From the NCBI GenBank assembly GCA_963402885.1, contig OY727096.1, forward strand, positions 8,503,501-8,567,500: 64,000 bases of DNA, given 5' to 3'. Below are positions 1 to 64,000 of the stretch, in pieces. Position 1 is the stretch's first letter. Each line of letters starts with the position of its first letter. The DNA is from Antedon bifida (Eukaryota; Echinodermata; Crinoidea; Comatulida; Antedonidae). The position numbers and the translations under genes are program-made. The notes beneath the pieces were generated by a model, which saw only the letters and a program-made list of their open reading frames with translations, had not been told where the DNA came from and searched no databases.

Positions 1-8
1 AATGCGAG

Positions 9-153
9 ATGTTCTCCAATACATGTAACAAGTTAGCGAGGGCTTTGCTGGAGCTACTTGTTACAAAGGAAGATTGTGACAAGCATCTAACGATATATGG
101 CTTTGCGAAAGGGAAGAATGCGTTAGATGAAAATAAGAGAAAAGCGCTAAAAA
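9..153 (+). CDS. BEN-domain gene, penultimate exon (partial, 3' part)
   Basis: The frame reads MFSNTCNKLARALLELL, then VTKEDCDKHLTIYGFAKG, then KNALDENKRKALK. This resembles the first half of a BEN domain, with hydrophobic helices, the basic GK/KxALD segment and the 'K..AL/I' helix. BEN domains bind DNA or mediate protein contacts in chromatin and transcription factors. Coding ends at 153 with one base of a split codon, followed by a consensus donor GTGAGT. Reading past the donor gives unrelated sequence. The exon may start before the window edge, so the ATG at 9 need not be the true start. The next exon (1295) completes the split codon as Ser and continues the BEN fold, which supports the pairing. 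The family call rests on pattern recognition, not on a profile search. Confidence 0.68.
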
Positions 154-1294
154 GTGAGTGTACCTTAACTACATTGATATTGTTGTGTCGTTCCACTATA
201 ACGTGTGTTACTGAAAACGATTACGATAGCCTACACTGGAATCAGCCTTTTTAGAACAATATTTTTAAGTAGTGGACAATTGTTCTAATTAATGCAGGTG
301 CTCATTTGTTCCAATTATTAATTACTTAAAATTTCGGAATACTGTAAGCCCATTCACATTTATAACTGTATACTCACACTTTAAGGCCAAATCATAAACA
401 TATTTTAATGTGACCGCGAATATTTTATTATGCTTTGACCTTGTTACGTATACTGTACGTGATTTATTTATTATGATTGGTTACTGGAACCTAATATTAA
501 TATTATATATACCGTGAATCATGATAACGATAATCGATTTTAAAAGCAGCCGCCTGTAAAACGCTTTCTTCTCAACATGAAATTGGGATGTGTAGTGTTT
601 CTCATTCATAGTGTGTAATGTAGCGAATCTTAAAATGTCAAAATTAGATTTAAAAAAATTGGAAATAATCCCAGGACAGCCAAAACATTGTCTTTTCTGA
701 TCGGGCTTTCTTTAAAAACAAGGCCAACAGCCATAAGTTGCGTGCTAAAACGCATAGTGATACCCGGACCGGCCAACATTAGTGAACTATAGAGTCGCGT
801 CCACGCGACTAAAACAAAGTATAGTGATTTCATCTAAAGATATTTGATAAATTGTGATGTTATGAGGCGAATATTGACATGGATCGCCTGTATACAAAAT
901 ATACAGGCATGCATAGTGCATTCATCAGCTGGGAAATAAATAGCTTTGATACCTCATCAATAATTAATTTTAACGTTAAATTAGGAGAAAAGAAATGTGA
1001 AAAATAACAAACTCTATAAACTTAATAACATATTTTGTTAAAATACATTGTTCAACTATTAGAATGTAGAAACTGTTTGAAACAAGATATTAAATCAAAT
1101 ATAAAATGTAACGTTACGGGTTAAACAGGATTAAAGAAATCGTTAGTACATTAAAGTATAGCCTTTAATCCAACAACAAAATCAAGTTGGCCTATTAGAC
1201 ATTGAACTCAACATTTAATTTGAAAATGTATTATATTACCAGCAATAATTCTGTTTAATTAAATTAATAATGATTCACTTTCTTTTATTTTCAG
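154..1294 (+). other. Intron of the BEN-domain gene
   Basis: It begins GTGAGT and ends in a pyrimidine tract followed by TTTCAG. Nothing recognisable lies inside. A short frame near 634-699 (starting MSKLDLKKLEIIPG) has no splice signals I trust. Confidence 0.6.
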
Positions 1295-1419
1295 GTCATA
1301 TTTTTAGCGTCTATCCGTGCAGTAACCTCGAAAAAAAGAATGAAGTTTGGGATACTATCGTAAAAAAACTAAATGACAAAATTAGAGGAATCAGAAATAA
1401 TAAATACAAGTCCTTCTAA
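1295..1419 (+). CDS. BEN-domain gene, terminal exon
   Basis: After the TTTTCAG acceptor, two bases complete the split codon from exon 9-153 as Ser. The frame then runs HIFSVYPCSNLEKKNEVWD, then TIVKKLNDKIRGIRNN, to TAA at 1417-1419. The pattern 'hxFxxYP...W..hhxxhN.KhR' is how the second half of BEN domains usually reads, with the conserved Trp/Ile helix and the terminal basic N-K-hR. Together with the preceding exon it gives an almost complete domain ending about 10 residues before the stop. A poly(A) signal follows 18 bp later. Confidence 0.68.
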
Positions 1420-1436
1420 GAATTGAAAAAATGTTG

Positions 1437-1442
1437 AATAAA
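1437..1442 (+). promoter_or_regulatory. Poly(A) signal of the BEN-domain gene
   Basis: A canonical AATAAA lies 18 bp after the TAA stop. It marks a probable transcript end and separates this gene from the kinesin exons further right. Confidence 0.55.
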
Positions 1443-1614
1443 AATAGCAGAAACGTTAAGTTAAAAGCCTACCTTTATTTTATCTTACTATCCGTCATCT
1501 CCTTTTTGAAAACCACTTTAGATTTCTGTTACTTTACAAGGAACTCTTTGTGGGTTATGATCGGTATATCATTTTGAGATTTTTAGCTATGATGTTCGTT
1601 AAAAAAACCAGGAA

Positions 1615-2040
1615 CGTGACAGGATCCTCCGATCGGGATCTCGTTGTTTCGCGATATTGGATAAAAATTCCACGGGCCGAAATTTTTATCGGGAACTCGT
1701 TGTTTCGGTCAAAAATCCCTACGGGATATGTAAGCGGGATAGTTCCTAAAATCCTTCCGAGATCTCGATATTGGGATTCCCAAGATCGGGACGTCGATCG
1801 AGATCCCGATATTTTCGACCGAAATTCCCGACCAAAAATCCAGATTTCTTGTGAATCCAGATGAAAATCTTGATACGGGATGGGTAATCAGGATTCCCAA
1901 AAGATCGGGACGTCGATCGAGATCCCGATATTTTCGATCGAAATTCCTGACGAAAAATTTTGGTCGAAAATATCGGGATCACGGCAAGATCCTGGCGGGA
2001 TCCCGACCGTGATCTCGGTGGGATCCCGAATGTTTTTCCT
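1615..2040. repeat. GATC/CGGGA palindromic repeat tract
   Basis: The tract is a dense run of short self-complementary words such as GATCGGGA, TCCCGAT and GGGATCCC. Two longer segments repeat at about 1780-1833 and 1888-1950, both containing AAGATCGGGACGTCGATCGA. It is more GC-rich than its flanks. Overlapping frames here on both strands are translations of the repeat. Confidence 0.7.
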
Positions 2041-2139
2041 ATAGGGTATATACTATACCGGTACCATGTCTGAATGTAATCACAGTTAAAGCCAAATGAT
2101 ATAACAATTACACAATGCTACAATTACTAACTACAAAAA

Positions 2140-2534
2140 GAGTTAGGTTTAGTTGACACAGTTGAGATTATATAAATGGTTAGGTTCAGTTCAAAGCTGA
2201 GGTTATTTAGAGGGTTTGGTTCAGTTAATAGCTGAGATTATTTACAGCGTTAAGTTTAGTCGACAGTTGAAAAATTATGAAAAGGGTGATTCAGTTGATA
2301 CTTATTTAGAGGGTTAGGTTGAGTTCATAGCTGAAGTTATTTAGAGGGTTTGGTTCAGTTGATAGTTGAGATTTTTTAGAGGGTTATTTAAGAAGGAGTT
2401 TTTTTATTTAGGAAGGACTTTTTATATTTAGGAAGGAGTTTTTATATTTCGGAAGGATAGAAAATGGGAATAACACGTGTGGTACAGTACCATCATAATC
2501 TATTTAGGAAGGAGTTTTTATATTTACGAAGTGT
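2140..2534. repeat. Diverged minisatellites, left part
   Basis: From about 2140 to 2385 a diverged unit of roughly 40 bp repeats, containing AGGGTTTGGTTCAGTTGATA. From about 2388 it changes to a 19-20 bp unit, TTTAGGAAGGAGTTTTTATA. The second array resumes at 5716, so the retroelement between appears to have inserted into it. Confidence 0.7.
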
Positions 2535-3164
2535 ATTGTTGGCGTCATACAGCAAAGATCCGACCAAACCGACTCTAAAAGGGACTAATTTCCCGCTTTT
2601 TGGATATATTTGACGTGAAACAGCTCATAAACTAACAAAAAATCTTTATTGATTGAAGAATACGACAAAAATCTATAATTTGTAAGTCAAAACCATTCTT
2701 CTCAAAATCTTGATCAGCTAGGCCTTCGCGCCGCAAGTACATTGGTTGCCACCCACCGGTAACTAGGGACGCCAACCAAGACGAGCCAAGTAGGCCTATT
2801 GTACGGTGGACTACGTATTGCATAGGCTTAAACTTCGCGATTTATTATATATCTTCTACAAAGCAAATTCCAACCCAACTAGTGCTGATTGTTATACGAC
2901 CGTCTAAAATACTATTTTATATACAAAAAAGTGCTGTAACTGAGTTTTTTTTAAAGCTTTACTTAATTTAAACAACATAATCTTGATCATCAAGGTTCAA
3001 ATCCAAACGTGGTCGTCACACCTAAGCAAGCACAAACAATGGCATTGTCACCAAATGATAGCGCTGACTTGATTGAATTATTTCAATCAATGAAATCGCC
3101 CCCCGTATTATCACCGGTTTCTCCAGATCCTGTTTACAACAACTCAACGAAATCGCCTCCGAAA

Positions 3165-3275
3165 ACACAATAGCATGTACTCTTTGTTCAAAGCAGTACC
3201 ACAGGACATGTGTAGACGCAAAAGGAAAAAAAGGCCCATGGATATGCTTAGTGTGCAAACGTATTCCTAGCATCC
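3165..3275 (+). pseudogene. LINE ORF1 remnant with PHD-like zinc finger
   Basis: The frame reads TIACTLCSKQYHRTCVDAKG, then KKGPWICLVCKR. It contains CxxC, HxxC and PW-x-CxxC, the spacing of the second half of a PHD finger. PHD fingers are known in ORF1 of CR1-type LINEs. The first Cys pair and the rest of ORF1 are decayed. Confidence 0.6.
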
Positions 3276-3884
3276 TAAACTATATATAATGACTTATTAC
3301 CTGTTGATTGGGCGGATGTATATGCAAGGACAAACCCTGATGATGCTTACAATGCTTTTATCAACACTTTCAAAAAATTATATAATAAAAACTTTAAAAA
3401 AAAAGAAAAAGTTTAAGAAAATTACAAAAAGTATAAAAAGTTCAAACAACCATGGATGAGCTCAAGACTATTAAAGTCTAGCAAAAGAAAACATGTGTTG
3501 TACAACAAATTTATAAAACATCCCTCGTCTAAAAATAAGGATATTTATAAAGAGTTTAATAAAGTCATTTATGCGTACATGAAAAAATGCAAAGAAATCA
3601 TATTATCAAAATGTTTTTAACAATACTAAAGGAAATAAAAAAAAAACATGGAATATTATAAATGATATTATAAATCCAGGTGGAGGCAAAAATAATGTTC
3701 CATCCACTTTTACATCTGGTGAAAAACTCATAGATGGTTGTGAGCCTATTGCAAACCACATTAACGATTATTTTATTAATGTTGGTCTCAAGGTACGAGA
3801 CAGTATTAAGCCATCAACGGAAAAATACTCTGATTATCTGCTAAACAGGCAAAGTAATTCTATGTTTTTCTACCATGTAAATGT

Positions 3885-4821
3885 AAACACCTGGTTTTGA
3901 TGATATTTCACCAAAGGTAGTCAAGGCAGTTGGTGATGCTATTGTAAAGCCCTTGACTTACATATTTAACGTATCTCTTCACTCCGGCTTAATACCGGAA
4001 CAGATAAAAATTGCAAAAGTAATTCCCATATACAAAAAGGGGACCGTCGTTTAGCCTCGAATTATCGCCCGATATCACTACTACCAATTTTCTCTGAAAT
4101 CTTTGAAAAGATAGTCCATTCCAGATTGTATAATTACTTTAAAACTTACAATATACTAAATGATTGGCAATACGGCTTCCGAAACAATCATTCAACCTCC
4201 CACGCTATAATTGATCTGGTCCACAAAATACTAAAGGCATTTGAAAACAAAGAGTTCGTAATTGCCACATTTATGGATTTGTCAAAGGCATTTGATATTA
4301 TTGACCACAGAATACTGAACAAGCTGTTCCACTATGGTATAAGAGGTGTTACACTAAAATGGTTCAGTAACTATTTAAAATCACGAAAGCAATATGTTTT
4401 TATAAATGGTACTTCGTCTAATATTAAGGAGACTAGTATTGGTGTTCCACAAGGGTCCGTTTTGGGACCTTTGTTGTTTCTTGTATATGTAAACGATATA
4501 TGTAACTCAAGTACACAAATTGAATTAATTAGCTTTGCCAATGATACAACAGGATTCAAGTGTGGAAATAACCTGAACGCATTGGCAAACACGATGAATG
4601 TGGAACTAGACAGAATTAATATGTGGTTCAAAGCTAATAAACTTTTATTAAACACCAGCAAAACAAATTACGTAATCTTAACTGCCCAAAGGCATATTAT
4701 TACAACCAACATTGAATTGAAAATGAATAACATTACTTTAGAACAACAAAAAAATGTAACATTTCTTGGGGTTGTAATAAATGAAAACCTTTGCTGGAAA
4801 AATCATATTAAGGCTTATTAG
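3885..4821 (+). pseudogene. LINE reverse transcriptase, catalytically altered
   Basis: From 4126 one open frame of 231 residues covers RT palm and fingers: FMDLSKAFDIIDH (motif A), GVPQGSVLGPLLFLVYVND (motif B), then FANDTT where motif C is normally F/Y-ADD-T, and FLGVVINENLCWKNHI near the end. The catalytic Asp pair is therefore reduced to Asn-Asp. Upstream, about 3885-4120, the fingers region is still legible (VIPIYKKG, NYRPISLLPIFSEIFEKI) but broken by a frameshift near 4045. The frame stops at 4821, and C-terminal coding continues out of frame. Confidence 0.85.
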
Positions 4822-4839
4822 ATGGAGTATTGATAAAAA

Positions 4840-5314
4840 CTAGACATTGTTTTCCTAATTATATTTTAACAAATTTGTATAATACATTAATTCTACTGCC
4901 CCTATTTGGGGCAGTACATATGATAGTACACTAGAATCCCTTCTTAAACTCCAGAAAAAGGCTGCTAGAATTATTTTATTTAAAAAGCCATGGCAACAGT
5001 CTGAGCCACTGTTTAAGCAATTAAATATACTTAACATACAAGATATCAACAGAGTTACCGTCCTAGGTTTCATGGCCCAGATTAAAAGTAATGTTTTACC
5101 CAGACGAATCCAAATGATATTCAAAAGAAACGAAAATACTACCCATAATCTTCGAAATATTTGTAGGTTAACGTCTGGTCAACATTTTATCAGTATACAC
5201 GGACCGAAACTATGGAACGAGCTCTGTAGAAATCACTTAGATATTGTTAACAAAAATTATAAAATACTAAAAAAATATATAAAAAGAGACATTTTATCGA
5301 ATTACAGAACTTAA
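4840..5314 (+). pseudogene. LINE C-terminal region, frameshifted
   Basis: This continues the RT C-terminus. 'LQKKAARIILFKK' is readable near 4945-4995. From 5072 an 80-residue open stretch contains HNLRNICRLTSGQHF and GPKLWNELCRNHLD, the conserved 'GPKLWN' block of jockey/CR1-like ORF2 C-termini. A stop lies at 5312-5314. Confidence 0.75.
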
Positions 5315-5715
5315 AATGCTTCACTCATAAAATATATATGCATATATTATGCGTTGTGTTTTAGCCTGTTTTATATTATATGTATTCATACTTTTGCTAT
5401 AATATATAAAGAAAGAATCCACATGTACTGGAAGTAATAAACTGAATATCTTCTTTTTTAAGAAAAAATGAAAAAATAATCATGTTAGAAAAACACTATC
5501 GCTTTTTGATGATGAACAACTCTAAAATGTATATAGGAAATGTTTTTTTTATTTTGTATCTATTATGTTGTGTTTATTGTTTTATGTTTTTTATGTAAAA
5601 GGGTCCTGCGAAAACAGAAGTGTAAACTTTTCTATGCAGGATCCTTGCCATCATGTATGCTATGAAACTATATTTATAAAGGATGAGTAAATAAATGTGA
5701 ATTGAATTGAATTGA

Positions 5716-5826
5716 AGTATAGTTTTAATATTTAGGAAGGAGTTTTTATATTTATGAAGTAGTTCTTATATTTAGAAAAGAGTTTCTATATTTAGGAAGG
5801 AGTTTTAATATTTAGGAAGGAGATCC
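5716..5826. repeat. TTTAGGAAGGAG minisatellite, right part
   Basis: Five to six units of about 19-20 bp match the array at about 2388-2534. This is the other half of the array split by the LINE. Confidence 0.75.
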
Positions 5827-6837
5827 ATTGAAAATCAATTACATAAAGCGAAAACATTTAAAAATCCTCAAAAAATAACAAAACATAATGTTAACATAAT
5901 GTACTTCACTATATTTAAAATCATAAAAACCTACTGGGACCTAATGTAATTAGAAGCCACACTTAGTCATACATTATATCGGCCTAAAAGTGGGCTGATT
6001 CGTCTAGTCACACCTGGGCCAAATCATCCCGCATTCAGCTATGCCTAGTGTATAGAAGTTTAGGAATATTAATTAAAGACACATAACCTAGCCAGTGTTA
6101 TCAATGCATTTGGTGCTTGGTAAAAGGGTGCTCAATCTTATGTTTGGCAGGTCGAGCGGTGTGCATTGAGGTAGAAACATGAGCCAGAATACAGTTTTGT
6201 ACTTACCGCCCGTTTTATTTGAAATAATGGCGCACGACAGCACTGTCGCCATACTATAACTGCAGCTACGCGGATCACATGTGCTGTCTCGATATTGCTA
6301 ATGGCCTGAGTGAACAAATTGTGACATAGAAAAATGGCAGAGAATTGTCGAAAGCGCCATTCGGCAGTTGTAAAGAAATTAGTCTAAAAAAACACATTTT
6401 TCGTACAAATGTGGCGTTCTAATATAGATTAATGGATAGAGGAGAATTAAAAGGTGTCCTAGCTTGAACGGCTCTAATATCGGACTTGCGGTTTAAGAGG
6501 AGAAAGAGGAACAAATTTTGGCTTAGTGCTATTATATTATAGATATTTTGCAAGTAATTTGAGACTAATTATTTACTTTCTGACTATGGTTGCTGAGATA
6601 TTGATATGGCCATTTTCTTGACCAATTGTCAAAAATAAAGTTTCACGGTCATTTTTGGCAAAAGTTGTCCATTAGAGTTAATAGAAATATGTATCTTCTG
6701 AGTATTTGGCACCAAATACGATCATATCTGGCCAAAAATTTCTGAGATATAAAAAGTGTGCGATTTTTCGAATTAAGCAAAAAATACAAAATTGATATTT
6801 AATTCTTGAATAAACCGGTCACTATGATAACTTACTA
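5827..6837. other. About 1 kb without recognisable gene
   Basis: I searched this stretch for the missing kinesin motor exons (P-loop GQTGSGK, switch I SSRSH, DLAG) and saw none. The sequence is AT-rich with no long frame and no recognised repeat. Confidence 0.4.
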
Positions 6838-7072
6838 CAATAGAACCCCTATTAAGGGTGACTCTTTCAGTACCCAAAAAAGTGCAACTTAGACTGGCCT
6901 TCGAGGGTTAAAAAATGCAAAATCCGTCTTGATTTACAGGTATTCAAATTTCGCTTGATTTGGATTGAAGTTTTTTTATGAATTAAAAGGATGTCATTTT
7001 TTTAGTTTTAGCTCATACTACAATTGACTTTGGGCATTATTGTATAATAATATAATGTGCGAGGTTTTACTG
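6838..7072. mobile_element. Possible pogo/Tigger-like MITE
   Basis: The left end is CAATAGAACCCCTATTAAGG after TA. The right end is GAGGTTTTACTG before TA, whose complement is CAGTAAAACCTC. The TA flanks and CA-TA-AACC termini fit Tc1/mariner-pogo MITEs. A clearer relative is at 58702-59078. Confidence 0.5.
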
Positions 7073-7718
7073 TATTAAAGACTCTACTCGCTTGGTTGAT
7101 TGAATATCATAGTTGTTTATTCAATAATACGTTATAATACACAATACAATATACTGTAATTATAAAGAAACAGGATAATGCAAAAGAAACAGGAACAGAA
7201 GATGAATGATTTTGTAAGTGAGTTGTGGCTGTAGATGTGCTTCTGAGTTAGTGTCGGTAAGGCTCCCTGAAACTTGGGGGTATATCGGCTTCAGTTCATT
7301 AACAATCAATGATTATTCCTAAGTCTGTCCAGGCACAATGACGGATTGGCCCTGTCGAATATCTGCTTAAAACTGTCAATATCTAATAGTTTTACAATGG
7401 AAACAGTCAACTGTTTTCTTTGGGGACCTACTTGTTATGCCTAGTGGCCATTAAAACATCTGGACAATTCCTTCACTGGACCTTTCTGGGGCAAATTCGT
7501 GAACCCAATTGAATTGTGATACTAAGGTTGATTTTTCAATTATAAATGTATATCATTACATTACATTATTCACTATTAGAAAATGAGCATACATAGATTT
7601 CTACCATTCTTTGATATTTTGTAGCAGACTTGCTATGTCGTCGAAATGACAGGTGCCTAGCTACTAGCAGTAATTTAACTTGAACAATAGTTTTTCACTT
7701 AATTTGTTTACTTTTTAG

Positions 7719-7837
7719 TGACAGAGTATCAGTAAGTGGTGCCACTGGGAATAGGTTGAAGGAAACAGCAAATATCAATAAGTCACTCTCTGCACTTTGT
7801 AATGTCTTCTCTGCGATAACAGATCGGAGGAAAATGG
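7719..7837 (+). CDS. Kinesin motor exon: switch II / relay helix
   Basis: The acceptor is TTTACTTTTTAG. The leading T ends a split codon expected to be the Ser of 'AGS'. The frame reads [20 protein letters not shown], then [19 protein letters not shown], the canonical 'ER.s.tGA.G.RLKE...INKSLsaLg.VI.aL' segment. The Glu that normally follows DLAGS is replaced by Asp (GAC at 7720-7722), and the usual 'ALGNV' is ALCNV. The exon ends with G before GTAACT. With the next exon it makes Val, giving the expected K-M-VPYRDS sequence. Confidence 0.93.
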
Positions 7838-10800
7838 GTAACTTACAATGAATATTTTCATATACAGTACAATATAATTATTATTAAACCAATACAGTAC
7901 AGTAATAATGCCTCTGAGGCACAGAAAACTGCTACAGTCAACACTCTCCTAACCAGTATTTTATTTATATATTAGGTTATGCATTATCATGCATAACCTT
8001 ATTGATTTTGTCAGAATCTTTATTTATTCTTTCCTTAGCATTATTTTGTCCGTTAATTATCTTAAGATCAATTTCATCTAGCTACATAAATTCCTTATGG
8101 CCATTTTTCGAGATGCGCTCTATTAAATGTGATGAGCTATGACGAAAGAAACAAAAATCCTATATTTGATATTCGGGTAGCCATACGATGATGTCATAAA
8201 ATCCGAGAGGAAACAATTTTGCAGGAATTCATATCTACTTGCATTACCGGTATAAGTTAAACAAAAAGGTCATGGTTGATCCCGAGGAGAGTAGGCATGA
8301 TTTTGACAATATTTTGTAAATTTTAACTAAATCGCACACAAATTGTCTAATTCAACATGCTCGTATGATGCCATTTCAAGTGGACATGGTCTAATTGGTT
8401 ATCCGCACTTGTTATTGTCGGGATCTTTTTTTTTTTTTGGTTATCCACAACTTAGTTTAATAACTAATAAAATTTAAAAATATGAAAAAATAATTTCTAA
8501 TCTAATTTCTACGCATTTCATGTCATTTTGAGCATGTCAAAAATGCTCACGCGCGCGCAATATTTTTACGCGCACGTAGCGCAAAAAACCTTTTTTTTTT
8601 TTGTGATTTTGGTTTTTCAAGCCTTTTCTAGTAATTTTACCAACTTTTAAACAATTTGCATGAGATAAAAATATTTTAATTTTTATGACGTCACCATGCC
8701 TAAAAATTGCATCCATTAATTTCATCTTTACAGTAAATTTTAATCTGTAATAGCTCGTAAGAATAAAATGTGATAATCACGATTAAAACGTTTTCTGGAA
8801 GCTATTGGATTGTAGATACGAAATCATGTGAACATTTCGCCAATCGGATGTTGTGACGTCATCATATGACAAGTTTAATTAAAAAGGTCAAATTTTCATC
8901 GTCAGAGTTCATCACACAAATTTCTTCTACACGTTAATATGTTGTTGCTGAGATAATTTTCTTCAGAAATTTCTATCTTTGTGTTTTATTTTGATGACGC
9001 GCCTCCCCACCTCCGCCCTATAAGGGCCCTACCAAATAATAAAGACTATACTTTAAAATGTCATTAATCATCTAAGACACTGTGAAACAGAATAGTTTAG
9101 TTTTACGAATGTCAAGCATTTTCAATAATGGTAACCGACAGAAAACGTAAAAGAAGAACATTATCATTCCGAGAACCATCGTCTACACTTCCTAGAGGGG
9201 GAGCGAGCGAAGCGAGCTCACCCTCTAGTACTGTATAATTATAATACATTGTAGCATAGGCGAAAATACAGGACCACCTCTTATTATAGTTTTTAACATA
9301 GCGATGACATATGACGTGCACGTGGCGTCTGTCGTGCGGATAACTAACTCGTCAAAGTGACGAGTTTCATGTCTAGTTTTTTGGTTATTCGCAACTTAGT
9401 TGCGAATAACCCTTGTGATTGTAAATATCTTTTTCATTTTCTTTGTTATTCTTCTTTCTTTCCCGGATTTTTGTGACCAGCATATCCCCTATTGCTTGTG
9501 AACATAACTTTGTATAACTTCAAAAGATTGACCTCTAGCTGTAGATGTGCAAGAAACTTCGTGATATGACGTTAGAGTCGCGCAGCGTAAGTTACACACG
9601 ATTTTATGAATTTCAATGATTGATCATAGATTATAAACCAAAAGTCACTTTGTTTTGACATTTGGTGAAAATTTAAGTCATATCAAGGGCAAACTTTCTA
9701 TGGCGTGTTTCACAAGAAGTTATGCGCGCACGTGCATTTAATATTTAAAAATGCGCAAAATTAATTTCTAATCAACTTTCTACGCTGATCATGACATTTT
9801 GAGCATGTCAAAAATTCTCACGCGCGTGAAAAAAATTACGCGTAAGGTGCGCACGGAGCATGAAAATCATGTGTTTTTCTCTTGAATTATGATTTTACAG
9901 CCTTTCTTAGTCATTTTAAAAAAGATTGACATCATTTCAAATTAAAATGACGTCATACGAACACGTTGAGACCATTTGCGCGCGTTTTAGTTGAAAAAGT
10001 GACAAAATATTATCAAAATTATGCCTATTTTGAATCTATTATAGCTCTTCAGGATCATCCATGACCCCCATTTTTTTAAATTTAATATGTAAGCAGATAT
10101 GTTGTAGATATGAATTCATGCAGAATCTTTACCCCTCGGATGTTATGACGTCATCGTATGGCCACACGAATGTAAAATATAGGATTTTTTACTCTTTCGT
10201 AATTGCTCATCACATTAAATAGAGCGCATCTCGCTTATACGTATTCCATTTCCCCCGATATTTTAATACTGTCAAGGTCAATCAACTATCTTCCGCATGA
10301 GTTAAAAAATATTTTAATTTTTATGACGTCATCATGTCTAAAAATGTAAATAACGTGGTTCACCTATTTTTATCTTTACAGTAAATTTCAATCTGTTATA
10401 GCTTGTCAGAATAAAAAGTGATAATCATAATTAAAACATTTTCTGGAAGCTATTGGATTGTAGATACGAATTCATGTGAACATTTTTCAAATCAGATGTT
10501 GTGACGTCACCATATTATAGCCAGTTGAATAAAAAAAGTCTTATTTTTATCTTTTGCGTCATAGTTCATCACATTTAAAAGAGCCCGCATCTATATTTTA
10601 CGTATTCAAATTTCTTCTACAAGTTAATATGTTGTTGCTAAGATAATTTCCTTTCAAAATTGCTATATTCGTGTTTCATTTTGATACCGTCACCATGTTA
10701 AAATTGGAATAAATGGCAGGTCCTGTAATTTCACCTATTCTACACTGTATGTAATATGTATACAGATTATACTGTGTACACTGTATATAGTATATGACAC

Positions 10801-13800
10801 AAAATTGACAGAATTCAGCACTAACATGTCATCCCTTTGCAAAAAAGCCATATACGAACATATACGATTTACATACGTTTTGTATATATTTCGTATAGGA
10901 AGTCCATTTCGTTTACGAAACGTATACGTCAATTCGGAAGTTCCTGCCCGCATAATAAACATATACGAACCGTATACGATCATTTATAAACAATTTCCTA
11001 ATTATACGAGCCGTATATGACGACGTGTGTATACAAACTGCATCGTATTACAGTATGGCAGGTGCATCTTGGCTTTAATAATTAGTGTACAATTTTTTTG
11101 TTTTTTTCAGTCGGTATATCCTATGATGATTTAGTTCATAGTTTTCGCAAATGAAAAAAATTTTACGAGACGTTGTTTTTCTAGCAAGCATAAAAACCCA
11201 CCCAGGCTGTTCTGCCTTGTTTATCCCCTCTGCTATTTCTTTACCTTTTGTATGTTCCATTAATAAGTGAATCACACAAAATGTGCTGTTATTAATTTGA
11301 AAGTGCTTTAAATAATATTAATGTACTTGGAAATAAATAAATAAATATTAAATTAGGCCCGCAGTATATTAAATTTAAAACGAGTAAGTAAAATCCAAAA
11401 ATTACGATTTAATAAAAATGTAGAATATATGTTGCTCCCTATTATATATATATGGAATGATCCAAATAAATTCGCCCAAAACGTGCCTGTGTTATGTGTG
11501 CTGCATGCATGCATCACATGGATGGATCAGATTTCATTCATTTTCAAACATCATTGTTGATTTTTTGGCTACGGGTTTTAACTCACCATTAAAAAGTTAG
11601 TAAACTAAGAGTAACTAGGCCTTGGAAAAATACGCCAAGGAAAAGAGTCTGTGGTACACTCATTGTGAAAATAAGCTAGCTAGCTTTCCCCCATATATTA
11701 ATTAGATTTGGTTATATTGTATTATTTTAATAACCTACTCTAGCTAGTAGTATATCAACAACGGTGAAATGGAAATACGATGCATTATGGATATCATCAT
11801 TGCAGAGTTAGGGGGTGCCAACAAAACATTCAACAGCCAGAAATACAAAAAAAGAAGCTCCGACATTTTAGAGTATTTTACTATTTTAGGCATACAGAAC
11901 TAATTGCTGTAAATTTCCTAGAGTTGTCACTGATAAATACAATTTAACATAACCTACATATAACTTAAAAAATCCAAATGATAAATTGTACGCGAACGTA
12001 GCAAAACCAACCAGGTAAATGTTAAATAATTATTTTACATCTCCCTGGTAAAAAGGTACCCTACGCCCCTATTTTTATGCCTCCATCATTGATAAGCTGA
12101 GCAGTATTTAATTATTTTTATTTATTTAATTCGTAAATAAAAAAAAAAATTGTTAATATAAATATGTGAACTTTTTGTTGTATATGCACGGGCGCGATAC
12201 TATTTAATAAGATAAGCTTTATTCATATCATTGGCGTAGAGTGGTAAACAACTATGAGCCTAGTTGATACCGCCTCGTAACTACGTATTGACGTATTGAA
12301 GTTTTACTATAATATTGAATATGTGTTACTTAAAAAAGGATGTAATAAAACTGTGTACAATATTAGTAGGTAATAGTTTTTTTGTGCCCCCTCTGTACAC
12401 ACGGCTGCTGGATATTTGTTTATCATTTTAATGAATGTAGTACGAGTCTAACTCCAAATAAAGATATAGAACACATTTTGAGAATTCAAAGTTTTGATCT
12501 TTTTTAAGAATCTGATAACCATGAATCATCTTTTTACATAATAGACAGCATCAGCATGTACAATCTAATTTAATTGTCACACAATTGAATTAACAAAGGA
12601 CAAGGATTTCAAATAAACTGTTACAAATAAACAATTATTAATGAAATAGTTGGGGTATTGTTGGGTCCATGGGAAATCAACAATGTTTAGTAGACTTATT
12701 TAATTTGTTATTTACAGTTGAGGGTAGTTATTTTTTAAACATATTGGAATACCATGAAAATAAAGAAAGATATGTTTTATGATTTCTTAATCACCGAGCA
12801 GAAATACCGCTGGGATAAATGAAAGCAATTCAATCTGTTCGCTACCGGGAATAAATTGAAATTCGATATAATTGTATTTACTATAACCACTAATTTTGTT
12901 TTTTTATTTTTTTTTCTACGGAAGTGATCAACTTCATATTCAAAATCCGATTGTATTCATCGTTAAATAATAATAATAATTATTATATAATGACCCCACT
13001 TCTGTTTTTGGTCATGGTTTTCCTCTTCGGCATTATTTTCCAAATTATTGTTACTCCATCTCCATGCTACAACATACGTCGCGGAATAATATCGCTTAAC
13101 ATAACGATGTAATTTGACCACCCAAAGAGGATCGAACGACGTACCCGATGATTGGCCACCAGGGAGCCGAGTCGACCACGAGTTGGAACTGTAGGCAACC
13201 GAGCGACGCTCGGTCGTCATCGGCGGCAGTGGTGTATCCAGGATTTTGAATTTGGGGGGGCCGGGAATTGCCAATTTGCCGACAAAATTAGTGTCATTAC
13301 CTGTACATACACCTGATCAATATATGTTCTTGGATTGCATAGACTATTTAGTCATGTTGTCTAAGTGTACTGTCTTATAGGGATAACGTGCAGAATTAAA
13401 ACCAAATTAAACATTATCTGTTAGTAGTTGTATTAATATTACAATAAAAAAAGAATTACGAAAATCTGACTTGTAGTTTTCGAAATATAGGGTCTAAAAC
13501 ATCGCCGAAAATGATCGTTTTAGCCACGAAAGAAAAAACAATTTGCGGCCTCAGTCGACAATTCTATTAACTACGCCATTTTTGGTTACATATAATTACG
13601 TTTTTTAGTAATTTATTTTATATAGGCCTGTCACCATTGGAAATAATAAAACATGTTATTACATGCTTATGAAATATATAAAGTTGTTTACTTAACGGAA
13701 TTCGGACAAATTCATTGCTCTAACTTTGTGTAGTCTAGTAACGATCAGACGGTCATGTGACTTCATGGTACACGCGCGAGAAAAAACATTCCGCGCTATG

Positions 13801-16800
13801 CGGGTGATTATTCAACCATGAGAAATCCCAATTACGGGAAAGCTCAGGTTTGATTGGCTTACGATGACATCATATCAAAAAATTGTGGTTTTGTAGTTGA
13901 GCCTCACGGAATATTCTGTTCCAAAAATGAAATACATGGATATTTTTTATGGTATGTGTGCTTTTTCTTTAAAAAAAATTGAATAATAAAGGCACTTTTT
14001 TTTGGCACTTATAATAAATATATATCTTAGAGAAAAAAGCACATTGCATGTAGAACTATATAATCTTAGCGTAGGAAGACATACAAATCCCAGGTCATGT
14101 GAGGCTCAACTGCAAAAACAAGGTTGAATAGGGTATAGGTCACCGGACCGTTCAAAGACTTTTGATTAAACAATCTAGCGCGTACACAGTTTTTACGTGT
14201 TTGGTTAGATGTAATGAAAATAAAAAATAGTTGATCTGAAGGGAATAATATGATATGTAAATAAACAAACACTCAAAAGAATTATGTTTACAGTTCAATT
14301 TAATATTGTCAGAATAATAGTTTATTCTTATTTGCCTATTTTTTCCCCGGCAAACAAAGGTGCCCCTTCCCCCCCCCCCCTGGATATGCCACTGGTCGGC
14401 GGCTGAACTTACTGAACTAGACTCTGTCATATTTTTTATAAAGGAAAACTGCAAACAACATCGTCGATTTGTGAAAATGGCCCCTTGTTTTTTCTAGGCC
14501 TACCTAGTAGTATACCTGTTTAGCGTACTTTATTGACTTGCGAAAAACGTTGTTTGAATTTTATCGGTAGCCTAGGCTATCTAATAAATAGAAATAAATA
14601 TGATCTTATGTCCTAGCTCCTACTACTTACTAATAATACTACTAGACTAGGCCTACTATCTAATGGCTGGTGCTAGCTAGGCCTAGGCCAGAGAGCCTAC
14701 GTACGTATTTGTTGTAAGGGTGAGCTCGCTTCGCTCGCTCCACCTCTAGGAAGTGTAGACGATGGTTCTCGGAATGATAATGTTCTTCTTGTACGTTTTC
14801 TGTCAGTTACCATTATTGAAAATGCTTGACATTCGTAAAACTAAACTATTCTGTTTCACAGTGTCTTAGATGATTAATAACATTTTAAAGTATAGTCTTT
14901 ATTATTTGGTAGGGCCCTTATAGGGCGGAGGTGGGGAGGCGGAGTTCATTTGAGGGAGGTGCTTATTTGAGGGATATATGTTAAATGTTTTAGTTTTAAT
15001 AATATGGTAACATTTATAATCAAATGAAATCCTCTAATAGATATGAAAAGTGGTAAAAAAGAATAATAAATGCTTGGTAAATTGTAGATAACAGTGCGAT
15101 GAATTCTACTACAAATAGTATAATTGTGTTATTATAAATGTGGATGGGATGGACGTTTATTAGATAGTTGGGTTGGGGGGGAGGGGGATTATTATTTAAA
15201 GTGATGTTTTATTGGAGAGGCGTTTATTCAAATAAATATCATCCTAATAAGTATTAATACATTATTTAATTTAAACATCTTTTGAAACTAACGGCCGTGA
15301 CAGAGTGGGCCGTTTCGGCCCAAGAAAGAAGACATTACGGCTTGCAACATGGACAGACATCTGGTCCTAACGGGACACAGATAACCTACAGTTATTCCTG
15401 CCAGCTTACTTAATAAAACTCGAGCTATCGGGATTTCACTCGATTAATGTCTCAAATCAAATCTCCCTATGTAATTTTATAATACTATTCCCCACAATAT
15501 ATTCCGATTCTTTATGGTGTATATTTAATTTGATCTTTATTAATTTGCAGTATAATTTTTATTTTTGAAATACTGTACCTTTCACACGCGCGGTCCGTTC
15601 CTAAAATAAACAAAAAACTAAAATGGCTATGACTAATGGCCAACTTAAGCTCCAGTCCTACTATCTGTTTTTTTCTTCCGTCTTCCAAAGGGACACTGTA
15701 TTGATTGATGGAAAGTGCCTGTTTCCAGTCACCTTTAGGGTCAAATCTATTATTTTAACTGCTCCCTTGTGTATAAAAGAGAGAAAATAGTTGAAACCAT
15801 GTTGCTGCAAGGTGAACTTATCGTAAACCCGGAAATTACTTGACCGCGAAGAATTGAAATTGAGTAGAAAATCTACTGTTGAAATCATAAATGTTGTTAA
15901 AAAACTCTTTATAATATCTTCCTAAGATAGAAATATGGAAAAATAGCGTCGAACTGAACACTAATGTTATCAAATCTACGTTTCGCGGTACATCTGAGAT
16001 AGATAAGGTAGGTATCCAAGGCGGAGATTTGTACCGAAGTTTTTGCATTGTGCTTGCCTATGTCAGAATTAACCATAATTTATATATAGATGGCCTAAAT
16101 TGTTCGTATATGATTCGTATACGTCCCGTATACGATATTCTTATCATGAAAAAGCATTGATACGAACAGATGCTAAACGTATACAACGCCAACTCTTTCG
16201 TATATTCATTCGTATAGACCGTATACGTTTTCAACGTATACGGATCGTATACGGCTTTTTTGCAAAGGGTATTCTTCATTTCAGGTCATAATGCCATAAT
16301 CTTTTTCTGTGTGCAATATTCCAACGTATTACCTGCACGTGGCGTTTGTGCTGCGGATAACCTAACTCGTCCGTAGTGACGAGTTCAAATCTAGTTAGTT
16401 ATCCGCTTGGTAGAGCGGATAACTCCTTGTGATTGTATTGGATCCCGAAATTGCTATCTTAGTGTTTCATTTTGATACGGAACCATGTTAAAAATTTGAA
16501 GAAATGGCGGGTTCCGTAATTTCACCTACTAGAGGGTGAGCTCGCTTCGCTCGCTCCCCCTCTAGGAAGTGTAGACGATGGTTCTCGGAATGATAATGTT
16601 CTTCTTTTACGTTTTCTGTCGGTTACCATTATTGAAAATGCTTGACATTCGTAAAACTAAACTATTCTGTTTCACAGTGTCTTAGATGATTAATAACATT
16701 TTAAAGTATAGTCTTTATTATTTGGTAGGGCCCTTATAGGGCGGAGGTGGGGAGGCGGAGTTCATTTGAGGGAGGGGCTTATTTGAGGGATATATATTAA

Positions 16801-19800
16801 ATTTTTTAGTTTTAATAATATGGTAACATTTATGATCAAATGAAATCCTCTATCTAATAGATATGAAAAGTGGTAAAAAAGAATAACAAATGCTTGGTAA
16901 ATTGTAGATAACAGTGCGATGAATTCTACTACAAATAGTATAATTGTGTTATTATAAATGTGGATGGGATGGACGTTTATTAGATAGTTGGGTTGGCGGG
17001 GGTGATTATTATTCAAAGTGATGTTTTATGGGAGAGGCGTTTATTCAAATAAATATCATCCTAATAAGTATTAATACATTATTTAATTTAAACATCTTTT
17101 GAAACTAACGGCCGTGACAGAGTGGGCCGTTTCGGCCCAAGAAAGAAGACATTACGGCTTGCAACATGGGCAGACATCTCGGTCCTAACAGGACACAGAT
17201 AGCCTACAGTTATTCCTGCCAGCTTACTTAATAAAACTCAGCTATCGGGATTTCACTCGATTAATGTCTTATTATCAAATCTCCCTATGTAATTTTATAA
17301 TACTATTCCCCACAATATATTCCGATTCTTTATGGCGTATATTTAATTTGATCTTTATTAATTTGCAGTATAATTTTTATTTTTTAACTACTGTACCTTT
17401 CACACGCGCGGTCCGTTCCTAAAATAAACAAAAAACTAAAATGGCTATGACTAATGGCCAACTTAAGCTCCAGTCCTACTATACATACATACATGTATAG
17501 TATCTGTTTTTTTTCTTCCGTCTTCCAAAGGGACACTGTATTGATTGATGGAAAGTGCCTGTTTCCAGTCACCTTTAGGGTCAAATCTATTATTTTAACT
17601 GCTCCCTTGTGTCATATAGTATATACAGTATAAACAGTATAATCTGTAGTATCAGGGTAGTATATGCGGTCCAGTTCTATACACCATATATGCCAGCACT
17701 TTACAAGATCACATCAGTAAGTTTGATATTTCTGTGATGGGATATGCCGATGATCACTCAGTGTATGATTCATTTAATCCAAATTCTAGTTCTAGTATGG
17801 TAAATACAATCACCAAATTACAAGAGTGCCTCATATCCATCAACGACTGGATGAAGTCCAACAGACTAAAAATGAACAGTGAAAAAACAGAGTTCATACT
17901 ATTGGGAAGCAGAGCTCAACTCCTGAAATGCGAGAAAGATCATATCATCGTATGTCAGGACAGAATACCACGTGGTTCATCTGTAAAATACCTTGGTGTT
18001 AATATCAACGACCAGCTATCTTTCAAGAACCATATACGCGATAAATGCAGAACGATAGCTGTTAATTTATACTATATTCGTCAAATTCGCAAATTTCTCT
18101 CCAAGGACCTTTGCCAACAACTAGTTCAATCGCTCGTGCTGTCACATATTGATTACGCCAATGCATTGTATTATGGTCTACCTGCTAATACCCTTGCTCC
18201 AATGAAGAGGTTACTGCACCAAGCTGCGAAAATAATTGTCAGGAAAGGTCGGTATGACAGTGCAACTAACGCCATGCGATCCTTGCACTGGCTTCCGATG
18301 TCTCATAGATGTCAATTCAAAATAGCGTGTCTTGTATGGCGTTCACTTAAAGGTTCCGCTCCAAGTTACCTGAGAGATATTCTTACTGTGCGGAATGTTT
18401 CTCGCAGTACTCGTTCAAGCACCAGCAATTATAACCTGACAATCCCACGAACTAAACGAAAGACATTTGCTGACCGTTCGTTCGCCGTAGCAGGACCCAA
18501 AATTTGGAACAGTTTACCAAGTCACATTAAACACTTAGACGACTATAATCAGTTTAAAAAACATTTAAAAGCACTATATTTCAAACAATGTTACGATACT
18601 AATTGATGTGAAGCGCCGCTGATTATAATTAAATGTTGTATAAATGTGCGCTATACAAGTAATAATAATAATAAATAATAATAATAATAAAAGAGAGAAA
18701 ATAGCTGAAACCATGTTGCTGCAAAGTGAACTTATCATAAACCCGGAAATTACTTGACCGCCAAGAATTGAAATTGAGTAGAAAATCTACTGTTGAAATC
18801 ATAAATGTTGTTAAAAAACTCTTTATAATATCTTGCTAAGATAGAAATATGGAAAAATAGCGTCGAACTGCACATTAATGTTATCAAATCTACGTTTCAC
18901 GGTACATCTGAGATATATAAGCTAGGTATCCAAGGCAGAGATTTGTACCGAAGTTTTTGCATTGTGCTCGCCTATGTCAGAATTAACCATAATTTATATA
19001 TAGATTCTACACTGTATGTAATATGTATACAGATTATACTGTTTATACTGTATATACTATATGACACAAAACACAAAAACAGAATTCAGCACTAACATAT
19101 AACAACGTATGTTATTCTTCATTTCAGGTCATAACGCCATAATCTGTGTGCAATATTCCAACGTATGACGTGCACATGGAGTTTGTCGTGCGGATAACTA
19201 ACTCGTCAAAGTGACGAGTTTCATGTCTAGTTGGTTATCCGCACTTGTTATGTCAGGATCTTTTTTTTTTTTTTTTTTGGTTATCCGCAACTTAGTTGCA
19301 GGATAACCCATGTGATTGTAAATATCTTTTTTTTCATCTTCTTTGTTATTCTTCTTTCTTTCCCGGATTTTTGTCTACAGCATATCCCCTATTGCTTGTG
19401 AACATAACTTTGTATAACTTGGTAAAAAGATTTACATTGAGGTGTAGATGTGCAGCCAAGATTTTTGATGATGTCAGATCCGCGTTGCGTAAGTTACGCG
19501 CGATTTTATGAATTTCTATAACTGATCATAACTTTAGAACCAACAAATATTCTTTCATAAAACCTAATAAAATTATAATTCATATCATGGGTCAACTTTC
19601 TATGAATTAAAAATGGCATGTTTCACAAGAAGTTACGCGCGCACATGCATTTAAAATTTCAAAATGCGCAAAATTAATTTCTAATCAACTTTCTACGCTG
19701 ATCATGACATTTTAAGCATGTCAAAAATTCCCACGCGCGCGAAAAAAATTACGCGTAAGGTGCGCGCGGAGCATGAAAATCATGTGTTTTTCTCTTGAAT

Positions 19801-22800
19801 TATGATTTTACAGCCTATCGTAGTCATTTTAAAAAAGATTGACATCATTTCAAATTAAAATGACGTCATATGAACACGTTGATTTAGACAATTTGCGCGC
19901 GTTTTAGTTGCAAAAGTGACAAAATATTATCAAAGTTATGCCTATTTTGAATCTATTATAGCTCCTCAGGATCAACCGTTACCCCCAATTTTTTAAATTT
20001 AATATAGAAGCAGATAAGTTGTAGATATGAATTCATGCAGAATCTTTACCCCTCGAATGTTATGACGTCATCATATGGCCACACGAATGTAAAATATTGG
20101 ATTTTTTACTGTTTTACATTAAATAGAGCGCATCTCGCTTATACGTATTCCATTTCCTCATATATTTTAATACTGTCTAGGTCAATCAACTATCTTTCGC
20201 ATGAGTTAAAAATATTTTAATTTTTATGACGTCATCATGTCTAAAAATGTAAATAACGTGGGTCACCTATTTTCATCTTTACAGTAAATTTCAATCTGTT
20301 ATAACTCGTCAGAATAAAAAGTGATAATCATGATTAAAACGTTTTCTGGAAGCTATTGGATTGTAAATACAAATTCATGTGAATATTTTGCCAATTAGAT
20401 GTTGTGACGTCGTCATATGGCCAGTTGAATTCAAAAAGTCATATTTTCATCTCTTGCGCAAAAGTTCATTGCGTTTAAACGAGAGCGCATCTCACTTTTA
20501 CGTGCCCAAAATTCTTCAAATTTGTATTAATGTAATTATTTAGATAATTATCTTCTAAAATAGTTATCTTTATATGTCAATTTGATGACGTCATCGTGTT
20601 AATAATTGGATTTAAAACATGGGTCTCGTAATTTCGTCTATGCTACACTGTATATAACATACAATGTATTCTGTAAACACTGTAATATGCTGTATGCTAC
20701 AAAATAGGTACAATTCAGCACTGTAAACATACTTAATTCATGTCTTATGATGGCCTAATAATCGTCGAGGTTCATATAGTTTAAAGTATGTGCATGTTGC
20801 GTTTGCGCGGATAACCCGAACTCGTCAAAATGACGAGTTCAAATCTAGTTTTCTTTTTTTTTCTATGATCTTTCTTTCCACGAATTTTGTCCGCAGCATA
20901 TCTCTATCTTCTGGCCAACATAAGATTGTATAACTTTGTCATAAGATTGACCTATAGCTGTAGATGTGCAGCCAAGCTTTTCGACGATTTCGGAGTTGCG
21001 CAGCGTAAGTTACGAGCGATTTTATGAATTTCATTGATTGATTTCATTGATTGATCATATATTGAAAACCAAAAGTCATTTTTATTGAAACTTGGTGAAA
21101 ATTTAAGTTATATCAAGGGCAAACTTTCTATGGATGTAAAATGGCATGTTTCACAGAAAGTTATGCGCGCACGCGCGTTTAAAATTTCATAATGCGAAAA
21201 ATCAATTTCTAATCAACTTTCTACGCGTTTCATGTCATTTTGAGCATTTTAAAAATTCCCATGCATGCGCAATTTTTTACGCGCGCGTGCGCACGTAGCG
21301 CAAAAACATCTTTCTTTTGCTTGATTTTTGTTTTTCCAGCCTTTTCGAGTAAATTTATCAACTTTTCAAACAATTTCGACTCGAATTTAAAATCTAAATA
21401 ATTACATTATTGCAAATTTGAAGAATTTTGGGCACGTAAAAGTGAGATGCGCTCTCGTTTAAACACAATGAACTTTTACGCAAGAGATGAAAATATGACT
21501 TTTTGAACTCAACTAGCCATATGATGACGTCACAACATCTGATTGGCAAAATATTCACATGAATTCGTATCTACAATCCAATAGCTTCCAGAAAACGTTT
21601 TAATCATGATTATCACTTTTTATTCTGACGAGCTATAACAGATTGAAATTTACTGTAATGATGAAAATAAGTGACCCACGTTATTCACGCTTTTAATCAT
21701 GATGACGTCATCACAATTTTAAAAATGTTAAATCATGCGAAAGATAATTGATTGACCAAGACAATATAAAAAACGGAGGGAAATGGAATAAGGATAAGTG
21801 CAGATGCGCTCTATTAAATGTGATGAGCTATGACGAAAAAGACAAAAATCCTATATTTTATATTCGAGTGGCCATATGATGACGTCACAATGTCCAGTTA
21901 GCCATATTGATCCATGATCTGATATCTACTACTCATCAATTTCCAGAATATGTAATTAAAAAAAAGTTCACCGCTTAGTTTAGAATCTATTACTGTTTAA
22001 AAAAGGCTTAATTTTGGCGAATTTTTTAAATTGTTCATAAAAAACGCGCGCAAATTGTCCAATTCGACGTGCTCGTATGACGTGATTTTAAATCGAAATT
22101 GTTAGAAAATTGGTCAAATTACTAGAAAAGACTGGAAAAACATAAATCATGCGAAAAAAGAGGTTTTTAGCGCTACGTGCGCACCGCACGCGTAAAAATA
22201 TGCGCTCACATGGGAATTTTTGACATGCTTAAAATGACATGAAATGCGTAGAAAGTTGATTAGAAATTGATTTTTCGCATTCTGAAATTTTAAACGTGCG
22301 TGTGCGCGTACCTTTTTGTGAAACATGCCATTTTTAATCCATAGAAAGTTTGCTCTTGATATGACTTAAATTTTCACCAAGCGTCAATATAAAATGACTT
22401 TTGGTTTTTAATCTATGATCAATCATTGAAATTCATAAAATTGCGCGTAACTTATGCTGCGCGACTCTAAAGTAAAAAAACGAAATGTCCTGCACTTCTA
22501 CAGTTAAAGGTCAACCTTCTGACAAAGTTATACGATGTAATGTTGATAAGAATTTGAGATACACGTGACACAAAATTCTGGGAAAGAAAGAAGAACTAGA
22601 CATGAAACTCGCACTTTGACAAACGCCATGTGCACGTCATACGTTGGAATGTTGCACACAGAAAAAGATTATGGTATTATGACCTGAACTGAAGAATATG
22701 ATAATGTTGTTAGTGCTAAATTCTGTCTATTTTGTGTCATATAGTATATACATTTTAAAGTACACAGTATAATCTGTATACACGTAATTTAAATTTGTAG

Positions 22801-25800
22801 GCATGATGACGTCATAAAAATTAAAATATTTTTAACTCATGCATAAGATAGTTGATTGACCTAGACAATATTAAAACTCGGAGAAAAAGGAATACAGATA
22901 AGCATGATGCGCTCGATTTAATGTGATGAGCAATAACGAAAGAGACAAAAATCATATATTTTACATTCGTGTGGCCATACGATGACGTCACAATGTCCGG
23001 TTAGCCGATATCTACAACTCATCACCTTCCAGAATATATAAATAAAAAAAAGTTTACCTCATAGTTTAGAATCTATGATTGTTTAAAAAAAGGCATATTA
23101 AAATTCTGTGTATACTATGACACAAAATATACAGCATTCAGTACTAACAACATGTCATATTCTTCAGTTTATGTCATAATGTCTCAACTAGTAATACAAC
23201 CAGTTGGTGCAACCTCCGGCTCAACTATGTCTCAAATAGTAATACAACCAGTAGGTGCAACCTCCGGCTCACTATGTCTCAAATAGTAATACAACCAGTA
23301 GGTGCAACCTCCGGCTCACTATGTCTCAACTAGTAATACAACCAGTAGGTGCAACCTCCGGCTCACTATGTCTCAAATAGTAATACAACCAGTAGGTGCA
23401 ACCTCCGGCTTACTATGTCTCAAATAGTAATACAACCAGTAGGTGCAACCTCCGGCTCACTATGTCTCAAATAGTAATACAACCAGTAGGTGCAACCTCC
23501 AGCTCACTATGTCTCAACTAGTAATACAACCAGTAGGTGCAACCTCCGGCTCACTATGTCTCAAATAGTAATACAACCAGTAGGTGCAACCTCCGGCTCA
23601 CTATGTCTCAAATAGTAATACAACCAGTAGGTGCAACCTCCGGCTCACTATGTCTCAAATAGTAATACAACCAGTAGGTACAACCTCCGGCTTACTATGT
23701 CTCAAATAGTAACACAACCGGTAGGCTGTACCCTCCGGCTAACTTTACTTACTGTGTCTTAACTCTCCTTTTATTATTCAACTCTAATTTTTTCTTTCTT
23801 TTCTCTAATCTTCTCTACACTTTGTTTTCCAATTTCTCTAATCTCTCTTATTTTAAACGTCTTTTCCCTGGTTCTCTGCTTTTCCAGCTCCAATCTCCCC
23901 CTCCTTTTTAACGCAGCTCGAGTTCACCCTCCATTGCCTTCCTTCTCCAATCCCTCTCTGCCCTTTTTCTCACGTCCGTTCTCTGCTACTCCTCCTGCCT
24001 AACTCCGCCTTCATCTGCCGCCCTCTATCTATTTCTTCAACCCCAAAATCATTACATTATCCCCTCCCTAAAATGATCGGTCCCCGATAATGATCCAAAA
24101 CGAACAACAACAAAAAAACAAAACAAAAGTAAAGTCCGAAGTTTTAAGAATCCCTCAACTTCAACACATAGGTTCTATTCGTAATCTTCTCCCTTTTTGG
24201 CTTTCCATCTGCCCCGTATTCGACCACTTTCACTTCCTCACAGACCTCCTTTACCTTCTCTGCTAAGAGCTTTTCCAGGTCGACCATCTTGGGTTGCTCC
24301 TTCGTGTGAGTGCTCCCCTCCGCAACACGACTAATCCCACCGCTGCCACCAATGTAACGAAAATCTGTTCTCGGGTTCGTTCCCTTTGGGGAGGGTCTTC
24401 GGTTACCACGGTAAACTTGAATGAAACAAATAAATCAATTACAATTTCTGGAGGGACCTTCTTTATTCTTCTATGATTCCAAATTATAGGTAACAACCGA
24501 TTAAAATAATTAATTCAGATTAGTTTTGATCTTACGCCGGACTTAAAACAACAGCGTAACCTCCAACAGCAACGTAACCACCAACAATGGCGTAACCTCC
24601 AACAGCAACGTAACCACCAACAATGGCGTAACCTCCAACAGCAACGTAACCACCAACAATGACGTAACCTCCAACAGCAATGTAACCACCAACAATGGTG
24701 TAACCTCCAATAGCAACGTAACCACCAACAATGGCGTAACCTCCAACAGCATCATATCCACCAACAATGGCGTAACCTTCAACAGCAATGTAACCACCAA
24801 CAATGGCGTAACCTCCAACAGCAGCGTAACCACCAAAAATGGTGCAACCTCCGGCTCAACTATGTCTCAACTAGTAATACAACCAGTAGGTTCAACCTCC
24901 AGCTCAACTATGTCTCAAATAGTAATACAACCAGTAGGTGCAACCTCCGGCTCACTATGTCTCAAATAGTAATACAACCAGTAGGTGCAACCTCCGGCTC
25001 ACTATGTCTCAAATAGTAATACAACCAGTAGGTGCAACCTCCGGCTCACTATGTCTCAAATAGTAATACAACCAGTAGGTGCAACCTCCGGCTTACTATG
25101 TCTCAAATAGTAATACAACCAGTAGGTGCAACCTCCGGCTCACTATGTCTCAACTAGTAATACAACCAGTAGGTGCAACCTCCGGCTCACTATGTCTCAA
25201 ATAGTAATACAACCAGTAGGTGCAACCTCCGGCTCACTATGTCTCAACTAGTAATACAACCAGTAGGTGCAACCTTCGGCTCACTATGTCTCAAATAGTA
25301 ATACAACCAGTAGGTGCAACCTCCGGCTCACTATGTCTCAAATAGTAATACAACCAGTAGGTGGAACCTTCGGCTCACTATGTCTCAAATAGTAATACAA
25401 CCAGTAGGTACAACCTCCGGCTCACTATGTCTCAAATAGTAATACAACCAGTAGGTGGAACCTCCAGCTCACTATGTCTCAAATAGTAATACAACCAGTA
25501 GGTGCAACCTCCGGCTCACTATGTCTCAAATAGTAATACAACCAGTAGGTGCAACCTCCGGCTTACTATGTCTCAAATAGTAATACAACCAGTAGGTGCA
25601 ACCTCCGGCTCACTATGTCTCAAATAGTAATACAACCAGTAGGTGCAACCTCCGGCTTACTATGTCTCAAATAGTAATACAACCAGTAGGTGCAACCTCC
25701 AGCTCACTATGTCTCAAATAGTAATACAACCAGTAGGTGCAACCTCCGGCTCACTATGTCTCAAATAGTGATACAACCAGTACAGTAGGCGCAACCTCCG

Positions 25801-28800
25801 GCTCACTATGTCTCAAACAGCAGCACAAGCGGTAGGCTGTACCCTCCGGCTAACTTTACTTACTGTGTCTTAACTCTCCTTTTATTATTCAACTCTAATT
25901 TTCTCTTTCTTTTCTCTAATCTTCTCTACACTTTGTTTTCCAATTTCTCTAATCTCTCTTATTTTAAACGTCTTTTCCCTGGTTCTCTGCTTTTCCAGCT
26001 CCAATCTCCCCCTCCTTTTTAACGCAGCTCGAGTTCACCCTCCATTGCCTTCCTTCTCCAATCCCTCTCTGCCCTTTTTCTCACGTCCGTTCTCTGCTAC
26101 TCCTCCTGCCTAACTGCGCCTCCATCTGCCACCCTCTATCTATTTCTTCAACCCCAAAATCATTACAATACTCTTAATTACTATTGTAATTGTTTCAAAC
26201 AAAAACATATCTCTACACAACTTATCCTTGGACAGTAATGTTATGCAATAACTTATGCTTTAAATTGTTTCATTATAGAATTTAAAACAAATCCTTTACT
26301 GTTTGTAATTGTATTTTTGCTTATAATAATGCTAGAAAGTATTGTTGACCCCCGAGGACGATCAAACATTTTTCAGAATGCTAGAAGTAACTTACCAAAT
26401 TCATCGGTAAAAAAAAAAAAGCACAATTAATATCAAAAAGTGATAAAAAAAAAAGCTTGGTAAATTGTAGATTATGGTAGTCATTGAAATGTATTGTGAT
26501 ACAATTTTTGTGTAAATGCATGTGGTGGGGCGTTTACATCAAAGGGAGGGGGAGCATTTATTCGAGGAAGGCTTCAAAGCGGGTGTTTATTTGAATAAAT
26601 ACTCTAATTTTAATAATGATAGTTAATTCGTTTCTCACTGATAAAAGGTACTTTACAGGATTCGTTTTCCTTTTTATGCTTTTGTAACAAAAGGTTCTGT
26701 ATTTTAGAATAAAAGTGACACTGTTACACGCTCCATTTAACGAATCCTCTCCAGGTGCCAGTATAATGATATAAAACAATGACACATCATTATCCTGAGA
26801 CACTATTTGAGACACGATTACACCATTGTTATGAATCTTCATTCTATCATCTGTTTGTTTGTGACTACAATTTGTCAACAATCAACACTGTCTTTTGCAT
26901 ATATATGCCAATATATACTTTCATTTCTATTGTACAACATGGTCCAGCTTTCCTGAAAACACCCTTGTGTACTGTAGTGTGTTGTAGTATAATTTTATCA
27001 TGATCTATAACATGATTTTAGAATATACTTCTTTTATTGTACATGCATTTAGTACTTAAAAAGTAAAAAAACCTAAGTTTCTAGTGGTGTTGATAAGAAA
27101 TCTCCAGAAATATATATTTATTTATTATGTACACTGGGAACAGACATTCAAAAATATTATGCAACAGTGTCATACGGAATGACAATGAATTGGTCTATTA
27201 TAGTTGTCTCTGATACCTTTTCAATATCATGATTGTACTTGCACCCGGAAAGAAGGAGGTTTAATCCAGTTATTCTTTTTATGATATTAATTGTGTTGTA
27301 TTTTTTTTATATCTAGGGTGTATTTATTTGATTATACATGTTACCATATTACACAAAATAAAAAAGAAACGCCTCCACCGAATAAACACCCCTCCCCCTA
27401 AAAACCCCTCTGAACAATAAATGCCTGGAGCGTTTATTTGGATAAATACGGTAAGTTACTTCTAGCATTCTGAACTGTTGAGGTTTTATTATTGAAAATG
27501 CTATCAGAACTCTATATATCATATTTCATTAAAGATGTATTGTCCCTTGAAACACAAAAAAATGAAGGTCAAAATATTCTAAATTTAAATTGGCCATATC
27601 AAAGTAATATTAAAGTTATTCACTTTAAGTCGAAAATTCGAGCCAAAACAACAAGTTTACGTAATTAACAGGTAAATTAATGTAATTACATTTCTTCTGG
27701 AAAATCGTCGCGAGCGAAAGTAAACAAAGATTTCAAATCACGAGTATGCATTATGCATGATGCTAATTAGGACTGTTTACAACTCGTCACAGTTGAGAAG
27801 GTGTTTTCACACAGATCTCGAAGAAATTTTATGATTATGCATACAGAGTAGCCAAACAAGCGTGTTGCATTATGAGATATGTTTTGATCGAAAACTTTGA
27901 CTTCCAGTCAAAGTTATTTTTTGAACAAAAACGTCTGTATTTCAGTTAAATGATTTTTTTTTTTACTAGTTTTTGGTGAAAGTTAATAACTATTATGATA
28001 CTTTAAAATGACACACTTTTTTTCGAAATATAAAAAAAAAATTTTTTGGGAATTAGTCAAAGGGACAATACATCTTTAAATTAACACTTTAAATTGGCAG
28101 GTCTTGGTAGGGTCTTGGTATTTAGGAGGACCCCTTCAATTAGTAGTAAGTAGGATGCCTAACTAGGACATGGACTAGAGCCTGGCCCTGGAGGTATTTA
28201 TTCTCTCTCCATGGTGATTGTCTAGGCCTAGTGTCGGGAAGGCAAGCCTTAATTAGTAAGTATTTGGCCAAGCCATCCCTATTAATTAGGTATTGTTTTT
28301 TAATTAATAGGGAGTTTTCGCAACCTTACGAATACGATAACGAAAACGGATACGTCACACATTTGTGAAACTTTTGAGCTGATCCCCATTTCATATTCGT
28401 AAGGCGTATTCGTGTTAACGAATATCACCAGTCATATTCGTAACTACAAAACGAGTATAGTTTTTGATCTATTTTGCACATTTTGCATTTGAATCGGGAA
28501 AGATTCATGATTATAATAATTATACTTTTATTGAAAGTAATTTACTAAAGTAATTTACTAAAATGCCAGGTCAATTTTGATAAATAGCAGTTTTTAAAGT
28601 CCTCACTCGCTTTGATGTTACGCTAGGCCTAGGCAGCCAAGCACCAAGCAACACGTACTTGCGCTTCGCTCAAATTTACCGCAGTCATATTTTGGATAGC
28701 GCCTCAATATTTTGTTGCCATGGGAAACAGATTTTTACTGGCTTACAAAAACGAATACGTGTGCGTGACGTATCCGTTTTCGTTATCGTATTCGTAAGAT

Positions 28801-31800
28801 TGCAAAAACTCCCTAATTATGCCTGGAAAAAATAGAAATTATTTTAAAAAAATAATTTAAATATACCTAGCTAGCTGGCCTAGACATGTAAAGGTCACAT
28901 GTATGACTATGTATAGACCACAGTTTTTTGGTGATTCAATTCTTTTATTTTTTATTTACTAAAAAAAAAAAAACAAACAATCTAGCACTTTTATTAGGCT
29001 TACTCTACACACTGTTAATAAAATAGCACCTTTGAGAATGACCATCCGACTTTTACTTACAAAGTTATGTGAAATTTAAAACATGTATGTTTTGGAACTC
29101 TCTGGATTATGTTTCGGAGGAATGTGCATTCAAAGTTTATTGACGCACTGCTGGGCCGAGGAGTTATCTGCCGAGTGCGGATAACTAAAAAAATAAGATC
29201 CTGACATCCTGATACTGACTAAAAAAATAAGATCCTGACAATAACAAGTTGCGGATAACCAAAAAAAAAGTGATGATCCAATACAGTAACAAGGAGTTAT
29301 CCGCATAATCTGAGCAACAACATATTAACATGTTGAAGAGATCTGAATACGTAGAATATAGATGCGCGCTCTTTTAAATGTGATGAACTATGACCAAAAG
29401 AAATTTTGTCTTTTTTTTATTCAACTGGCCATATATAAACATATCAGTTTACTTTAAGTAAACTGATATATAAATATATCAGTTTACTTTAAGTAAACTG
29501 ATCGAATATCCTGCACATGAACAATTTAAAAAACATCTTGCGCTAAATGACATGAATGAGGTTTTACAATCAGCTTATAAATCAGGTCACAGCAATGAGA
29601 TTAGGTGCACTAGAAAAAGGAAATTTATGTTATTTTAGATCTCACCGCCGCGTTTGATACCCTTGACCACACAATCCTTCTGAATAGGCTAAAAATTTGT
29701 TATTGTATTACAGATGAAGCCCTTAGTTGGTTGGAAACCTATGTGTGTGGACGGGAGTGTAAAGTTTCTGTACTAATTTTGATAGCTTCCCACTGGAGTT
29801 TGGAGTCCCCCAAGGTTCCGTAATTAGCCCCAGTCTATTCTGCGCATACACACAACCGTTATCCAGTATTTTTAGAGATGCTGGAGTGGAGTTTCATCTA
29901 TATGAAAACCGTCCGAAAATTTATATTAACTGCAATCCCAAATCAGCTACTGATGTTGATAGAGCAATGACTTGTCTTAAGACAGGAATTAATAGATTAA
30001 AAGATTGGTGGCGTGACAACAAACAAAGATTAAATGACTGCAAAACGGAGATGATAGTGTTTTCACCCCCATGATTTAATTGTAATGCACTTAACATTGG
30101 CAGTTATTTAACTGTCAAAAGTCAGTTCCATGATTTGCTTATACTATAATGCTGATACTTTCTCTCAAATCATAGTTCCCTACAGAGATTCTGTCCTTAC
30201 GAAGATGATGCAGGAGTATGGAGGCAATGATATGATTGTGGTAAGTGTAAACTTTTTTGTGTGTGTTAATATTAGACCTCATACCAAAAAGGACAGGCAG
30301 CCAAAAGTTTAGGCTAGACTACTGTATGCACATTACAAGAAGAAACTGAATCTCGGTTTGGGCGACTTTTTCTAATTCTCACAGATTTCCTCATTTTATT
30401 GTTTCAAATTAATGAATTAAATTTCTGTATTCACCGGACGGTTTAGAATGAATGTTCTTTGCCTAATGTGTTTGTATATATAAAAGTATCTCTTCGGAGA
30501 TCATGCTTTGTGAATAAAAATACTGAAAGATGAAGGAGTACCAATTTGATGTCTGGTGCACATGCGTACACTGCCGTACCACGTCAAGAATGTCGCTATC
30601 GAATCGAATTTAAACTCTACCATGAAAGCCCCAGTGGTCTAATGGTTAGGAAATCTGCATATCAAGCAGAAGGTTTCCGTGTCTATTATTGAGAAATATA
30701 TGCCCATTCTACAGTCGACAGAACTTCTGAGGACTGTTTTCCAACCACCCATTATCGCATTTCATAGACCTCCCAACCTTCGTGGTATATTAGTCATATC
30801 TAATTTTAAGAGTGAAATTAACTCATGACAGCCAAAATTTGGGCAGTCACCTTTGCGGCAAATCTTGCAAAACTTGTTCATTGGTTGATTCTACTGAAAA
30901 ATTTAAGAGTAACCAAACTGGCCGCATTTTTCGGATAAGACAATCAATTAATTGTCTAACCAAAAACGTCATTTATCTCATATACTGTAATATTTGTGGT
31001 AAACAGTATGTCGGGGAAACAAAAGACACTCTCCGTATAAGAATGACACAACACAGATCAGCTATCAAAACATTAAAGCTTGATCAACCTGTAGCCGAAC
31101 ATTTTAATTCAGCTGGTCACTCGATTGCAAATTTCAGAGTTATTGCAATAGACCACGATGTCAAATAGAGCGACAAAACTCGCAAAAAAAAACTACTGGG
31201 AATTCTACTTAAAACCACAAAACCTTTTGGACTTAACATTTGGTACATACTCCCAGATTGGTAAAATTATTCCATTGACTAAAAAAATTTAAGTTTCAAT
31301 ATTATAACCACCATTTTAGCTGTTTTTTAGTTCCATTCCAAAATTGTTTATATCTCTACCAAGCTACCTTCTTTGTTTTCTACTCTTATTCAGTCTCCAC
31401 CCTGTCTCCTTTTGTTATATTTCTTTTATTCCTGTCCACCCAGGCAGCATTTGCCAGTTCTTATACTATGACGTTATCCAAATTCCTTCACTTGCACTGA
31501 TGAAGGGCTAGTGTTGCCTGAAAGCTCTGCTAACTTTTCTGGCTGTTTTACTTTATCGTTTTGATTTAGCTTTTCGCTTTTTTATTTGTATCTCCATTGA
31601 GATCCAGCCACTGATACCCCATTTTAGTTGAAAATATGTCCATAAAACCAAATGGCTGCTATATACAGTATTTTTCTATCAGGTATAGTCTAGGCAATCT
31701 AAAATTTAAATTTAAACAAATTGCAAACAAAGCTTTTAGTTTTTAAATTGAAGACACATGATGTGGAGATGAAATTCCACAAATCACACCTCATTTAAAC

Positions 31801-34800
31801 CTTGGGATATGCAAATTACCTGAAATATGCAAATTAAGGGTAAAAACATTGGGTACCCATAGAACGCCAACCGCTAATTATAGAGAGTTGATTTTTCTAA
31901 ATTGTTCAGAATATATATGTTTTTATTCCTTCTTATGGAACTTTTTGTCCAAAAATGACCGGAAATGTTGTATTTGACCTGACCTTATTTTCTAAAAGAT
32001 TATAGGTAATTTTCACAGGATTTACGTATCTCCATAACTAATATAGGTAGGTAGAAACTTCATTTTATTCTATAATACTTTCACATGTGATGAGGTGATG
32101 GAATTCCACAAATCATACCTCGGTCATACTGTACCTTTGGAAAATGCAAATTAGCTGAAACATGCAAATTAATGTGATTGAAAATGTTCATCTGGTTTGT
32201 AGTAATAAGTTATTAGAAATGTTCTTTTTTCCAAACCAAAAATTACTCATAGAACGCCAACCGTTAGTTGTAAAGAGTTCATTTTTTTTCCAAATTGTTC
32301 TTATGGAATATTTTGTCCAACAAATGACCGCAAGTGCCGTATTTTTAATACGTAATATTATTGTGTGTGATTATTGATATTTCTCGAAAATAGAGATCGC
32401 CACTAAACATTTCAATATTGTGTTCTTTAGGAAGGTCTCTGTTTTTTAAAATAAATTTTTAAAAACAGAGACCATAAGATATCTCGAAACACAGACCCCC
32501 ACTAAAACTTCTTAATATTGTGTTCTATAGGGTGGTCTCTGTTTTTGGGATTTCATGAAAACAGAGACCTCACAAATACTTCTCAATCTTATAAGAGAGA
32601 TATTTTTGTAAAATAAGAGATCACCAATAAACATTTCGATATTCTGTTCCTTAGCAAAGGTTTCTGATTTTAAGAAATCTTTAAAACCGAGACCACCTTA
32701 TAGAATACAACATTGAAATGTTTAGTATGGGTATAGTAAGGTTGTCTCTGTTTTCAAGAAATCTTGAAAACAAAGACCCCATTAAAACTTCTCAATATTG
32801 TGGTCTCTATTTTCTGGATAATATACAGAGGCACGACTAGAGATTCTCAATATTGTGTTAAGCTCTGTCTACACTATCAAACTTTATGTGACAAAAAAAT
32901 GTGAGACGTGCTCATCATGTCCATATATGGGCACATCACATTTTTTTGTAACATAAAGTTTAATAGTGTAGTAGAGTGGTCGCTATTTTCAGGACTTCTT
33001 GAAAATGAAGAACCCCACTGTTTTCAAAAACAGAGACTGCCACTAAAAGTTTACAATATTAAAAGTTTTACAATTTTTGTTGTTTTGTCGTAAATCACAG
33101 TAGGGGTTTTGAGAGACCTTGAAAACAGGGACACCAACCTAACACAATTATTGCACACTTTTACTGTGAACAGAGATCTCTACTCAAAAATCTTCTCAAT
33201 ATTGTATTCTATAGCGAGTTTCTGTTTTCGGGTTTTTGAAAATAGAGACCCCTCCCCACAAAAAGTTCACAATATTATGTTATAGAGGGTGGTGTTTCTC
33301 TGTTTCTGTGAAATTATGAAAACAGAGATTCCTACTAAAAATTCTCAATATTGTGTTTTAGGTGGAGTGTTTTGTTTTCAATAACTTAAAAACATAGACC
33401 CCACTAAACTGTCAATATCATGAAATTTATACAGTACAGTAGGGGGGAGCAGGCTGGTTTCTCCCTGGGACATTTTCCATTGCACATTTTCCCATGGACA
33501 TTTTCCACAGTAAATTTTTCCCCTGGACATCTACTACTGGGTTTTCCGCCGGGGAGTCAAATGTCCAGGGGGAAACCAGCCTAAAACCTACAGTAGGATA
33601 GTCTCTGTTATCAAGATTTATTGAAAACAAAGATGCCATTAACATTTTTCTAAGTGTGTTTTAGAGGGAGAGGTCTCAACTCTGCTTGCAATGAATTGTA
33701 AAATGAATTGTGAAATGGATGGTGGTCTCTGTTTTTCTGTTATAAATCTTGAATTGAAATGGAGATCTCCAACTAACAATTCTCAACATTGTGTTAACTA
33801 GGTGGAGCCTCATGTTTTTTAGATTGAGTGGCCTCACTAAAACTTATCAATATTTAGTTATATAATAGGGTGGTTATGTTGTCAAGGTTTCTTGAAAAGA
33901 CTACAAGTTCTCAATATTTTTGTTCTATAGAGTAGAGACCCCACCAACATTTCTCAATATTTTTGTTCTATAGAGTAGAGACCCCACCAACATTTCTCAA
34001 TATTTATGTTCTATAGGGTGGTCTCGTTTTCTTAAAAAACTTACAAAATAAATACCTTTATTAAGTAATGTTAGTCGCTTCTTACCCATACAATTCATGA
34101 ATATGGTGGCCATTTTGGAATTTGGCAGCCATTTTGGATTTTGAGTCTCATGCTAATTTTAGGATACATGCCTGAGGATGACATAAACCATCTAAACAAA
34201 GGCAATTTAAATGTCAATTAAAAGTCAATTTAGCAGCCATTTAAAATGTTGGTGGCCATCTTGGATTTTGAAGGACATCTTGGATTTTAACATTCTAAAT
34301 TAAAAGATACATGCTTGCTGAGGATGACATATCCACTTTAAAAAGTTAGGAAATAGCCATGTTGAATACAATTTATATAATTTTGGCAGCCATTTTGAAT
34401 TTTGGACGCCATCTTGAATTTGGAAAAAAGTAAGTGTAGCTAAAAAAATTATGGTATTTGGATGACAATTCTTCTTCTTCGAATGATTTATGTGTTTCCA
34501 GCCTTTTCTAGTAATTTTACGTTGTGAAAAAGTTGTATTTTCGTCTTTTGCGTCATAGTTCATCACATTTAAAAGAGCGCGCATCTATATTTTACGTTTT
34601 CAAATTTCTTCTACTCGTTAATATGTTGTTGCTGAGATAATGTCCTTCCGAAATTGCTATCTTAGTGTTTCATTTTGATACCGTCGCCATGTTAAAAATA
34701 GGAATAAACGTGGGTCCCGTAATTTCACCTATTCTACACTGTATGTAATATGTATAGAGATTATACTGTTTATACTGTATATATACTATATGACACAAAA

Positions 34801-37800
34801 TCAGCACTAACAGCATATGATATTCTTCAGTTCAGGTCATAATGTCATAATCTTTTTCCGTGTGCAAAATTCCAACGTTGACGTGCGCGTGGCGTGGCGT
34901 GGCGTGGTTATCCGCTTAGTAGCGGATAACTCCTTGTAATCGTCCTGGTACTTTTTTTTTTTTTTTTGGTTATCCACACTTGGCGGATAACCCCTTGTTA
35001 TTGTCAGGATCTTTTTTTTTTTTTTTTTTTTTTTTAGTTATCCGCACTTGGCGGATAACTCCTTGTTATTGTATAGGATCTCTTTTTCCTGTATTATTAG
35101 TTATCCGCATTGAGCGGATAACTCCTTGTAACTGTCCTGTTTCATCATCTTTTTTTTCTGTATTATTAGTTATCCGCTATGAGCGGATAACTCCTTGTAA
35201 TTGTTTGAAGTCATCTTTTTTTTCTTTATATTATTATTCTTTCTTTCTCTTCCATTTTTGTGTCTCGCGTATCTCAAAAACTTGTAACTTGTAATTTCAT
35301 AACTCTGTCATCATATGGACATTTACGTGAAGTTGTGCACTTCCTATTTTTGAATGACGTCAGAGTTGCGCAACGTGACTTACGCGCGATTTTATAAATT
35401 AAAGTGTAAAGTTAATTCTTATCAAGGGTCAACTTTTTGTGTACTAAAAATGGCATGTTTTACAAGAAGTTACGCGCGCACGCGCATTTCTCCTCCATTT
35501 TTGTGTCTCGCGTATCTCAAAAACTTTTCATAACTTTGGCAACATATGGGCATTCACGTGAAGTTGTGCACCTTCTATTGTGAATGATGTCAGAAATGCG
35601 CAACGTGACTTACGCGCGATTCTATGAATTTCGCGTATTTAACATAGATTGAAAACCATATAACAATTTAAATTGTAGGCACGCGCGTTTAAAATTTTGA
35701 AATGCGAAAAATCAATTTCTAATCAACTTTCTAAGCGTTTCTTGTCATTTTGAGCATATCAAAAATTCCCACGTCCGCGCAAATTTTTATACGCGCTGTT
35801 CGAACGTATCGTTAAAAACATACTTTTTTGCATTATTTATGTTTTTCTAGCCTTTTCTAGTAATTTTACTAACTTTTAAACAATTTCGACTTAAAATTAC
35901 GTCATACGAGTCGAATTGGATAATTTGTGCACGTTTTTGATAAAAAAGTTCAAAAATTCGTCAAAATTATGCCTTTTTTTAAACAGTCGTAGTTTCTGAA
36001 CTAAACGGTTAACATTATTTTTATTACATATTCTGGAAGTAGATAAGTTGTAGATATCGGATCATGCATTATTATGGCTAACCGGACATTGTGACATCAT
36101 CGTATGGCCATCCTAATATAAAATATAGGATTTTTGTATCTTTCGTCATAGCTTATCACATTTAATAGAGCGCATCTCCACTTATCCGTATTCCATTTTG
36201 TCCGAGATTTTAATATTGTGTAGGTCAATCAACTATCTTTCGCATGAGTTAAAAATATTTTAATTTTTATGACGTCATCATGCCTAAAAATTTAAATTAT
36301 GTGGGAATTTTTGACACGCTTAAAATTACATGAAACGCATAGAAAGTTGATTAGAAATTAATTTTGCGCATTTTGAAATTTTAAATGCGCGTGCGCCCGT
36401 AATTTTTTAATCCACAAAAATTTTGCGCTTGATATGACTTAAATTTTCACAAAGTGTCAAAACAAAATTATGCTCGGTTTTTAATCTATGAGCAATCATA
36501 AAAAATCATAAATTCGCGCGTAAGTCATGTTGCGCAACTTTGACATCATTAAAAAATAGGAGGTGCACAACTTCACGTAAATGCCCATATGTTGACAAAG
36601 TTATAACATGTTATGATTGCAAGTTTTACAGATACGGGTGACACAAAAATTACAGAAAGAAAGAAGAACTAGACTTGAACTCGTCACTTTGACGAGTTAG
36701 TTATCCGCACGACAAACGCCACGCGCACGTCATACGTTGGAATTTTGCACACAGAAAAAAGATTATCGCATTATCACCTGTACTGAAGAACATGATATGT
36801 TGTTAGTGCTGAATTCTGTCTATTTTGTATCATATAGTATATTCAGTATAATCAGTATAATCTGTATACATATTACATACAGTGTAGAATAGGTGAAATT
36901 ACGGCACCCGCCATTTATTCCAATTTTTAACATGGCGACGGTATCAAAATCAAAAACTAAGATAGCAATTTCGGAAGCAAATTATCTCAGCAACAACGTA
37001 TTAATGTGTAGAAGAAATTTAAATACGTAAAATATAGATGCGCGCTCTTTTAAATGTGATGAACTATTACGCAAAATATGAAAATATGACTTTTTTTATT
37101 CAGCTGGCCATATGATGACGTCACAACATCCGATTGGCAAAATGTTTACATGAGCATATCGTCATTCATATGAAGTTGTGCAGCGAAGCTTTTCAGCATG
37201 TTTACAATTGCGCAACGTGACTTGCGCGCTATTTTATGAATTTCGCGTATTTAACATAGGTCAAAAACAAAATAACATTTTAAATTGAAACTTTGCAAAA
37301 GTTTAATTTATATCATGCACTAACTTTTTGTTTAAAAAAAATTGCGTGTTTTACACAAAGTTACGCGCGCATGCGCATTTAAAATTTGAAATTGCGCAAA
37401 ATTAATTTCTAATCAACTTTCTACGCGTTCCAAGTCATTTTAAACATGTCAAAAATTCCCAGGCGCGCGCAAATTTTTACGCACGCGGTGCGCACGTAGC
37501 ATTAAAAACATATTTTTTTCACATGATTTATGTTTTTTTGGTCTTTTCTAGTAATTTTACCAACTTTTAAACAATTTCGACTTCAAATTACGTCATACGA
37601 GCACGTTGAATTGTACAATTTGTGCGCGTTTTTGATGAAAATGTTAAAAAATCATCAAAATTATGCCTTTTTTTAAACAGTCGTAGTTTCTAAACTAAAC
37701 GGATAAAGTTATTTTTATTACACATTCTGGAAGATGATAAGTTGTAGATATGGAATCATGCATTAATATGGCGAATCGGTCATTGTGACGTCATCGTATG

Positions 37801-40800
37801 GCCACGCGAATATAAAATATAGGATTTTTGTATCTTTCATCATAGCTCATCACATTTAATAGAGCGCATCTCCAATTATCTGTTTTCCATTTTCACCCCG
37901 ATTTTATATTATCTAGGTCAATCAACTATCTTTCGCATGAGTTAAAAATATTTTAATTTTTATGACGTCATCATGTCTAAAAATGAAAATAAAGTGGGTC
38001 ACTTATTTTCATCTTTACGGTAAATTTCAATCTTGTTATAGCTTGTCAGAATAAAACATGATAATCATGATTAAAACGTTTTCTGGAAGCTATTGGATTG
38101 TAGATACGAATTCATGTAAACATTTTGCAAATCGGATATTGTGACGTCATCATATGGCCAGTTGAATAAAAAAAGTCGTATTTTCATTTTTTGCGTAATA
38201 GTTCATCACATTTAAAAGGGCGCGCATCTATATTTTACGTATTCAAATTTCTTCTACACGTTAATATGTGGTTGCTGAGATAATGTCCTTCCGAAATTGC
38301 TATCTTAGTGTTTCATTTTGATACCGTCGCCATGTTAAAAATAGGAATAAACGGGGGGTCCCGTAGTTTCACCTATTCTACACTGTATGTAACATGTATA
38401 CAGATTATACCGTTTGCAAAATTGACAGAATTCAGCACTAAACAGCATATGATATTCTTCAGTTCAGGTCATAATGCCATAATATTTTTCCGTGTGCAAC
38501 ATTCCAATGTATGACGTGCGCGTGGCGTTTGTCGTGCGGATAACTAACTCGTCAAAGTGACGAGTTCAAATCTAGTTCTTCTGTCTTTCTTCCTTTTTTT
38601 GTGAGCCCTGTTTCTCTAAAATGTGTAAACAGAACATATCGCAACTTTGTCAAAATATAGACATTTACGTGAAGTTGTGCACCTCCTATTTTTGAAAAAC
38701 GTCAGAGTTGCGCAACGTGACTTGCATGCAATTTTATGAATTTAAATGATTGATCATAGATTAAAAACCAAAAGTCATTTTGTATTGAGACTTGGTGAAA
38801 ATTTAATTTATATTAAGAGTCAATTTTCTGTGGATTAAAAATGGCATGTTTCACACAAAGTTACGCGCGCACGCGCATTTAAAATTTCAAAATGTGCAAA
38901 ATTATTCCCACACGCCCGCAAATTTTTACGTGCACGGTGCGCATGTAGCGTTGAAAACACATTTTTTTCTTGTGATTTATGTTTTTCTAGTCTTTTTTTA
39001 GTAATTTTACCAACTTTTATACAATTTTGACTTAAAATCACGTCATACGAGCATGTCGAATTGAACAATTTGCGCGCGTTTTTGTTGAAAAAAGTTCAAC
39101 AATTTGTCAAAATTATGCCTTTTTTTAAACAGTCATAGTTTCTAAACTAAACGGTGAAAGTTATTTTTATTACGTATTCTGAAAGATGATGATTTGTAGA
39201 TATCGGATCATGCATCAATATGGCTAACCGGACATTGTGACGTCATCGTATGGCCACTCGAATATAAAATATAGTATTTTTTGTATCTTTCGTCATAGCT
39301 CATCGCATTTGATAGAGCGCATCTCCACTTATTCGTTTTCCATTTTGCACCTGATTTTGATATTGTCTAGGTCAATCAATTATCTTTAGAATGATTTACC
39401 ATTTTGAAAATTTTGATGACGTCATCATGTTCAAAAGCGTGAATTCTTTGGGTCATTTATTTTTATCATTACAGTAAATTTCAATATGTTATAGCTCCTC
39501 AGAATAAAAAGTGATACTCATGATTAAAACGTTTTCTGGAAGCTGTTGAATTGTAGATACGAATTCATGTACAATCAATCGTCAATCATTGCATCGGATG
39601 TTGTGACATCATCATATGGCCAGTTGAATTATAAAGTCTTATTCTCATATTTTAAGTCATAGTTCATGACATTTAAAAGAGGGCGCATCTATTTTCTGCC
39701 TATCCAAATTTCTTCAACACGTTAATATGTTGTTGCTCAGATAATTTCCTTTTAAAATTGCTATCTACGTGTTTCATTTTTGATGACGTCATCATTTTAA
39801 AATTTGGAATAAAAGGAGGGTCCCGTTCCACCTATTTTGCACTGTATTTAGTATGTATGCTGCACTGTATATAGATATACAGTATATATATTGTATATGG
39901 CATATAGTAGGAACAACTCAGCACTATAAGTGTATAATAGGATGGCAACCTACGTGCATGTTTAAAAAAATAATTTCAGTAAAATGATAAAAATGATCAC
40001 CTATAATTCGTCAAAGTGACAAATTAAATTCTAGTTATGTTTACTTTTTTATGACGAGCATTGAATTTCCCTTTTGAGGATCAATAAAAGTTATCTTATC
40101 TTATCTACTTTATTTGATAAAATATGTTATACCAGTCAAAAGTGATTAATACCAAATTTGACATATTTTACCTCTAATGACCCATAAATTATATGTTCCA
40201 CTAACCAGATTTTGGTAGATTTTGAAAAGAAAGTGTACAACTAGGTACTGAATCAGTTAAGAAAGGTTTGAAAGCTATTGCAATTTGTTTTGGGTTACCG
40301 CTTTTTTTCATAGATTGCCTGTACTTACAGGTCTGGTAGATTTATTTAATAGTTATTTACCTCCGCCAAGGAGGTATATGTAATCGATCGCGTGTGTTTG
40401 TTTGTCTGTTTGTTTGTTTGTTAGCAGGATTACTCAGAAAGTAATTACAAGGGCTTTACCAAAATGAATGTACAGATAGATATGTGGTCAAGGACCATTC
40501 CATTAAATTTTGGGTCAATTTCGGACCACGGTCCCAATTCTGGACCACTTTTTAGTATACTTTTCAGACCTGCTAGTGTTAAAAAGATAGGACAGAATTT
40601 GTTAAAAGCCGGCGAGCAGTCTTAAAGTAACAAGTAAACTCAAATTGAATTTTCTCGAGAACTACTTGTCCAAAAAACTTCATTTTTGTGCAAGAGGCAA
40701 CAGTTATAATTTGTGATTTGTAATTTTAAAACATAATTTGATTTAATATGCATGTATTTTGATGCGAGTAGTTTACAAAACCTATTTCTTTTCAAATTCA

Positions 40801-43800
40801 CTCGTTTGATTTTCGCGTTGCTGTTCTATTGTTAGTCAACTGAAGCTATTGTTAATTGAAAGGCTTGTTACATAACCATTACACCAAACTCGCATACACA
40901 TGCTTGTAGTGAAATTAGCGTAAATCACAAACAGCATTAAGACACACACAAATATATATATATATTTTTTTACCGGAGAAATCTTATGTAGGAGAATTTT
41001 ACAGTAGGCGGAGGTATGCACTCTCGGAGTGGCTTTCTAGTTTTATTATGATTTACATAAATGGGACATATTTTTAGTAAAGTTTTTTTTTTTTTAGATT
41101 GGCACTATTAGTCCTGCTGACTTCAATTTTGATCAAACCCTGAGTGTACTAAGATATGGTAAAATTTACTATTTCCATTATGAAATTTGATAATTTATTT
41201 TATTTACAGTGTTGTCTTGATGCTGTACATTGTAATTCCCCTATTTATTTATTTATTTTAATGCGCCCTTTCAAATATTTTTTCCTCATAAATGGCAACA
41301 AAAGGTTTGATTGTAGATATTAAGATGAACATATTTCTGCATTGATAGAGCAGCAGTGAAGGGATATGCAGCCTGAAAGAACGAAGACCAGTTTTTCTAG
41401 GCATTATCTTTATTATCATATTTGGGGTTACAGGAATACACATTTATTGTGGATTTTAATATTTCACTATATTTAAACATTTTTAGTGGACAGAGTAAAA
41501 CGCATTAGGACACATGCAATAGTGGATGAAAGCCCTACAGATAAAATGATAAGAGAGTTGAAGGAGAAGAATGCAAGATTGATAGAAGAGTTTGAAAAGA
41601 GCAAGCAAAGCGGAGAGGGTACAACAGAAACGATACAGCAAGGATTTACTGAAGCAGGTATAAGAAACTCTTTCTTTTTAGGTTATATGCATTATCATGC
41701 ATATAACCTCTTGATTCTGTCAGAATCTTTCTTTATTTATTTATTCCTTTATTTATTCTTTCCTTAGCACTATTTTGTCTGTCAATTATCTTGATATCAG
41801 TTTCATCTAGCTAAGTCAATTTTTCAGAGTATATTCCTTATAGCCAGGAATCGATGTGGTTATGTTTTCACGGGGCGCAATCAAAAATTACGCGGTCTAC
41901 GCGCGATTTAATGAAATCACGTTTGTAATCATATCTTCACAATCATGAATCACTTTTAAACAAAATTTGGTACTCATAAAATTCAGGTCATATTTCATCA
42001 TATGACAATATAATTACGTGCGTAGCGAATATAACACATGCGTACACGCGCTTAACATTTTCACAATTGTCAAAATTTATTTTCGATGAAATTAGAGTAC
42101 TTTTCAGACAATTTTAAGCGTTTAAAAAATTACCATGAGTGCTCAGATTTTTGCACGCGCACTGCGCGTTATACGTTGATGCGCACTCTTTTTGTCCGAT
42201 TTCTTTTGTACAACCTTTCTTTAATAATATCATCATATTTTATTCACTTTTCAACGCGAAATTGCGTTATACGACAACGTCAAAAGTGACAGGCTACGCA
42301 AGTATAAGTTAACAAAATGGTGAAAATATGCTAAATTTTAAAATTAATATAGATCGTTAGAATGCTCGGGAACACCTACTTTTTATTTCATTTTCTTGAA
42401 GTGTATGTATCTTATGTATGATTTATTATTAAATTAAGGGAACAAAAGTTGATTAAGTCATAATTAATTGCATATTAAATTTTAAAAAATTAATTTCGAC
42501 AATCAAACAAATTATGACATTTCTTAGGCCAAAATAACAAACTTAACATTAACTTTCTTCTTCAAAAGTTCATATATCAAAGTTAAAAGTATATAGTTTG
42601 ACAGTGCATCATTTTTTAACATTTTTAGAGATGTCATCATAGTAAAAAATTATAATTCATTGCGGTATGTAATAATCTATCTGCACCAAAGTGGTTACTG
42701 CATGGTAAGACGGATGAATTTTTAGTCAGTTGTGTATGGCTCGGTGGTCTGTGCTCGTGTCTATGGCATTCAAGGTACCGAGATCGAGTCTAACCTTGGG
42801 AAACGAAATAAGATTTTTTTTTATTATCCGTATTGTTTGTTCAAATTTATTTCTTAGTGTATAGATTATACACATGTCTTTATTATTATGTAATATAATA
42901 TATTATAACAAATGTGGTTTATGACATTATACGCAGAGGGATCTTTGATCGGATTGTGATACCGGCTATTGTATTCGCGTTAGCAAGGTCCTATCATATA
43001 TTATAAATAATTAAAGATTATGAGAAAATCAATCAATCAAAATATCTTTTAAAAATCAATTATCTTTATTTAAATCAATGCATATAACATATAATTCGTC
43101 ATAGTGACGAATTAAATCTAGTTGTCGTTAAAATTCTATTTGTAAGTTTTTCATTTCAATTATATTTTTTCAATAAATATTTTCATCGTACCACCTGTAA
43201 TCTATCTATGCATTTCCACACTCAAAATCCTAATGATAATACATGCTCTAAATTGAATAGATGAAAAAGTTATTGTAATTTTTATTAGTAGTAAGCATCA
43301 AAAAGTGACACCTGTCAGTATAATTATGGGTATTTTTTGAAGTAAGATTTCTAATGATGATGAAAGGTATTATAGCCATACAAAATGCAAAGATAAATGA
43401 AGCATCATCTACTGCTGCAGTACTGACTTAGACGTGTGTAAATTTGCTTCTGGGTTTTTCGCTGTTTTTCTACTACGTACAGTTATTTGATATTTGTCAA
43501 CATTTTTGTGAGTTGATAATTTTGTGGTAAGGTTGCCAATCTCGAAAATTCACAAAAATTAAATCACCACAAAAATAACAGCATATACAATATATTTGTT
43601 ATGTATGTACATCGCCCCTTGATACCTTGATAAGTAAATTAGGCTTTGTCGGAGTCCGGAACATAACATATAGTAATCAACAATATATTGTCTGTTATAC
43701 TAACCCTGAGGGACGGGAAAGCAAAGGTGAAGAGCCAGATAATCCTTATAAAAGAGAAAAAATTCTGACTGAAAAAGGAAGAGAATATAAGTTAGAGTTA

Positions 43801-46800
43801 AAAGGAAAAGAGTTACGTTAAACATGTCAAGAAAGCCATAGCAACTGTCCAAAATTTGATAGCTTATTCTGTGGATATCCAATTCTTCCAATCGGAAATT
43901 GCAAAAATGGTCACAGTTGCAGGAACGCTTGGGGACATTCAAGCAGATATGTATGAGTTATTGAATGTAGAGAGATGAAAAGAATTTTATAATCGTTATG
44001 ATTATTAGAATAGGATCGTATATGAAACCAGACAATCTGCAATTGTAAAATTAATAAGGAGTTGTTAAATATAGAAGAAGAGCAATTGTCAAGTAGAGCT
44101 AGCAGAGCATGTAGACGTTCTGTTCGTTCGTTCGATGGTCAGTTCTAGCAAGTCTTCTGTAAAACAATGGAAATATGAGCTACATCTCATATGCTAACTG
44201 AGAAACTTCATGGATAGACAAATCTTTAATTGTGGACAAAATCATCAAATTTAAGATAGCACAACGTCTTGTAAGTACCCATAGTGTTTTGAGTTATAAG
44301 TTTATATTTAGTAGTTTAGTTTGAAATTGTTTGTAGGATGATAATACTTTTATATGATATGAAATAGGGAAATATTAATGTGACTGTATCTAGTATATAG
44401 GCTACTGTTTTTCATTGCTACATAACCTTGAGTGCATTAGCCTGCTGTAATAACCTTGAGTGCATAGCCTGCTGTAATAAGATATACCAAGGGAATCTTT
44501 GTTTAGATCTGTGGTCAAGTATTTGTATGCTATATATCTATAGTACTGTACCACAGTATTCACAGTTCATTTTATATGAAATTATATAATGCATTGATTT
44601 AATAGTATAATAATATTTGTAGTTTGATGTTACTATAGCTTACTACAGTAGATAATTATAGATAGTTGATTGTAAACATTTGTAGTTACACACTTTTTAT
44701 ATCCTTTGTTTGTAGTCAATCGTGATACTATATGAGTGTTGACAAAGTGCGAGGCAAGCGAGGCACGCCAAATATTTGTGCGAGGCATCATTTTATCATT
44801 TCCAAAAGTGCGAGGCATGCGAGGCATATAGTTTACAATTTCAAAAAGGTGCGAGGCATATCTTAACGTGCTATTATGCTATATTATAGGCCTAATAATC
44901 AATCGATACAAGCGTATCTAAATAGATTCGTGTATACACTCATCATGTTGTTATTTTTATGTAACGATTGTTTTTTCATTCAAGTCATATCGTGTCAAAT
45001 TTTACTTTTACAAAAGTGCCCAAACTACGGTTAAAAAAAAAAGACAGTCTTCAACTTTGGATAAACAATAATTGTTATAGCGACACACTCATCAAATGAC
45101 TGCCATGTTTGTTGGCATTTCGAGTGTGTTCACTTTACAATTAATTTAACATGTCTCTCGAACATAGCAGAGTGAAAATAATATTTTGTCACACCCCTGC
45201 GCCTCGATCCGGTAGACCCGAGAGATGGAAAATCCCTCTTTACTATTTAGCAGGTAGCGGAATGATTCAGCCCTCAGCTCAGAGGATTGTCGTGCATTCC
45301 CCTCCTATAGCACGTGGTTTCAGCAGCAACGCACAGACTTCTCTCTGAGCGGCGTGCCAAAGACATTTTTGACATTCCATTCTCTAGGAACAACACGTGT
45401 ACCTCTCTCGCAAATAAGGTGAACAGCGATTGCCAGGACAAGTTCAATAACTGGCGGTGAATAAAAGGTAACTGATATGCCGATCAAATAACATGTCGCA
45501 AAGAAAAAAATTGCGAGAGAATTCTGGAGCGCGTGTGAAAAAAGACTTACGTCCGACAATTGTAATACTAGGCCTAAAATTAAACTTTAGCTAATAATTA
45601 TGCTTAGCCCTAACCTAGATAAGAGGCCTATGTAGAAAATAATTTAATCAATTTTGATATAATAATAATTGGTGTAATATTTAATAATGATACACTATTC
45701 CTGTTTTAGTAAGCTAGGTATATTACGAACGATTTTTATTTATTGTTGTCCATGTACGTACTAATAAACCTGGCGCTAGTTTCCTTCGCTTGTATTTTTA
45801 CTCCAAATTTGATAACTAACTTTATCGTGTGAATACCACACCTTAGAAGTATACCTCATGAGTACTTTAATGAAAGAATCACATAAAAAGTAACAAATAA
45901 ATCCTTAAATTAATGATTTTACAGGCGTGTTTCTCGCACACTGTTCGCGAATTTCACTTATTCAATGTTCAATATTTTTGTTTCTATGGAGCGCCAAAAG
46001 AGCAACGATAATAGAGGACTAAAACTCAGTGGAATGCGTCAATTTCTCATGCATTTATTGGTGAAAAACACGTTTTATTTCAATATATTTGTTAATTTGT
46101 CAATAAAAATGCTGCAATATGTTACTGCTGATACTGTTCTGTTTTCAAAGAATAATAATCGATCCTAAATCAACATCACTACCTAGTCTAGACCTAGGAC
46201 ATCCTACTAAGGATATTATGATGAATTTTTCTATTTTATTCTTTAAAAGGTTAACGAAACCGTGTACAGTATCAACAGTAACATTTTTCCTTACTGACAG
46301 TGACAAAATCTATTGAAATTGTACGTGATTTTCACCAAATAATGCGTTAAAAATATGGATTCCACAGAGTTTTTAGCCCTCTAATTAATTTTGCTCTTTT
46401 GGCGTTCCATAGAAACCAAAATATTGAACATTGAGTGTGCGAAATTCGCAGTATGCAAGAAAAACGTCTGTAAAATCACCAATTTAATGGATTTATTGTT
46501 ACTTTTATGTGATTTTTCTTCATTAAAGTAGGCCTACTAATTCTAAGCTGTGGTATTCAGGATAAAGTAGGTTAAAATACAAGGCAGGTGCAAAAGGGAA
46601 CTAGCCTAGCGGGCCTAGTAGGCCTAGGCTACTTCAATTTCGGTGATTTCCTGCCTCGCAATTTTGAGAAATGATAAAATGATGCCTCGCATTTTTTGAT
46701 GATGGTAAAACGATGCCTCGCATAAATTTCTGACTTGCCTTGCATGCCTTCCCTGCCTCGCGTCCCTCGCTGCCTCGCACTTTGTTACTACCCATACTAT

Positions 46801-49800
46801 ATTGGGATTTGGAATCTGATTATATTGAGGAACAGAATAAACTTGAATCACGCATTGAAACCGTTGGCTTTATATCGTATGGTGTATTTTGAAGTTTGTT
46901 TAAATATTGGAGCCAACAAGTAGGATCGTCTACATAAAAATCATATCAAATGAAATCGGCTGCAAAGTTTGCACACCCGAGAGAACTTTTAGCACCGAAC
47001 AAATAAACTTTCATACGATATTCCACCATTTTTTGTTCAAAGTCACTACCTTCCCACCACAAGAACCGTAGTTCATAAAATTGATGGAACTTCCCTTTTA
47101 TATCGGGCCATGATGGCAACCTCTTCTAGTATACCAATCAGACCATTCATTAAATCTGGACCTTGAAGTAGGTAATCATTTAAACAGACGCCTTCATATT
47201 TTGCCGAACAGTCGAACACAACTCTTACTACATTTGGCTTTTTAGATTCAGATACCTTTTCTGCATAGCCTGTAGCAGGTAAACCATTCATAAAGGAAAT
47301 ATAGTGTTCTTTAAAGATGTATTGTCCCTTTGACCAATTCCAAAAAAATAAAAAAATAAATATTTCGAAAAAAGTGGGTCATTTTGAAGTATCATAATAG
47401 TTATTAACTTTCACCAAAAATTAGTCAAAAAAAAAATCATTTAACTGAAATACAGACGTTTTTTTGTTCAAAAAATAACTTTGACTTCCAGTCAAAGTTT
47501 TTGATCAAAACATATCTCATAATGCAACGCGCTTGTTTGGCTACTCTGTATGCATAATCATAAAACTTCCTGTCTTGGGTCTTGCTGTCTGGGTATTTGT
47601 GATCTTCCTATTGGAATCTGGTCTCTTGTAAACACTTTCGATAGAGGAACTATTTCTTTTCTGTCAAAACTCAACACTTCCAGATCGTGAATTGTTCTAC
47701 AAGATATCGTCACGGTTGCTTCTTACGTAGACAGTAAGAGTTGAGTTGCATGCTCATAAACTTTAAGATGATTAAACAGATCATCTGAAATAAAACTGCT
47801 ATTGCTTTGTGGATCCAGAATACAGTACTGAAGAATCTCATTTGAAACATCATTCTTCTTTCGGACCCATACATTGAATTATCAATATTCTGTCGGCGTA
47901 CCAAAGTACGATGAGAAGTTGTAGGCACTAGCCTCTTGTCAAAGTGTAGGCTAAAGAAGTGTTCGTTAGAAAATGCTTTACATTTGATTCTGCTTTCACA
48001 TGTGTTTATTTGATGTTGGTCAGTTATTCCGCAACCATAACATAACCTATTTTTCCTCAAGAATTCTTTTCTCTCCATCAGGATAGATTCTTGAACTTTT
48101 TACATTTATCAATATGATGAACCTCTTCACAAAACAGACATTTTTTACCATCAAAGTCCATAGTTTTTCTTTGGTTTGCTTCATCGTGCGTTACTGTGGC
48201 CAATGATGAGTATTTTCATTCGTATCCTTTGTGGTCTTGACCTTGTAGTTGCTTTGTCTTCATCACTCTTGTAACGTTGGTCAAAGGCAGGTATGTTTGC
48301 TTCACGTGCTTGTGTTTTGATGAACTTGACAAATGTAGTAAACGTTGAAAAAATAGGCTTATGTTCTTGGACGTTATGAGGCCACTTTGCCTCAATATAT
48401 AAAGGTAATTTTGCAACAAGTTTCGCATTCTCTTGTGGAAAATTCAACACTTGTAGATAGGGAATTTGCTGCATCACAACATTTACTTCATTTACAAAGT
48501 CAGATCGATCGAAAAGTGGGTGAATTACATAAAAACAGAAATATCAATCCGCTCGCAATGCATGTTGGGATTTATAGCAGGTCACTAAAATTATTAGCAT
48601 CAACTTTAACCGTTTAAAGATGAAAAAAGTTATCTCAATAGGACCATACAGTATTTATTTTTACATTAAATGTACTTTCTGACCTTAAATTAGATCTAAA
48701 AAACGTAGGGAATGGGACTTTAAGCGGATCACCACTAAAAACAACAATAATGCCGGAAGCCTTATAGAATCAACGATCTGTTTCATTACATTTGCCGTTG
48801 GTATTGACGATTCCCCTACAACATTGTTTGTCGATACCATCTCAGTTGCTTGACCATATACAGGTACTCCATACGACAAGGCAACTGGGTTAGTGTGAAC
48901 GTGAGAAGAAACCAATGATTGTGGCAAGGTATTTAGGTAACAACACACTGGATGGTTCGATAAGGCAGGCGTTGTGTACATAACAGATTGATCCACTGTG
49001 TGCTGTAATGGCTCCGTGTTATTACATTCGTAGACGCAACGGGATAGACAGAAACGGCAAAGCTCACACACACTGGTTGCGTAACCTTTCTACCATATGA
49101 AATTGGATGAGGCGTCGGAGACAAAACAACATTCAGGTCTTGTTTTTCCACATTAATTTGTTGATATATAGAGGTACCAGGATCTAACACAATCTCTGTA
49201 GTAGTAAGTTGTGGTTCACTAACCACATCCACGATCGGAACATCTCCAGCAGTATCAACTTTAGAATACACAGCACTAAGAAATCGTTTCATGTCATCTT
49301 CTTTATCTTCTCCGGGTAATCCTTCAACTACCTGCTCAACAGAAAAATAATCTTCTTCTTCTGCTTTCAGACAGACCAAAAATGCTCAAGAGCCTTTCAC
49401 TTCAGATGATCACTGAGATGGTGAATGAGATGAAAAAAGCCACTGTGCTCACTTTGGTGAATTATGAGAGGGATGTGCATCAGTCAATTATTAAACGATT
49501 CGAGCAATTCTCTATTGCATATTGTCAACGCCGGAAAAGGTATCTGTTAGCATCTTCTCGTACAAATGGGAAATGCATACCAGCGATGTCTGTAGCAGAC
49601 CTCCAGATAGCTTTTGTAAGTGGACACAGGTGGAGTACTTCAAATCAGAAATTGAAATCCTACGAAAAGTGAAGCAAACTGGTGAGATTACCGAACATAA
49701 TTTGGCACGAATGAGAAAAGTTACTCTAAAACGGTCAAGTTGCATGTATAAATTAGACCCCTTTCTAGATAAGAATGGCATCCTTCGAGTAGGTGGTAGA

Positions 49801-52800
49801 ATCCAGAATGCAATGTTGTGCAAGGTGCAAGGTCACGGATCCGATAATACAACATTATCATCAAGAGGTTAACCATATGGGTCGGAGTACTACACATCTG
49901 CATTCGCCAGAGTGGATAATGGATAATTGGAGCATCGTCTGCAGTTTCACAAATTATTCACAGATGTGTAACGTGTCATAGGCTAAGGGGTGGACTGCAA
50001 ACACAGAAGATGGCAGACCCTAACGACCCGGGCGACCTCGAATTGGACGACCCATAACACGAAACCGACTACCCCTATAGCCTAGCCTAGCCTAGGCCTA
50101 AGTGTGGTATAACATCCCGAAGCCGAACATAGCCAAAGATCTTTAAACCATACCTTATATAATACTCGCAAGCAAGCAATTGATTGAAAAAATACAGAAA
50201 TATCGCCATTTGATACTGAATGTGTCGACACGAACAAACGAACAGATATGGAACGCCAAGAGTGCATCATTAAAACTGCATTCGACTCGATTAGCACACA
50301 AAATATCATAAACATGGCAAACCAGGTCAAAACGGCCCCTTTTTCAGCGGCGGGTAAGGTGATTTGATTTGATTATTTGGGTTAACGATGACCAATCCAC
50401 TGAGCAAACCTTACCGAGGTCGTCGCTTTCTACACACCCGGAAAAGATGGCGCAGAGTAAAGTCTGTTTAACGGTATTTGGAGAGAGTTTGTCACAGTAA
50501 ATAAAAAGAGGTATTACTAAAAAAAGCATTAGATAACACTTTGAGAGTATTTCCTGGTATGTAGTACTTTACACGTCGGATTACACCAATTCGTTTAGAG
50601 ATTTTACATGTCAATTTGTCAATATGTTCTGACCATTTTAATTAGAATCAAAGAAAATTCAAATATAATATTTAAATATGACTTTCACTATAGGTTAGGG
50701 AAATATTTGAAAATGTGGGTAAAGTGGTTTGATCATGAATTTAGTCTTCTTGATATTCAATATAAGTCTATTTTCCTCAACCCATTTAGCAATTTTGTTT
50801 AAATTTGAATTTAATTCATTTTAAAGTAGAGTGGGATCAGATGAGTTACATAAGATAGTGTCATCTGCATACATAACACATTTCGATTGAGTGACATTTG
50901 GTAGAGAGGCCAAATACACAAAAGTTTTGCAGAATAGCAGGAACCACGTTGAATACTGTTATATCTTGTGTATATTTATTGCATCTTTCATTGTGTACAA
51001 CGTATACATACAGATTACCAACCATGAGGTTTTATCGATCTCCCTTAACCCATAATGCCTCGCTTTCCCTTAGTCTCCCATTCCAGACACTACATCGTTC
51101 TCTCGTGTACAACAATGTCATCTGATATGTTAGCTACACCTTCGCATCCACTCAGCGTCTGACTGATTACTTTGGTACTTTTCAGGGGCAGCATTTATCA
51201 CGAACATCAACCTTTTGTAGCGATAAAGACCTTTGTTAGTTATGAAAGTTGTGATGTTTCGTGATTGCTCATCTAATTCAATTTGGTGATAGCCGTAATT
51301 CATGTCTAATTTAGAGAACACTGTACTCTGATTCATTTCATACAACACTTCATCAACTGTTGGGATTGGATGCCTCTCCCTTTTAACTGCTCGGTTGGCC
51401 TGCCTCATATCTACGCAGAGGCGTATATCCCCATTTGGTTTTGGCACTACTATGGACTAGACTTACCCAATCACTTGGTTCGTCTACCCTTTCAATGATG
51501 TCAAGAGGTTCTAACTCATCTAATTTGTCACTCACTTTATCTTTGAGACTAAACGGTACTCTATACATGCTCTGAACAACTGGTGTTACCTGTTCATCAA
51601 TAAATAAATGTAACTTATAATCTTTTAATTTACCAATACCTTCAAATACCTGTGTATACTTGTCTTGTACACTATTTATTCCTTGTGGTATTACAATATT
51701 TAACACTCCAAGCTTCATTGCAGTATCACCTTCCAACAAAGCAGTTATTTTAGGATCAGTATTATTACCTGTATCTTGAAAAATTGACATGTTCGTAGTA
51801 AATTTTCCTAACAACTCTAATGGTTTTTCTGACCCATATGCATATAACTTTCTGTTTGTCAACTCAGATTTGCATTTAATTTTCTTGGATTTTAACTGTT
51901 GCCATAAATACTGATCTATGATATTAACTGTAGCACCACTATCAACGATCATTTCTACCTTATGTACATCCATACAAACATTTATCTTTGTAGTTTTAGA
52001 ATTATTATTTTGTATACCAAAAGCATAGTCATCGTCTTCACTTCCATTTTGAACATTACTAATATCACTACTCTTTTTGTCTTTACCTACTTTAGTTTTG
52101 CAACAAACAGCAAAATGTCCCAACATTTTACATTTAGTACATTTCTTGTCTCTTGCAGGACAACATTTATCCTTAGCCAAATGTCCTTCTCTTCCACAGC
52201 GAAAGCATTTCCGGTTATCTTGTCTATCATTGGACTTTGACTTACTTGTTCTGTTAGGCCTACCACTTGAATTTCCAGCTTGGTACCTGTTTCTGCTCGT
52301 CGTGCTTGATCTTGACCATCTCTCATTCCTCACTGCATTCATGTTTGTTGTTGTTTCCACTCCAATAACTTCTTGTGACATCTCCTTTGCTCGCTTCTCA
52401 CTCATTTCAAATGTGCTAGCTATTGCTTTTAAATTAGTTAATTTCAAAGTATTTCCTTTTTCTAGCAATTTTATTCTCAGTCTATTTGATTTGCAGTTTT
52501 CAATAACATGGTCTCTAATTAACTCATCAACATTCGCATCATCAAATTCACATTTTGCAGCCTGCTGCCTCAAACTGTTTATAAATTGGTGAATAGTTTC
52601 GTCATCACCTTGCGTCAGTTTTCTAAAACAATAACGCTCATACGGTACGTTGGTTTTCATAGCAAATTGTTTATTTAATGTTTTTACAACATCATACTCA
52701 TCTGTTCCATTCTCCTCCGTTAAACAGTCATATATGTCCTGTACAGCCAATCCGGCGCAATGCAATAACAAAGCTTTCTTTTGGTTTTGTCCACTACTCC

Positions 52801-55800
52801 TTTACCAGTAGCATATAATTCAAAACTGCGAAGCCATTTCTTCCACCGTTCAGCCGAAGCATGCACATCGTGTGGATCATACGCAGCGATTCCAGTGATT
52901 TCAACGTTTACAGCGGTCATCGTTACAACAGTATTAAAACAAATATATCGCCAAAAATTACAGTATTGAAACTTCTAATCACTTGTGGTTCGATATTCTC
53001 CTTAACTCATCGCCAATGTTATATCTTGTGTATATTTATTGCATCTTTCATTGTGTACAACGTATACATACAGATTACCAACCATGAGGTTTTATCGATC
53101 TCCCTTAACCCATAATGCCTCACTTCCCCTTATAGTCTCCCAATCCAGACACTACATATACTTTGTGGGGTGACAAAAATGATAGGGGTGGATGCCATCT
53201 TCAGTTTTGGGTTTTTAGGTCAGTTTATGTGGTCAAAAGGTTGTGCTCGTGTCCTGTAAGTTTGTTCTTTACCTGTGTGTTTGTGTTGTCTTCATTTATT
53301 GTAGTATTATATTTTTTCCCCTGATGTATTACTCTTCTGTGTGAGCTTCCACATCACAGGCTTGCCTTTCGTGGAGTGCCATCTTTTTTTTACATTTTGT
53401 TGTATTATTATTATAAGGTTTATTTGTTTGTAATTGTTGTAAATATAAAGAAAAAAGAGACAATTTTAAAAATTTTATGAAATTTAATATAAAAGAGTAA
53501 ATGATACGTTTGTTTTTTTATATATATATATTTCAAATTCAATACTACCTACCTTATTTAAGTACCTTAATCATTTATATTATTGTAATTGTTTATGAAA
53601 GAAAGAAAATAAATGTTTACGTTGACTTGACTTGAAAATAGAGGATTTTTATTTTATTCACGGAAAATCATCTACATCAACAGATCTATCCAAAAATACC
53701 ATTTGTGAAGATCAACTGATGTTTCATATGAGATAAACATTTTATTTTACACATAAAAACATAGGAAATGATATATACAGAAGTGCCATTTTCTCAAAAT
53801 GTTGTTTTCACATAATTTCGATAGAACATCTGTTAAGTACACACAGTTTTATAATAGACTTTTCCCAGTCTGTTGTTAATTTGTCTTTTTTATGTTGTCC
53901 GGCAGTAAGCGTTTCGATTTTTGTCAGAAAAATAGGTCAAGCATATGTATGAAACGCCAAAATATTGGTCTTTTCTATAATATTATTATATTACCTGTAA
54001 TAATGTAATATTGAGAAGTTCGGTTTTAGAAAAATCTCGAAAACAGAGACCCCCTATATGACCTAATGTTGAGATGTTTTTGTAGGGGTCGTTGAAAACA
54101 GAGACCCCTCCCCCCCTATAATGTAATTATTTAAACATTTTTAACATTTTATTTAATTTATTATTAAATTATTTTTTTTTTTTGCAGGTGGTTTAAAAAA
54201 AGAAAAATTAGATTTAAACACAAAATGTAAAGAGTTGGAATCTGAGAATAATAAACTCAAATCTGAAGTTGAGCTTCACAAAAAATTATTAAAAGATTTG
54301 GAGACTGAAGTGAAGGAGCTAAGAGGGCAAGCTGCCAAATACCAAGGAGCTAAACCGAAAGGTACTGAATAGTTTTTTTTCAAACATGTAAACCTTGACT
54401 TTAATTTTATTTCCCAAAATGCAATGTGCAAGCTTCGCCCAACATAATAAACAAATTGATGATGTATGTACATGTATGTATGTATGCACTATTGTTATTA
54501 TACAAATACTCTTCTTGATTAAATATATGTCTGTCTTTGTATAGATACAACTTCTGCTCATCTATCAGCAAGTTCATCAGTGCCAGGTAATAGTTGATTG
54601 CTAAATTCACATTAAGAGCAACAGTTGTATAGATTAAATTAGGTAAAAGAGTGCATGCGTTTTAACATAATTTATTTTTACCCACTCATGTCTACACTAT
54701 CAAGTTTGACAAAGAGTGTGATGTGCCCAAATAATGGTAGTGATATGCCCAAATATGGTAGTGATATGACATAATTATCTAACTAGATTTAATTCGTCAC
54801 TATGACGAATTGTAGGTTATATGCATTGATTTAAATAAAGATAATTGATTTTTAAAAGATATATTGATTGATTGATTTGCTCAGAATCTTTTATAATATA
54901 TGACGCAAATACAATAGCCGGTATCACAATCCGATCAAAGATCCCTCTGCGTATAATGTGATAAACCACATTTGTTGCATAATAATAAAGACATTATTTA
55001 CTTTTTATCTAGATTTCATTATAAATCATATGTATAATCTGTACACTAAGAAATAAAATTGAACAAACAATATGGATAATAAAAAAAAATCAATCTAGGT
55101 ACCTTGAATACCATAGACACGAGCACAGACCACCGAGCCATACACAACTGACTAAAAGTTGTAGAAAGATTCCTCCGTGTATTTACTATACAGTAACCAC
55201 TTTGGTGCAGATAGATTATTACATACCGCAATGAATTATAATAATATGATGACAAACTATATACTTTTAACTTTAATATATGAACATTTGAAGGAAGAAA
55301 GTTAATGTTAGGTTTGTTATTTCGGCATAAGAAAATGTCATAATTTAGTTTGATTGTCGAAATTATTTTTTTTAAATTTAATATGCAATTAATGATGACT
55401 TAATCAACTTTTGTTCTTAATTTCATAATAAATCATACATATGATACATACACTTCAAGAAAATGAAATGAAAAATAGGTGTTGACGATCTATATTAATT
55501 TTAAAATTTAGCATATTTTCACCATTTTGTTAACTTATACGTGCGTAGCCTGTCACATTTAACGTGCTCGTATAACGCAATTTCGAGTTGAAAAGTGAAT
55601 CAAATATGATGATATTATTAAAGAAAGGTTTTAAAACAGATATCGGGCAAAAAGAATGCATATTAACGTTTAACGCGCAGTGCGCTTACAAAAATATGCG
55701 CACTCATGGTAATTTTTTAAACGCTTAAAATTGCCTGAAATGTACTATAATTTCATCGAAAATAATTTTTTTTAATTTTAAGCGCGCGTACGCATGCGTT

Positions 55801-58517
55801 ATATGCGCTACGCTCATAAATGTATTGACATATGATGAAATATGACCTGAAATTTATGAGTACCAAATTTTGTTTAATTGTGATTCATGCTTGTGAAGAT
55901 ATGATTACAAACGTGATTTCGTTAAATCGCACGTAGACCGCGTAATTTTTGATTGCGCACCATGAAAACATAACCACGTCGATTCCTGGCCATAAGGAAT
56001 ATACTCTGAAAAATTGACTTAGCTAGATGAAACTGATATCAAGATAATTGACGGACAAAATAGTGCTAAAAGGAAATAATAAATAAATAAATAAAGAAAT
56101 ATTCTGACAGAATCAATAGGTTATATGCATGATAATGCATATAACCTAATAAATAAAGATTCTGACATGATAATGCATATAACCTAATTAACATCTAATC
56201 TAATGTTTTAAGTACTTGCATCGATGATACAATCAAAAGTAACTTATTTGACAGGGTAACTCAGCTATAAACAACATTACTCTGAATTCTATAATCTCCC
56301 TCTGCCTCTGGGCTAGGTGGCAGTATCATATATTTCCACATCACATTTTTTTTGTCGCATAAAGTATGATAGTGTAGACAATACCTAGAGATTTTGGCTG
56401 TAATTGTAAGCAGGTTTCTACCTGTATTTTGTTGAGAAAGCTGTTTTAAATCCAATATAGGCAAAAAGTTGTTTGATGCTATCAAGTGCAGGACAAGAAT
56501 AGAAAGTGAATTCCTCTTCATTTAACACAACAATAATTTATAAATAGTTAGCAAATTAGTTAAAATAATATCTAAAAAATAATACCTAAACATTAAAAAG
56601 GCATATTGTCATAAATTTAGTATGATGAAATCAGGTGATCAGTAATTTAAGTTGGTGACCAAAGTGCAATTTTTAATATCTTCTGGAACAATTTCCCATG
56701 TCTAGGGAAAATTACAAAAGAGGAGTTGGTATTTTCCTTCCAATGAATTAATCGTCCTCAACACCTTTCACTTGATTTTACATATTCATGAAAAGAGGGT
56801 GGGGGGAACATGTAGAATATTTAATATTTAAGGTCTTGTATCTATATGAATATGAAGTAAGAATTCCTTTCTTTTCTGTAGAAAATGAATAGAGTAGCCT
56901 TTTTCTGAATATTCTCAAGTCTAGTAATATTACAATTTTCATTTGGTGCCTACATACAACAACAATATTTTATAACTGGTAAAATCAAAGCTTTATAAAT
57001 ATTTAGCATTGCTGACCAAGTCATTACCTTTTTGCTAAACCTTGAAACTGTAATTGAAATGTTAGGACAGCATCTTCAAAATCATTAGTGTCTAATAATA
57101 TAGTTTTTCAAAAACAGTTTATTTTTAATCTAAATGTAATCTTGAATTGAAGGTTTGGTTTTACCTTCATTATTCCAGTTGGAAATTGATATATCTCTTA
57201 TTGATATTGATGCTTTTGTATGAGCTATTCTGTGTTTTTGTCATTTTCTTCAGAGAAAATATTCTCAATAAACATTTAATTCCTCTAATATATTTTTTGA
57301 AACAAATTGGTATTTTGAATGCAGGCGCGATATATCTAAAATATTTAAAAACAAATCACAGAATTTCACTCATGTGCAGTGTATTCGTGGCGCTATAGTA
57401 TCTTTGATTGTTACCGATCAATGTTTTCACAGTCACTTTTACTTCCGATCCATACGGAACTACTATAATTTATAGATGGTATAGCAATCGTTCGCCATAG
57501 AATGTTTCCATAGTACACCCTATTAAACAATTTGGGTTACCTCTGATGGCTATTGCACTATGTGTCCGATTAGGCGGTTACATATTTGTAATACATTTTC
57601 AACATAATTATGATCATTAATATTTCTTGATATTGTAACCCCTAAATATTTATAATTTTCACATTCTTCTAATGTTTCCTAATTTCCATAGCTTATTTAT
57701 ATCAACAAGCACTGACTTGGAGTGGTTAAATGTCAAACCCCAATCTTCAGCAAATTTTGCAGTTAATTCTAGCATTTGATTCATTTTAGTCAGTGTAACC
57801 AGGTTGACCTCTATCTTTGTTTCAATGATCCGTTACGTGAGGTGTTACGTAGCAATAGCCGTTACCGGTCACTTCTCGTACAAATAGTTTTTGTAACAGC
57901 TTTTATCCAGCTTTTTTGTATATCTCAGAGCAAACATAATTTCTATGTATATTTTATATGGAAATGACAATAAATGAAAATAATTTTCCACTGAAAAAAT
58001 TATATTTCCTGATAGAAATAATAATACCTACTGAGTGTGCCTAATCAAAATTTGTCATCTTCAAAACTACACTTACATGTCTATTATCATTGGATGTTAC
58101 AAATGGATGTTACAGTAGCTTAGCGCGCATCAGGGATATCCTGGTGCCACATGTCACCACTGATCACAACCTCTGAAACCATACAATTTAAAAAAAATCA
58201 GGATAGGATAATTTGGTAATATTACAAACTAATTATGTTCTAATTTTTTTTTTAAAGATGTGACGACAGACGAATTATTGGATTTAGCCAAAGAGCTTTC
58301 CAAAGAATGGAAACGGCTGGGAGTATATCTTGGCTTTACAATGGCAGACGTAGATCGCTTTGAATATGACGATAGGGGCTACTTACTTGATGCAATTTTT
58401 CGAATGCTGGAATCTTGGAATAAGAAGGCTACTGGGAAGTCCAAGCGTTCTCAATTAACAGCAGCTCTTGAAAAAGCTGATAGGAATGATTTGGCGGCTA
58501 AAGTTAAAAACCCATAA
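7719..58517 (+). CDS. Kinesin with C-terminal Death domain (3' part of gene, 7 exons)
   Basis: The join is 7719-7837, 30176-30240, 41098-41158, 41487-41657, 54188-54361, 54545-54586 and 58258-58517. After the one leading base the coding length is 891 nt, or 296 codons plus stop, with no internal stop. Intron phases read 2 (entry), 1, 0, 1, 1, 1, 1 and match at every junction. Domain order is kinesin motor from just after DLAGS to its end, kinesin-3-like neck, coiled coil, Ser/Thr linker and Death domain. Kinesins are microtubule ATPases, while Death domains assemble signalling complexes in apoptosis and innate immunity, so a cytoskeleton-linked adaptor role is an inference. The motor N-terminus is not found in the window. 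Additional symmetric phase-1 exons in the long introns cannot be excluded. Confidence 0.85.
7974..8103 (+). mobile_element. 5'-end fragment of Helentron family C
   Basis: It starts AGGTTATGCATTATCATGCA, the palindromic 5' end also seen at 41680 and, inverted, at 56147. It matches those copies through the CATCTAGCTA segment and then joins inverted family A sequence near 8104. It is a chimeric fragment. Confidence 0.65.
8104..8395 (-). mobile_element. Inverted internal fragment of Helentron family A
   Basis: GATGCGCTCTATTAAATGTG and its neighbours are the reverse complement of the family A body at about 10200-10240 and 37850-37880. No termini are present. Confidence 0.6.
8396..9376 (+). mobile_element. 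Helentron-like element, family A (copy 1)
   Basis: The 5' end is GGTTATCCGCACTTGTTATT, followed within about 40 bp by a second 5' end after a T run. The 3' end has GCGGATAAC (inverted match of the 5' terminus), the hairpin AACTCGTCAAAGTGACGAGTT split into arms AACTCGTCA and TGACGAGTT, then CTAG at 9373-9376 followed by TT. A 5' terminal repeat paired with a subterminal 3' copy and a 3' hairpin is the Helentron/Helitron2 layout. It has no coding capacity. A family B Helitron fragment lies inside. Confidence 0.75.
8998..9228 (+). mobile_element. 3' fragment of Helitron family B
   Basis: It is the reverse complement of the left ends of the copies at 14716 and 16529. It ends with the hairpin GAGCGAGCGAAGCGAGCTC, then CACCCTCTAG at 9225-9228 followed by T, a canonical Helitron 3' end (hairpin, CTRR, T target). 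It is truncated at its 5' side. Confidence 0.65.
9382..10833 (+). mobile_element. Helentron-like element, family A (copy 2, interrupted)
   Basis: It starts GGTTATTCGCAACTTAGTTG, forming a near-perfect terminal palindrome, only six bases after copy 1's CTAG. The body carries the family's CACGCGCG-rich segments and several TGACGTCAT octamer-like sites. It runs to ...CAGCACTAACATGTCAT, where a palindromic MITE begins. Its own 3' end is not present beyond that MITE. Confidence 0.7.
10834..11035. mobile_element. CGTATACG-rich palindromic MITE
   Basis: It begins CCCTTTGCAAAAAAGCC and is full of the self-complementary word CGTATACG and variants (about ten). A related copy at 16091-16268 ends with the inverse, GGCTTTTTTGCAAAGGG. 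Both junctions sit at the same point of the family A body. Frames of 60-80 codons here are repeat translations. Confidence 0.6.
11036..13100. other. About 2 kb without recognisable feature
   Basis: This is AT-rich intron sequence with no convincing frame, TIR pair or RNA gene on either strand. Confidence 0.4.
13110..13190 (-). repeat. tRNA-derived (SINE-like) fragment
   Basis: On the minus strand an A-box-like TGGTCGACTCGG (13167-13178) lies about 30 bp before a B-box-like CGTTCGATCCT (13128-13138). Length and order fit a degenerate tRNA head of a SINE. No intact cloverleaf was found. Confidence 0.4.
13227..14394. mobile_element. Non-autonomous hAT-like DNA transposon
   Basis: The left end is CAGTGGTGTATCCAGG, and the right end CCTGGATATGCCACTG is its inverse with few mismatches. 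Both ends continue into G/C runs, as in the widespread CAGTGGCGTA-type hAT termini. It is flanked by ATCGGCGG (13219-13226) and GTCGGCGG (14395-14402), an 8-bp target duplication with one mismatch. There is no transposase frame. A smaller inverted pair (TAGTTGAGCCTCAC at about 13896 and its inverse at about 14100) suggests a nested MITE. Confidence 0.8.
14403..14715. other. Short spacer without gene
   Basis: It includes several GCCTAG-rich words (CTAGGCCTA) but no frame, TIR or RNA gene that I can support. Confidence 0.4.
14716..16090 (-). mobile_element. Helitron family B, copy 1
   Basis: On the minus strand the 5' end is TCTATATATAAATTATGG (complement of 16073-16090). The 3' side ends in the GCTCGCTTCGCTCGC hairpin, but the terminal CTAG is missing at 14716, so it is slightly truncated. 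It matches 16529-19004 closely, minus the LINE there. No Rep/helicase coding is seen. Confidence 0.75.
16091..16268. mobile_element. CGTATACG-rich palindromic MITE (second copy)
   Basis: It is packed with CGTATACG-type palindromes and ends GGCTTTTTTGCAAAGGG, the inverse of the start at 10834. The sequence then resumes the family A 3' region (TATTCTTCATTTCAGG). Confidence 0.6.
16269..16394 (+). mobile_element. 3' end of Helentron family A
   Basis: Family A 3' module: GCGGATAAC, a hairpin AACTCGTC/GACGAGTT, then CTAG at 16391-16394 followed by TT. The next family A element starts immediately afterwards. Confidence 0.7.
17614..18690 (+). mobile_element. 5'-truncated LINE (CR1/L2 group), recent
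   Basis: Comparison with the uninterrupted Helitron copy (near 15770) shows insertion between CCCTTGTGT and ATAAAAGAGAG. The 3' end has GCGCTATACAAG followed by (AAT)n, typical of L2/CR1-group tails. The first ~35 bp (TATAGTATATACAGTATAAA) match the inverse of a family A module, so the 5' junction is complex. Confidence 0.8.
17653..18606 (+). CDS. LINE reverse transcriptase, C-terminal half, intact frame
   Basis: 317 codons are open, starting inside the RT and not at a true start. Motif B remnant [13 protein letters not shown] is followed by the intact catalytic motif [12 protein letters not shown] and then [17 protein letters not shown] and [18 protein letters not shown]. The C-terminal region has the common block [18 protein letters not shown] and [15 protein letters not shown]. 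No stops or frameshifts, unlike other LINE copies here, so it is relatively young. It lacks fingers and endonuclease, so it is not autonomous. Confidence 0.88.
   Translation, partial: QGSICGPVLYTIYASTLQDHISKFDISVMGYADDHSVYDSFNPNSSSSMVNTITKLQECLISINDWMKSNRLKMNSEKTEFILLGSRAQLLKCEKDHIIVCQDRIPRGSSVKYLGVNINDQLSFKNHIRDKCRTIAVNLYYIRQIRKFLSKDLCQQLVQSLVLSHIDYANALYYGLPANTLAPMKRLLHQAAKIIVRKGRYDSATNAMRSLHWLPMSHRCQFKIACLVWRSLKGSAPSYLRDILTVRNVSRSTRSSTSNYNLTIPRTKRKTFADRSFAVAGPKIWNSLPSHIKHLDDYNQFKKHLKALYFKQCYDTN
19233..20848 (+). mobile_element. Helentron-like element, family A (copy 4, near full length)
   Basis: It begins GGTTATCCGCACTTGTTATG. After a T run a second 5' palindrome (GGTTATCCGCAACTTAGTTG) follows. 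It ends with hairpin AACTCGTCAAAATGACGAGTT arms and CTAG at 20845-20848 before TT. The body shows repeated ATGACGTCATCAT sites and CG-rich CACGCGCGCG runs. At about 1.6 kb it is the best reference copy of the family in this window. No protein is encoded. Confidence 0.78.
20849..23177. mobile_element. Inverted Helentron family A fragments (large imperfect palindrome)
   Basis: 20849-21390 is in + orientation. From about 21400 the sequence turns to minus orientation (GATGCGCTCTCGTTTAAACA is the inverse of about 20468-20490). A minus-strand 3' end CTAG lies at 22596-22599 with a damaged hairpin. At 22780-23177 further inverted and direct pieces follow until the 47-bp satellite starts. It is probably several nested insertions. 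Confidence 0.65.
23178..24056 (-). repeat. 3' LTR (truncated) with 47-bp satellite array
   Basis: About 12 units of a 47-bp repeat (AACCAGTAGGTGCAACCTCC in each) occupy 23178-23740. The shared LTR end follows to CATTACA at 24056. The outer LTR end with TGTAACGAAAATCTG is absent; the array abuts Helentron sequence directly. Confidence 0.75.
24057..24069 (-). promoter_or_regulatory. Polypurine tract of the miniature LTR element
   Basis: On the minus strand AGGGAGGGGATAA directly precedes the 3' LTR start TGTAATG. This is the expected plus-strand primer site. Confidence 0.7.
24144..24287 (-). CDS. Short ORF in the LTR element interior (gag-like leader)
   Basis: 47 codons: [20 protein letters not shown], then [18 protein letters not shown] and a short hydrophobic end before TAA. 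It starts 46 nt after the PBS, where gag normally starts, and is highly charged. I recognise no domain. It could be the retained gag start of a deleted parent element, or a fortuitous frame. Confidence 0.4.
   Translation of the reverse strand: MVDLEKLLAEKVKEVCEEVKVVEYGADGKPKREKITNRTYVLKLRDS
24333..24351 (-). promoter_or_regulatory. Primer binding site, tRNA 3'-end complement
   Basis: The + strand reads AATCCCACCGCTGCCACCA, which looks like a tRNA T-arm/acceptor 3' end with CCA. On the minus strand TGGTGGCAGCGGTGGGATT follows the LTR end TTACA after one base. A match of about 18 nt is a strong PBS. Confidence 0.75.
24353..26167 (-). repeat. 5' LTR with 36-bp and 47-bp satellite arrays
   Basis: LTR termini are TGTAACG (24353) and CATTACA (26167). 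Inside, a 36-bp unit (CTCCAACAGCAACGTAACCA) repeats about 8 times at 24546-24836. A 47-bp unit repeats about 21 times at 24838-25850. A unique pyrimidine-rich segment follows, nearly identical to 23740-24056. Minus-strand frames of repeated '[12 protein letters not shown]' are translations of the 36-bp unit. Confidence 0.8.
26373..27473. mobile_element. TIR element with 24-bp inverted ends
   Basis: The left TCAGAATGCTAGAAGTAACT is matched exactly by its inverse ending at 27473 (24 bp in all). Inside both ends lie relatives of GTTTATTTGAATAAATAC, a module also found near 15220 and 17040. There is no transposase frame. Confidence 0.65.
27533..28075. mobile_element. piggyBac-like MITE with TTAA target
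   Basis: Termini are AGATGTATTGTCCCTT and its exact inverse, flanked on both sides by TTAA (27529-27532 and 28076-28079). TTAA duplication with short TIRs is characteristic of piggyBac. A second, truncated copy is at 47315. Confidence 0.75.
28309..28814. mobile_element. MITE with ~45-bp TIRs rich in CGTATTCG-type words
   Basis: The left AGGGAGTTTTCGCAACCTTA is matched by the right end (complement AGGGAGTTTTTGCAATCTTA), and the pairing continues through ACGATAACGAAAACGGATAC on both sides. It is flanked by AT-rich sequence (AATTAAT / AATTAT). No coding. Confidence 0.75.
28815..29157. other. Intron spacer without gene
   Basis: Nothing recognisable apart from an A run near 28960. Confidence 0.4.
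29158..29440 (-). mobile_element. Stacked 5' ends of Helentron family A, inverted
   Basis: Three inverted 5' termini (GAGTTATCTGCCGAGTGCGG, AACAAGTTGCGGATAACC, AAGGAGTTATCCGCATAATC) follow each other within about 150 bp, separated by A runs and GATCCTGACA. A body fragment to about 29440 follows. Confidence 0.6.
29443..29502. repeat. Tandem pair of perfect 25-nt palindromes
   Basis: 29443-29467 and 29478-29502 are identical. Each has 12-nt arms (ATCAGTTTACTT / AAGTAAACTGAT) around a central T, with a 35-bp period. They lie at the border between the Helentron piece and LINE debris. Confidence 0.85.
29503..30074 (+). pseudogene. LINE reverse transcriptase fragment, degenerate
   Basis: Readable blocks in order: [34 protein letters not shown] (motif A), [19 protein letters not shown] (motif B), then [12 protein letters not shown] where motif C should read YADD, and a final [26 protein letters not shown]. 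Frameshifts occur near 29610 and 29770. The catalytic Asp pair is destroyed. It belongs to the CR1/L2-like group and ends about 100 bp before the next kinesin exon. Confidence 0.8.
30176..30240 (+). CDS. Kinesin motor exon: VPYRDSVLT loop
   Basis: The acceptor is CAAATCATAG. TT completes Val with the previous exon's G. The frame reads [21 protein letters not shown] and ends in phase 0 before GTAAGT. This is the loop-12 'VPYRDSkLTrLLq..LGGN' block, part of the microtubule-binding face. After GGN there are fewer residues than usual (GGNDMIV for GGNsktiMI). Confidence 0.93.
30627..30690 (+). repeat. tRNA-like (SINE head) fragment
   Basis: It reads GCCCCAGTGGTCTAATGGTT with an A-box-like GTGGTCTAATGG, followed by a credible anticodon arm (TCTGC ATATCAA GCAGA). 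The T-arm/B-box is degraded (GGTTTCCGTG), so it is not a functional tRNA. Confidence 0.45.
30700..31290 (+). pseudogene. Penelope GIY-YIG endonuclease, frameshifted
   Basis: Upstream (about 30705-30805) reads [20 protein letters not shown] then NLRGILV. From 30812 a 118-residue open frame contains [20 protein letters not shown] (Cys pairs), [19 protein letters not shown] (GIY-YIG core in its YLI..YVG form, as in Penelope), [14 protein letters not shown] and [12 protein letters not shown]. After TAG at 31166-31168 the reading continues in another frame as [20 protein letters not shown]. At least two frame changes make it inactive. Confidence 0.85.
31490..31540 (+). ncRNA. Hammerhead-ribozyme-like motif in Penelope 3' region
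   Basis: CTGATGA (31497-31503), then A, stem II GGGC/GCCT closing a TAGTGTT loop, then GAAA (31520-31523) followed by GCTCTGC. Penelope-like elements are known to carry hammerhead motifs in their terminal repeats, and the wording here matches that context. I could not confirm stems I and III or the cleavage triplet. Confidence 0.6.
31750..32350. repeat. Two-copy direct repeat, ~335-bp unit
   Basis: ATTCCACAAATCA, AACATGCAAATTA and AGAACGCCAACCG occur in the same order and spacing at about 31770-31985 and 32100-32345, with diverged sequence between. It is an old tandem duplication. Confidence 0.65.
32863..32976. mobile_element. Small palindromic MITE
   Basis: GTCTACACTATCAAACTTTA at the left is the inverse of TAAAGTTTAATAGTGTAGTA at the right. 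Related halves are at about 54690 and 56340. Confidence 0.65.
33437..33597. mobile_element. Small palindromic MITE
   Basis: CAGGCTGGTTTCTCCCTGG pairs with CCAGGGGGAAACCAGCC over arms of about 25 bp. The inner part repeats GGACATTTTCC. Confidence 0.65.
34080..34440. repeat. GGCAGCCATTTTGGATTTTG tandem repeat
   Basis: Variants of GCCATTTTGGATTTTG and GAGGATGACATA recur about every 170 bp. Low complexity, no coding. Confidence 0.55.
34496..34903 (+). mobile_element. Helentron family A body fragment
   Basis: It matches the family A 3' half, including the intact TTCACCTATTCTACACTG site that serves as the empty site for Helitron B. It runs to GACGTGCGCGTGGCGTGG, where a short GGCGT repeat replaces the usual CTAG hairpin. 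Confidence 0.65.
34904..35240 (+). repeat. Five stacked 5' ends of Helentron family A
   Basis: Five successive termini of the form GTTATCCGC-loop-GCGGATAAC-TCCTTGT each have a different loop (TTAGTA, ACTTG, ACTTG, ATTGA, TATGA). They are separated by T runs or TGTATTATTA at intervals of about 65-70 bp. Only the last continues into a full body. A 104-codon + frame here is a translation of the stack. Confidence 0.8.
35241..36304 (+). mobile_element. Helentron family A body, 3'-truncated
   Basis: It continues from the stacked 5' ends through the CACGCGCG and TGACGTCATCAT segments and stops at about 36300, where inverted family A sequence begins. An internal duplication of TTTTTGTGTCTCGCGTATCT occurs at about 35265 and 35500. 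Confidence 0.65.
36305..37150 (-). mobile_element. Two inverted Helentron family A fragments
   Basis: A minus-strand 3' end lies at 36669-36672 (CTAG) with an intact hairpin AACTCGTCA/TGACGAGTT to its right. Left of it is the 5' leader/body of another inverted copy. So one copy is inserted in the leader of another. Confidence 0.65.
37151..38575 (+). mobile_element. Helentron family A, 5'-truncated, with 3' end
   Basis: Family A body in + orientation, ending GCGGATAAC, hairpin AACTCGTCAAAGTGACGAGTT arms, CTAG at 38572-38575 and TT. A 68-codon frame near 38308 is not a gene. Confidence 0.7.
38576..40034 (+). mobile_element. Helentron family A, with 3' end variant
   Basis: It begins in the TTCTTCTGTCTTTC leader rather than at a 5' palindrome. 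It ends with a diverged hairpin (ATTCGTCAAAGTGACAAATT arms) and CTAG at 40031-40034, followed by TT. Confidence 0.68.
40039..40106 (+). mobile_element. LINE/SINE 3' tail
   Basis: GAGGATCAATAAAAGTTATC followed by (TTATC)n is the common 3' tail of some invertebrate non-LTR elements. No coding is left. Confidence 0.45.
40369..41040 (+). mobile_element. Helentron-like element, family D
   Basis: The 5' end ACCTCCGCCAAGGAGGT is palindromic. The 3' end has GGCGGAGGT (inverse of the 5' end), hairpin CACTCTCGGAGTG, then CTAG at 41037-41040 followed by TT. The architecture matches families A and C though the sequence is unrelated. It lies only 57 bp before a kinesin exon. A (GTTT)n run lies near the 5' end. 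Confidence 0.75.
41098..41158 (+). CDS. Kinesin motor exon: ISPAD / final helix
   Basis: The acceptor is a T run then TAG. Phase 0 reading gives [20 protein letters not shown] plus G, with donor GTAAAA. 'hIspad.n..ETLstLrya' is the end of the motor core. 'SPAD' is typical of kinesin-3 type motors. Confidence 0.93.
41487..41657 (+). CDS. Kinesin neck exon
   Basis: The acceptor is TTTTTAG. TG completes Val (usually Ala in LRYADRAK). The frame reads [20 protein letters not shown], then [19 protein letters not shown], then [18 protein letters not shown], ending in phase 1 before GTATAAG. 'ADRAK.I.N.a.vNEdp..klIRELkEEi.rL' is the kinesin-3 neck signature. No FHA domain follows, unlike most KIF1/13-type kinesins. 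Confidence 0.92.
41680..43121 (+). mobile_element. Helentron-like element, family C
   Basis: The 5' end AGGTTATATGCATTATCATG forms a palindrome with GCATATAACC. The 3' end has GCATATAAC, hairpin AATTCGTCATAGTGACGAATT arms, then CTAG at 43118-43121 and TT. A near-full copy lies inverted at 54783-56147. It begins 22 bp after the exon donor. Non-coding apart from a tRNA-like segment. Confidence 0.78.
42718..42800 (+). repeat. tRNA-like segment inside Helentron C
   Basis: TGGCTCGGTGGTCTGTGCTC resembles an A-box region and GAGATCGAGTCTAACC a B-box. The same block, inverted, is at about 55095-55150 in the other copy, so it belongs to the element. Function as a Pol III promoter is unproven. Confidence 0.4.
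43122..43620. other. Intron spacer without gene
   Basis: Nothing recognised. AT-rich on both strands. Confidence 0.4.
43627..43978 (+). pseudogene. Retroelement gag-like remnant
   Basis: A first frame ends [21 protein letters not shown] (stop 43819). Shifted by one frame, coding continues [40 protein letters not shown] and [11 protein letters not shown] to TGA at 43976. 'LTEKG.eY.lelk.K' is a motif I associate with gag-like ORFs of LTR elements in marine invertebrates. The assignment is tentative. Confidence 0.4.
43980..44724. other. About 750 bp without supported gene
   Basis: It may include further decayed gag sequence up to about 44200. A short direct repeat (AACCTTGAGTGCAT) occurs at about 44425 and 44450. 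Confidence 0.35.
44734..46793. mobile_element. Mutator-like foldback element with 9-bp target duplication
   Basis: The ends read GAGTGTTGACAAAGTGCGAG and, inverted, GGGTAGTAACAAAGTGCGAG. Both are followed by repeated GCGAGGCA words for 100-150 bp. Flanks ATACTATAT (44725-44733 and 46794-46802) are an exact 9-bp direct repeat, the Mutator-superfamily signature. No transposase. It lies in a BEL/Pao pol remnant on its right side and carries a nested long-TIR element. Confidence 0.75.
45831..46559. mobile_element. Nested MITE with very long (~170-180 bp) TIRs
   Basis: GAATACCACACCTTAGAAG at the left matches the inverse CTAAGCTGTGGTATTC at the right. Pairing continues with modest divergence through CATAAAAAGTAACAAATAAA and TGTTCAATATTTTTGTTTCT to about 46010/46392. 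Confidence 0.75.
46803..47311 (-). pseudogene. BEL/Pao reverse transcriptase fragment
   Basis: Minus-strand reading from 47291: [20 protein letters not shown] and [17 protein letters not shown], the highly typical BEL/Pao '[11 protein letters not shown].G.SLNd.LlqGPDL' block. Further left, with frame changes, [34 protein letters not shown] and the catalytic YVDDP are readable. It is interrupted at 46794-46802 by the Mutator-like element and at 47311 by a piggyBac-like fragment. Confidence 0.85.
47315..47567. mobile_element. Truncated copy of the piggyBac-like MITE
   Basis: After TTAA (47311-47314) it starts AGATGTATTGTCCCTTTGAC and follows the inverse of 27828-28075 closely to about 47567, where the match stops inside the element. 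Confidence 0.7.
47570..48140 (-). pseudogene. BEL/Pao protease and zinc-knuckle region
   Basis: From right to left: [20 protein letters not shown] then [16 protein letters not shown], the Cys/His knuckles usual before the Pao protease. Then a protease-like [20 protein letters not shown] with the D-x-x-S-N-S..I form. Frame changes and stops are present. Confidence 0.72.
48141..49379 (-). pseudogene. BEL/Pao gag region, broken
   Basis: Right to left: an acidic N-terminal block ([20 protein letters not shown]), a Thr/Pro-rich stretch with at least one frameshift near 48990, and a Pao gag-like segment [40 protein letters not shown]. Continuity between 48477 and 48685 is not clear. Confidence 0.6.
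49400..50040 (+). pseudogene. BEL/Pao integrase fragment, opposite orientation
   Basis: The + strand reads [20 protein letters not shown], then shifted [20 protein letters not shown] and [20 protein letters not shown]. 'L.PFlD..GiLRVGGRl..a' is the hallmark just before the BEL/Pao integrase zinc finger. A frameshifted remainder includes [18 protein letters not shown]. The catalytic core is not seen. It abuts the gag region head-to-head at about 49380, implying an inversion. Confidence 0.78.
50344..50890 (-). pseudogene. LINE RT C-terminal fragment, degenerate
   Basis: Minus strand: [18 protein letters not shown] (catalytic motif intact), stop, [20 protein letters not shown]. After frameshifts, [20 protein letters not shown] and [17 protein letters not shown] are readable. 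The tail AATCAAATCAAATCAC near 50380-50360 fits a LINE 3' repeat. Confidence 0.7.
50957..51094 (-). repeat. 3' LTR of the Gypsy-like element
   Basis: TGTTATATCTTGTGTATATT ... CCAGACACTACA. It differs from the other LTR at only a few positions and a small indel near the CCCTTAGTCTCC segment. Confidence 0.85.
51130..51447 (-). pseudogene. Gypsy-like RT N-terminal part, truncated
   Basis: The frame reads [60 protein letters not shown] and [20 protein letters not shown] then PEKYQ. These are RT fingers and motif A (the D of '[11 protein letters not shown]'). After PEKYQ the expected catalytic Y/F-x-DD block is missing and an unrelated 14-residue end follows, so a deletion joins here. It overlaps the gag-pro frame end in another frame. 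Confidence 0.85.
51383..52771 (-). CDS. Gypsy-like gag-protease ORF
   Basis: 462 open codons. The gag portion has [20 protein letters not shown], the usual retrotransposon gag helix. Two zinc knuckles follow: [15 protein letters not shown] and [14 protein letters not shown]. Then an acidic linker and the protease active site [15 protein letters not shown]. Near the C-terminus comes [20 protein letters not shown], the protease-RT connector, and [13 protein letters not shown] where RT normally continues 'SPWaSPiV'. A frameshift then separates it from RT. The long open frame suggests fairly recent activity. Confidence 0.9.
   Translation of the reverse strand: MLLHCAGLAVQDIYDCLTEENGTDEYDVVKTLNKQFAMKTNVPYERYCFRKLTQGDDETIHQFINSLRQQAAKCEFDDANVDELIRDHVIENCKSNRLRIKLLEKGNTLKLTNLKAIASTFEMSEKRAKEMSQEVIGVETTTNMNAVRNERWSRSSTTSRNRYQAGNSSGRPNRTSKSKSNDRQDNRKCFRCGREGHLAKDKCCPARDKKCTKCKMLGHFAVCCKTKVGKDKKSSDISNVQNGSEDDDYAFGIQNNNSKTTKINVCMDVHKVEMIVDSGATVNIIDQYLWQQLKSKKIKCKSELTNRKLYAYGSEKPLELLGKFTTNMSIFQDTGNNTDPKITALLEGDTAMKLGVLNIVIPQGINSVQDKYTQVFEGIGKLKDYKLHLFIDEQVTPVVQSMYRVPFSLKDKVSDKLDELEPLDIIERVDEPSDWVSLVHSSAKTKWGYTPLRRYEAGQPSS
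52720..52920 (-). pseudogene. Gag N-terminus of the Gypsy-like element
   Basis: The frame [40 protein letters not shown] ends with a stop after overlapping the gag-pro frame. 'W..W...Fe.ya.a.g' is the standard gag start, so gag is split by one frameshift at about 52750-52770. The ATG at 52918-52920 is the likely true start. Confidence 0.8.
53017..53156 (-). repeat. 5' LTR of the Gypsy-like element
   Basis: Same termini as the 3' LTR. The adjacent PBS candidate lies at 53016-53000 on the minus strand. Confidence 0.85.
53250..53640 (+). mobile_element. LINE 3' UTR and tail
   Basis: The end AAATAAATGTTTACGTTGAC then TTGACTTGA is a typical repeated LINE tail. No coding remains. It interrupts a segment that is otherwise shared with 62580-62880. 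Confidence 0.5.
53640..54115. repeat. Segment duplicated at 62635-63110
   Basis: It shares AAAATCATCTACATCAACAG, TTTTCTCAAAATGTTGTTTT and the following GAAAACAGAGACC hairpin units with the right-hand copy. Together with 50880-50956 and 53157-53250 it forms one old repeat interrupted by the Gypsy element and the LINE tail. Confidence 0.65.
54188..54361 (+). CDS. Kinesin coiled-coil exon
   Basis: The acceptor is TTTGCAG. GT completes Gly. The frame reads [40 protein letters not shown] and [17 protein letters not shown], ending in phase 1 before GTACTG. Regular Leu/Val/Ile spacing ([20 protein letters not shown]) predicts a two- to three-turn parallel coiled coil, probably for dimerisation. It has entry and exit phase 1, a symmetric exon. 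Confidence 0.88.
54545..54586 (+). CDS. Kinesin linker micro-exon
   Basis: 42 nt, phase 1-1. AT completes Asp and the exon reads [14 protein letters not shown]. The acceptor is TTTGTATAG and the donor GTAATAG. It is a Ser/Thr-rich flexible linker between coiled coil and Death domain. Being symmetric, it could be skipped without frame loss. Support comes from splice signals and frame only, so it is weaker than the others. Confidence 0.68.
54783..56147 (-). mobile_element. Helentron-like element, family C (inverted copy)
   Basis: The minus-strand 3' end CTAG is at 54783-54786 with hairpin arms AATTCGTCA/TGACGAATT. The 5' palindrome GGTTATATGCATGATAATGC ends at 56147. It aligns in inverse to 41680-43121 almost throughout, including the tRNA-like block. 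A second, partial 5' end (TGATAATGCATATAACC) follows at about 56167-56187. Confidence 0.78.
56190..56690. other. Intron spacer
   Basis: It contains a half-copy of the small palindromic MITE near 56330-56385 (CATAAAGTATGATAGTGTAG). No gene was seen. Confidence 0.4.
56691..57790 (-). pseudogene. LINE RT/thumb region, heavily degenerate
   Basis: Minus strand, from right: [20 protein letters not shown], then (shifted) [20 protein letters not shown] and [33 protein letters not shown]. Further left are fragments like [13 protein letters not shown]. The order and motifs fit the RT C-terminal/thumb half of a LINE. Many frameshifts. Confidence 0.65.
57791..58257 (+). other. End of the last kinesin intron
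   Basis: Nothing recognisable until the T run and TTTAAAG acceptor at 58251-58257. Confidence 0.45.
58258..58517 (+). CDS. Death-domain exon, C-terminus of the kinesin gene
   Basis: The acceptor is TTTTTAAAG. AT completes Asp in phase 1. The frame reads [85 protein letters not shown], stop at 58515-58517. All six helices of a Death domain are visible: LLdLAkeLs.eWk.La..LGft, a D-V-x-x-F/I turn, the conserved 'ML.sWnkk' helix, L..AL.k..R.DLA. The ~85-residue size is normal for the family, whose role is homotypic assembly of signalling complexes. One exon encodes the whole domain. Confidence 0.93.
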
Positions 58518-58570
58518 ATTTTGAAATTTAACAAAGATATGAAAGGTTTCCTAAAAAGATTAGGCTCATA

Positions 58571-58576
58571 AATAAA
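58571..58576 (+). promoter_or_regulatory. Poly(A) signal of the kinesin-Death gene
   Basis: AATAAA lies 53 bp after the stop codon, in AAATAAATAG. It is the nearest signal and consistent with the Death-domain exon being the last one. Confidence 0.55.
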
Positions 58577-58701
58577 TAGTATTTATGACCTTGTATTTTG
58601 TGGATGTGTGGGTCCACAAGTAAGTAACAGTAGGAAGCTTTCAACAGCTGACCACCAACATTTGTTTTTGAAAAGCATTTAAATTCTAGTTTATACCTAT
58701 A

Positions 58702-59078
58702 CAGTAGAACCCTAGGGACACCCCTATTAAGGGACACTTTCTTGCCGCATGTTTCAACACCAACCCCTATTCAGGGAAAACTTCTATTAAGGGGACATGA
58801 ACACTTTTGAGTAGTGTGCCAAATGATTGATTTATATCATTTTGAATACAAAAATGGATATCATAAGAATTACGATAATACTTATGATACTTTCTCTGGC
58901 TTAACAGTTTCTTTGGATGCTAAATTTTCAATACTTCTCAATTTCGGTTCATTTTGTTATATTGTTTTTTTTTTCTGCTAAAAAATTTGATTTTTGGCTA
59001 GTATCCCCTTAATAGGGTAGCCCTTTTCATGGGACAATTTGTTGAGGTCCTGAAGGTTTCCCCTTAATAGGGGTTCTG
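58702..59078. mobile_element. pogo/Tigger-like MITE with TA target
   Basis: Termini CAGTAGAACCC and GGGGTTCTG (inverse CAGAACCCC), each adjoined by TA (58700-58701, 59079-59080). Subterminal CCCTATTAAGGGACAC and its inverse occur at both sides. 377 bp, non-coding. Confidence 0.72.
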
Positions 59079-59080
59079 TA

Positions 59081-59940
59081 GTTGCAAAACTATAACTAAG
59101 TTTGTCTATAATAAAGTATTTTATATTGTACACAGTTTTTAAACTATATTAATTTTCTTAAATCATTAACATAGGCCTACTATAGAACTTGTAAATTCAT
59201 TCATTCATTCGTGTCATTCATTTTGCAATTTATTTACTATACAATACACTGAGATATAAATATCACTATTTATCTTTTACAGCACCAGTAAATGTACCTT
59301 TTGCAGCATTAACGCTAATTACTGTAAATGCAATGAATAAATAAGAACTTACAAAATGATTAGAATTTTAAATCTAAGATTATTTACATAATATAATTAT
59401 TTAACAATATTATTATTACTTTGAAACGATTAAACTTTTAATACTGTACAGTACCATTTATTTATCCATGTTTGTTTTGTACTTTGTCATTATTTTATTG
59501 CCCTTTGTAATCTTATTTTAACTTTATATGTATCTTATAATAAAAAAATACAAATTTGATTTCTTGTTATAGTTGAAATGGCGTACAAACGAGGCATAAT
59601 CAGAATGTATATTTTTAATTTGCTGCCTCACAATTCATTTGACTCGTGCAAATAGATATAATTTGACCAAAAAATATTAACCCTAAACCGTGAATAAAAA
59701 ATGTGTAAACCAGAAAGATTACCCATTTTCTTTTTATATTTTGGTTTTATTTTATTTAATTTTCTGTTTGTGGGGTGGTGGGTGGGGGGAATTCATTTTT
59801 ATTAGGCATACACATGCACAGACCACCGCCGTCTATCTATATATAAATTTACGTAAGGGCAAAATTCGGTAAATCGTGCGTTACTTCTAGAATGTTTACT
59901 CGGTGGTATATAAAGTTGGTTCGTACTTTCGGTACTGATT
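59081..59940. other. Intergenic, no gene seen
   Basis: AT-rich. A (CATT)n run near 59195-59225. No motif recognised. Confidence 0.4.
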
Positions 59941-59948
59941 TTACCCAC

Positions 59949-60390
59949 CTGATGTAACCCTGTTTACTAAATTAAATTGAGTTAGATAATTGGTATTGAC
60001 AATTAAATCGAATTTAGGTTCAACAATTTTCCCCAAATAGGGATGTTTTCCGATCGTGGTATACACTGTCTCCAATGGATGTCCATCTTGAAAAATACCC
60101 GTACACAATAATACGAGGATGCTTCGCATTTACCTATCTCCTTCTACGATAATTGTTTTTAATAGCTGAAAACAGCATCATAATGTTGAAGACAGGCCAA
60201 TTTTCTTTAAAAAATACTTATTTGATAGATTTAATATACGTTTATACAAATGTATTGTTGCGATGAATTGAACATTCCAATCTCTCAGTCTCCCAGTATA
60301 ATTGTTTGGTTTAACACAAGTAGGTACATTTATGGGCCCTTGGGGGATAAACTTAAAACCTTCAGATATAGTATTGCAATACTTTGACAA
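59949..60390 (-). other. Possible unassigned minus-strand coding sequence
   Basis: Two protein-like stretches: from about 60385, SKYCNTISEGFKFIPQGPIN then VPTCVKPNNYTGRLRDWNVQ. From 60129, GHPLETVYTTIGKHPYLGKI then VEPKFDLIVNTNYLTQF, ending at a consensus-like donor CAG-GTGGGT (59951-59943). Composition looks like protein, but I recognise no family and could not join the two with compatible phases. They could be a decayed mobile-element gene or chance frames. Confidence 0.25.
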
Positions 60391-60399
60391 ACTGTAAAT

Positions 60400-61060
60400 A
60401 CGTATTGACCATTTTTTGTCTCTATTTGAATCGCAAATTTCTTACTGCGAGTGTGGGTGCTGTTAGATATATAAACAAAAAAACAAATAAACTTTATTAT
60501 TGTGATTGTGGGTACTGTTACTTTTGATATATAAACACATAATATACAAATAAACTGTATTACTGACAGTTGCTTCTCAACGTTTGTATTAAACAATAAT
60601 TACAACAAATATAAATGTCGTAGTGGTGTATCGTTACATGTACTTTACTATTTCAATCGATGACTGACAGTTTTAACAAAGTATTAAATCGCAAATGTTC
60701 TACTCGGGGGTTCTACTGTATTTAATGGTATAATTATAGGCCTATAAAACATGAAAAAAATATTTCGTTACTGAGTGGATAGAGTATATATTAAAAAAAT
60801 ATTGCTCTTTGTACCCATCCTCTTCCCCATCCTTCAACCCTAATGTTACATACAAAAAACAAATTTGGTTTGTTTAAATGAGTCCAAATCAAAAATTTGG
60901 ACACATTCTTCTTCTAATTTTGTTTTAATATGAGGATATAGAGCTTCATCAAAACATTTATTTCATCGTGAAATTACAGGATGGATAAACTATTTTATAA
61001 TTTATCGTTCTTATAAACTAAGTCTCATTTGAGGCTTAGGGAGTGGGGGTGGAAGAATCG
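60400..61060. other. Intergenic, no gene seen
   Basis: A short direct repeat (GATATATAAACA with AAACAAATAAACTT) lies at about 60465-60560. Nothing else. Confidence 0.4.
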
Positions 61061-61064
61061 TGAG

Positions 61065-61145
61065 TTACAACCCTGGCACTTAGGTCAGGATTAAACCTCT
61101 TGGGATTGGAAGGCAGGCATGTTAACCACCAAGCTACAGCTCTGC
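61065..61145 (-). repeat. tRNA-derived SINE head
   Basis: On the minus strand TGTAGCTTGGTGG (61138-61126) is a good A-box and AGGTTTAATCCT (61098-61087) a B-box one CpG decay away from consensus, at tRNA spacing. The anticodon arm is not convincing, so it is a SINE or tRNA pseudogene. Confidence 0.5.
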
Positions 61146-61375
61146 TACTATTGATAGGGTATTTGGTTATTTTTTAAATACATATCCGGCTTCTGTGTTT
61201 GGCTATATAAATTGTTTTTATTTTTATATTGTACTTAAAAACAATTAATCGACTTACATAGTAATTTTTAAAATGACACTAGGGCCTACCAATTAAATTT
61301 GTATTTCATTTGTATTTAAAAGATATCCTTTTCTATAAATGTTCATCTGACATTTTCCTTACAAAAATGAACTCT

Positions 61376-62205
61376 GCATATCAGATGCAGTTTAGCAATT
61401 CACACTTTCTAGGAATTAATTCTATTATATTACATCGTCAAATACCAGTGGAGCCTCCACCATTTAAAAAAAGAAGAACTGGGTATTTATCTTTAAAAGA
61501 CATGATTTTATTATCGCAAAGTGAAGTGTGCTCTTGCACAATGTTCCTTGACACTTTGGAAGGTGATACTTTGCAAGTTTCCCGATTTTGATCAAGGTTC
61601 CCGCTATCTTTTAAATGGTGATTAAGAAGCTGACAAAATACTAGAACACTGGTACAGCACATTATAGTTGGTCTGTATTCTCTAGAGATGTGAAAGGCAC
61701 CCAACAATAGAAACACTATTTAGCTCAGTGGCGTCTCTGATCAATGAGGAAAATGTATGCATGGCAGTCTCTTCTGAAAATGTACCAGATATTATTTTTC
61801 CTTCCTGTGTAAATTGCATTGACTTGATCTCCTCGCCTTACTTTAGGTGGTTGTGTCAGAGTTACCCTACAATGTAATTGTTAATGTCCATGTCAATATT
61901 TTGTGTCCTTTCCAGAAGTCCAGAAAATACAAAAACAGACCGAAGACCGTAACGTGCTGCACCAGTGTTCTTCGTTGAAACATCTTAACAGATATTAACG
62001 GTAACTTTGATCAACATGGGGGAAACTTACAACCACCTTCCACCATGCCAAGATACATGGCACAAGAGCATACTTCAAATTGCGATATGAAAAAATAGAG
62101 ATATCCAGTTCTTTTAAACGTATGTGGAAGCTCCACCGGTCTCTAAAGGCTGTGTAGTGTAATTTCTAGAAAGTGTGAATTGCTGAACTGCAGCTGATAT
62201 GAAAA
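61376..62205. repeat. Inverted repeat, ~100-bp arms, 830 bp apart
   Basis: TTTAGCAATTCACACTTTCT (about 61392) and GTGGAGCCTCCAC (about 61449) recur inverted as AGAAAGTGTGAATTGCTGAA (about 62170) and GTGGAAGCTCCAC (about 62127). AAGAACTGG and its inverse are also placed symmetrically. The material between has no clear frame. It may be a TIR element or an inverted gene-fragment duplication. Confidence 0.55.
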
Positions 62206-62489
62206 TTTAAAAAATAGACATATTAATGAGTTTGCAAATATAAAAAACATGATTACAAATTACTGAAAACGAACACATTTCTTCATAATACACAGCATAT
62301 TCATTTTTTGTTAATCTTTACCTTTAATTTTCTTGTTTATTGGGTCTATGTTTATGAAAACATCAGTTTGCATAAGATCTATAGATCTTTTTTATTTTTA
62401 AGTCATTTTTTATTAAAGTTCAATGACCTTCTGACCTCTAATGGCGTCAATATTTGTTGGATTTACTTAGAAAAAATATATTACACTTG

Positions 62490-63180
62490 AACTATCTATT
62501 AGTAGAGAGGCCAAATACTCAAAAGTCCTCTAGAAAAAGTTTGGGGGCAATTTTTTAATAAGAGGCAACCATGTTGAATGTATCCTCAGTTTTTGGGTTT
62601 TAAGGTCAGTTTATAGTGTTAAAATATATGATTTTTTCTTTATTTATGAAAAATCATCTATATCAACAGATCTATCCAAAAAACTATTTTTGAAGATCAA
62701 CTAATGTTACATATTATAGTAATTATAAGATAAACATTTTATTGTACACATAAAAACAAAGGAAATGAAATACAAAAGTGTCATTTTCTCAAAATGTTGT
62801 TTTAACATAATTTAGATAGAACATCCGTTAATTACAGTTTTATAGACTTTTCCCCAGTATGTTTTTTTATATGTTGTTCACCAGTCAGGTTTCTGTTTTC
62901 GAGAAATCTACAAAACAGAGAGACTTCCTATACGACCTAATGTTGGGAAGTTTTCATTGGGGTCTCTGTTTTGGAGAAATGTCAAAAAACAGAGATCCGG
63001 GGCCCCTATAACATAATTATTGATAAGTTGTTTTTTCAATCTTTCAATGATACATTGCAATAACAAACAAGTTTTTGTTGAGGTTTCTGTTTCGAAAAAT
63101 CTCGAAAGAGAAACCTGGTCAATTGAGTTTTTGAACACCCTAATTAATTGGACTTTATCAAAGTTGGAAGGTTTCTCCAC
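62490..63180. repeat. Copy of the 50880-54115 repeat segment with hairpin satellite
   Basis: AGAGAGGCCAAATACTCAAA, then AACCATGTTGAATGTA, then AAATCATCTATATCAACAGA match the left copy in order, without the Gypsy insertion. It ends in GGTTTCTGTTTTCGAGAAAT-type hairpin units. It serves as an approximate empty site for the Gypsy element. Confidence 0.65.
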
Positions 63181-63379
63181 CTTGAGACCTTAATTGCATC
63201 TATAGCGTAACGCCAGTTACACTCCTCGCTACAAATATCATCATGTGAATTTGTAATCTATTACTAAACTATAAGAAGTTAATTAGCAACACCTTAAATT
63301 AGAACAATGGCAATAGTTAACTTTGCTGATTACAACTTACGCAAGTACATCGATCTAGTTATCATTTGGAATAAGTAGT

Positions 63380-64000
63380 ACCAATTTATGCATCGGACGA
63401 TCAAACTTTATCCGGCGCCTTCCAGAATAGACAGACACCTTACGAACAAGTTTGGGTACAGTTCGATCCCTCTGGCCAACCCCATTCATTTCCTTTCGCA
63501 TTTGGGTCTTTCATAATAACTATGTCTCCGACTTTCATGTTCCTCTTCTTCGTCTCCTATAGAAATGTTGGACCATTTAGCCACCTTTGATTATCGACAA
63601 ATTGGGCAGCCGTCAAACCTCTACTTCCTTCATCGCTGGGATTATCCTCTGAACGCACATACTTCCATTGATCCACATCCGTCAGGTCACGTATGAGCTT
63701 GCACCCTGTTGGCAACATAAATCTTAAAGCGCTTCGTCTAATTTTTCAAGTCACCTTGCTATCAGTCCAGTAGTACTCTTTCACAACATCTAGCCTTAAT
63801 TCCTTTCGCAAATAGGCACTTACTCTTGCAGAAACCACCGCTGCTGTTCTAATCTAGGTATGGTGATTCTCCTATTTAATGGCGTTACCCTAGCTTTTCC
63901 AGCGACGAATGATACCTTTACACTACCATCTAGGTATAGTACTCGCAAATAAGAACACTGTCGATATCCGGCCTCCGATGCATCTGAGAAATGATGAAGT
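63380..64000 (-). pseudogene. BEL/Pao RNase H to integrase C-terminus, degenerate, runs off the window
   Basis: Minus strand from the right edge: HHFSDASEAGYRQCSYLRVL, VKVSFVAGKARVTPLNRRIT then IPRLE, a frameshift, AAVVSARVSAYLRKELRLDV and EYYWTDSKV. This is the BEL/Pao RNase H domain, with D of FSDAS and D of TDSKV visible. Then RDLTDVDQWKYVRSEDNPSD and EGSRG. After a gap where the integrase core should be, RNMKVGDIVIMKDPNAKGNE and WGWPEG match the integrase C-terminal end. The integrase core is deleted. Several stops make it non-functional. Confidence 0.82.

Follow-up and report, generated by a model that had tools for sequence, protein, structure and literature searches.

Several kinesins, among them Costal-2, VAB-8, and Vik1/Cik1, are non-motor proteins, and to our knowledge none of these, nor KIF26A, carries a Death domain. 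KIF26A is described as a non-motor kinesin used in signaling (PMC10585591). KLP-6 of C. elegans serves cilia and mitochondrial transport and is held in a folded, closed state by CC1, FHA, CC2, MBS, and MATH (PMC9314371). Kinesins and Death-domain proteins are named apart in an excerpt of PMC3750612, and among the dispensable genes of amphioxus, Death domains and, separately, kinesin GO terms are enriched, with no fusion in the excerpted text (PMC12373286).

The locus described here overlaps a 64,000-nucleotide stretch of the crinoid Antedon bifida (the window, C9:8503501-8567500 of a 315.6-Mb genome), which was analyzed together with 60 kb upstream and 40 kb downstream. It holds a predicted kinesin gene, termed copy A, followed by a second kinesin gene, copy B. 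At the level of its sequence, copy A is a pseudokinesin, i.e., an intact reading frame with a destroyed ATP site; its gene structure and motif losses are evident in the DNA itself. According to a preliminary description of the window, no animal kinesin with a Death domain is known, and none was found among the proteins or the open-license PubMed Central papers searched.

Gene Structure of Copy A

The seven exons of copy A in the window had been read as one protein, and they do form a single open frame with matching phases, which totals 891 nt without a stop over 7720-58517 (Table 1). Their borders carry AG acceptors and GT donors, and the three junctions proposed for the tail (41657/54188, 54361/54545, and 54586/58258) are exact as coordinates in the DNA. 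Pfam places two families above their curated cut-offs in the 296-aa join: (i) Kinesin, with an E value of 8.9e-23 over residues 2-88 and profile positions 237-327, the C-terminal part, and (ii) Death, with an E value of 8.1e-10 over residues 216-295 and 39.1 bits against a cut-off of 22.6. The top solved-structure matches of the join are KIF13B, OSM-3, and KIF1A.

Seven more exons on the same strand lie upstream of the window and encode the N-terminal half of the motor. The full predicted gene thus has 14 exons over about 113 kb, with a 1680-nt frame from ATG to TAA (559 codons plus the stop) and a complete kinesin motor (Pfam E 3.9e-70). Chance open frames can be ruled out as its source, as both domains score far over cut-off and the exon borders agree with those of copy B. 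Exon 11 ends in phase 1 at the same point as the neck exon of copy B, and omission of exon 13 leaves the frame open because the flanking junctions are phase 1.

Table 1. Predicted exons and tail signals of copy A. Exons 1-7 are given in C9 coordinates and all other features in window coordinates.
Feature	Position	Strand	Remarks
Exon 1	C9:8449183-8449242	+	
Exon 2	C9:8459859-8460053	+	
Exon 3	C9:8471765-8471897	+	carries P-loop
Exon 4	C9:8472841-8472929	+	
Exon 5	C9:8478309-8478429	+	
Exon 6	C9:8485907-8485988	+	
Exon 7	C9:8486514-8486621	+	
Exon 8	7719..7837	+	motor after switch II; 15 nt shorter than in copy B
Exon 9	30176..30240	+	6 nt shorter than in copy B
Exon 10	41098..41158	+	within kinesin frame
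Exon 11	41487..41657	+	kinesin-3 neck linker and neck coil
Exon 12	54188..54361	+	coiled coil
Exon 12 read-through	54362..54372	+	GTE, then TAG stop at 54370-54372
AATAAA with GT-rich DNA	54446..54451	+	74 nt after the GTE stop; possible short-form polyadenylation site
Exon 13	54545..54586	+	Ser/Thr linker, 42 nt; weakest exon
Exon 14	58258..58517	+	Death domain and stop codon TAA
AATAAA with GT-rich DNA	58571..58576	+	54 nt past the Death stop; fits a terminal exon

Twelve of the 13 introns have GT…AG ends. The first has the donor ATATCCTT, a branch-like TTCTTAAC, and an AC end, all of which recur in copy B, and we take the first intron of both copies to be of the U12-type AT-AC class on the basis of these features. 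The A. mediterranea protein P0001 is annotated without the exon that precedes the AT-AC intron at C9:8449242 and begins inside exon 2; the unusual intron may have led to this gap in the annotation.

The introns also harbor elements of other kinds. RVT_1 reverse-transcriptase frames are found on the plus strand at 3970-4818 (E 6.9e-29) and 17650-18603 (E 2.1e-12). A 472-residue minus-strand frame at 51386-52801, in the intron preceding the coil exon, has a zf-CCHC zinc knuckle barely over cut-off and is perhaps a gag-like element. At 23179-25855, inside intron 8, a 36-bp array is flanked by two large tandem arrays of a 47-bp unit (94-96% matches), and GC skew is strong. Dispersed short repeats at 32857-32971, 54689-54778, and 56327-56380 recur several times in the C10 sequence analyzed as well as close to copy B. 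No RNA family match was found in the window.

Descent from a KIF28-Type Gene

Copy B begins on the same strand at window coordinate 67973, 4 kb past the window end. It has the same exon borders as copy A with intact nucleotide motifs, and its motor and neck are identical at 380 of 383 aligned positions to those of P0001, the KIF28 of Antedon mediterranea. The motors of copies A and B share 276 of 394 residues (70%), and we read copy A, from sequence, as the product of a tandem duplication of a kinesin-3 gene of the KIF28/KLP-6 type. The kinesin-3 class first assigned to the window exons is therefore retained and can be narrowed to the KIF28/KLP-6 branch, as motor and neck are most like KIF28 and the exon borders are held in common; the two names are treated as one branch on the basis of database entries, in which KIF28P is also termed kinesin-like protein 6. 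With respect to the age of the duplication relative to Anneissia, outgroup site patterns number five that join A with B, eight that join B with Anneissia and A with Diadema, and none for the third grouping. The intron flanks of the two copies are 50-84% alike in gapped alignments, a figure that has no chance level beside it and is unused for dating.

Behind the neck, the frames of copy B resemble, by eye, the FHA domain and later kinesin-3 tail of P0001. P0001 itself has an FHA match in Pfam. One FHA exon of copy B, 60 residues long, returns no family when taken alone. Copy A had been described as devoid of FHA, which agrees with the Pfam results and with the comparison of the two copies: none of the FHA or later tail exons of copy B has a counterpart in the A region at E ≤ 0.01 (plus strand, frames of at least 20 residues). 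No FHA domain was found hidden in the introns of copy A at the same threshold and over the same frames.

Coiled Coil and Death Domain

As initially described, the coiled coil and the Death domain stand in phase behind the neck, a placement on which exon borders and open frame agree. The neck exon, the coil exon, and the Death exon are compatible with one another in phase 1, as exon shuffling requires. The coil exon has no detected counterpart in copy B and a single genomic relative at E ≤ 0.01, on the minus strand at C10:29602013-29602174 (63% protein identity); after these two loci, the next match is on C11 with an E value of 0.27. A two-exon join of the C10 relative matches only a sub-threshold coil-like family in Pfam, and no Death match better than E 1.7 occurs in 50 kb around it.

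Exon 14 has a phase-1 acceptor, a stop, and an AATAAA, and its nearest solved domains are those of PIDD and RIPK1. The six top matches of its single-sequence fold are death domains, none at E ≤ 0.001, and the fold confidence (mean pLDDT 66.9) is too low to lean on. At least 150 Death matches are listed in the genome; the closest relatives of exon 14 are on C10 (51-56% identical), with less similar ones on C7, C9, C10, and C13. In four of the five relatives sampled, we read a phase-1 acceptor at about the same point; the fifth, L035, has an open frame upstream there. Both tail exons look coding: over 59 codons, the coil and its C10 relative give an omega of 0.40, and exon 14 compared with five Death relatives gives 0.17-0.40, with large Ks.

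The closest of the sampled Death relatives, L034, adjoins two exons with sub-threshold COR-A matches (E 4.1e-7 and 0.0054) that are consecutive in the profile, and its gene is probably ROCO-like. This adjacency suggests an expansion of ROCO-like Death proteins in the crinoid genome. The related Death exons form dense minus-strand clusters at C7:11-18 Mb and C10:11-16 Mb, several with equal scores (loci L034 and L038).

Whether the Death exon is joined to the kinesin hinges on the end of exon 12. The frame read through its donor reaches GTE and a stop codon, and this read-through is common to exon 12 and its C10 relative with one synonymous change, while DNA similarity between the two extends just beyond the stop. 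The donor itself is weak (score 55.0), as is that of the neighboring exon 11 (54.7). A less likely alternative to the joined form follows from this continuity of coil homology: the pseudokinesin is real and ends after the coil, and the Death exon is part of a different transcript or an orphan exon of the large Death family. The AATAAA with GT-rich DNA behind the stop fits such an end, although a single AATAAA is a weak signal because 101 copies occur on the plus strand of the window, and Death exons are very common in the genome. Against it stands the Death exon itself, which looks terminal and so needs an upstream plus-strand exon. When the interval between 41.6 and 58.2 kb is compared with the Death and coil loci sampled (all 21 were present), only exon 12 gives a coding-like match, the other matches in this interval being read as repeat-like, and no separate upstream exons for a Death gene were found there; moreover, the phase of the Death exon fits the kinesin gene.

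Two protein ends are possible, a short one without and a long one with the Death domain, because of the GTE stop and the two AATAAA sites. The chances of the long form appear about even. From the sequence, a kinesin-Death fusion is plausible, with a reservation for the read-through stop that exon 12 has in common with its one clear paralog.

Such a fusion would stand alone in the material searched. By eye, no second kinesin-Death gene is present among the kinesin and Death matches listed for the genome, in which the next closest kinesin-Death exon pair is about 138 kb apart; others could be missed because both sets of matches are lower bounds, the kinesin set containing none of copy A's own exons. 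Searches with the tail (residues 400-559 of the full protein) matched 0 of 1340 candidates of 307-978 residues at E ≤ 0.01, and the same tail in the shorter join matched 0 of 683 candidates of 163-518 residues at E ≤ 10, in a protein database that includes A. mediterranea proteins. The precomputed Pfam lines of the best 120 of 906 relatives contain no Death domain.

Loss of the ATP Site and Selection on Copy A

All three nucleotide motifs of copy A are ruined. In the P-loop, for which the pattern is GxxxxGK[ST], GQTGSGKS has become GQDSAENL, with all six residues of an 18-nt stretch replaced; switch I has a 10-residue in-frame deletion that leaves TGRSH where NxxSSR[SA]H is expected; and in switch II, DLAGSE reads DLALSD. 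Copy A thus lacks the lysine and serine of the P-loop, the loop of switch I, and the glycine of switch II; the best 120 of 906 relatives all keep the three motifs. Of the 142 columns at least 95% conserved in these relatives, 98 are retained in copy A as against 141 in copy B. The losses of copy A concentrate in the three motifs, where they affect 17 of 25 columns, compared with 27 of 117 in the rest (Fisher p 2.8e-5), and 8 of the 16 A-B differences in exon 3 lie inside the P-loop, 18 of its 133 nt (p 1.6e-4), both tests having been set up after the losses had been noticed. In the stretches that face the microtubule, the loss of conserved columns (4 of 15 and 2 of 7) is about as frequent as elsewhere, which gives no special sign that microtubule binding was retained. 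The microtubule-based transport envisaged in the preliminary description finds no support in the three nucleotide motifs, which lie in exons upstream of those it had considered; with P-loop, switch I, and switch II destroyed, ATP-driven movement or transport by copy A is very unlikely.

The two copies differ with Ks 0.40, Ka 0.20, and omega 0.50 (bootstrap 0.37-0.68). When polarized with the Anneissia protein, 97 of 118 amino acid differences fall on A, 7 on B, and 14 are unplaced, which by arithmetic puts omega on the A branch near 0.9; selection there would be relaxed or adaptive, and strong purifying selection is not indicated. At this Ks, the 394 aligned motor codons of copy A contain no stop. 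Neutral runs (500 each) remained stop-free in 0.2% of cases at a distance of 0.2 (half Ks), 0.4% at 0.15, 0.8% at 0.1, and 10.4% at 0.05. All five exon-length differences between the copies are multiples of three; in exon 8, the gap pieces of the DNA alignment are not all so, and the net 15 nt is. All 10 homologous GT donors and all 9 AG acceptors are retained in copy A, as is the AT-AC intron. Donor scores are lower in A than in B in seven of ten exons, higher in two, and equal in one.

These data bear on a further alternative, which we consider improbable, that copy A is a recently dead pseudogene with a leftover open frame and a Death exon that merely happens to lie downstream. The near-neutral omega, the weaker donors, the lost catalytic motifs, and the reverse-transcriptase frames inside the introns are what such a gene might display, and neither the best 120 of 906 proteins nor the search with the tail yielded an annotated orthologue. 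Yet the frame has no stops, its length changes are in-frame on balance, its splice sites are kept, and its losses cluster in the ATP motifs rather than being spread out. Neutral decay over the entire time since the duplication is unlikely on the simulated frequencies; a recent death is less so, given the 10.4% of stop-free runs at a distance of 0.05. The best reading of the sequence is that copy A remained protein-coding through most of its history while its constraints changed. That it is instead an active kinesin-3 moving Death-domain cargo along microtubules is scarcely credible and is rejected on the ruined motifs, even though the motor match is full-length and the neck is kept.

Proposed Function and Relation to Known Proteins

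The explanation we prefer, tentatively and at somewhat short of even confidence, is that copy A is an intact KIF28/KLP-6 duplicate that serves as a non-motile kinesin-fold scaffold with a coil and Death tail. At the level of its sequence, this duplicate has lost ATP binding and hydrolysis together with the FHA domain and the later tail of the parent, and downstream of the neck it has a coil exon and a terminal Death exon, both of other origin. We infer that the gene is expressed with its Death exon spliced in, binds microtubules, and has Death partners. The kinesin head may place the protein statically on microtubules or cilia; alternatively, it may be anchored there by pairing, via the neck, with copy B, the active KIF28 sister. 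The coil would dimerize the protein, and the Death domain, through Death-Death contacts, would gather partners at the anchored place.

A more specific version is doubtful on present evidence: selection would have made a KIF28 copy an ATP-free scaffold, and exon shuffling would have added the dimerizing coil and the Death domain to yield a platform anchored to microtubules or cilia. If copy A is indeed a scaffold, the eight changes in the 18-nt P-loop, with all six residues replaced, would be the mark of selection.

The platform would then be a cytoskeletal adaptor for immunity or cell death, of a type that the sources searched do not describe. An expressed fusion would (i) join two kinds of protein unreported together in those sources, (ii) show how one member of a tandem pair can turn from a motor into a signaling scaffold, the adjoining intact parent being a ready control, and (iii) tie the crinoid expansion of Death domains to the cytoskeleton. 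Should the Death exon not be joined to the gene, an ATPase-dead KIF28 adjacent to an intact parent would still make a useful natural experiment.

Copy A resembles three groups of known proteins, each in part. With KIF28/KLP-6 it shares, by descent, the motor, the neck, the exon borders, and the first intron, but its P-loop, switch I, and switch II are not usable. The CC1-FHA-CC2-MBS-MATH tail, which inhibits KLP-6 by folding back, is missing, and in its place stand another coil and, perhaps, a Death domain. Like KIF26A and the other non-motor kinesins, it combines a kinesin fold without motor activity with a signaling or scaffold role, which for copy A is a proposed one; those proteins, however, belong to other kinesin families, whereas copy A derives by tandem duplication from a KIF28 whose motifs are intact. 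Its Death domain is of normal length in Pfam and is related to the phase-1 Death exons of the genome, but unlike that of the probably ROCO-like L034 gene, it stands behind a kinesin neck.
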